Source: Bolinopsis microptera (lineage: Eukaryota > Ctenophora > Tentaculata > Lobata > Bolinopsidae). Taken from it: 64,000 nt of DNA. The position numbers and the translations under genes are program-made. The stretch lies in NCBI RefSeq assembly GCF_026151205.1, contig NC_087075.1, forward strand, positions 1,233,911 to 1,297,910. The letters run 5' to 3'. Below the pieces are notes generated by a model, which saw only the letters and a program-made list of their open reading frames with translations, had not been told where the DNA came from and did not search any database. Numbering within the stretch: the first letter of the stretch is position 1; every line of letters begins with the position of its first letter. Positions 1 to 64,000 of this stretch are shown here, piece by piece.

Positions 1-152
1 CTATTGACATTACCAGTTAACTACAATATTACCTATAACTATTGACATTACCAGTTAACTACAATATTACCTATAACTATTGACATTACCAGTTAACTAC
101 AATATTACCTATAACTATTGACATTACCAGTTAACTACAATATTACCTATAA
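1..152. repeat. 38-bp tandem repeat, 4 copies
   Basis: Four near-perfect head-to-tail copies of a 38-bp AT-rich unit (starts CTATTGACATTACCAG) open the window. The array may continue upstream of position 1. No coding potential is seen. Confidence 0.9.
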
Positions 153-1245
153 CTTGACTCTGATCAGTATACTTCCAGTTCCCTTCCTGGCAATGTGTTG
201 ATACGCTGTCAAGTGTCATACTACTACAGCTCTGTCATATATCTCTTTTTAACTCCCACTTTTTAAAGTCATACTTTACTTCAAACACAAGGTTTACAAG
301 GTTTACTCACGGAAACCTTGCTCAGTCGTATATCACACTCGAATCTCTTAATTTCAAAATTTTCTCCGCCGATATAGCTAAATTACGAATAATTAAGTAA
401 TTATGTTGTAAGTCATTCTAACCACATGTAACAGCACTACTGCTAACCACGACACTAGTATCTAGTAACACCAGACGTATCTTGTGTGTGGGGGTGTTGA
501 CATTTCCATTACAGCCGTCTGTTTTCTTTATCTGCAGAGGAGACCCCCGCGCTAATCTGTTTGTGTTGCGATCAATTATTTCTTCAGAGATAGATATAGT
601 CATCCGATATTCATATGTGCAGCTCCGTTTTTTTCATATTCATTGAGTGATTCTTGTGTTTACGATTAATATGATAGTTCCTGCTCTTACAACAGTCATA
701 TTCTAACTAAGAGATATATTACTACTTGCTACTCCTAGAGATATAGTCTTATGGGTCACGGAAAGTTTCTAGGGTTTCTGTTCATTGTTGTTCCTGAGTC
801 CTGCTTGGATGTTATAAGAACAGTTCTTTCAAGAACAGTTATTAAGAGCAGTACGGTGGCTCAGACCGTTTTCAAATTGATTTGATTAAAAACCGATGTC
901 AAATCGCTTTCTATTTTAATATTGAATCGAAAGTTCATAAGTGTTAACTTAAATCATGCAACTTAAGTAAAAATGTATTAAGCCATTTTTAACACACCAT
1001 AAACTGTTCGTGGAAGACACCCACTACCCGTGATACTACGTCTAAGCTCTGGCATAAAGCCACAGACCCTCCTGCAACTTGTGGAGTTAACATTCGGTTG
1101 GGATTCATCAAAATCGAAATTAATTTTTTTTTTCAAATCAATTTTAAAACGGCATGGCGGGTTTCAGTCATGAAATTCCAATTCAATATCAAAATAGAAG
1201 AACGCCTTAAGAACGCCACTGAACACATACTATGATGAGTTACTC
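153..1245. other. non-coding stretch, nothing recognised
   Basis: AT-rich DNA with only short, unconvincing open frames. I see no exon, RNA gene or element that can be supported. It would be intron or 5' flank of the ASH-domain gene whose sequence is interrupted by the assembly gap at 2395. Confidence 0.5.
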
Positions 1246-1310
1246 CCCCCCCCCCCCCCCCCTATTGCAGAACCCCCCCCCCCCCCCCCTATTTTAGACC
1301 CCCCCCCCCC
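1246..1310. repeat. three poly-C tracts
   Basis: Three C runs of about 10-18 bases are separated by short spacers (TATTGCAGAA, TATTTTAGA). Homopolymer length here is likely unreliable in the assembly. On the minus strand these are G tracts able to form quadruplexes. Confidence 0.85.
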
Positions 1311-1611
1311 TTATACCGGCTAATTATTCCGGCTAATTACTCTGAGCCATGTATGTGGAAATGCAGCATGTAACGTTTTACTCATGACTCCTTCACAACG
1401 ATTAGACATTGTCAAGGCTAATACGCTAATACACTAGTACGCTAATACAGGACCGCAATGAGCCGCTCCAGAAGAGGCCCCTGATATACTCCAGCAATTA
1501 TACATCACATATTTAGTTACCTACTCAGTTACATTAGTTACTCAGTTAACCGTCTGTTTTTGAATCTGAAACCACTTTGCCGCGACATAGTTAGTTCTCA
1601 TACTACGTAAG

Positions 1612-1745
1612 GGAGAGGGAGTAGGAGGATCACCCCTTACCCCCTCCATTACCCCCTCCCTTACCCCTCCCTTACTCCTCCCTTGCCCCTCCCTTACTCC
1701 CTCCCTTACCCCCTCCCTTACCCCTTCCTTACCCCCTCCCTTTTA
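1612..1745. repeat. CCCTCCCTTAC-type pyrimidine repeat
   Basis: Degenerate repeats of an approximately 11-base C/T-rich unit (CCCTCCCTTAC). A related C-rich block lies at 2095-2260. Between them (1746-2094) is AT-rich sequence with nothing recognised. Confidence 0.75.
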
Positions 1746-2094
1746 CTGCCACACTCAGGCTTATCTTACCTATACATTTCTTTAAACGAAATTCCTTGCG
1801 CACCGCGTATTAAAAATACTTGGATTTCTACCGCTTTGATAGTATGAGAATATTGTTATTACGACTTTTTATCTAATAAACATGACAAGAATTTAGTGGG
1901 GAGATAATATAGTTGATTTATATAATATAGATTATTTATTCTCTAGTGTAGATTAACTTTATTTTTATATTTACTAAGTGTGAACGATCAACCATAAGTT
2001 ATTGATATTGTTGAATTATTTAATGATAAATTGATATAATAAATGTTTGTAATATCCTATTGAGGCACATGCCACCCCATCGCGGGTTTACTAC

Positions 2095-2260
2095 TACTAC
2101 TCCTCCTTACTCCACCCTCCCCCAACCCCTTACTCCACCCTCCCCCATATTCCCCCTTACCCCCTTACTCCCCCTCCCCCTTAATTAGTTAATTTCCCCT
2201 TACCCCCCCTCTCCCCTTACTCTCTCCTACCCCCTTACTCCCCTTACCCCCTTACTCAGG
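2095..2260. repeat. C-rich imperfect repeat
   Basis: Degenerate CCCTTACTCC-like runs, strongly strand-asymmetric (C/T on plus). Similar in composition to 1612-1745. Confidence 0.7.
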
Positions 2261-2394
2261 CTTGGATAATGATATGTGAAGATCTCTGACATGGTTTCAG
2301 CTGTGATCAAGTTAACCCTGTGGGTTTACATGTTCATATAATACTAATACCCACATAGACACAGGCCAGATGAAACTCGAATAAAGGGGGTAAC

Positions 2395-2494
2395 NNNNNN
2401 NNNNNNNNNNNNNNNNNNNNNNNNNNNNNNNNNNNNNNNNNNNNNNNNNNNNNNNNNNNNNNNNNNNNNNNNNNNNNNNNNNNNNNNNNNNNNN
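2395..2494. other. assembly gap (100 N)
   Basis: Exactly 100 unknown bases, the usual placeholder for a scaffold gap of unknown size. It removes the 5' part of the ASH-domain gene; its exon is already open at 2495. Confidence 0.99.
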
Positions 2495-5400
2495 GCCCAA
2501 GAAAGGGTCCAGCAAACCCCACACCCCCAAGTCCCCGCAAGAAGACAAGACGCCTAATCCCTTGGAAACTGCCGTTATCACTGACGAAGCTCGTATTGCT
2601 GCAATGATCAAACTCAAAACAAACTTTGAGCAGCGCTTCGAGAAAATTCTGATCCCATGTTTCACGGGTATAGGAGATTGTTCCCACGATAAAACACTAG
2701 ACTACCGGCTCTATGATACAGTCTACTTACAAGTCCATCTCCCTGCAGTTAAACCAGAGCTAGTCCTTCTTTCCCAAAATGGCAGCTCCATAGTAGACTT
2801 CAGCAACGTGTGTATCGGCCAAACAAAGAAACTGGAGCTCACTCTAAAGAGTATCAGTGAGGACGAGGTCAGCTTATCAACCAGCGCATTCCCTCACGAC
2901 GGAACATTCCAGAAAGTTAACGCTACAAGAGATCTGGCCCCACTGGGATTACACCAGATGATATTAGAGTTTACCCCGCGGGCCAAGGCTAAGTACTACG
3001 AGGTGGTGGAGGTCAGAACGCAGAAGTCTACCTTGCACTTACATTTACACGGGTGTGGGGTGGAACCTAACCTGGTGGTGTCCCCGGATTCAGGTCAGTA
3101 CACGTCACAGTTACACTGTTTTAATCATTACCCACATTGTCGTAACTACATAATAAAAGTGGATCTGTGTTTCGTATAAAACATTACCTTGTGTTCAGGA
3201 ACGCTGGACCTGTGTTTCGTATAGAACATTACCTTGTGTTCAGGAACGCTGGACCTGTGTTTCGTATAGAACATTACCTTGTGTTCAGGAACGCTGGACC
3301 TGTGTTTCGTATAAAACATTACCTTGTGTTCAGGCACGCTGGACCTGTGTTTCGTATAAAACATTACCTTGTGTTCAGGAACGCTGGACCTGTGTTTCGT
3401 ATAAAACATTACCTTGTGTTCAGGAACGCTGGACCTGTGTTTCGTATAGAACATTACCTTGTGTTCAGGAACGCTGGACCTGTGTTTCGTATAGAACATT
3501 ACCTTGTGTTCAGGAACGCTGGACCTGTGTTTCGTATAAAACATTACCTTGTGTTCAGGCACGCTGGACCTGTGTTTCGTATAGAACATTACCTTGTGTT
3601 CAGGAACGCTGGACCTGTGTTTCGTATAGAACATTACCTTGTGTTCAGGAACGCTGGACCTGTGTTTCGTATAAAACATTACCTTGTGTTCAGGCACGCT
3701 GGACCTGTGTTTCGTATAAAACATTACCTTGTGTTCAGGAACGCTGGACCTGTGTTTCGTATAGAACATTACCTTGTGTTCAGGAACGCTGGACCTGTGT
3801 TTCGTATAAAACATTACCTTGTGTTCAGGAACGCTGGACCTGTGTTTCGTATAGAACATTACCTTGTGTTCAGGAACGCTGGACCTGTGTTTCGTATAGA
3901 ACATTACCTTGTGTTCAGGAACGCTGGACCTGTGTTTCGTATAGAACATTACCTTGTGTTCAGGAACGCTGGACCTGTGTTTCGTATAAAACATTACCTT
4001 GTGTTCAGGCACGCTGGACCTGTGTTTCGTATAAAACATTACCTTGTGTTCAGGAACGCTGGACCTGTGTTTCGTATAGAACATTACCTTGTGTTCAGGA
4101 ACGCTGGACCTGTGTTTCGTATAGAACATTACCTTGTGTTCAGGAACGCTGGACCTGTGTTTCGTATAGAACATTACCTTGTGTTCAGGAACGCTGGACC
4201 TGTGTTTCGTATAAAACATTACCTTGTGTTCAGGAACGCTGGACCTGTGTTTCGTATAAAACATTACCTTGTGTTCAGGCACGCTGGACCTGGGTCACGT
4301 GATGGTGGGCGAGATACTGCACGGAACATTTACTCTCAAGAACAACTCCGAAATAGATCTGCAGTACGGTATCTCCATGCTCAGCGAGAAGTCGGAAGTG
4401 GTCCAAGCTTTTAGTGGCCCCAGCCAAATTGGTACTTTAAATCTTGAACCTCTGTCATTTTACCTTTATAATCCAGATTTACCTTGCTGGCATAATTGTG
4501 AATTGTAAACGTATATCTTTCTACCCAATGACATTTCCGAGTGTCTGAATATAGTACTCTAGTTATAGTAGGATATATAGTATAGTACTCTAGTTATAGT
4601 AGGATATATAGTATAGTACTCTAGTTATAGTAGGATATATAGTATAGTACTCTAGTTATAGTAGGATATATAGTATAGTACTCTAGTTATAGTAGGATAT
4701 ATAGTATAGTACTCTAGTTATAGTAGGATATATAGTATAGTACTCTAGTTATAGTAGGATATATAGTATAGTACTCTAGTTATAGTAGGATATATAGTAT
4801 AGTACTCTAGTTATAGTAGGATATATAGTATAGTACTCTAGTTATAGTAGGATATATAGTATAGTACTCTAGTTATAGTAGGATATATAGTATAGTACTC
4901 TAGTTATAGTAGGATATATAGTATAGTACTCTAGTTATAGTAGGATATATAGTATAGTACTCTAGTTATAGTAGGATATATAGTATAGTACTCTAGTTAT
5001 AGTAGGATATATAGTATAGTACTCTAGTTATAGTAGGATATATAGTATAGTACTCTAGTTATAGTAGGATATATAGTATAGTACTCTAGTTATAGTAGGA
5101 TATATAGTATAGTACTCTAGTTATAGTAGGATATATAGTATAGTACTCTAGTTATAGTAGGATATATAGTATAGTACTCTAGTTATAGTAGGATATATAG
5201 TATAGTACTCTAGTTATAGTAGGATATATAGTACTCTAGTTATAGTAGGATATATAGTATAGTACTCTAGTTATAGTAGTATAATAAATATAGTACTCTA
5301 GTTATAGTAGTTATAGTAGGATATATAGTATAGTACTCTAGTTATAGTAGTTATAGTAGGATATATAGTATAGTACTCTAGTTATAGTAGTTATAGTAGG

Positions 5401-8400
5401 ATATATAGTATAGTACTCTAGTTATAGTAGTTATAGTAGGATATATAGTATAGTAGGGTTCCTGCTAATTTATCACAACATACCTACATGTTGAGATGAT
5501 AACTGTAGTATATATAGTACTCACAACAGGGAACAGTAACAAGTCGGGCATATTACCGTTCCAGTGCACCCCACACAGCGGTAATATACCACTATATCAC
5601 AACAGGGAACAGTAACAAGTCGGGCATATTGCCGTTCCAGTGCACCCCACACAGCGGTAATATACCACTATATCACAACAGGGAACAGTAACAAGTCGGG
5701 CATATTACCGTTCCAGTGCACCCCACACAGCGGTAATATACCACTATATCACAACAGGGAACAGTAACAAGTCGGGCATATTGCCGTTCCAGTGCACCCC
5801 ACACAGCGGTAATATACCACTATATCACAACAGGGAACAGTAACAAGTCGGGCATATTGCCGTTCCAGTGCACCCCACACAGCGGTAATATACCACTATA
5901 TCACAACAGGGAACAGTAACAAGTCGGGCATATTACCGTTCCAGTGCACCCCACACAGCGGTAATATACCACTATATCACAACAGGGAACAGTAACAAGT
6001 CGGGTATATTACCGTTCCAGTGCACCCCACACAGCGGTAATATACCACTATATCACAACAGGGAACAGTAACAAGTCGGGAATATTGCCGTTCCAGTGCA
6101 CCCCACACAGCGGTAATATACCACTATATCACAACAGGGAACAGTAACAAGTCGGGCATATTACCGTTCCAGTGCACCCCACACAGCGGTAATATACCAC
6201 TATATCACAACAGGGAACAGCAACAAGTCGGGCATATTACCGTTCCAGTGCACCCCACACAGCGGTAATATACCACTATATCACAACAGGGAACAGTAAC
6301 AAGTCGGGCATATTACCGTTCCAGTGCACCCCACACAGCGGTAATATACCACTATATCACAACAGGGAACAGCAACAAGTCGGGCATATTACCGTTCCAG
6401 TGCACCCCACACAGCGGTAATATACCACTATATCACAACAGGGAACAGTAACAAGTCGGGCATATTACCGTTCCAGTGCACCCCACACAGCGGTAATATA
6501 CCACTATATCACAACAGGGAACAGCAACAAGTCGGGCATATTGCCGTTCCAGTGCACCCCACACAGCGGTAATATACCACTATATCACAACAGGGAACAG
6601 TAACAAGTCGGGCATATTGCCGTTCCAGTGCACCCCACACAGCGGTAATATACCACTATATCACAACAGGGAACAGTAACAAGTCGGGCATATTACCGTT
6701 CCAGTGCACCCCACACAGCGGTAATATACCACTATATCACAACAGGGAACAGTAACAAGTCGGGCATATTACCGTTCCAGTGCACCCCACACAGCGGTAA
6801 TATACCACTATATCACAACAGGGAACAGTAACAAGTCGGGCATATTGCCGTTCCAGTGCACCCCACACAGCGGTAATATACCACTATATCACAACAGGGA
6901 ACAGTAACAAGTCGGGCATATTACCGTTCCAGTGCACCCCACACAGCGGTAATATACCACTATATCACAACAGGGAACAGTAACAAGTCGGGCATATTAC
7001 CGTTCCAGTGCACCCCACACAGCGGTAATATACCACTATATCACAACAGGGAACAGTAACAAGTCGGGCATATTACCGTTCCAGTGCACCCCACACAGCG
7101 GTAATATACCACTATATCACAACAGGGAACAGTAACAAGTCGGGCATATTACCGTTCCAGTGCACCCCACACAGCGGTAATATACCACTATATCACAACA
7201 GGGAACAGTAACAAGTCGGGCATATTACCGTTCCAGTGCACCCCACACAGCGGTAATATACCACTATATCACAACAGGGAACAGTAACAAGTCGGGCATA
7301 TTACCGTTCCAGTGCACCCCACACAGCGGTAATATACCACTATATCACAACAGGGAACAGTAACAAGTCGGGCATATTACCGTTCCAGTGCACCCCACAC
7401 AGCGGTAATATACCACTATATCACAACAGGGAACAGTAACAAGTCGGGCATATTACCGTTCCAGTGCACCCCACACAGCGGTAATATACCACTATATCAC
7501 AACAGGGAACAGTAACAAGTCGGGCATATTACCGTTCCAGTGCACCCCACACAGCGGTAATATACCACTATATCACAACAGGGAACAGTAACAAGTCGGG
7601 TATATTACCGTTCCAGTGCACCCCACACAGCGGTAATATACCACTATATCACAACAGGGAACAGTAACAAGTCGGGTATATTACCGTTCCAGTGCACCCC
7701 ACACAGCGGTAATATACCACTATATCACAACAGGGAACAGTAACAAGTCGGGCATATTACCGTTCCAGTGCACCCCACACAGCGGTAATATACCACTATA
7801 TCACAACAGGGAACAGTAACAAGTCGGGAATATTACCGTTCCAGTGCACCCCACACAGCGGTAATATACCACTATATCACAACAGGGAACAGTAACAAGT
7901 CGGGCATATTACCGTTCCAGTGCACCCCACACAGCGGTAATATACCACTATATCACAACAGGGAACAGTAACAAGTCGGGCATATTACCGTTCCAGTGCA
8001 CCCCACACAGCGGTAATATACCACTATATCACAACAGGGAACAGTAACAAGTCGGGCATATTACCGTTCCAGTGCACCCCACACAGCGGTAATATACCAC
8101 TATATCACAACAGGGAACAGTAACAAGTCGGGCATATTACCGTTCCAGTGCACCCCACACAGCGGTAATATACCACTATATCACAACAGGGAACAGCAAC
8201 AAGTCGGGCATATTACCGTTCCAGTGCACCCCACACAGCGGTAATATACCACTATATCACAACAGGGAACAGTAACAAGTCGGGCATATTACCGTTCCAG
8301 TGCACCCCACACAGCGGTAATATACCACTATATCACAACAGGGAACAGTAACAAGTCGGGCATATTACCGTTCCAGTGCACCCCACACAGCGGTAATATA

Positions 8401-11400
8401 CCACTATATCACAACAGGGAACAGTAACAAGTCGGGCATATTACCGTTCCAGTGCACCCCACACAGCGGTAATATACCACTATATCACAACAGGGAACAG
8501 TAACAAGTCGGGTATATTACCGTTCCAGTGCACCCCACACAGCGGTAATATACCACTATATCACAACAGGGAACAGTAACAAGTCGGGTATATTACCGTT
8601 CCAGTGCACCCCACACAGCGGTAATATACCACTATATCACAACAGGGAACAGTAACAAGTCGGGTATATTACCGTTCCAGTGCACCCCACACAGCGGTAA
8701 TATACCACTATATCACAACAGGGAACAGTAACAAGTCGGGCATATTACCGTTCCAGTGCACCCCACACAGCGGTAATATACCACTATATCACAACAGGGA
8801 ACAGTAACAAGTCGGGCATATTACCGTTCCAGTGCACCCCACACAGCGGTAATATACCACTATATCACAACAGGGAACAGTAACAAGTCGGGCATATTAC
8901 CGTTCCAGTGCACCCCACACAGCGGTAATATACCACTATATCACAACAGGGAACAGTAACAAGTCGGGCATATTACCGTTCCAGTGCACCCCACACAGCG
9001 GTAATATACCACTATATCACAACAGGGAACAGTAACAAGTCGGGCATATTACCGTTCCAGTGCACCCCACACAGCGGTAATATACCACTATATCACAACA
9101 GGGAACAGTAACAAGTCGGGTATATTACCGTTCCAGTGCACCCCACACAGCGGTAATATACCACTATATCACAACAGGGAACAGTAACAAGTCGGGCATA
9201 TTACCGTTCCAGTGCACCCCACACAGCGGTAATATACCACTATATCACAACAGGGAACAGTAACAAGTCGGGTATATTACCGTTCCAGTGCACCCCACAC
9301 AGCGGTAATATACCACTATATCACAACAGGGAACAGTAACAAGTCGGGCATATTACCGTTCCAGTGCACCCCACACAGCGGTAATATACCACTATATCAC
9401 AACAGGGAACAGTAACAAGTCGGGTATATTACCGTTCCAGTGCACCCCACACAGCGGTAATATACCACTATATCACAACAGGGAACAGTAACAAGTCGGG
9501 CATATTACCGTTCCAGTGCACCCCACACAGCGGTAATATACCACTATATCACAACAGGGAACAGTAACAAGTCGGGCATATTACCGTTCCAGTGCACCCC
9601 ACACAGCGGTAATATACCACTATATCACAACAGGGAACAGTAACAAGTCGGGCATATTACCGTTCCAGTGCACCCCACACAGCGGTAATATACCACTATA
9701 TCACAACAGGGAACAGTAACAAGTCGGGTATATTACCGTTCCAGTGCACCCCACACAGCGGTAATATACCACTATATCACAACAGGGAACAGTAACAAGT
9801 CGGGCATATTACCGTTCCAGTGCACCCCACACAGCGGTAATATACCACTATATCACAACAGGGAACAGTAACAAGTCGGGTATATTACCGTTCCAGTGCA
9901 CCCCACACAGCGGTAATATACCACTATATCACAACAGGGAACAGTAACAAGTCGGGTATATTACCGTTCCAGTGCACCCCACACAGCGGTAATATACCAC
10001 TATATCACAACAGGGAACAGTAACAAGTCGGGTATATTACCGTTCCAGTGCACCCCACACAGCGGTAATATACCACTATATCACAACAGGGAACAGTAAC
10101 AAGTCGGGTATATTACCGTTCCAGTGCACCCCACACAGCGGTAATATACCACTATATCACAACAGGGAACAGTAACAAGTCGGGTATATTACCGTTCCAG
10201 TGCACCCCACACAGCGGTAATATACCACTATATCACAACAGGGAACAGTAACAAGTCGGGTATATTACCGTTCCAGTGCACCCCACACAGCGGTAATATA
10301 CCACTATATCACAACAGGGAACAGTAACAAGTCGGGCATATTACCGTTCCAGTGCACCCCACACAGCGGTAATATACCACTATATCACAACAGGGAACAG
10401 TAACAAGTCGGGTATATTACCGTTCCAGTGCACCCCACACAGCGGTAATATACCACTATATCACAACAGGGAACAGTAACAAGTCGGGCATATTGCCGTT
10501 CCAGTGCACCCCACACAGTGGTAATATACCACTATATCACAACAGGGAACAGTAACAAGTCGGGCATATTACCGTTCCAGTGCACCCCACACAGCGGTAA
10601 TATACCACTATATCACAACAGGGAACAGTAACAAGTCGGGCATATTACCGTTCCAGTGCACCCCACACAGCGGTAATATACCACTATATCACAACAGGGA
10701 ACAGTAACAAGTCGGGTATATTACCGTTCCAGTGCACCCCACACAGCGGTAATATACCACTATATCACAACAGGGAACAGTAACAAGTCGGGTATATTAC
10801 CGTTCCAGTGCACCCCACACAGCGGTAATATACCACTATATCACAACAGGGAACAGTAACAAGTCGGGTATATTACCGTTCCAGTGCACCCCACACAGCG
10901 GTAATATACCACTATATCACAACAGGGAACAGTAACAAGTCGGGTATATTACCGTTCCAGTGCACCCCACACAGCGGTAATATACCACTATATCACAACA
11001 GGGAACAGTAACAAGTCGGGTATATTACCGTTCCAGTGCACCCCACACAGCGGTAATATACCACTATATCACAACAGGGAACAGTAACAAGTCGGGCATA
11101 TTACCGTTCCAGTGCACCCCACACAGCGGTAATATACCACTATATCACAACAGGGAACAGTAACAAGTCGGGCATATTACCGTTCCAGTGCACCCCACAC
11201 AGCGGTAATATACCACTATATCACAACAGGGAACAGTAACAAGTCGGGCATATTACCGTTCCAGTGCACCCCACACAGCGGTAATATACCACTATATCAC
11301 AACAGGGAACAGTAACAAGTCGGGTATATTACCGTTCCAGTGCACCCCACACAGCGGTAATATACCACTATATCACAACAGGGAACAGTAACAAGTCGGG

Positions 11401-14400
11401 TATATTACCGTTCCAGTGCACCCCACACAGCGGTAATATACCACTATATCACAACAGGGAACAGTAACAAGTCGGGTATATTACCGTTCCAGTGCACCCC
11501 ACACAGCGGTAATATACCACTATATCACAACAGGGAACAGTAACAAGTCGGGTATATTACCGTTCCAGTGCACCCCACACAGCGGTAATATACCACTATA
11601 TCACAACAGGGAACAGTAACAAGTCGGGTATATTACCGTTCCAGTGCACCCCACACAGCGGTAATATACCACTATATCACAACAGGGAACAGTAACAAGT
11701 CGGGTATATTACCGTTCCAGTGCACCCCACACAGCGGTAATATACCACTATATCACAACAGGGAACAGTAACAAGTCGGGTATATTACCGTTCCAGTGCA
11801 CCCCACACAGCGGTAATATACCACTATATCACAACAGGGAACAGTAACAAGTCGGGCATATTACCGTTCCAGTGCACCCCACACAGCGGTAATATACCAC
11901 TATATCACAACAGGGAACAGCAACAAGTCGGGTATATTACCGTTCCAGTGCACCCCACACAGCGGTAATATACCACTATATCACAACAGGGAACAGTAAC
12001 AAGTCGGGTATATTACCGTTCCAGTGCACCCCACACAGCGGTAATATACCACTATATCACAACAGGGAACAGTAACAAGTCGGGTATATTACCGTTCCAG
12101 TGCACCCCACACAGCGGTAATATACCACTATATCACAACAGGGAACAGTAACAAGTCGGGTATATTACCGTTCCAGTGCACCCCACACAGCGGTAATATA
12201 CCACTATATCACAACAGGGAACAGTAACAAGTCGGGTATATTACCGTTCCAGTGCACCCCACACAGCGGTAATATACCACTATATCACAACAGGGAACAG
12301 TAACAAGTCGGGTATATTACCGTTCCAGTGCACCCCACACAGCGGTAATATACCACTATATCACAACAGGGAACAGTAACAAGTCGGGTATATTACCGTT
12401 CCAGTGCACCCCACACAGCGGTAATATACCACTATATCACAACAGGGAACAGTAACAAGTCGGGTATATTACCGTTCCAGTGCACCCCACACAGCGGTAA
12501 TATACCACTATATCACAACAGGGAACAGTAACAAGTCGGGTATATTACCGTTCCAGTGCACCCCACACAGCGGTAATATACCACTATATCACAACAGGGA
12601 ACAGTAACAAGTCGGGCATATTACCGTTCCAGTGCACCCCACACAGCGGTAATATACCACTATATCACAACAGGGAACAGCAACAAGTCGGGCATATTAC
12701 CGTTCCAGTGCACCCCACACAGCGGTAATATACCACTATATATCACAACAGGGAACAGTAACAAGTCGGGCATATTACCGTTCCAGTGCACCCCACACAG
12801 CGGTAATATACCACTATATCACAACAGGGAACAGTAACAAGTCGGGTATATTACCGTTCCAGTGCACCCCACACAGCGGTAATATACCACTATATCACAA
12901 CAGGGAACAGTAACAAGTCGGGTATATTACCGTTCCAGTGCACCCCACACAGCGGTAATATACCACTATATCACAACAGGGAACAGTAACAAGTCGGGTA
13001 TATTACCGTTCCAGTGCACCCCACACAGCGGTAATATACCACTATATCACAACAGGGAACAGTAACAAGTCGGGTATATTACCGTTCCAGTGCACCCCAC
13101 ACAGCGGTAATATACCACTATATCACAACAGGGAACAGTAACAAGTCGGGTATATTACCGTTCCAGTGCACCCCACACAGCGGTAATATACCACTATATC
13201 ACAACAGGGAACAGTAACAAGTCGGGTATATTACCGTTCCAGTGCACCCCACACAGCGGTAATATACCACGCGGTGAGACGCAGGAGGTCACTGTAAAGT
13301 TTAATCCTGATCACAAGGACTCCTACAGGGACGTTGTTATTGTTAACCTCCTTAATCAGGTACACTCAGCTAATCTCTTTCTGAACATTCCACTATTGTA
13401 CTGCATTTGTGAGGTATACCTGACTATTTATTGTAATATCTTTTCCCTATTTATAAAGTATAATCTTTACAACCATTAAATTATAATATTTTCCAGCCCC
13501 AAGAGACGAGAATAGAAGTAAAGGGACAGTCCTGGACCGGGTCAATGTTCGTGTTGGGAGCACGTGATCCAGAACCATCTGTCACATTACACACACGTTA
13601 GTTTTTAGCAGAACCCTCTGTCACATTACACACACGTTAGTTTTTAGCAGAACCCTCTGTCACATTACACACACGTTAGTTTTTAGCAGGACCCTCTGTC
13701 ACATTACACACACGTTAGTTTTTAGCAGGATCCTCTGTCACATTACACACACGTTAGTTTTTAGCAGGACCCTCTGTCACATTACACACACGTTAGTTTT
13801 TAGCAGGATCCTCTGTCACATTACACACACGTTAGTTTTTAGCAGAACCCTCTGTCACATTACACACACGTTAGTTTTTAGCAGGACCCTCTGTCACATT
13901 ACACACACGTTAGTTTTTAGGGCATTCATTAAGGATTTTAGAGGTTGTCTGTTCAACTTTGGTTTAAATTAGTATCCTGAGTTCAAAAGCTGTCGTAAAT
14001 AAACTAAAATGTAGTTTATGAATATAGATATGAAGCGGCTTTTCACTTTATTAATTTGGAAGATAAACATAGTTAGTTATTCAGTTAAATTCATGAAATT
14101 TAAAGATTTAGAAATCACTTTATCAATTTGTAATTTGATCAGTTAACTCCATGAAATTTAAAAACATTTTTCCTTCTTCCAGTGGTACCACATATAGAAG
14201 ATCTGGCAGCCGAACCTGAACCAGAAGAGTTTAGAGGGGAGTTGTGGGTAGTCTTTATCTGCTCTCTGAGTGCTCCTAAACAGGTACCTTACCTTTATCT
14301 GCTCTCTGAGTGCTCCTAAACAGGTACCTTACCTTTATCTGCTCTCTGAGTGCTCCTAAACAGGTACCTTACCTTTATCTGCTCTCTGAGTGCTCCTAAA

Positions 14401-15376
14401 CAGGTACCTTACTTTTATCTGCTCTCTGAGTGCTCCTAAACAGGTACCTTACCTTTATCTGCTCTCTGAGTGCTCCTAAACAGGTACCTTACCTTTATCT
14501 GCTCTCTGAGTGCTCCTAAACAGGTACCTTACCTTTATCTGCTCTCTGAGTGCTCCTAAACAGGTACCTTACCTTTATCTGCTCTCTGAGTGCTCCTAAA
14601 CAGGTACCTTTCTGCAATTTCTTACTGGTACAGTGCAAACGAGATGTTGATAAGATTCCTGTCCATGAAGCTAGAAAATGTGGTTTTAACAAATTGTAAT
14701 AATCAATTGTTCAGTAATTGCTATTTCCATGTTTTAGTGAATCTAACCTCCCTACCAGACGTTTAGTGAAACCGTCAGTATTGGAAACTGTCGTGGGGCT
14801 GGTGTGAAGGCTGACGCTATCAACTCTAAGGACAAGGCCCCCAAGGTACCTTAAACATTTCTAGGCCTTTTTCTGGATCATCAATGTAGTGTTTTTCGAA
14901 TATGGGTTATAAATTATTTTAAGTTAAGATTAACTGAATTCGAAATTAACTGCGATAACATTATCTATCTCAGCCGAGTGGAGACTTCGCGTTTGATCCT
15001 CTGAAGGCAGATTATGGGCCACTGGTTAAGGCTTTGGTTATCAACCCTCCAAAGGTAGTATAAACTTACTAAAAATCATTACCACAAGAAATATAGAAAC
15101 AATTTTAAATGTTTATAAACATTAAAAATTCTTTTTATAAATAAAAAGAATTGAGCAATCATTTTTTCGCAATTTCATTTACAATGTTCAATTAACATTT
15201 TACTTCGACAGGGCTCCGTAGAATCGTGCACAAATGTTCCGGTGACGTTTCAATTCAGTCCTCCTAAGGAGTTGGCTGAAGTTGGTTCAAGACTTCAGTT
15301 CAATACCATGTTAACACTCAAAGGAGAGACAATCGAGCAGTTTAGGGTTAACTTTGTGGCAGAAATTGTCAAATGA
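2495..15376 (+). CDS. CFAP74: ASH/MSP-domain ciliary protein, CFAP74-like, 3' eight exons (5' partial)
   Basis: Exons 2495-3093, 4279-4431, 13208-13359, 13497-13596, 14183-14283, 14759-14845, 14974-15054 and 15212-15376 (TGA). Phases (1,1,0,1,0,0,0) agree at every junction. The first exon enters from the gap with a K/S/P-rich linker, then an ASH-type beta-sandwich (VDFSNVCIGQTKKLELTLKS) ending in LHLHLHGCGVEP. A second begins LDLGHVMVGEILHGTFTLKN and continues GETQEVTVKFNPDH. Further ones follow (TFSETVSIGN; VPVTFQFSPPKE), and the protein ends LTLKGETIEQFRVNF. The order of motifs matches my memory of CFAP74, a component of the central-pair C1d projection of motile cilia; HYDIN, CFAP65 or DLEC1-type proteins share the fold. 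The visible part encodes about 479 residues. Introns carry 45-, 31-, 76-, 39- and 40-bp arrays, four of them junction-spanning. Family is firm; the exact orthologue is inference. Confidence 0.75.
3162..4291 (+). repeat. 45-bp array (~25 copies) spanning a splice acceptor
   Basis: Each 45-bp unit reads through the intron end (CCTTGTGTTCAG) into the first 13 bases of the exon at 4279 (GCACGCTGGACCT). The last copy is the real junction. Internal copies mostly carry GAACGCTGG instead of GCACGCTGG and vary between GTATAGAAC and GTATAAAAC. The unit is a multiple of 3 without stops, so both strands show long spurious open frames. Confidence 0.95.
4547..5455. repeat. 31-bp AT-rich array (~29 copies)
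   Basis: Unit about 31 bp (ATAGTACTCTAGTTATAGTA then GGATATATAGT). It lies inside the CFAP74-like intron and does not touch an exon. The 3' end (from about 5225) is scrambled, with units lengthened by an extra GTTATAGTA. Confidence 0.95.
5521..13270 (+). repeat. 76-bp array (~102 copies, 7.7 kb) spanning a splice acceptor
   Basis: Period is exactly 76 bp (5521 to 5597 and onward). Each unit contains an acceptor (CACTATATCACAACAG) followed by about 60 bases of the exon that starts at 13208 (GGAACAGTAACAAGTCGGG...). The last copy is the working exon start and runs into unique coding sequence at about 13271. Variants: GGGC/GGGT before ATATT (synonymous Gly), ATTACC/ATTGCC, AGTAAC/AGCAAC. GGGT, the state of the real exon, is concentrated in the 3' third. 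One copy near 12735 has a 2-base insertion. Confidence 0.97.
13570..13920 (+). repeat. 39-bp array (9 copies) spanning a splice donor
   Basis: Unit contains the exon end (CTGTCACATTACACACAC) plus donor GTTAGT and TTTTAGCAG. The first copy is the real exon 13497-13596 with its donor at 13597. The other eight lie in the intron. Confidence 0.92.
13921..14182. other. AT-rich intron sequence
   Basis: Intron between two CFAP74-like exons, AT-rich, with a short internal near-repeat (TTCATGAAATTTAAAGATTT / CCATGAAATTTAAAAACATT) before the acceptor at 14182. Nothing else recognised. Confidence 0.6.
14246..14611 (+). repeat. 40-bp array (9 copies) spanning a splice donor
   Basis: Unit contains the end of exon 14183-14283 (CTCTGAGTGCTCCTAAACAG) and its donor GTACCT. 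The exon copy is the first; eight more follow in the intron, each with an intact CAG/GTACCT. Confidence 0.93.
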
Positions 15377-15735
15377 TAGTCCTTGATTTGGTTTAAGAAT
15401 ATAATGCTTTGGACCATGATAAAATTTTGATTGTAAATACAATGTTTAACTGTAAATAATTTTAGATTTCCGAGACAGATCAAATGATTTTCTTTCTCAT
15501 CGTTTTTCTGGGACGTAAAATGTACAGTTTTGCTTGAAATTGTAACGCGCGTAATACTTATTGTATAGATTTGGGCGCCGTTTCTATGACAACAACGCGC
15601 ACACATTCTTCATTTGGATCAAAAGCAAGGCCGATGTCAAACAGTTGCAAAAGCAGACTCGCCTTGGACGATCGCCAATTTGCATCTTTCTTAACTTCCT
15701 CCCAACATTAGAGGTATGGATAAACGAAATGAACA
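15377..15735 (+). other. short intergenic region between the CFAP74-like and dynein genes
   Basis: Only 359 bp separate the TGA of the upstream gene from the proposed dynein ATG. A pyrimidine-rich acceptor (TTCTTAACTTCCTCCCAACA then TTAG, ending 15711) lies 24 nt before the ATG. An open frame across 15561-15770 is not convincing as coding, because the dynein frame has stops immediately upstream of 15736. No clear AATAAA is seen for the upstream gene. Confidence 0.55.
15712..15735 (+). promoter_or_regulatory. possible dynein 5' leader after a splice acceptor
   Basis: A pyrimidine-rich tract ending in TTAG at 15711 leaves a 24-nt leader (AGGTATGGATAAACGAAATG + AACA) before the ATG at 15736. 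In the frame of the ATG there are stops in this leader, so translation should begin at 15736. The acceptor could serve a 5'UTR intron or spliced-leader addition. Confidence 0.4.
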
Positions 15736-18107
15736 ATGACAGAATCGCAGTCATTGGTAGCGCCTTATAACATCGGCTTGAACGAAAGAAATGAACTAGG
15801 TGTTGTAAGCGAAGCAGCTAGACGAATAGCAGCAGCCTCTGTACCTGTACTTTGCGGGTGAGTTGATTTAATGTGACATTTTCCAAATATCGTGTGCTAT
15901 GAAACACGAAAGCTAAATTGGTCTCTTGGGAGTATCTTATTTATGGTACACATTTAATGATCATTTTTCCAGAACTACTAGCTCGGATCACTTGATTACA
16001 CTTCTAGACTCAATTTCTCTACTATCTTCAGACCTTCAAGACCACTCTCAGGTACAATCAAAAGTTCTCATTGCCTTTAAAAACATTGAGTTCATTGGCG
16101 AAGTTTTGCCCATAACCAAATCTTTAACATTTACCCTTAGAATTAAATGTGTGGGTTTGATATTTCGAATTTAAAATGTCCGTTACTGCAGGTTAAACAC
16201 TACGTGGAGAGGATATGTTTTTATCTGGAAAGAAACCCCAACACAAAGCTACAGAGTAAAATAAAGCAGATATTCCCTAAGGTAATGAAGACGATCAGCC
16301 GTTCGTTTTGAATCTAAACATTGATAAATCATGAGTCATAAACTTATTCCATCTTAAGTCAGGACTAAAAACTCTTACCTCAGCTCGCTGCAGCATACAA
16401 ACGGCAGGTATGGCAGACGGGGACTCCACGTGCAACTCCTGCGCAGCAGCGCACGCAACATGCGGAGAAGCGCAGTCGTGCTCATCATGTGCCAGGCCCG
16501 GAGGTGTTTCTTCTTAGGGACGCTGAGGTTAGTCATAACCAAGCGGCAAGAAGTGTGTCAGTTGTTAGAAAGTTCTGCATTACCAGGACTCTTGTTATCC
16601 AAAAACTCCCAAAAGTCAATAACTAATATTAATCTAACTTTGTCCCAGGTCGAGAAAGTGGCACTGCTCACGACTAATATTAATCTAATTTTCTCCCAGG
16701 TCGAGAAAGTGGCACTGCTCACCATGGCAGACCTGCGGGACTCCCTCCCAAATGTGGCGTGCGAGATGGCGAGCTATGAGGCAGCTTGGCGGGGTGCTTT
16801 AGGGAGCACCGCCGCCGCCCTTAAACTTAGACTTGCAGACAACATTTCCAGTGATACTGTCCATTTGAGGGTTTGATTTTTAAGTATATAAACTTTGGTA
16901 AACGTTAATTGTACGAGTAAGTCGCGGTTAAATAAACGTTGGTAATTAAATTCTTAAACAACTTTATGAGTGTACTAGTGTACTAGTGTAACCTATTAAA
17001 CTAGTGTATTTCAAATGTTCGCAGGCAGAGGAAGTTGTGGAGCCACAAACAGTTGTAGAAGCAACTCGCAAATCATTCGTATTCCCCAAATCTAAACCCC
17101 CCAGAACTGGTCGAGAGGTTAGTTAGAGATTTAATTGTTATCAATTAGTTTAACTTATTGTAGATTATTTGATTGCAGTAAGGCTGAATACTGATATACT
17201 ATATTAGGAGAGGGGTGATCAATACTTGTCACGCGATCACCGCTTTCTTGTCACGTGATCACCGCTCTCTTGTCACGTGATATACCGCTCTCTCAGGTTG
17301 TGGACCACATCTTGTCTGGGATGCTGACCACGCAGACCTACATCGCCTACCTCAACAAACCCAACCCTACCAGGCCCTACCACCTCATCGTGGTACCCAA
17401 ATCCAAACTCCAGCCAGAACACTTTATCATGTCTTCTTTCGGTGTGATGCATGTGCTGCCCAACGGGGATAATGGTATTATTATAATAAATATAATGGTA
17501 TTATTATAATAAATATAATGGTATTATTATAATAAATATAATGGTATTATTATTATAAATATAATGGTATTATTATAATAAATAAATGGTATTATTATAA
17601 TAAATATAATGGTATTTGGTTTCTTGGTGTGTTTTGAGGGATGTTGCTCAAATTTAATACAAGTTACGGCAACAAATATTGATATTGCAGAATCATGCAA
17701 ACTCCTCTCGAGAACATTTGTTCAGTAATTAAATAGTAATATTAAATATTATTCGATCTGCAGAAGTGTACAGTTTATCAAAATGGCTGAGGAATGCACA
17801 GATCTATGATCATATCATCGATATACGTTTCTTCAAACATTTCAACCTTCTTCGTCACTTTCTACGGTATGGTTCTGAAAACTATCCTCGTGCAATTTTA
17901 CTTTAACTTAGTTATATTGTTAATTTTCATAGTACTTAAGCAAGTTTAAATAACGTAAAAAGTTGATGTAAATTAATTCCCAGATGGAGAATTAACGCAG
18001 TTCTTGAGAGGTTTGAAAGACACAGGAACATTATTCAGAACGATCTGCTAATTACTGTTCCTACCTTCGGTAAAAACCTCCTACAGATACATGCTCTTAT
18101 TTTCGAG
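15736..18107 (+). CDS. dynein exons 1-9 (tail, N-terminal)
   Basis: Exons 15736-15857, 15973-16051, 16192-16281, 16384-16527, 16700-16870, 17025-17117, 17297-17474, 17764-17866, 17984-18107. The protein opens [19 protein letters not shown] and passes a basic, low-complexity stretch in exon 4 ([19 protein letters not shown]). Exons 7-9 carry the diagnostic tail motifs: [54 protein letters not shown] and [11 protein letters not shown]. In several dynein heavy chains this segment precedes the coiled tail. The exon 5 acceptor is duplicated (16620-16720) and the exon 7 donor seeds a 23-bp repeat. Confidence 0.85.
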
Positions 18108-21100
18108 GTTTGGAGATAATATTAGTTTAAATTAATGAATAATTATTTTATAGACATAGTTTATAAACACACTAAAAATACACTGTGACATCGTTTCGAT
18201 TAGTTGATGGTGGAGCTGTAATTTTTTCATCAATGTTTGCAAGCAGATATTTGAATGAACTCGATTTTTACTGGTAAACGATTCGACAAATTATGGGCCG
18301 GCATAGTGCCGGAGCGGGTATGATCCGCTAACCTCCTCGTAACATGCGGTGCTCTACCAAAAAACTAATGATATACTTATGTCAGTATAGAACATACCCG
18401 GTACACTGATAATGTACTCTTCTAGTTGATGACGGTACCTAAGACCAGTATAGAACACATCATACCCGGTACACTGATAATGTACTCTTCTAGTTGATGA
18501 CGGTACCTAAGACCAGTATAGAACACATCATACCCGGTACACTGATAATGTACTCTTCTAGTTGATGACGGTACCTAAGACCAGTATAGAACACATCATA
18601 CCCGGTACACTGATAATGTACTCTTCTAGTTGATGACGGTACCTAAGACCAGTATAGAACACATCATACCCGGTACACTGATAATGTACTCTTCTAGTTG
18701 ATGACGGTACCTAAGACCAGTATAGAACACATCATACCCGGTACACTGATAATGTACTCTTCTAGTTGATGACGGTACCTAAGACCAGTATAGAACACAT
18801 CATACCCGGTACACTGATAATGTACTCTTCTAGTTGATGACGGTACCTAAGACCAGTATAGAACACATCATACCCGGTACACTGATAATGTACTCTTCTA
18901 GTTGATGACGGTACCTAAGACCAGTATAGAACACATCATACCCGGTACACTGATAATGTACTCTTCTAGTTGATGACGGTACCTAAGACCAGTATAGAAC
19001 ACATCATACCCGGTACACTGATAATGTACTCTTCTAGTTGATGACGGTACCTAAGACCAGTATAGAACACATCATACCCGGTACACTGATAATGTACTCT
19101 TCTAGTTGATGACGGTACCTAAGACCAGTATAGAACACATCATACCCGGTACACTGATAATGTACTCTTCTAGTTGATGACGGTACCTAAGACCAGTATA
19201 GAACACATCATACCCGGTACACTGATAATGTACTCTTCTAGTTGATGACGGTACCTAAGACCAGTATAGAACACATCATACCCGGTACACTGATAATGTA
19301 CTCTTCTAGTTGATGACGGTACCTAAGACCAGTATAGAACACATCATACCCGGTACACTGATAATGTACTCTTCTAGTTGATGACGGTACCTAAGACCAG
19401 TATAGAACACATCATACCCGGTACACTGATAATGTACTCTTCTAGTTGATGACGGTACCTAAGACCAGTATAGAACACATCATACCCGGTACACTGATAA
19501 TGTACTCTTCTAGTTGATGACGGTACCTAAGACCAGTATAGAACACATCATACCCGGTACACTGATAATGTACTCTTCTAGTTGATGACGGTACCTAAGA
19601 CCAGTATAGAACACATCATACCCGGTACACTGATAATGTACTCTTCTAGTTGATGACGGTACCTAAGACCAGTATAGAACACATCATACCCGGTACACTG
19701 ATAATGTACTCTTCTAGTTGATGACGGTACCTAAGACCAGTATAGAACACATCATACCCGGTACACTGATAATGTACTCTTCTAGTTGATGACGGTACCT
19801 AAGACCAGTATAGAACACATCATACCCGGTACACTGATAATGTACTCTTCTAGTTGATGACGGTACCTAAGACCAGTATAGAACACATCATACCCGGTAC
19901 ACTGATAATGTACTCTTCTAGTTGATGACGGTACCTAAGACCAGTATAGAACACATCATACCCGGTACACTGATAATGTACTCTTCTAGTTGATGACGGT
20001 ACCTAAGACCAGTATAGAACACATCATACCCGGTACACTGATAATGTACTCTTCTAGTTGATGACGGTACCTAAGACCAGTATAGAACACATCATACCCG
20101 GTACACTGATAATGTACTCTTCTAGTTGATGACGGTACCTAAGACCAGTATAGAACACATCATACCCGGTACACTGATAATGTACTCTTCTAGTTGATGA
20201 CGGTACCTAAGACCAGTATAGAACACATCATACCCGGTACACTGATAATGTACTCTTCTAGTTGATGACGGTACCTAAGACCAGTATAGAACACATCATA
20301 CCCGGTACACTGATAATGTACTCTTCTAGTTGATGACGGTACCTAAGACCAGTATAGAACACATCATACCCGGTACACTGATAATGTACTCTTCTAGTTG
20401 ATGACGGTACCTAAGACCAGTATAGAACACATCATACCCGGTACACTGATAATGTACTCTTCTAGTTGATGACGGTACCTAAGACCAGTATAGAACACAT
20501 CATACCCGGTACACTGATAATGTACTCTTCTAGTTGATGACGGTACCTAAGACCAGTATAGAACACATCATACCCGGTACACTGATAATGTACTCTTCTA
20601 GTTGATGACGGTACCTAAGACCAGTATAGAACACATCATACCCGGTACACTGATAATGTACTCTTCTAGTTGATGACGGTACCTAAGACCAGTATAGAAC
20701 ACATCATACCCGGTACACTGATAATGTACTCTTCTAGTTGATGACGGTACCTAAGACCAGTATAGAACACATCATACCCGGTACACTGATAATGTACTCT
20801 TCTAGTTGATGACGGTACCTAAGACCAGTATAGAACACATCATACCCGGTACACTGATAATGTACTCTTCTAGTTGATGACGGTACCTAAGACCAGTATA
20901 GAACACATCATACCCGGTACACTGATAATGTACTCTTCTAGTTGATGACGGTACCTAAGACCAGTATAGAACACATCATACCCGGTACACTGATAATGTA
21001 CTCTTCTAGTTGATGACGGTACCTAAGACCAGTATAGAACACATCATACCCGGTACACTGATAATGTACTCTTCTAGTTGATGACGGTACCTAAGACCAG

Positions 21101-24100
21101 TATAGAACACATCATACCCGGTACACTGATAATGTACTCTTCTAGTTGATGACGGTACCTAAGACCAGTATAGAACACATCATACCCGGTACACTGATAA
21201 TGTACTCTTCTAGTTGATGACGGTACCTAAGACCAGTATAGAACACATCATACCCGGTACACTGATAATGTACTCTTCTAGTTGATGACGGTACCTAAGA
21301 CCAGTATAGAACACATCATACCCGGTACACTGATAATGTACTCTTCTAGTTGATGACGGTACCTAAGACCAGTATAGAACACATCATACCCGGTACACTG
21401 ATAATGTACTCTTCTAGTTGATGACGGTACCTAAGACCAGTATAGAACACATCATACCCGGTACACTGATAATGTACTCTTCTAGTTGATGACGGTACCT
21501 AAGACCAGTATAGAACACATCATACCGGTACACTGATAATGTAACTCTTCTAGTTGATGACGGTACCTAAGACCAGTATAGAACACATCATACCCGGTAC
21601 ACTGATAATGTACTCTTCTAGTTGATGACGGTACCTAAGACCAGTTATATAACACATCATACCCGGTACACTGATAATGTACTCTTTCTAGTTGATGACG
21701 GTACCTAAGACCAGTATAGAACACATCATACCCGGTACACTGATAATGTACTCTTCTAGTAGATGACGGTACCTAAGACCAGTATAGAACACATCATACC
21801 CGGTACACTGATAATGTACTCTTCTAGTTGATGATGGTACCTAAGACCCGTATAGAACACATCATACCCGGTACACTGATAATGTACTCTTCTAGTTGAT
21901 GACGGTACCTAAGACCAGTATAGAACACATCATACCCGGTACACTGATAATGTACTCTTCTAGTTGATGACGGTACCTAAGACCAGTATAGAACACATCA
22001 TACCCGGTACACTGATAATGTACTCTTCTAGTTGATGACGGTACCTAAGACCAGTATAGAACACATCATACCCGGTACACTGATAATGTACTCTTCTAGT
22101 TGATGACGGTACCTAAGACCAGTATAGAACACATCATACCCGGTACACTGATAATGTACTCTTCTAGCTGATGACGGTACCTAAGGCCAGTATAGAACAC
22201 ATCATACCCGGTACACTGATAATGTACTCTTCTAGTTGATGACGGTACCTAAGACCAGTATAGAACACATCATACCCGGTACACTGATAATGTACTCTTC
22301 TAGTTGATGACGGTACCTAAGACCAGTATAGAACACATCATACCCGGTACACTGATAATGTACTCTTCTAGTTGATGACGGTACCTAAGACCAGTATAGA
22401 ACACATCATACCCGGTACACTGATAATGTACTCTTCTAGTTGATGACGGTACCTAAGACCAGTATAGAACACATCATACCCGGTACACTGATAATGTACT
22501 CTTCTAGTTGATGACGGTACCTAAGACCAGTATAGAACACATCATACCCGGTACACTGATAATGTACTCTTCTAGCTGATGACGGTACCTAAGGCCAGTA
22601 TAGAACACATCATACCCGGTACACTGATAATGTACTCTTCTAGTTGATGACGGTACCTAAGACCAGTATAGAACACATCATACCCGGTACACTGATAATG
22701 TACTCTTCTAGTTGATGACGGTACCTAAGACCAGTATAGAACACATCATACCCGGTACACTGATAATGTACTCTTCTAGTTGATGACGGTACCTAAGACC
22801 AGTATAGAACACATCATACCCGGTACACTGATAATGTACTCTTCTAGTTGATGACGGTACCTAAGACCAGTATAGAACACATCATACCCGGTACACTGAT
22901 AATGTAATCTTCTAGTTGATGACGGTACCTAAGACCAGTATAGAACACATCATACCCGGTACACTGATAATGTACTCTTCTAGTTGATGACGGTACCTAA
23001 GACCAGTATAGAACACATCATACCCGGTACACTGATAATGTACTCTTCTAGTTGATGACGGTACCTAAGACCAGTATAGAACACATCATACCTGGTACAC
23101 TGATAATGTACTCTTCTAGTTGATGACGGTACCTAAGACCAGTATAGAACACATCATACCCGGTACACTGATAATGTACTCTTCTAGTTGATGAAGGTAC
23201 CTAAGACCAGTATAGAACACATCATACCCGGTACACTGATAATGTACTCTTCTAGTTGATGACGGTACCTAAGACCAGTATAGAACACATCATACCCGGT
23301 ACACTGATAATGTACTCTTCTAGTTGATGACGGTACCTAAGACCAGTATAGAACACATCATACCCGGTACACTGATAATGTACTCTTCTAGTTGATGACG
23401 GTACCTAAGACCAGTATAGAACACATCATACCCGGTACACTGATAATGTACTCTTCTAGTTGATGACGGTACCTAATACCAGTATAGAACACATCATACC
23501 CGGTACACTGATAATGTACTCTTCTAGTTGATGACGGTACCTAAGACCAGTATAGAACACATCATACCCGGTACACTGATAATGTACTCTTCTAGTTGAT
23601 GACGGTACCTAAGACCAGTATAGAACACATCATACCCGGTACACTGATAATGTACTCTTCTAGTTGATGACGGTACCTAAGACCAGTATAGAACACATCA
23701 TACCTGGTACACTGATAATGTACTCTTCTAGTTGATGACGGTACCTAAGACCAGTATAGAACACATCATACCCGGTACACTGATAATGTACTCTTCTAGT
23801 TGATGACGGTACCTAAGACCAGTATAGAACACATCATACCCGGTACACTGATAATGTACTCTTCTAGTTGATGACGGTACCTAAGACCAGTATAGAACAC
23901 ATCATACCCGGTACACTGATAATGTACTCTTCTAGTTGATGACGGTACCTAAGACCAGTATAGAACACATCATACCCGGTACACTGATAATGTACTCTTC
24001 TAGTTGATGACGGTACCTAATACCAGTATAGAACACATCATACCCGGTACACTGATAATGTACTCTTCTAGTTGATGACGGTACCTAAGACCAGTATAGA

Positions 24101-27100
24101 ACACATCATACCCGGTACACTGATAATGTACTCTTCTAGTTGATGACGGTACCTAAGACCAGTATAGAACACATCATACCCGGTACACTGAAGAACTTCT
24201 CCGATACCGCTAAGAAGCAGCTGCAGTTTCTGATAAAGTACATCACCAGATTCCTTCATTACACCAAACAACTAGACGCCACCGCTGACCAGGTAACAAG
24301 TTGTAGGTAACCAGGTAACCAGGTAACCAGCTAACCAGGTAACCAGGTAATCAGGTAACCAGGTAACCAGGTAACCAGGTAAACAGGTAACCAGGTAACC
24401 AGGTAACCAGGTAACCAGGTAACCAGGTAACCAGGTAACCAGGTAACCAGGTAACCAGGTAACCAGGTAACCAGTTGTAGGTATTTTATAGGAACACACA
24501 AAACGTCTGATCTGTGTCATGTGTGTCCACTCGAACGTGGACGCGAAAATAGGTAGGTTTCTGAGCAAGAGTTTAATTAAATTACATACTACATACTACA
24601 TACTACATACTACATACTACATACTACATACTACATACTACATACTACATACTACATGCTACATACTACATACTACATACTACATACTACATACTACATA
24701 CTACATACTACATACTACATACTACATACTACATACTACATACTACATACTACATACTACATACTACATACTACATACTACATACTACATACTACATACT
24801 ACATACTACATACTACATACTACATACTACATACTACATACTACATACTACATACTACATACTACATACTAAGATACTACATACTACATACTACATACTA
24901 CATACTACATACTACATACTACATACTACATACTACATACTACATACTACATACTACATACTACATACTACATACTACATACTACATACTACATACTAAG
25001 ATACTACATACTACATACTACATACTACATACTACATACTACATACTACATACTACATACTACATACTACATACTACATACTACATACTACATACTACAT
25101 ACTAAGATACTACATACTACATACTACATACTACATACTACATACTACATACTACATACTACATAATACATTACACTTGTCCATTACACCTCTCCCCCAG
25201 TATCTAACTAGTCGGCTGCAAGACGCTACAGTGAACAACAGACCTTCACCTGATTACCTGACAAACCCTATCTCGGTACAGAAAGAAAAGAAGCACATGA
25301 GACTGCAGTACCTGCAACTGTGTCGCAGTCAGCACTCCTGCCTTCCTAATTACAGGTTAATTTATTCAAGCTTCAAACCATTCTTAGCTGAACAGACAAT
25401 TGAATACGAAACTCTCTGCCTTTTAAAATAAAAGTTGTTTTGTACGATCTTAATCAACGAACTATTTTATCATCCGGCAGGAGATCAGTACAGTTTATGG
25501 TTCAGAATCTGGTGGTTAACTTCGTTGCAGACTCGACTATTCACCTGGTGAGATTATAATATTCTACTTGTTTAAAGATAAGAGAACCCTAATGTGGTAT
25601 GTATGTAGCGTGTGTACTATCGGGAACATTAATTTTTTTATAATAAATATCATTGCAGATCGGAAAGATAGAGAATTTCATCGGTGAAGGTTCGGGCTCG
25701 TTGGTAACAATAAACCTGGTGTACGGATTAAGCAGTGAGTCTGAGGATGTAATCATCAGTTACCCTCCTATAGACAATATAGAGTCTACTCTCTTCTCAC
25801 TGCTCCCCAACATTGCATCAGCAGGTACTTACAATTACTATTTCTCTTTCTCCTTCCCTTTCTCTTTCTCTTACCCTCCTATAGACAATATAGAGTCTAC
25901 TCTCTTCTCACTCCTCCCCAACATCGCATCAGCAGGTACTTACAATTAATCATTCCTTCTCAATAGTAAAAAACATATCACACGTTGTTGTTCCGTTGTA
26001 GACAAAGAAAAATAATCATTTTAATTAAACACCGAAAATACAGAATAAAAAACTCTTGAAAGCTGAAACAAATCGTATATAAAATTAAGAACAACAATAA
26101 ATCAACTGGAACTCAATTATCAGTACTTGCGATTCCAATTATGTACACAAATGTCTTACTCTTAGTTTGAAACAACAAATATTTCCACATCGTACCCAGC
26201 AATATAATACCCATTATCAGTGCGGAACTCCACTGTATCCCCCATCTTGCAACTAGTGTCCGGTGCAGTGTCCGGTGCAGTGTCCGGTGCAGTGTCCAGT
26301 GCAGTGTCCGATGCAGTATCCGGTGCAGCATTTTCCGCGTACACTGAAAGTTTGAACTCCCTACAAGTGTAGCCCTTACAAACCCCACACTCCCTCTGTG
26401 TACACATGTGAGTGTGATTGTTCCTTCTCTTCAAGCTCCGGTACCTCACCACTCTGCTTACACAGTACACCCCGTCTAGTGTTATCTTTAGCCAGGCTAT
26501 ACCAGTGTCATCGGGCATGGTGATAGATTTGGTTAACAGGTCACAATCTACCGCGTACTCTGCAACGTACGTGCGAAATGTTCGAGAATGTTCCGCCGAA
26601 ATTGGTCTTATACTAATCTCGCCCTCCTCTGTGGGCTCCTCGAATCCTGGATATTCCTCAAATCCTGATAATGTATAGTGCAGTGTAGTTTTTAGGAAAT
26701 TTCCAACTTCGAATACACGGTTATCATTTATGATTTAAGTATTTAATTCAGAACTTGTTAGTTTTCCACGGTTAATGCTTGTGTAACGATCACCTAAAAC
26801 ACTTTAAATCAATACATTTAAGAGAAAGCCTGTCATGTAACCTCAACATGTGCCTTACTAAATACAAGGTATGTATTAGATAACGTACCATGACAGAGAA
26901 GGAGAGATAAGATTAAGATAAAGATACGGAGAGAGCTCATTGTAGATAAGAGTTGACAAGAGTCGAGTCTTCCTTCCACTGTAGCAGCACTCTGCAAGCC
27001 TACATAAAACTACACAGTTGGGAGTTATTGTGACGATACCACGTGACGTGACGTCATACCACGTGACGTGACGTCATACCACATGACGTGACGTCATACC

Positions 27101-30100
27101 ACGTGACGTGACGTCATACCACTGTAGCAGCACTCTGCAAGCCTACATAAAACTACTTAGTTGGGAGTTATTGTGGTACGATAACAGATGATGAATTGTA
27201 GAATTACAAAATGTGCAGCAATTTTAGGACCCATACAGAAATACTAATTAAATATGTGTTCTCAAAAACAATTTTGTGGCGTGAAAATGGTGTCACTGAA
27301 CTTCATGTGAAGTCATTTGGGCTGGACCGATTTGGTGAATGGGCACTTAACTTGATTAGTATCATTTCCGAAATGTTAGAGGAACTTTATCGCCTAAATC
27401 CTAATAATTTGGTTCAGACTCTAGTAATAAACTCAGACAAAAAACCTCATCTCGAATTATTAAAATAAAAAACCTCATCTCGAATTATAAATTAATTAAG
27501 GTCTTCTTATCACATTGCAATCTACTAATCTATAAGATTTCAGGATTATTTAAAATGGGGTCTTAATGAGTTGCAGCTCATAATTATTATCTCCAAAGTC
27601 AAAATGTGCCTGATGCAGACACGCTCCAAATTATTAGCAGAAGTTATCATTTCTCAAAATATCTAATAAGAATTTTAAATCAAAGGTTTACTCTTGATTA
27701 CTTCCTTGGTATTTTCGAAAGATAAGTTTTATTCATGTAAAGAGATACGATTTATCTAAATTTCCTAATAGTTTTATTACATTTTTATCTATGTATTTCC
27801 AAATTGATTGTAATTACAAATTTTAAGTTGTTAGTGCCGGGTGCTGCCTCCGGGTAGTGCTCCTCAATCAATCAATCAATCAGTTCATAAGTTATTTCAT
27901 TTGTCAAAAACACCATATTTTAGAATGAATAAGGCTCTAAAAATAATTCACCGTCCCACCTTTCGGTTTCAGTAGGGCTGCATAAATATTCTTAAAAGAT
28001 CTTGGATATTATTGTCAAATAATATCCATATTAAAGATAATTTAATAAAGTTTCCTGTGTTATCAGTTGAAATATCTCGGATGTCTTACTCCTCTGAAAA
28101 TAGTATTGGTTAGTAATAATGCAAGAGAATAAAACCCAAACAGTTTAAAATCAATTCAATCTTTGTTCTGCCTAAAATTGAACGGCTCAAGTCAGACACT
28201 ACATTTGTAAAAGTGTTTTTCTCACCAACTCTAACGAAGACCTTGAGCTCGTACATAGTAAGTATGTGCGCGTGCATATTGTGGAACTTGACACTGTCTC
28301 CTCTAGTGCAGCCGTTATCAGGCGGAGGAGCCGAGGGAGAGCCTGTGTAGTCCTCTGTGTAGACGGATATCAGAAGAGGGGCCTTCTTAGCACAGTACCC
28401 TTCACAGGAGTGACACCAGATCTCATCGTTAGTGCAGGTGAACGTGCTCTTGTACCTGTGATATCAGGGATTACATTTGGGCTCATTTCTATCAAACCTT
28501 CCTCAAAAGGTTCCAACTTACCTGGCAAGGTTCCAACTTACCTGGCAAGGTTCCAACTTACCTGGCAAGGTTCCAACTTACCTGGCAAGGTTCCAACTTA
28601 CCTGGCAAGGTTCCAACTTACCTGGCAAGGTTCCAACTTACCTGGCAAGGTTCCAACTTACTTGGGGAGGTCGAGGAAGTACCAGATCTCCACAGTCTCC
28701 ACACAGAACTCAGCCCCCAGATGAACTGTCACCCAGGTACCAGCTTCCCAGTCACTAGCTAGGTACTCCGTGATTGTCTGCGTCTTGAAGTTGTTGTCTA
28801 TCACCTTGTGGGCACCGTATTTTTTTGGCATGTTTCGGAAAGGTCTGGACTGAGCAGCAGATACGGGTTGTATCTCTACAGTCTCTGCCGTGCAACCTGA
28901 ATATTTAGGTGTTGTTGGTGTTGTTGGTGTTGTTGGTGTTGTTGGTGTTGTTGGTGTTGTTGGTGTTGTTGGTGTTGTTGGTGTTGTTGGTGTTGTTGGT
29001 GTTGTTGGTGTTGTTGGTGTTGTTGGTGTTGTTGGTGTTGTTGGTGTTGTTGGTGTTGTTGGTGTTGAATCTGGTGAGAGTCGTTGACTATGAGTTATGC
29101 ACTTACCGCAAAACATCTGAGAGGCTAGCGCCACGATTAAGAGATATGTGAACATGACTGTCACCAGGCTGTCTTTATCCTAAACTAAAATTGAGAACAT
29201 AGTAAATTTAACAATCCTCTAAATTTCATGTTTAAAAATAGAGGACTGACTGTAGACAGGCCAAAGCAAGTTAGTTTTTTAAGAGTTCATTATTTGCTTC
29301 CATCATATCACGTTATTTTATCGCCCTCTTGTTGGAGTTCCTTGTTCACAACAAAATGACTTAATAAAACATGACATATTGCCTATGATCAATGATATGG
29401 ATTATGGATGGAATGTTCTTGCTTTTTCGGTTATTTGTAATCTTCGAGGGTGGAAGATATGGACGTTTTTGACCCGCCGAACAGATTTTTGGCTAATTTA
29501 AGTGATGATACTGATATCTCCAAGAAGGAGCAGAAACAATTAAACGATGAAAATAAAGTACATTGTCACGGGGAGCCACAAAATTAATGGTTACTGAGAA
29601 TGAAAAGATGGTTTTTATCGATTTAGATTTAGAAATTTGTAATTACATTTGGATGGTTCAGCATATTCATTTTAATTTGCGCATGGTTATAAAGTTATAA
29701 GGATTCGGACTCAGTTTAAAAAGTTATCTTAATTCTAGATGGACTGATTAGTCTGATTAAATTACCTGCAAAATTGTGGAAGGTTCAAATTTGAACTGCG
29801 ACCTTTCTGAGCGGGAAATACTGAACTGATGATGAAGTATCCACGGCCCACGCTGTAGCCATTTGCGATCAAATTTTATAGTTTAGACTTTAGATTATCG
29901 TCAATAAAATGATTCGTAAGAAAATGAAAAGCGAGTGGTTACAGCATTAGGTAGTAATATTTTATCCACTTCAGAACCCCTTGCACGAGTGGCAGAGTCT
30001 CTGATCTTGGGTGCAAGTAAATGTGCTCCTGTACCTAGAGTGTTACTTATTAGAACCATTACTGATAAGAATAATGCAATATAGAGATAAGAGGGCAATG

Positions 30101-33100
30101 TTGGAAGTACCAGATCTCACCATTATTAAAATAATAAAATTGTATTATCTCAATTTTACCGATAATATTTTACTGATATATAAATTAAGTCTTAAAACAA
30201 GTCTATTCGCTATATATAGCCATTTTACATCGTAAAGTCATTCATCTTAGATGATTTTGAAGAGTGAGATAATGAAATATATACAAGAGGATATATAGGA
30301 TCACATTTATCATTTAGTGTGGGTAGAGAGAATGAAACTAAAATGAACTAAAATGAACTAAAATGAACTAAAATGAACTAAAATGAACTAAAATGTGACA
30401 CAAATTAAGGATATATATTTTGTAAGTTAACAATTTGTGGTTTATATTATTATATTAGTGCTATATTTTCCCAGTTAAAACAAGTCAACAGTAAATAGTG
30501 AAATTCTAATTATTATTATTTCAATTATCACAAAAAATCATTTACGTAATTATGTATGTTTCAGTGCTGAGTTGCGCCAGAGAGTGGTTACCAGATAACG
30601 CACTGTTAAAACCTGATAAAGTTAACCAAATTCTCAGCTACAAGTTAGTAAAACAGAGGTCACCGTGTAACGCACCTATCAAGCTCATAACTGATATATA
30701 TAATTGCAAAGTGTTATCTCCTCTACTTCAGGAGGAGAAGTTACCACCCTGATTACCCCTGATTACCCCTAATTACCCCTGATTACCCCATTACCCTTTT
30801 CAGCAAGGAGTATTCAGAGTCCTTATCTCGATACCAAGAGGTGTTAGAAACAGCGCTGAACGAAGTCCAGGAGTATTGTCGAGAAAAGGAGTGGCTCTGT
30901 GAGATTAGAGCCTTTGTTAGGACCTGGAAAAGTGTGGACCGGTATAAGGGGTCTCAAGCTACTTACATACAGGTATAAGGGGTCTCAAACTACTTACATA
31001 CAGGTATAAGGGGTCGCAAGCTACTTACATACAGGTATAAGGGGTCTCAAACTACTTACATACAGGTATAAGGGGTCTCAAACTACTTACATACAGGTAT
31101 AAGGGGTCTCAAACTACTTACATACAGGTATAAGGGGTCTCAAACTACTTACATACATGTATAAGTAGCAGATATTTATAAACTGAAATCTATAAATATG
31201 AGGTACTGATTACTCACGTAACATACACCTTAACTTGCCTTTTTCTAAAACTAGATAACAATTTCCTGTAATTTACTGTTAACAACAGGAAGTGCTGGAG
31301 AAGTTGAAGTTCTGGAGTCAGCATGTGGAGAGTTTGACGACAGAGTTTGATACAACAAACAACTTGTTCCACATCAGCTGCTCTGCCCTGTACAGCGCTT
31401 TACAAGTAACCAGATTTAGTTATTATAAAAACTAGCACTGTACAGCGCTTTACAAGTAACCAGATTTAATGGTGTCAAGACTCAAGAGACTAAAATAATT
31501 ATTACCTATTTAATTCGCGAATTTGGTCCAAATTTTGGGCACTAATATTCTTATTCCTTGGCCAATTTTGTATTTTTTCATGCTGATTTCAGTATTATAT
31601 CTTTTACGGTTTTTGCGGAACGTCGTGTTAAACTTAAAGTTGATGCAGTGGTGTCAGTAAAATGGTACGGATATATATATACCTATATTAGTAAGATGGT
31701 TTTCTGTATATTATGTAATAATCAGTGGCGGCGTCTTTTCAGCTATCCTTGTCTGCTGTGAACAGTTCATCTTCTGATGTCTTGATAAGGTTCCTTAGTA
31801 CAGTACCTATGTAGGTACCTATAAGTTACAGGTAACTAACGTAATACCTCAACACTTTCACAGCCGGCCCTGGGAGAGATATACGAGTCCCTGATAACAA
31901 TGGTTCAGAGCGAATTTGACGAGCGAGGTGCTCGGCTGATTGAGGAAACTCAGAATAAACACCAGGTCCTTATTGCTAAGTGTCTGTCACGTGTCTGTCG
32001 CGTGTCTGTCACGTGTCTGTCACGTGTCTGTCGCGTGTCTGTCACGTGTCTGTCACGTGTCTGTCACGTGTCTGTCACATGTCTGTCATATATCTGTCAC
32101 GTGTCTGTCACGTGTCTATCACGTGTCTGTCACAACCTCAAATACTTGATTATGAAAATTGAAGCTCTTGTACATCACATTAAATTTTTGTAAATTTGTT
32201 TTAATTATGATATTTTGCATGATGATTTCGTATAGCATTTAACTTAAACACACCCCCCCCCCCCCCGGCCCTATCCCCACTCGATGCTAATGCTCACCCG
32301 CTAGTATTTGTCACAGATGCTGAAAGCACAAAAAGCTGAGGTGTCAAGTTTTGCTGAGTACGCTAAGACGCTGAGTAACGTGAAGCTGAACACTGAGGAA
32401 CTGTTAGCGGAGAAGGAGTACATCAAGTCTCTCTACGGGATCTTGCAGAAACTTAAGATAGATAACCCACTCATGGCTGAGATAGGTCCGTCAAAACGAT
32501 TCGCAAATTTAAACGTTTTCAAATAAACTACGAATGTCAAGATATTTTATACATGCTTTATTAATAACTCCTCCCTGACTATATCAGACAAGAGACTGCA
32601 GCTACAATGGGAGTTGTATCTCATGGTGCTCCATGATGGAGAGACCTTCATCACCAAGGAGGCTCCGGCTATGTTACAGGGCCTCGACGAGCAAATAAAG
32701 GTTATTATGGTACCTGTATTAGTTATTAAAGTGAGATCGAGCAGGACCCTCAGCTCCAACATTTGCTCGTCCAGCTTCTATTACTGTTCTATAAATGAAT
32801 GTGAAAACCTTGAATAATTTGATCCTAAGTTTCCATTTATTTTCAGACCCTAGAAATAGAAGCAGAGATGATCCTGCGTAAGATATCACAAGTGGACTCC
32901 CCGTACTGTAACCCTAACACTGATCACGCAGTAATAATGCCTCTAGTGAGTACTGTAACCCTAACACTGATCACGCAGTAATAATGCCTCTAGTGAGTAC
33001 TGTAACCCTAACACTGATCACGCAGTAATAATGCCTCTAGTGAGTACTGTAACCCTAACACTGATCACGCAGTAATAATGCCTCTAGTGAGTACTGTAAC

Positions 33101-36100
33101 CCTAACACTGATCACGCAGTAATAATGCCTCTAGTGAGTACTGTAACCCTAACACTGATCACGCAGTAATAATGCCTCTTGTGAGTACTGTAACCCTAAC
33201 ACTGATCACGCAGTAATAATGCCTCTAGTGAGTACTGTAACCCTAACACTGATCACGCAGTAATAATGCCTCTAGTGAGTACTGTAACCCTAACACTGAT
33301 CACGCAGTAATAATGCCTCTTGTGAGTACTGTAACCCTAACACTGATCACGCAGTAATAATGCCTCTTGTGAGTACTGTAACCCTAACACTGATCACGCA
33401 GTAATAATGCCTCTAGTGAGTACTGTAACCCTAACACTGATCACGCAGTAATAATGCCTCTTGTGAGTACTGTAACCCTAACACTGATCACGCAGTAATA
33501 ATGCCTCTAGTGAGTACTGTAACCCTAACACTGATCACGCAGTAATAATGCCTCTCGTGAGTACTGTAACCCTAACACTGATCACGCAGTAATAATGCCT
33601 CTAGTGAGTACTGTAACCCTAACACTGATCACGCAGTAATAATGCCTCTAGTGAGTACTGTAACCCTAACACTGATCACGCAGTAATAATGCCTCTAGTG
33701 AGTACTGTAACCCTAACACTGATCACGCAGTAATAATGCCTCTAGTGAGTACTGTAACCCTAACACTGATCACGCAGTAATAATGCCTCTAGTGAGTACT
33801 GTAACCCTAACACTGATCACGCAGTAATAATGCCTCTAGTGAGTACTGTAACCCTAACACTGATCACGCAGTAATAATGCCTCTAGTGAGTACTGTAACC
33901 CTAACACTGATCACGCAGTAATAATGCCTCTAGTGAGTACTGTAACCCTAACACTGATCACGCAGTAATAATGCCTCTAGTGAGTACTGTAACCCTAACA
34001 CTGATCACGCAGTAATAATGCCTCTAGTGAGTACTGTAACCCTAACACTGATCACGCAGTAATAATGCCTCTAGTGAGTACTGTAACCCTAACACTGATC
34101 ACGCAGTAATAATGCCTCTAGTGAGTACTGTAACCCTAACACTGATCACGCAGTAATAATGCCTCTTGTGAGTACTGTAACCCTAACACTGATCACGCAG
34201 TAATAATGCCTCTCGTGATTACTGTATCCCTAACACTGATCACGCAGTAATAATGCCTCTCGTGAGTACTGTAACCCTAACACTGATCACGCAGTAATAA
34301 TGCCTCTAGTGAGTACTGTAACCCTAACACTGATCACGCAGTAATAATGCCTCTCGTGAGTTCGCTCATTATCACTATTAGTTCAAATTGAGCTGTTTTT
34401 TTAAATGCAATGATTTGTCCATATTATATTTATGGATCTTGCACTGATTTGCAGTTTGCTATTTGCCGAATATTCACGCCGGTGGGACGCCAGTAAGTTT
34501 AATGAGTTTTTATTAAAGTTACATATTTTAGTAGGGTTAAATGAAGTTTACAGACAGGAACTGTAAAATATCCATCATTTGATCGGGAATGAAAAAGTAT
34601 ATCAATTCGTGACTTAATTTTAGATTAGATAAAGAATAAAGACGAAACTACGGATAAAATGAGTAATAAATAGAATAACAGGCCGGGTTACCCTAGTAAT
34701 TACATAATATCTTATTTAATTGGTCATTTAATCAGTACAAACACGTCGTATTGAAAACCAATTAACGTAGTATTGAAAACCAATTAACGTAGTATTGAAA
34801 ACCAATTAATAAATTTCACTCGGTGAAATAAAAATTATGGAAAGAGGATGGTCCTGGATGGACCTAAAGAGGATAGCATAAAATTGCTTTGCTTTGGGAG
34901 TTTGGGGTTTGACAACCCTCCAGTGCTCTGGAAGTGGAAGGATATGATGACAGGGAAATCTAACGCAATAACAAGTTTTTGATGTGTATTCCAGGCTCCG
35001 ACAGTCCTTGTCAACCCATCTAGATCCTTCTTTTAAAACTTCTTAGCCCGTCATGAGTCTTTACATTTTAATGAACCTGGTTAATGGCGATTTTATTGTT
35101 TAGCCCATTCCAGTTTAAATCACTTAATAATCGTAGTGTATTACTTTGCTATTCGTTCCTAGCGTTTATATCAACGCATTGTAGTTGTAGTGGCGTAACG
35201 TTACCACTGCATTGTAGTTGTAGTGGCGTAACGTTAACACTGCATTTCTGTAGTAATGGCGTAACGTTACCACTGCATTGTAGTTGTAGTGGCGTAACGT
35301 TACCACTGCATTGTAGTTGTAGTGGCGTAACGTTACCACTGCATTTCTGTAGTAATGGCGTAACGTTACCACTGCATTGTTGTTGTAGTGGCGTAACTTT
35401 ACCACTGCATTGTAGTTGTAGTGGCGTAACGTTACCACTGCATTTCTGTAGTAATGGCGTAACGTTACCACTGCATTGTAGTTGTAGTGGCGTAACGTTA
35501 CCACTGCATTGTAGTAGTAATGGCGTAACGTTACCACTGCATTTCTGTAGTAATGGCGTAACGTTACCACTGCATTGTTGTTGTAGTGGCGTAACGTTAC
35601 CACTGCATTGTAGTTGTAGTGGCGTAACGTTACCACTGCATTGTAGTTGTAGTGGCGTAACGTTACCACTGCATTGTAGTTGTAGTGGCGTAACGTTACC
35701 ACTGCATTTCTGTAGTAATGGCGTAACGTTACCACTGCATTGTAGTTGTAATGGCGTAACGTTACCACTGCATTGTAGTTGTAGTGGCGTAACGTTACCA
35801 CTGCATTGTAGTTGTAGTGGCGTAACTTTACCACTGCATTGTAGTTGTAATGGCGTAACGTTACCACTGCATTGCTGGTTTAAATCGTCGGTTTTGTCTG
35901 CTGTCTTACTTAGCTTTTTAAATAAAAAAGGGAAATCTTCTGTTTCACTTTTATAAAAGTATACCGGATTTTTGGTTATTTGTTGTTCTTTATAGCTTTA
36001 TAGGAAGCCTTCAATACTAATACTAATAAATTTCACAATATCGGAATTAATTAGTGCGCACTGCGCATCCACTGTTGAGCCCGGAAATAACACGTGAACT

Positions 36101-39100
36101 GATTTAACAGCTACTAAGTACTCACGTGTTCCAATCAAGCAACATGTCAACTCGGAAGTAAGACATATCGTGAATCCAGCAAACTAATTTTGGGCTTCGG
36201 CAAATTGTAGAAAATGGAGTATAAGTAGTGTGGTGACGTCACGTGATAATGTGATGACGTCACGTGATAATGTGGTGAGTGTTCTATTGGTCCAGGCATC
36301 CTACGAAGTGAAACCACCTTTTCCGCATATCTCGCCACTGTGTTAACGAGATTTACTGTTGCCACTCACTTTCACTATCACTTTCTCTTTGTATTTCTCA
36401 TTTGTCCGATCAGAGAAAACTTGCTATGTGATAGTTGTGTGATCGCAATTTGTTTTGTTTATAAAATACTGATATCATCCATTTCTCATGTTAGAGATTC
36501 AAGATTGCTGGGGAGGGCTTAACAAAGCGGACATGAGAATATTAAAATTAAACTGACTTAGACTACATTAATTGTTGACACTATCAGTACGTATTTTACC
36601 CGATAAAACTTCTCTTTTACCCCACTCCACATTATAGGATCTGTACGCTATGTTGCGGTGTCTACTCCTAACTCTGGCTGTGGTCTCTGCCACCTCTGCA
36701 GTGAAATGTTACTCCGGATGTGTAGCCGGTACCATTGAGATGGCCGGACAGAGCCAGGGCTACCCCGGCGGAGAGTGTACTGACGACACCACCGCCATGT
36801 GTGAGGCCGGATGTGTAACTGTGTCCCTCAAGTTCGACTATGAGATGGAAGTAGGAGAAACTAAAATGGAAGGATCGGCTGATGCTACGACTGCTATGTG
36901 CAGCATGGGTAACGCTAACGATAATCTCTGTGACACAATGAAATCCTCTATGGAGTCAACCATGGGAGCTGTTTCCAATTTGAAGTGCGGTGTTTCGGCC
37001 CCATGTGAAACTGAGAAGTGCAACGACCCCGCCAAATCCGGAGGTAACAGTGAAAGTGATGGTGGTGAGGGCGAGGGCGAGGGTGAGGGTGAGGGTAAGG
37101 GTGAGGGTAAGGGTGAGGGTGAGAGTAGCAGTTTCGCTGTTCATGGTGTTTCTTTCGTCCTTTTCTCTGCTGTCCTTGGACTCCTCTACTAATGAACAAG
37201 GAGTGAAAGTAAGAAACGTTAATCGAGAACCGAAGCTCCAGCTCGTAGACTGCGATTGCTCAAAGAAGAATAAAAACACTGAGTAGATTAAATTTTCATT
37301 TTTGTATCACGGGTTTTTGTTTAATTTCCCCTCCATACTCATGTTCAATCTTGTTTTCCTTGTCACTGCTGCAGTTGCTCATGCTAATTTGTTAGAAAAT
37401 ATTGCCTTAAAATTGTAATTTGATTATCTTGTTTTGTTTTCAACTAATTCTCATTTCATTCTGACCAAAACATGGTTGATTATTTCTTACCCTTAGGAAA
37501 GTTGTATAAATCATGTTGAGGTGTCTACTTGTGACTTGTGCAGTACTTTCTGCCACCAATGCTGTTAAATGCTATTCTGGATGTGTGGCCGGTACCATGA
37601 CAATGGCCGGACAAGAACAACAATACCCTGGCGGGGCCTGCACTAAGGCAACTGTGGCTGTCTGTGAGGTCGGATGTGCTACAGCGTATCTAGCCTTTGA
37701 CTATGAGATGGAAGTAGCAGAAACTAAAATGGAAGGATCGGCTGATGCTACGACTGCCATGTGCAGCATGGGTAACGCTAACGATAATCTCTGTGACACA
37801 ATGAAGTCCTCTCTAGAGTCGACAATGGGAGCTGTTTCCAACATGAAGTGCAAGATTTCAACCTGCGATACATTTAAGTGCAACGACCCCGCCAAATTCG
37901 GAGGTAACGGTGAAAGTGATGGTACTGAGAGTGAGGGTAAAAGTAATGGTGCCGAGGCCGAGGGTGACGCCGAGGGTGAGGGTGAGAGTGAGGGTGAGGA
38001 TGACAGCAGTTTTACTGTTCACGGCGTCTCCTTCGTCCTTTTCCCTGCTTTACTTGGACTACTCTGTTGATTTATATTACAACAAATAAAACAAATCTAT
38101 TAGAGGTTCTTGTATTTTCTTGTTGTTAAAATGCGATTTTAAATAGACCTGCGCAAAAAAATATTGCGTTAAAATGAAACAAAATGTACTTAATGGATTT
38201 GGTTTCTTCAAGTTATTGTACTATGTTAAAATTTAGCTAAATTTTAAAGACGTGCTTATCTTCTTGTTTTATCAGTTAGTAAACAATTTTACTGACGAAG
38301 TCGCAGTGAAACTGTAATATAGTTTAACTTCCCAGTCCCCACCAATATAGTATTACTATGATGTTAAAATGTATCTAAATTTAAACTTTCAAAGCAAGAT
38401 TACATTTTCCAATAGAAATCACACATCCTACATTTCCGCCGAAAGTCTTATTTCTGACCGTGTGCTCTATTCCTCTAAACTCTACAAATAGTTTCATTCC
38501 TCAGTCTCGTTTCCACTGTCTCCACCCTTGTTTCTATACTGATCAGTTCTGCTATCGCTCACTGCCAGCTCCAAATATCCAGGATATCTCTGCAGGTTGG
38601 TCCAGGCCCACGTGCTTGGTATTGAGCTGTGACAATAACCATCCTTCTCTGTGAACACCTGGTTATAAATCACTCTTCCCAGCTTCTTCATGGTGATCCT
38701 ATCAGACGTCTTCTCAATAATAAGGATCACATTATTGTCTCCAGGTCTGCACTCCAAATTGTTATGGAGGTTAAAGGATGTGGTCTCTCCGTTGAACCAG
38801 TTAACGTTATCTGCTCTGTCACAATAGATAATCCCTCTTTGTCCCTTTATTTCAACATGTCCGTTTAATCCACCGTATCTTCTGAGACCCAATTTAAACC
38901 ACATGTTTACGTCACATGGAAGTCTAAGGAAATAGAGTTCCATAGTGTTTTGCTCGAAGTAGGGTTTGATGACAGCTTGTTTTGTTTCGGAGAACTGGAC
39001 CCAGTTGAGACTGTTAGAGTCCGAGTACCAGGGTAGAGCTAGATCAGTCCACTGCATGCCAGCACTGCCTCCACCGAGGAGGATATACTTTACCTCGCTC

Positions 39101-42100
39101 AGAACGAAGCCAGCTCTGTAGGGAAAGTTCATTTCTAGCACTTTGCCGTTAACCGAGATTTGGAATTCCTCCCTCAAGCATTTTATCTCTACTTTGAAAG
39201 GCTCGCCGTTAGCAAATTCCGGAAGATTGGTCTTTTCTTCTGATCCCCAGCCACTGTGATCCTTAGAGTTGAGAAGTGCTCTGTTTCCGTTTAGTGGAGG
39301 ATTGAAGGTGGCACTAAGCATATAGTGCTCCTCATTCTGCATTAAGAAACCGAAAGTGAATCCTACTGACCCGTCAGCGTATATTCCCCATGCGTTGATC
39401 ACATTATACTGTGCTAAAGGCTCTTTAATGATATTCCTTTTGCCATATGTTGTTTCAAATGGAATTCCTGGTCCTAGATTTTGTCCATTAGGCAAATGAA
39501 GAGCTGTCCACTGGAAACCATGACTACCTCCATTCAGCACAACATGGTGTCCCCCCTTAATATCCTCACGGTGAGCAAATCTTTGATTAAGTTCTTTTCC
39601 GTTGAAGAATATTAGGTACTCCACAACCTCAACTTGAATCTTTATTTCAAACACAGTGTCTTTTTCAAAATTGTTTTTGCTGAACTCTAGCCTAATCTCC
39701 TTCTGCCATTCCATACTGTCAAAGCTGTTCAAGACGACTAAATCATCCCAAGGTCTGAAGTCAGCAACGAATACTACTGCATTGTTTCTGCTTTCAATGC
39801 TAACACTAAATCTGGATGTAGTGTCGTCTTGAAACACGCCCCATGCCCTGACCATATCACCAACCTCCAGTGGCTTTTTAAGACCATACTCCACGTTCTT
39901 GTCCGCACTGAAGATGTGTCGAAATGACTCATACTTTGGCAGCTGGGCATCTGTCCAAATCATGCCCTGGCTGCCGCCTAGAAGCCAGAGGAACTTTATT
40001 TCACGCAGGGCAAAACCTTCTCTGTACGGGAACGTCGTTCCAAGATCTTTTCCATCGACAAAGACTTGAAATGCATCCTCCAAGCATTTTACCGCTACTT
40101 TGAACGGCTTGCCATTTACGAAGATTGGAATTTCTGTCCGTATCTCTGTCTGCCAACCGTTCATGTTCTTAGAGTTCATCACCACTTTGTTCTCACTGGG
40201 CGGAGGACGGAAGTCAACGTTTATCATATGATAAAGTCCGTTCTCCATCATGAGGTTGAAACTGAATTTAGTGGACCCAGTAGCGTAGATCCCCCAAGCT
40301 GTGAGGACATCACCAGCAGCCAGAGGTCTCTCCAGAAGGCTCAGGGAGTTCATCTGGCCTGTTGTTGTAGCAAATGGAATACCTGGTCCTGGTGCCACGT
40401 TTTTATTTGACACGGTGCCCCTATCCGGGGTTGGGAGATGAAGAGCAGTCCATTGGAAGCCATTGCTGCCTCCTTCTAGTTCAACATGTTCTCCTCTATT
40501 TAACTCTAACCGATGTGGCAACATTCTCTCCAGCTCATTACCGTTCACGAACACTCTATACCCTTCATTGTGAACTTCAATCTTTACCTCAAACATTGTA
40601 TCTGCATCAAAGTTGTGTCTACCCAGCCTGGGTCGGATTTCCTCTTGCCATTTCTTTCCTCGAAGCTGTTCAGGATGACTAGATCGCTCCAAGGTCGGAA
40701 GTCTGCAACGAATAAAACTGGACCTTTTGAGCTACTTTGGCCAATTCTCACACTAAATTTGGAGGTCGAGTAATCTTTGAAGACCCCCCAAGCTCTAATT
40801 ACGTCACCAACTTCAAGTGGCTTCTTTAGTTCGTAGAGAATGTTTTTATCTGCACTGAAAATGTGTGCTTCTGTGTGAAGAGTAAGGAGCCCGAGGCTGA
40901 TCAATAAAGGCACCAACACTCTCATAATGTCAGGACAACAAGTGTAGCCACAGAAAATGCAGAGAAATATTGTTAAAATGAGGACCTGAATTAGTGCGAC
41001 ACGTTGCTGAACCTACCTACCAAATACCTTTCCTCTCAAGTCAAAACAAAAATAACCTAACTAACGCTAGAGTAAACAATCGTGTGCGCAACTGCGAAAT
41101 AATTACTGAGATTGTTAAATGTTTATGTACATGCCATCGACCTCTAAATTAAATGCCTTAAATCCTTATCTGTATGATAATGAAGATTTATTGGAAAATA
41201 AGATTGGGGTTATTTTCCATGATGGCAGAATTTCATGACGAAATGTTGTGTCAAAAATAAAAGGAAGGTGGATTCACGAATCATTTTGAAACTTCCTGAA
41301 TGGATTTCACAATATCAACACAACACATGTGTTTAACTAGGCTATCAAATGGAAGGTGCGGTTATTAAAGTTTTAAATTGTATTATATATATATTATTGT
41401 GTATGTCTACGATGGATGTTAAGTTGAACGCGGTCGTGTAGATTATCTGTTTACTTATTTGTTGAACCTCTTTTTAACTATTATATCTTCAGGTTGAAGA
41501 TGCCAAGAAAAAAATCTTGGAACTAAAGGAGACGATGACAATGTATAGCGATTGGAAATTCAGTATTTCCAACAATTATCACAATCTACAGAAAATTCAG
41601 GTTTTCTAAAAATTTTACAGTAGTTATTATTTTATTTGCAAATAGATCTTTGTTGCTTAGTTGTTCTAAGTAGTGTAGTTCTACTGTTCTAGATTTTGCA
41701 TGGTTGTACCGGCTCAAAGTCTGTAGAATTTTAAAAATACTGCAATATTTCCATTCTGTGTGAAATATTCTGTGTGAAATATTCTGTGTGAAATATGAGT
41801 GTGATATCGTGATATTCTTTTACATCGTATGTGCCTATTATAGGTGGTTCAAACGAAAGTTGACGCACGCCACGACGTTTGGGCAACTCTGCAAACAGTG
41901 TGCCAGACTGTACAAACTTGGCAAGAAACCAAGTTTAGCGAGGTAATGTACAAACTTGGCAAGGTTTAAAAAAATATCACACTTTATTTTACTTCGGACA
42001 TTCCAACAGCCACATTGTTACACAAGTGTTACCAGCCAATTACAGGAAGGCGAAGGATTTAATTATACATATGCCAGTGACGGTAAAGGTAGTGTGTACC

Positions 42101-45100
42101 ATACTTTCTTCGCCCGAGACTTTGCTGCATTGGGCAGCTCCTCATTTAACCCTCACACCCGATTTCTCGGGTATTCGGCTGAGTGGACCGGCGGGCTGCA
42201 TATAAGATCACTCGGAATCCTTAGCTGAACGACGCTCACCCCATGGCTGGTAGCTCAGCTGGGAATCGAGCCTGTTACCTCGCGATTAACAAGCAGGAAG
42301 ATTTACCAACTGAGCCACGCAGCCATAAAATTCTGAGTTCAATAACTCCTTCATTGACAGTTTTATTAATATTTCCACTCTTTAACCGAGCTATGCTCCT
42401 ACACTCTCTATACCACATGTCTGTTTCAGTTTGATACGATCTCCGCCTCAGCTCAGATCCAAACTTGGCTCCAAACAGCTGACTATCTCCGGAGTGTGCT
42501 GCCAGAACGGGACCGTATCCTCACTAACCTTGACATTAAGATTGATAACGTTTCTAAATTTGTGCCATTGTTAGTGCAGCTGAGCTCGGAAAGTGTCAAA
42601 GTTAGTCTAAACTTTCAGGTTTTATTGATTCTCGTCAACGCGTAGATAATAATATTGTCAGCGTCAAATTCTTAATTTATGGGGTATTTTCTTGAGCTGA
42701 TATAATTACATCACAGACTCATCACTGGCAAGAGATACACATTTGTATGTCTGAGATGTACGATTCTAAACAAGAGCTATACGTGAGCCACCTTATGACC
42801 AGCAAACTACTTCAAAACAAAGGTATTTGTCACGTACAACCCTAACCCCTAACCCCGAAGCTAACCCTAAACCCTAACCCCGAAGCTAACCCTAAACCCT
42901 AACCCTGAAGCTAACCCTAAACCTTAACCCTGAACTTGAAGAACCGAATTTGCATTTAACTGGGATATCAAGTGACCAAAACAGTTTTTTTGAATAACTC
43001 TTCGAGGAGAGCATTTTAAATCAGAGTCCTCCGGAAACCACTATAACTGCTTTGATCTCCACTAACAAAGTTATTTTTCAGACGTTATATCTAGAATCTG
43101 TGGACAAGCCCTGACAGAGCACACGCTGGAGCAAAGTATGGTGGAGCTGGAGCAGTACTGGGAGTGCAGGGAGTTCACTCTTAGGAAGATATCTATCCCT
43201 AAACGTAAGTACTGGGAGTGCAGGGAGTTCACTCTTAGGAAGATATCTATCCCTAAACGTATTACGTAAGTACTGGGAGTGCAGGGAGTTCACTCTTAGG
43301 AAGATATCTATCCCTATACGTAAGTGCTGGGAGTGCAGGGAGTTCACTCTTAGGAAGATATCTATCCCTATACGTAAGTACTGGGAGTGCAGGGAGTTCA
43401 CTCTTAGGAAGATATCTATCCCTAAACGTAAGTACTGGGAGTGCAGGGAGTTCACTCTTAGGAAGATATCTATCCCTAAACGTAAGTACTTGGAGTGCAG
43501 GGAGTTCACTCTTAGGAAGATGTCTATGCCTAAACGTAAGTACTGGGAGTGCAGGGAGTTCACTCTTATGAACTTAGGAAGATATCTATCCCTAAACGTA
43601 ATTTAAGTACTGGAGTGCAGGGAGTTCACTCTTAGAAAGATATCTATTCCTAAACGTAAGTTGGACTTGTAGAAAACGTTTAAATAACTCATATTTAATA
43701 TTCATTAAACTGTAGATTTCCTAATTTACCTTTTCAGAGAATCCCAACAAGAACAGAAAACCAGCCTCTGAAAGTGTCTTTATTCTGGACAGTGAAGATA
43801 ACATCATTGGGCAAATAGACGTGAGTCGGATTTTCAGCTTATTTGAAGCTCTAAAAAGCGATTTGTGGCGTTATTTTCAGTACAGTTTATAGAAATGCAG
43901 TTCCTCTCTCATCTAGATTACTGAATAGACACGGTTAAAATAATCTGTGATCGGTAAAACTGGTTGTTTACACATAGATAATATGATGAGAACAGTTGCA
44001 GTGTCGAGAAATTAGCTTAATTTATGGAAGTATACAATTTTTGAAAGCAATAAGTAAACTTTTTAACTATAATAGCATGGAAATAAACATGATATTGATC
44101 ATAGCTATAAGTATTGGAATTACTGAAAAATAAGATTCAAGAAGTCTCTTAAATATTTTGCAATTCATCTCATCCAAGCGTATAATAATAATCACATTAT
44201 ATAGCGATTAGTGAATATCTCCTTGAATCTGATCTTCAGGGAGGAGGTCCATGATGTGGGGTGTAGGAGGTCGGATGTACTCTCCGCTCTTAGATTCGTT
44301 GGTCTTGAACCATCTTCGGATAGGGCTGGGATAGTGCAAGAACTTATCCATGAAGACACTCAGTTTATCAAACTTGTCGTAGGCTCCGGGGCAGAATACG
44401 TTGATGTCGTAGAGACAAGCGTAGAGAAGGTAGTCAGCATGGACTGGTAGAGTGTCTCCCATGATGAAGGGTCCGGTGATGAGCTCTTCAAGGGCTGCAG
44501 CTTTGGGTGCAAACTTGGTCAAGAATCTGGTCCTGGCGTATTCAACATCAAAGTCGTTACACTCGGTGCTGTTGGGAGCAAAGCAGATCTTGTTGATGAG
44601 GTAGACCATGGTGTTCATGATGGAGAAAAGGATCTTCTCAATCTCCTCACACTTCTTGAACTGTTCAGGATCGTCAGGGATGAGGAACCATGCAGCTCCA
44701 ATAGCTCGAACTACTGCGATGGATTCAGTCATCTTGTTGTCGAGATCCATCCAGTTCTTAGAGGTGTCGTCCTTAGCTTTGAGCCATTCTGGGCAGTGGT
44801 CCATGTAGTTAGCGAGCTTAGTATCACAGGCGATCTTCTGGTTTGCTTCTCCGATCTGCATCCTTGAGGTGAGCATCATCTTGACAACTTTGGACTTGAT
44901 AGGTTCAAGAGGACCGGTTTCCACCTTTTCTGGGTTCGTGAGAGTCATGATTTCGACTTTGTTAACTATAATGTTTGGCGTGTTAGAAAATGTTTGTGTC
45001 ATTAACTTATTATCATCGCTTTTAAATAAATAATTTTACTTCATAAGATTGTAATTGTAAATTTCAATTCATGTTAAAAACATTGAAGAGACATGATTCA

Positions 45101-48100
45101 ATAAATATATTATATATATATATATAGTATTTTGGGAGGAAAGTATTGTTACACATATCATGATTCTATTACGCAGAAAGGTTAAATTGCAGAACAACGA
45201 AAACCAAAAAGTGTGCGATAAATAGACTTCCAAGAGTCCCTCTTATTTCTTTAGCTCTCATTTCATTCAAACATTTAGTGAATATCTCCTTGAATCTGAT
45301 CTTCAGGGAGGAGGTCCATGATGTGGGGTGTAGGAGGTCGGATGTACTCTCCGCTCTTAGATTCGTTGGTCTTGAACCATCTTCGGATAGGGCTGGGATA
45401 GTGCAAGAACTTATCCATGAAGACACTCAGTTTATCAAACTTGTCGTAGGCTCCGGGGCAGAATACGTTGATGTCGTAGAGACAAGCGTAGAGAAGGTAG
45501 TCAGCATGGACTGGTAGAGTGTCTCCCATGATGAAGGGTCCGGTGATGAGCTCTTCAAGGGCTGCAGCTTTGGGTGCAAACTTGGTCAAGAATCTGGTCC
45601 TGGCGTATTCAACATCAAAGTCGTTACACTCGGTGCTGTTGGGAGCAAAGCAGATCTTGTTGATGAGGTAGACCATGGTGTTCATGATGGAGAAAAGGAT
45701 CTTCTCAATCTCTTCACACTTAGCTTGGTTGGCAGCATCATCAGGGATAAGGAACCATTCGGCTCCAATAGCTCGAACTACTGCGATGGTTTCAGTCATC
45801 TTGTTGTCGAGATCCATCCAGTTCTTAGAGCTGTTGTCTTTAGATTTGAGCCATTCTGGGCAGTGGTCCATGTAGTTAGCAAGTTTAGTATCACAGGCGA
45901 TTTTCTGGTTTGCTTCTCCGATCTGCATCCTTGAGGTGAGGATCATCTTGACAACTTTGGACTTGATAGGTTCAAGAGGACCGGTTTCCACCTTTTCTGG
46001 GTTCGTGAGAGTCATGATTTCGACTTTGTTAGCTATAATGTTTGGCGTGTTAGAAAATGTTTGTGTCATTAACTTATTATTATCGCTTTTAAATAAATCA
46101 TTTTAATTCATAAGATTGTAATTGTAAATTTCAATTCCTATTAAAAACATCGAAGAGACATGATTCAATAAATATATTATATAGATATATATAGTATTTT
46201 GGGAGGAAAGTATTGTTACACATATCATGATTCTATTGAGGAGAAAAGTTAAATTGCAGAACAACGAAAACCAAAAAGTGTGCGATAAATAGAGTCCCTC
46301 TTATTTCTCTAGCTCTCATTTCATTCAAACATTTAGTGAATATCTCCTTGAATCTGATCTTCAGGGAGGAGGTCCATGATGTGGGGTGTAGGAGGTCGGA
46401 TGTACTCTCCGCTCTTAGATTCGTTGGTTTTGAACCATCTTCGGATAGGGCTGGGATAATGTAAGAACTTATCCATGAAGACACTCAGCTTGGCATGTTT
46501 CTCCAAAGCTCCGGGGCAGAATACGTTGATGTCGTAGAGACTAGCGTAGAGAAGGTAGTCAGCATGGACTGGTAGAGTGTCTCCCATGATGAAGGGTCCG
46601 GTGATGAGCTCTTCAAGGGCTGCAGCTTTGGGTGCAAACTTGGTCAAGAATCTGGTCCTGGCGTATTCAACATCAAAGTCGTTACACTCGGTGCTGTTGG
46701 GAGCAAAGCAGATCTTGTTGATGAGGTAGACCATGGTGTTCATGATGGAGAAAAGGATCTTCTCAATCTCCTCACACTTCTTGAACTGTTCAGGATCGTC
46801 AGGGATGAGGAACCATGCAGCTCCAATAGCTCGAACTACTGCGATGGATTCAGTCATCTTGTTGTCGAGATCCATCCAGTTCTTAGAGGTGTCGTCCTTA
46901 GCTTTGAGCCATTCTGGGCAGTGGTCCATGTAGTTAGCGAGCTTAGTATCACAGGCGATCTTCTGGTTTGCTTCTCCAATCTGCATCCTTGAGGTGAGCA
47001 TCATCTTGACAACTTTGGACTTGATGGGTTCAAGAGGACCGGTTTCCACCTTTTCTGGGTTCGTAAGAGTCATGATTTCGACTTTGCTACCTTGAAAAGT
47101 AAGATTAGTTAAAACTGTAAAACCAAATCAATTTTCGAGCAATCGTAAAACATCTTGCATAGAATAAAGTCCTTGTAAAATGCGACGCTCAAAACTATTG
47201 GATGTTGTTAGTTTAGTTATTGGAACATTGCAATCCTTGAATTTCTGTTGCCTTTAAAACATAATTTAAGTCTCAAATCTTTAATATTTATTGAAGCAAT
47301 GACACATACAGTTTTTTTTTCTTCATAAACATACATATAATCTTATGGAACCTTCTGAGAGGAAATTATTCATAAACATCATAATTTTAACATAAAGCTC
47401 ACTAAGTGCTTAAAGTTTTTCAGAATTTCGTGGTGTCGACTTAAAAAAAAGGTATTTGATTGAACTATGTGTAACAAAAATGAAAATAATCATATGTGCG
47501 TAAACAGTTAAGTTAGTTTATGCGATATCTCCTTGTCCCATGTCTTCAGGGAGGAGGTCCATTATGTGAGGTACAGGGGGTCGGATGTATTCTCCAGTCT
47601 TGGCGTCGTTGGTCCTGAACCACCTTCGGATAGGGCTAGGATAATGTAGGAACTTGTCCATGAATTCGACCAGTTTGGGAGACTTGTCGTAAGCTCCGAG
47701 GCAGAACACGTTAATGTCGTAGAGACAAGCGTAGAGAAGGTAGTCAGCGTAGACGGGAAGAGTGTCTCCCATGATGAAGGGTCCGTCAAGAAGATCTTCA
47801 ATAGCCTTGGCTTTGGGTGCAAACTTGGTCAAGAACCTGGTCCTGGCGTATTCAACATCGAAGCTGTTACACTCGGTGCTGTTGGGAGCAAAGCAGATCT
47901 TGTTGATGAGGTAGACCATGGTGTTCATGATGGAGAAAAGGATCTTCTCAATCTCTTCACACTTGGCTTGGTTGGCAGCATCATCTGGGATGAGGAACCA
48001 TTCGGCTCCAATAGCTCGAACTACTGCGATGGTTTCAGTCATCTTGTTGTCGAGATCCATCCAGTTCTTAGAGCTGTTGTCTTTAGATTTGAGCCATTCT

Positions 48101-51100
48101 GGGCAGTGGTCCATGTAGTTAGCAAGTTTAGTATCACAGGCGATCTTCTGGTTTGCTTCTCCGATCTGCATCCTTGAGGTGAGGATCATCTTGACAACTT
48201 TGGACTTGATAGGTTCAAGAGGACCGGTTTCCACCTTTTCTGGGTTCGCGAGAGTCATGATTTCGACCTTGTTATCTAAATGAATATAAATATTAGTTAT
48301 TAATGTAACAGTAATAGTATTTTAGCTGTTATAATATAGCATACTGAGTATTAAATCGTGGAGAAAACAATTTTGTTCTTTAATTTTATTTCGCATATCA
48401 ATCGAAGTAGTGAAAACAAAAATTTCTTAGTACATATAAATATTATCTTCAAGGATTAATCATAATATATACAGTAAACATATTAACTATAGACTAAATT
48501 ACAAAGGAAAAGTTTGAATATAAACAATGTAACTTAATAATCATATGTGCGTAAACAGTTAAGTTAGTTTATGCGATATCTCCTTGTCCCATCTCTTCAG
48601 GGAGGAGGTCCATGATGTGGGGTGTAGGAGGTCGGATGTACTCTCCGCTCTTAGATTCGTTGGTTTTGAACCATCTTCGGATAGGGCTGGGATAATGTAA
48701 GAACTTATCCATGAAGACACTCAGCTTGGCATGTTTCTCCAAAGCTCCGGGGCAGAATACGTTGATGTCGTAGAGACTAGCGTAGAGAAGGTAGTCAGCA
48801 TGGACTGGTAGAGTGTCTCCCATGATGAAGGGTCCGGTGATGAGCTCTTCAAGGGCTGCAGCTTTGGGTGCAAACTTGGTCAAGAATCTGGTCCTGGCGT
48901 ATTCAACATCAAAGTCGTTACACTCGGTGCTGTTGGGAGCAAAACAGATCTTGTTGATGAGGTAGACCATGGTGTTCATGATGGAGAAAAGGATCTTCTC
49001 AATCTCCTCACACTTCTTGAACTGTTCAGGATCGTCAGGGATGAGGAACCATGCAGCTCCAATAGCTCGAACTACTGCGATGGATTCAGTCATCTTGTTG
49101 TCGAGATCCATCCAGTTCTTAGAGGTGTCGTCCTTAGCTTTGAGCCATTCTGGGCAGTGGTCCATGTAGTTAGCGAGTTTAGTATCACAGGCGATCTTCT
49201 GGTTTGCTTCTCCGATCTGCATCCTTGAGGTGAGCATCATCTTGACAACTTTGGACTTGATAGGTTCAAGAGGACCGGTTTCCACCTTTTCTGGGTTCGT
49301 GAGAGTCATGATTTCGACCTTGATATCTAAATGAATATAAATATTAGTTATTAATGTAACAGTAATAGTTATAATAGTTATAATATAGCATACTGAGTAT
49401 TAAATCGTGGAGAAAACAATTTTGTTCTTTAATTTTATTTCGCATATCAATCGAAGTAGTGAAAACAAAAATTTCTTAGTACATATAAATATTATCTTCA
49501 AGGATTAATCATAATATATACAGTAAACATATTAACTATAAACTAAATTACAAAGGAAAAGTTTGGAATATAAACAATGAAACTTAATAATCATATGTGC
49601 GTAAACAATATAGTTAGTTTATGCGATATCTCCTTGTCCCATGTCTTCAGGGAGGAGGTCCATGATGTGGGGTGTAGGAGGTCGGATGTACTCTCCGCTC
49701 TTAGATTCGTTGGTTTTGAACCACCTTCGGATAGGGCTGGGATAGTGCAAGAACTTATCCATGAAGACACTCAGCTTGGCATGTTTCTCCAAAGCTCCGG
49801 GGCAGAATACGTTGATGTCGTAGAGACTAGCGTAGAGAAGGTAGTCAGCATGGACTGGTAGAGTGTCTCCCATGATGAAGGGTCCGGTGATGAGCTCTTC
49901 AAGGGCTGCAGCTTTGGGTGCAAACTTGGTCAAGAATCTGGTCCTGGCGTATTCAACATCAAAGTCGTTACACTCGGTGCTGTTGGGAGCAAAACAGATC
50001 TTGTTGATGAGGTAGACCATGGTGTTCATGATGGAGAAAAGGATCTTCTCAATCTCCTCACACTTCTTGAACTGTTCAGGATCGTCAGGGATGAGGAACC
50101 ATGCAGCTCCAATAGCTCGAACTACTGCGATGGATTCAGTCATCTTGTTGTCGAGATCCATCCAGTTCTTAGAGGTGTCGTCCTTAGCTTTGAGCCATTC
50201 TGGGCAGTGGTCCATGTAGTTAGCGAGCTTAGTATCACAGGCGATCTTCTGGTTTGCTTCTCCAATCTGCATCCTTGAGGTGAGCATCATCTTGACAACT
50301 TTGGACTTGATGGGTTCAAGAGGACCGGTTTCCACCTTTTCTGGGTTCGTGAGAGTCATGATTTCGACTTTGCTACCTTGAAAAGTTAGATAAGTTAAAA
50401 TTGAAAAAAATATCAATTTCGAGCAGGAAAATTAAATTATGATTCGTTTTCAAACCTGGTTATCAAGGATATGAGTCACAATCAAAAGTTATATCAAGAA
50501 ACGTAAAAAACAACAATTAAAAAAAACAACTAAGTTTTACTTTAGCCAAAGAGCTATTGTATTGAAGCACTATGGAAAGGATAATATGAATAACTGAGGG
50601 CTCTTAATGGCTTTTATAGTTAAAATCTTGATTGATACAATTAATTAACGTACTTGATAACATTAGCGATATTTCACTATCGGGATTATTCTAATGAGAT
50701 TATTATTGCTTAGATTGAATCGTTAATGAATTTGTCTCTCGCAATTGTTATGGTCGTTCTCAAATGTCAGCTTATCTCAAACTCTCTTTAATGGTCCAGT
50801 GTTGTAATATATAAAGGTGTATAATGGTGTTATTATATACCCTTCCTCTTCTAATGGGCTTATAAATGAGCTTATCTCATTTAACCAATAATTGATCGAG
50901 GAATCATTCAATTAAATTGAATTTCCGTCTTGTTAAATTGAGGGGTAATATTGCATGATATTCATTACTTGCCCCTAATCTAGTGGTTTGAGAGGTAATA
51001 GTCTCTCTGTCTAAAGCTGTGAAGCAAAATGAAACGAGCTAAATCTAATCTGTTATCAATTACTCAAGCAGATAAGCTTGTAATTCTATTTACTAATACT

Positions 51101-54100
51101 ATTTACTATACGTTATTTTAGTGTCAGATATTAATGAACTAATTTAAAAAGATCTTGCTTCATTTTATCAATCCCCATTAATCCTGATTGCATAGAAATA
51201 ATAAACTTGCTTACTTGACAGCTGCGGGAGGATAATATGTAATATTTGTTTTGACACGTGACATAGACTCTGGCATTTCATCGGTCACTGCTGAAAGCTG
51301 ATTGGTTAATCGCTGTCACATGTCATGGGGCCAGGGGGTCACATGTTATATAAATGTGCCCCCTTACTGGTAGCTTCATGTATGGAAGTGTGTTTCATAA
51401 TTAATTATCCTCAATTTATTCAGCAAATTAAGTAGGAGGGTGAAGGCACGTAGTCAGGGGGGGGGGGTGCTTTACAAATGTGCCGCTTCCCACTGTACTG
51501 GTTCTCCATTTGTTTTAATGAATAACGATCGCTGGGATAGAAATAATTAGAAATAAATACAACTTGACAATTATTGTAAAAGTCAATTTAAGGTCAATAT
51601 ATCAGCATATTTTATAACTGAAAATGAATAATTCGAGAACTAAAAATATAAGTTCATAAACTCCTACATTCCAAACACAAGGAAATGTTTTACCCACCCC
51701 TCCTCTCAGGATCACCAAGTGTTGCTACAGTCGATGCTGGCTTCGCCCTACATACAGGAACTCCATGTCAGAGCTGAGACCTGGCTTGTTCTGCTACAAC
51801 AACTACACGTTATCATGCACCTCTGGCCTGTTTGCCATACCAACGTTAGTACAGTCACCAACGTTAGTCACTATTAGTCACATACCAACGTTAGTCACTA
51901 TTAGTCACATACCAACGTTAGTCACTATTAGTCACATACCAACGTTAGTTACAATTAGTCACATACCAACGTTAGTCACTATTAGTCACATACCAACGTT
52001 AGTCACTATTAGTCACATACCAACGTTAGTCACTATTAGTCACATACCAACGTTAGTCACTATTAGTCACATACCAACGTTAGTCACTATTAGTCACATA
52101 CCAACGTTAGTCACTATTAGTCACATACCAACGTTAGTCACTATTAGTCACATACCAACGTTAGTCACTATTAGTAACATACCAACGTTAGTCACTATTA
52201 GTCACATACCAACGTTAGTCACTATTAGTCACATACCAACGTTAGTCACTATTAGTCACATACCAACGTTAGTCACTATTAGTCACATACCAACGTTAGT
52301 CACTATTAGTCACATACCAACGTTAGTCACTATTAGTCACATACCAACGTTAGTCACTATTAGTCACATACCAACGTTAGTCACTATTAGTCACATACCA
52401 ACGTTAGTCACTATTAGTCACATACCAACGTTAGTCACTATCAGTCACATACCAACGTTAGTCACTATTAGTCACATACTAACGTTAGTCACTATCAGTC
52501 ACATACCAACGTTAGTCACTATTAATCACATACCAACGTTAGTTACTATTAGTCACATACCAACGTTAGTCACTATTAGTCACATACCAACGTTAGTCAC
52601 TATTAGTCGCATACCAACGTTAGTCACTATTAGTCACATACCAACGTTAGTTACTATTAGTCGCATACCAACGTTAGTCACTATTAGTCACATACCAACG
52701 TTAGTCACTATTAGTCACATACCAACGTTAGTCACTATTAGTCACATACCAACGTTAGTTACTATTAGTCACATACGAACGTTAGTTACTATTAGTAACA
52801 TACCAACGTTAGTCACTATTAGTCACATACCAACGTTAGTCACTATTAGTCACATACCAACGTTAGTCACTATTAGTCACATACCAACGTTAGTCACTAT
52901 TAGTCACATACCAACGTTAGTCACTATTAGTCACATACCAACGTTAGTCACTATTAGTCACATACCAACGTTAGTTACAATTAGTCACATACCAACGTTA
53001 GTCACTATTAGTCACATACCAACGTTAGTCACTATTAGTCACATACCAACGTTAGTCACTATTAGTCACATACCAACGTTAGTCACTATTAGTCACATAC
53101 CAACGTTAGTCACTATTAGTCACATACCAACGTTAGTTACTATTAGTAACATACCAACGTTAGTCACTATTAGTCACATACCAACGTTAGTCACTATTAG
53201 TCACATACCAACGTTAGTCACTATTAGTCACATACCAACGTTAGTCACTATTAGTCACATACCAACGTTAGTCACTATTAGTCACATACCAACGTTAGTC
53301 ACTATTAGTCACATACCAACGTTAGTCACTATTAGTCACATACCAACGTTAGTTACTATCAGTCACATACCAACGTTAGTCACTATTAGTCACATACTAA
53401 CGTTAGTCACTATTAGTCACATACCAACGTTAGTCACTATTAATCACATACCAACGTTAGTTACTATTAGTCACATACCAACGTTAGTCACTATTAGTCA
53501 CATACCAACGTTAGTCACTATTAGTCACATACCAACGTTAGTCACTATTAGTCACATACCAACGTTAGTCACTATTAGTCACATACCAACGTTAGTCACT
53601 ATTAGTCACATACCAACGTTAGTCACTATTAGTCACATACCAACGTTAGTCACTATTAGTCACATACCAACGTTAGTTACTATCAGTCACATACCAACGT
53701 TAGTCACTATTAGTCACATACTAACGTTAGTCACTATTAGTCACATACCAACGTTAGTCACTATTAATCACATACCAACGTTAGTTACTATTAGTCACAT
53801 ACCAACGTTAGTCACTATTAGTCACATACTAACGTTAGTCACTATTAGTCCCATACCAACGTTAGTCACTATTAGTCACATACCAACGTTAGTTACTATT
53901 AGTCGCATACCAACGTTAGTCACTATTAGTCACATACCAACGTTAGTCACTATTAGTCACATACCAACGTTAGTTACTATTAGTCACATACGAACGTTAG
54001 TTACTATTAGTAACATACCAACGTTAGTCACTATTAGTCACATACCAACGTTAGTCACTATTAGTCACATACCAACGTTAGTTACTATTAGTCACATACC

Positions 54101-57100
54101 AACGTTAGTCACTATTAGGGGTGGGCACCCCTATCACTATGTTACTTTTACTTTTACAGTGGCTGTACTCCCTGTATACCTTGTATTGTTTACAGTGGCT
54201 GTACTCCCTGTATACCTTGTATTGTTTACAGTGGCTGTACTCCCTGTATACCTTGTATTGTTTACAGTGGCTGTACTCCCTGTATACCTTGTATTGTTTA
54301 CAGTGGCTGTACTCCCTGTATACCTTGTATTGTTTACAGTGGCTGTACTCCCTGTAAACCTTGTATTGTTTACAGTGGCTGGACTCCCTGTATACCTTGT
54401 ATTGTTTACAGTGGCTGTACTCCCTGTATACCTTGTATTATTTACAGTGGCTGTACTCCCTGTATACCTTGTACTGTTTACAGTGGCTGTACTCCCTGTA
54501 TACCTTGTATTGTTTACAGTGGCTGTACTCCCTGTATACCTTGTATTGTTTACAGTGGCTGTACTCCCTGTATACCTTGTATTGTTTACAGTGGCTGTAC
54601 TCCCTGTATACCTTGTATTGTTTACAGTGGCTGTACTCCCTGTAAACCTTGTATTGTTTACAGTGGCTGGACTCCCTGTATACCTTGTATTGTTTACAGT
54701 GGCTGTACTCCCTGTATACCTTGTATTGTTTACAGTGGCTGTACTCCCTGTATACCTTGTATTGTTTACAGTGACTGTACTCCCTGTATACCTTGTATTG
54801 TTTACAGTGACTGTACTCCCTGTATACCTTGTATTGTTTACAGTGGCTGTACTCCCTGTATACCTTGTATTGTTTACAGTGGCTGTACTCCATGTATACC
54901 TTGTATTGTTTACAGTGGCTGTACTCCTTGTATACCTTGTATTATTTACAGTGGCTGTACTCCCTGTATACCTTGTATTGTTTACAGTGGCTGTACTCCC
55001 TGTATACCTTGTATTGTTTACAGTGGCTGTACTCCCTGTATACCTTGTATTGTTTACAGTGGCTGTACTCCCTGTATACCTTGTATTGTTTACAGTGACT
55101 GTACTCCCTGTATACCTTGTATTGTTTACAGTGGCTGTACTCCCTGTATACCTTGTATTGTTTACAGTGGCTGTACTCCCTGTATACCTTGTATTGTTTA
55201 CAGTGGCTGTACTCCCTGTATACCTTGTATTGTTTACAGTGGCTGTACTCCCTGTATACCTTGTATTGTTTACAGTGGCTGTACTCCCTGTATACCTTGT
55301 ATTGTTTACAGTGGCTGTACTCCATGTATACCTTGTATTGTTTACAGTGGCTGTACTCCCTGTATACCTTGTATTGTTTACAGTGACTGTACTCCCTGTA
55401 TACCTTGTATTGTTTACAGTGGCTGTACTCCATGTATACCTTGTATTGTTTACAGTGACTGTACTCCATGTATACCTTGTATTGTTTACAGTGGCTGTAC
55501 TCCCTGTATACCTTGTATTGTTTACAGTGGCTGTACTCCCTGTATACCTTGTATTGTTTACAGTGACTGTACTCCCTGTATACCTTGTATTGTTTACAGT
55601 GGCTGTACTCCCTGTATACCTTGTATTGTTTACAGTGGCTGTACTCCCTGTATACCTTGTATTGTTTACAGTGACTGTACTCCCTGTATACCTTGTATTG
55701 TTTACAGTGACTGTACTCCCTGTATACCTTGTATTGTTTACAGTGGCTGTACTCCCTGTATACCTTGTATTGTTTACAGTGGCTGTACTCCCTGTATACC
55801 TTGTATTGTTTACAGTGGCTGTACCTGACTGATGCCCACGTGGAAGGCAAGACAGAAGCACTGGACGAGGAGGATATACACGTGTTACTGGAGGCCGACA
55901 GAGACTTTAGGGTGAGATAACTTCTTTTTATTTATACAACAAATTATAGAAACTGGGGACACTTGACCCTAAATTGTAATTAACAGCACCTTCTCTACAG
56001 TTGTAGTAGTTATACGGAGAGTGTTCTTCAATAATGAATATCTTAGGTTCGTGCTTTTTGGTACGAAGACGTCATAAATGATATCACATAATATCATTTA
56101 AAGTTATTGGTGGATTTATTTAAAGTTATTGGTGGATTGCTAATTAACGATAATGACGTCATTAAATTAGTTTAGAATTTTGGACGAATCGCATAATTGA
56201 AATTTCTGATAACATGCCAAATCTTTCTGCTATATCTGCTAGCGAATATTATTATAATCAATTCAAATATAGTATAAAGTTTACATCTCTTTATTTCTAT
56301 AGCTAGCAAGAACTGCCTTGCTGTCAATTATAACTATTGCTTCAACATACCAAACCGGTGTTAAATGAGCAGAAAATTATAAGCATGGAGAATCTGCACA
56401 GGTATCATGGAATTATTCAAAATCCTTAAAATTGATGTCCCTCAGTCCATTTAAGATCTGTCCAGGTTCTGCTCAAGCCTCCACTGATCTATTAACCATG
56501 TGTCTATTTTTAAGCAGCAGCTGCACTGAATGATTGGTACCTTGATATCGTATGATTGTACCATAAAACTAATGAATTGCAGAAATCAGATTCTGTCAAG
56601 ATATCCGTTACTCAAACAATCGCGTTTTTAAGTTTGGTAATGTTGACTAATTTGTAGTTTGGTAACTAATTGCAATAGAACTGATACGACGTGGTGGTAT
56701 CTGTTTTAAGGCAGATATCTCTGCTACAGTTCTTACTTTCAATTCTTTACTGTTATATACACCTGAATGTTCATCCCATGACTTGAATAATGAATGAAAA
56801 CCCCCTGCCCAGCAACTACTGATAGTGACATGGGAGGACCCGCTAGTGATGTCGTTATTCGGTAAGAAGAGTCTGAGTAACGTGCGGGAACTACAGGGAG
56901 ACAAGCTGATCTTGAGGCTGGAGACCCTGCAGAGACACCAGGAGGGGCTGATGAAGCAGCTAGGGCTGGTCGTGCTCAGTGCTAGAGGTTAGTGAGGGGA
57001 GGGGCTGGTTAGTGAGGGGAGGGGCTGGTTAGTGATGGGACTGGAGACCCTGCAGAGACATCAGGAGGGGCTGATGAAGCAGCTGGGGCTGGTCGTGCTC

Positions 57101-60100
57101 AGTGCTAGAGGTAACTAGTGAGGGGAGGGGCTGGTTAGTGAGGGGAGGGGCTGGTTAGTGATGGGACTGGAGACCCTGCAGAGACATCAGGAGGGGCTGA
57201 TGAAGCAGCTGGGGCTGGTCGTGCTCAGTGCTAGAGGTAACTAGTGAGGGGAGGGGCTGGTTAGTGAGGGGAGGGGCTGGTTAGTGAGGGGACTGGAGAC
57301 CCTGCAGAGACATCAGGAGGGGCTGATGAAGCAGCTGGGGCTGGTCGTGCTCAGTGCTAGAGGTAACTAGTGAGGGGAGGGGCTGGTTAGTGAGGGGAGG
57401 GGCTGGTTAGTGATGGGACTGGAGACCCTGCAGAGACATCAGGAGGGGCTGATGAAGCAGCTGGGGCTGGTCGTGCTCAGTGCTAGAGGTAACTAGTGAG
57501 GGGAGGGGCTGGTTAGTGAGGGGAGGGGCTGGTTAGTGATGGGACTGGAGACCCTGCAGAGACATCAGGAGGGGCTGATGAAGCAGCTGGGGCTGGTCGT
57601 GCTCAGTGCTAGAGGTAACTAGTGAGGGGAGGGGCTGGTTAGTGAGGGGAGGGGCTGGTTAGTGAGGGGACTGGAGACCCTGCAGAGACATCAGGAGGGG
57701 CTGGTGAAGCAGCTGGGGCTGGTCGTGCTCAGTGCTAGAGGTAACTAGTGAGGGGAGGGGCTGGTTAGTGAGGGGAGGGGCTGGTTAGTGAGGGGACTGG
57801 AGACCCTGCAGAGACATCAGGAGGGGCTGATAAGGCAGCTGGGGCTGGTCGTGCTCAGTGCTAGAGGTAACTAGTGAGGGGAGGGGCTGGTTAGTGAGGG
57901 GAGGGGCTGGTTAGTGATGGGACTGGAGACCCTGCAGAGACATCAGGAGGGGCTGATAAGGCAGCTGGGGCTGGTCGTGCTCAGTGCTAGAGGTAACTAG
58001 TGAGGGGAGGGGCTGGTTAGTGAGGGGAGGGGCTGGTTAGTGATGGGACTGGAGACCCTGCAGAGACATCAGGAGGGGCTGATAAGGCAGCTGGGGCTGG
58101 TCGTGCTCAGTGCTAGAGGTAACTAGTGAGGGGAGGGGCTGGTTAGTGAGGGGAGGGGCTGGTTAGTGATGGGACTGGAGACCCTGCAGAGACATCAGGA
58201 GGGGCTGATGAAGCAGCTGGGGCTGGTCGTGCTCAGTGCTAGAGGTAACTAGTGAGGGGAGGGGCTGGTTAGTGAGGGGAGGGGCTGGTTAGTGATGGGA
58301 CTGGAGACCCTGCAGAGACATCAGGAGGGGCTGATAAGGCAGCTGGGGCTGGTCGTGCTCAGTGCTAGAGGTAACTAGTGAGGGGAGGGGCTGGTTAGTG
58401 AGGGGAGGGGCTGGTTAGTGAGGGGACTGGAGACCCTGCAGAGACATCAGGAGGGGCTGATGAAGCAGCTGGGGCTGGTCGTGCTCAGTGCTAGAGGTAA
58501 CTAGTGAGGGGAGGGGCTGGTTAGTGAGGGGAGGGGCTGGTTAGTGAGGGGAGGGGCTGGTTAGTGATGGGACTGGAGACCCTGCAGAGACATCAGGAGG
58601 GGCTGGTGAAGCAGCTGGGGCTGGTCGTGCTCAGTGCTAGAGGTAACTAGTGAGGGGAGGGGCTGGTTAGTGAGGGGAGGGGCTGGTTAGTGATGGGACT
58701 GGAGACCCTGCAGAGACATCAGGAGGGGCTGATGAAGCAGCTGGGGCTGGTCGTGCTCAGTGCTAGAGGTAACTAGTGAGGGGAGGGGCTGGTTAGTGAG
58801 GGGAGGGGCTGGTTAGTGAGGGGACTGGAGACCCTGCAGAGACATCAGGAGGGGCTGATAAGGCAGCTGGGGCTGGTCGTGCTCAGTGCTAGAGGTAACT
58901 AGTGAGGGGAGGGGCTGGTTAGTGAGGGGAGGGGCTGGTTAGTGATGGGACTGGAGACCCTGCAGAGACATCAGGAGGGGCTGGTGAAGCAGCTGGGGCT
59001 GGTCGTGCTCAGTGCTAGAGGTAACTAGTGAGGGGAGGGGCTGGTTAGTGAGGGGAGGGGCTGGTTAGTGATGGGACTGGAGACCCTGCAGAGACATCAG
59101 GAGGGGCTGATGAAGCAGCTGGGGCTGGTCGTGCTCAGTGCTAGAGGTAACTAGTGAGGGGAGGGGCTGGTTAGTGAGGGGAGGGGCTGGTTAGTGATGG
59201 GACTGGAGACCCTGCAGAGACATCAGGAGGGGCTGATAAGGCAGCTGGGGCTGGTCGTGCTCAGTGCTAGAGGTAACTAGTGAGGGGAGGGGCTGGTTAG
59301 TGAGGGGAGGGGCTGGTTAGTGATGGGACTGGAGACCCTGCAGAGACATCAGGAGGGGCTGATAAGGCAGCTGGGGCTGGTCGTGCTCAGTGCTAGAGGT
59401 AACTAGTGAGGGGAGGGGCTGGTTAGTGAGGGGAGGGGCTGGTTAGTGATGGGACTGGAGACCCTGCAGAGACATCAGGAGGGGCTGATAAGGCAGCTGG
59501 GGCTGGTCGTGCTCAGTGCTAGAGGTAACTTCAGGCTTCATGTTGGTGACTGTTCGTAGTACTGGCTTACCTTGATCTTCAACAATAAAGGTCGTTCGTC
59601 TTTTAGAAAAAGAATTTATGTTATATGAGATCCTTAATATCATCTCGAAACCACCCTAATCTCACTAAACATTGTCTCCCCAGAGAAAGTACCACGTCTC
59701 CACTTCCTATCTGAGGACGATCTGTTATCAGTGCTGACTAACGCTGACTCTCTAGCTACTGCTAAGCACGTCACCACTGCCTGCTTCCCTCATATCCTGG
59801 ACATTACTGTGGAACCTCGTATGGACGAGAAAGATCGTTAGTTTTATTTATTTGTGTTACACACACTATTTAAATATACATAATATACTAATTTAGTATA
59901 TATTATATACTAACTTAGTATATATTATATACTAACTAATTAAGTATATATTATATTATACTAGTTAATGAAGTATATATTATATACTAATTAATTAAGT
60001 ATACATTATATACTAATTAATTAAGTATGTATTATATACTAATTAATTAAGTATATATTATATACTAATTAAGTATATATTATATACTAATTAAGTATAT

Positions 60101-62812: not shown

Positions 62813-63757
62813 GTGAGTGCCACCCCCTCTTTTTAGAAGTGCCACTCCCTCTTTTTAAGTACCACTCCCTCTTTTTTAGTGCCACTCCCTCTTTTTAAGT
62901 GCCACTCCCTCTTTTTAAGTGCCACCCCCTCTTTTTAAGTGCCACTCCCTCTTTTTAAGTGCCACTCCCTCTTTTAAAGTGCCACCCCTCTTTTTAAGTG
63001 CCACCCCCTCTTTTTAAGTGCCACCCCCTCTTTTTAAGTGCCCCTCTCTCTTTTTAAGTGCCACTCCCTCTTTTTAGAAGTGCCACTCCCTCTTTTTAAG
63101 TTCCACCCCCTCTTTTTAAGTACCACTCCCTCTTTTTAAGTGCCACCCCCTCTTTTTAAGTACCACCCCCTCTTTTTAAGTGCCACTCCCTCTTTTTAAG
63201 TGCCACCCCCTCTTTTTAAGTGCCACTCCCTCTTTTTAAGTGCCACCCCCTCTTTTTAAGTGCCACCCCCTCTTTTTAAGTGCCACCCCCTCTTTTTAAG
63301 TGCCCCTCTCTCTTTTTAAGTGCCACCCCCTCTTTTTAAGTTCCACCCCCTCTTTTTAAGTGCCACCCCCTCTTTTTAAGTGCCACTCCCTCTTTTTAAG
63401 TGCCACCCCCTCTTTTTAAGTGCCACCCCCTCTTTTTAAGTACCACCCCCTCTTTTTAAGTGCCACTCCCTCTTTTTAAGTGCCACCCCCTCTTTTTAAG
63501 TGCCACTCCCTCTTTTTAAGTGCCACCCCCTCTTTTTAAGTGCCACCCCCTCTTTTTAAGTGCCCCTCTCTCTTTTTAAGTGCCACTCCCTCTTTTTAGA
63601 AGTGCCACCCCCTCTTTTTAAGTGCCACTCCCTCTTTTTAAGTGCCACTCCCTCTTTTTAAGTGCCACTCCCTCTTTTTAAGTGCCACTCCCTCTTTTTA
63701 AGTGCCACTCCCTCTTTTTAAGTGCCACTCCCTCTTTTTACGTGCCACCCCCTCCAG
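62813..63757 (+). repeat. 20-bp CCCTCTTTTTAAGTGCCAC array (~46 copies)
   Basis: Starts at the exon 34 donor (GTGAGTGCCACCCCCTCTTT). The unit is TTAAGTGCCACTCCCTCTTT with C/T variants. Three copies carry TTTTTAGAAGTG, a cryptic polypyrimidine-AG. The AAGTGCCAC part may derive from the donor AA/GTGAGTGCCAC. Confidence 0.93.
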
Positions 63758-64000
63758 TGATGGTAGTAAGTCATACCAGAAAGAATTATTTCAATTGGGC
63801 ACTCAGTGACTGAGCTATAAAGGCCAACGTATGGGTACTGACTTTTGCCCCCCCCCCCCCCCCCTGTTTAAATATACTTGTTTTCAGTTTTGACAAGCCC
63901 CTTTCTCAATATTTTCACGTCTTGTCAATTAGTAAAGAGACATAATTAACACTATAATGCATCTTGAATAATAACGGGTCAAACATAATAGAAGATTTTT
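63758..64000. other. AT-rich intron tail with a poly-C run
   Basis: Unique intron sequence to the window end. A C run of about 18 lies at 63847-63864. The next dynein exon (AAA1) is not reached. Confidence 0.6.

Follow-up and report, generated by a model that had tools for sequence, protein, structure and literature searches.

The tandem arrays that cross exon edges in the window (the whole 64-kb stretch of Bolinopsis microptera DNA that was analysed) are most probably "mirage" minisatellites, i.e., products of random tandem duplications that were purged within exons, tolerated across exon edges and then grown into arrays. We assign this reading a probability of about 0.78. The observation in the initial annotation that arrays contain a splice junction together with exon sequence was confirmed as real, since at least 9 exonic bases and a splice site were found in the repeat at 15 of the 17 places that it listed. 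Its interpretation of these arrays was partly supported.

Edge-crossing arrays in two neighbouring genes

Both genes modelled in the window are ciliary. The first was identified as the 3' part of CFAP74 (phmmer E=8.6e-29 versus PDB 9ijj), ending near 15373, and the second, from about 16.6 kb onward, as a dynein heavy chain (phmmer E=7.1e-5 versus PDB 8glv). A 100-N run at 2395-2494 is a scaffold gap within CFAP74. The gene models were as follows.

2495..15373, + strand: CFAP74, 3' part; 8 exons and 7 introns modelled from phmmer against PDB 9ijj, phases compatible
4279, 13208, 13497, 14183, 14759, 14974 and 15212, + strand: modelled acceptors of CFAP74
16700..61975, + strand: dynein heavy chain, N-terminal part; 25 exons and 24 introns modelled from phmmer against PDB 8glv, DHC_N2 and compatible phases

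The dynein model is accompanied by two Pfam DHC_N2 matches, at 51704-51844 (E 0.003) and 59686-59817 (E 0.04), which are both below the family cut-off and both stop at donors already chosen in the model. On either side of the intron at 51845-55815, the exons encode WPVCHTN and WLYLTD, which agrees with the PDB 8glv dynein. Dynein introns d5-d6 and d12-d13 are uncertain, as further exons may hide inside them, and the other 29 window introns were treated as certain. The phases of all 31 modelled introns are mutually compatible, and the reading frames are intact despite the arrays, as had been claimed. From these frames and phases, the copy touching the exon is deduced to be the spliced copy. The 17 places are given below, with coordinates refined by Tandem Repeats Finder (TRF) or by direct comparison of copies.

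3160..4292, + strand: acceptor-crossing array; 45-bp unit x 25; 14 exonic bases
5521..13270, + strand: acceptor-crossing array; 76-bp unit x 102; 63 exonic bases
13570..13920, + strand: donor-crossing array; 39-bp unit x 9; 27 exonic bases
14253..14610, + strand: donor-crossing array; 40-bp unit x 8.9; 31 exonic bases
16622..16722, + strand: acceptor-crossing duplication; 51-bp unit x 2; 23 exonic bases
17469..17616, + strand: weak case at a donor; 23-bp AT-rich unit x 6.5; 6 AT-rich exonic bases
18393..24191, + strand: acceptor-crossing array; 68-bp unit x 85; 52 exonic bases
24305..24474, + strand: weak case; 8-bp AGGTAACC repeat whose first base is 13 bases past the donor
25760..25946, + strand: duplication of exon end and donor, 2 copies; offset 111 bases, TRF period 57 (site listed as 25774)
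30941..31165, + strand: donor-crossing array; 31-bp unit x 7.3; first copy wholly exonic
31384..31468, + strand: duplication of exon end and donor, 2 copies; offset 50 bases, missed by TRF (site listed as 31390)
32903..34361, + strand: donor-crossing array; 47-bp unit x 31; 43 exonic bases
43154..43661, + strand: donor-crossing array; 54-bp unit x 9; 51 exonic bases
51836..54118, + strand: donor-side array; 27-bp unit x 84; 9 exonic bases match the unit
54153..55824, + strand: acceptor-crossing array of intron 51845-55815; 36-bp unit x 46; 9 exonic bases
56918..59530, + strand: donor-crossing array; 126-bp unit x 20.6; 70 exonic bases
60997..61878, + strand: acceptor-crossing array; 56-bp unit x 15.8; 33 exonic bases

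The fifteen good sites are 3160, 5521, 13570, 14253, 16622, 18393, 25774, 30941, 31390, 32903, 43154, 51857, 54153, 56918 and 60997, among which 16622, 25774 and 31390 hold two copies each and are not long arrays. The two weak sites are 17469 and 24305, the latter being an 8-base repeat that has CCAGGTAAC in common with its donor. The exon at 16622 was assigned from an open frame and a good acceptor, and no upstream exon for this acceptor was found. TRF places the start of the array at 51836..54118 at 51857, which is 12 bases past the donor. Together with the 46 acceptor-side copies, the approximately 84 donor-side copies leave only about 46 other bases in intron 51845-55815.

The splice dinucleotide (GT or AG) was retained in 334 of the 334 motif copies scored in 14 arrays, where up to 3 mismatches in 20 bases were allowed and 17469 yielded no scored copy. 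Such retention is expected if there is no selection against decoys. Mean identity of the copies to the array consensus was 0.97-1.00 in 12 arrays, and the exon-touching copy differed from the consensus at 7 of 433 exonic bases, affecting 5 of the 12. These few differences would fit recent origin or continued homogenisation. If the frames are reliable, splicing would use only the copy that adjoins the exon, although as many as about 100 decoy sites, nearly identical to the real donor or acceptor, lie beside it.

Placement of arrays relative to exon edges

The initial annotation had held that chance placement could not explain the arrays. The null model applied here collapsed each array to one unit and dropped this unit randomly on the intron, as before array growth. 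Crossing was defined as a TRF array with a period of at least 10 bases and at least 4 exonic bases; arrays with periods below 10 bases were left out of the counts. For all 31 window introns, 13 of 32 intronic arrays were crossing versus 5.4 expected (P=2e-4), and for the 29 certain introns, 11 of 21 versus 5.3 (P=0.004). The 13 include the weak 17469 and omit 16622, 31390 and 51857, and the expected value for 25774 was computed with the TRF period of 57 rather than the real offset of 111. These probabilities refer to a window that was picked after the fact for its edge-crossing arrays.

Since the window had been selected in this way, an independent set of introns was assembled from genes for kinesins, myosins and dyneins, with no regard to their repeat content. 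When the 264.65-Mb genome was searched with Pfam profiles, 77 matches were obtained for the myosin head, 132 for kinesin and 85 for DHC_N2, of which 203 kinesin/myosin and 56 DHC_N2 matches lay in the stretches covered; searches with PF12780 and PF00118 were also made and lie outside the counts. Introns were taken as the gaps between adjacent matches with contiguous profile positions, and splice sites were picked by score and frame with the arrays not looked at. Intron calls with a score of 0 or less, or with more than 3 profile positions skipped or doubled, were dropped (19 of 127 for kinesin/myosin, 4 of 41 for dynein). One C11 myosin locus, part of the C9 myosin gene (two tiles) and a number of DHC_N2 loci are outside the sample, as are loci L030 and L034, apparent near-copies of L029 and L033. 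The members of each of these pairs of kinesin loci lie 30-90 kb apart and appear near-identical from shared profile scores and splice contexts, and they are apparently recent duplicates or unmerged haplotypes. Corresponding introns of these pairs are unequal in length (4,535 versus 1,009 bases and 122 versus 1,062 bases).

In the 142 introns of this sample, 8 of 68 arrays were crossing versus 6.2 expected (P=0.26; ratio 1.30, 95% interval 0.56-2.55). The claim against chance was thus not upheld, and junction targeting is not needed as a genome-wide necessity. The eight crossing arrays are distributed over 7 genes (loci L013, L014, L018, L031, L035 with two, L036 and L061) on 5 chromosomes (C2, C5, C8, C12 and C13), so edge-crossing arrays are not confined to the window. 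Once arrays were collapsed, the median intron was 170 bases in the window (29 certain introns) and 207 bases in the independent sample. In introns as short as these, chance alone will often bring a unit of 30-80 bases across an edge, without any need for machinery that seeks out junctions. By side, 8 donors and 5 acceptors were crossed in the window and 7 donors and 1 acceptor in the independent sample; the pooled 15 to 6 (P=0.078) is not claimed as a donor preference.

The position of the edge within the unit was also informative. Across 22 crossing arrays, comprising 14 from the window (16622 and 51857 included, the duplications at 25774 and 31390 excluded) and the 8 independent ones, the exonic share of the unit was uniform, with a mean of 0.55 (KS P=0.77). 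This argues against a junction-anchored process, which would fix the position of the edge. A deficit was found inside exons: only 2 arrays lay mostly within exon matches in 46,770 exonic bases versus approximately 44 expected at the intron rate, and none lay within the 3,559 bases of window exons versus 4.9 expected. This deficit may be due in part to the different base composition of exons and introns. Combined with edge crossings at or above the neutral rate, the deficit indicates that exon interiors are purged of arrays and that edges are not. The earlier suggestion that the only duplications tolerated by selection are those starting at a junction is consequently retained in its tolerance part. 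It fails for the word "only", as 60 of the 68 independent arrays cross no edge, and for the starting point, as the junction is uniformly placed in the unit.

Proposed origin of the arrays and competing readings

To explain these data, short tandem duplications are proposed to appear at essentially random positions in genes, with selection removing those inside exons. Intronic or edge-straddling duplications would survive because the copy nearest the exon keeps an intact splice site beside an intact exon. A duplicated donor would give the order exon end, intron start, exon end, intron start, and use of the first donor would leave the message unchanged, as the frames suggest; for a duplicated acceptor, the last copy would have to serve. 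Exon definition would presumably favour the copy attached to the real exon. From two copies, slippage or unequal exchange could then enlarge and homogenise the array, turning introns of approximately 100-400 bases into kilobase introns full of decoy splice sites.

A junction-biased process, by which the start of duplication or the retention of arrays is commoner at exon edges, is unlikely. Such a bias could come from breaks linked to transcription or splicing, from splice-consensus homology, or from re-seeding of the array by the constrained exon copy. It would account for the approximately 2-fold excess in the window, which was greater for arrays of at least 5 copies (11 of 16 crossing versus 4.7 expected, P=6e-4), but the independent sample gave a ratio of 1.30 with an interval that spans unity, and 2 of 17 versus 1.4 expected for arrays of at least 5 copies. 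When arrays crossing an edge or lying within 15 bases of one were counted, the independent sample had a slight excess (17 versus 11.65 expected, P=0.036) and the window a larger one (16 versus 8.7, P=3e-4), which would fit a bias; the uniform placement of the edge within the unit would not. At 30941, the exon and donor share an 8-base remainder, as calculated from the TRF output, which would suit homology at the splice consensus. For five arrays of 2-2.5 copies in the independent sample, the same arithmetic gave remainders of 0, 1, 1, 4 and 9 bases, and shared splice-consensus homology was rejected as a general driver. There is a small chance that an edge bias is real, and it would be mild, up to approximately 2.5-fold. 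In the form of a moderate preference (approximately 1.5- to 2.5-fold) of exon edges for tandem duplication or array retention, with the constrained exon copy as a permanent seed, this idea is doubtful; if it were true, splice junctions would be the growth points of introns.

It is highly improbable that the arrays or their lengths are assembly artefacts. Arrays with 88-99% match and up to 7.7 kb in length are hard to assemble, a 100-N gap is present at 2395-2494, and the data are assembly sequence. Against this, the units differ among arrays, the copies carry scattered variants, two-copy cases of 100-200 bases have the same anatomy, and the pattern recurs in 7 other genes. Birth of the introns themselves by tandem duplication of an exon segment with an AGGT-like core has the lowest probability of the readings weighed here. 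It is suggested by the array at 30941, where the first copy of the unit is wholly exonic and the donor comes from the second copy, but in every modelled window intron with an array across one of its edges, the splice site at the other end is not part of the array.

Known systems, intron length and nested sequences

The initial annotation knew of no named system that matched. A precedent does exist in the amphioxus mirages, which passages of PMC3087553 and PMC3902484 describe as minisatellite-like repeats across exon-intron boundaries, Adh3 being the original case. As described there, amphioxus mirages resemble the present arrays in that the unit holds an exon edge and a splice site, both 5' and 3' boundaries are affected, units are unrelated between places, frames are intact, and AG/GT is kept in many copies. 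Here, the unit crosses an exon-intron boundary in 13 of 32 window and 8 of 68 independent TRF arrays, both donor and acceptor boundaries are crossed in the window and in the independent sample, and splice signals are present in every scored copy. The host is a ctenophore rather than an amphioxus, the arrays reach 102 copies and 7.7 kb compared with the 3-6 repeats of the BflGb6 example in the same passages, and more than a dozen junctions are involved across two neighbouring genes. For the amphioxus mirages, these passages report splicing and instability as shown or suggested by RT-PCR and haplotypes; the present arrays are known from the assembly.

Tandem duplication that imports splice-site sequence is also the basis of the Rogers model, in which an intron is gained when coding sequence containing AGGT is duplicated in tandem; a case in potato RdRp is the subject of PMC4974935. 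There, duplication makes the intron, whereas here existing introns grow, and the duplicated segment does not supply both splice sites, the other site lying outside the array.

Introner elements are dispersed related copies that alter intron content on a large scale. The ctenophore arrays likewise change intron content on a large scale, but related copies at many introns were not found: no 10-mer was shared between any two of 12 units, which bears out the earlier claim that unit sequences are unrelated, and the 76-bp unit of 5521..13270 was matched only at its own locus. A single repeat family or an introner was rejected on this basis. Part of the 126-bp unit of 56918..59530 has relatives of 72-79% identity in C13 repeats.

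The proposal that arrays expand introns was supported within the window, where most of the long-intron length is arrays. Collapsing them reduced the 29 certain introns from 40,247 to 15,212 bases and the number of introns above 1 kb from 8 to 1. In the independent sample, introns above 1 kb fell from 25 to only 21; outside the window, therefore, arrays do not explain most long introns. The window is array-rich: arrays occupy 29.9 of its 64 kb (hand list of larger TRF rows), whereas TRF arrays account for 13% of bases across the 241 kb of loci examined for kinesins and myosins.

No earlier report of edge-crossing arrays in ctenophores was found in the open-licence literature searched. The novel elements are the phylum, how many copies the arrays contain, how many junctions are affected within two adjacent genes, and the comparison with a null model. 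The arrays place mirages in an animal phylum distant from amphioxus, at a scale that would make kilobase introns from ones of approximately 100-400 bases. They provide natural tests of splice-site choice, with a real site beside up to about 100 decoys, and a neutral account of intron growth from random duplication, purging within exons and redundancy at edges.

For another ctenophore, Hormiphora, passages of PMC8527503 report tandem repeats totalling 14 Mb (13%) and numerous genes nested in introns. Several open frames and a dispersed repeat were observed within the present dynein gene.

31468-31709: dispersed repeat; at least 42 other matches with 68-86% identity on many chromosomes (40 of 2044 candidates scored)
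36638-38070, + strand: two similar cysteine-rich open frames of 184 and 186 aa, in intron d12-d13
38494-40731, - strand: antisense open frame of 745 aa within intron d12-d13 (one of the two uncertain introns), containing four galectin stretches (PF00337, E=1.9e-52)
44208-50431, - strand: six tandem ORFs of 264-276 aa at approximately 1.06-kb spacing, antisense and nested in a dynein intron

The six tandem ORFs are weakly glutathione S-transferase-like, the first copy matching PF14497 at E=0.0019, below the cut-off, and a Pfam search with the first cysteine-rich frame gave no match. Two other dynein heavy chains, at C3:8952495-8957855 and C1:6097663-6103008, lie in single open frames of 3,357 and 3,703 aa and are nearly intron-free, in contrast to the intron-rich dynein gene of the window.
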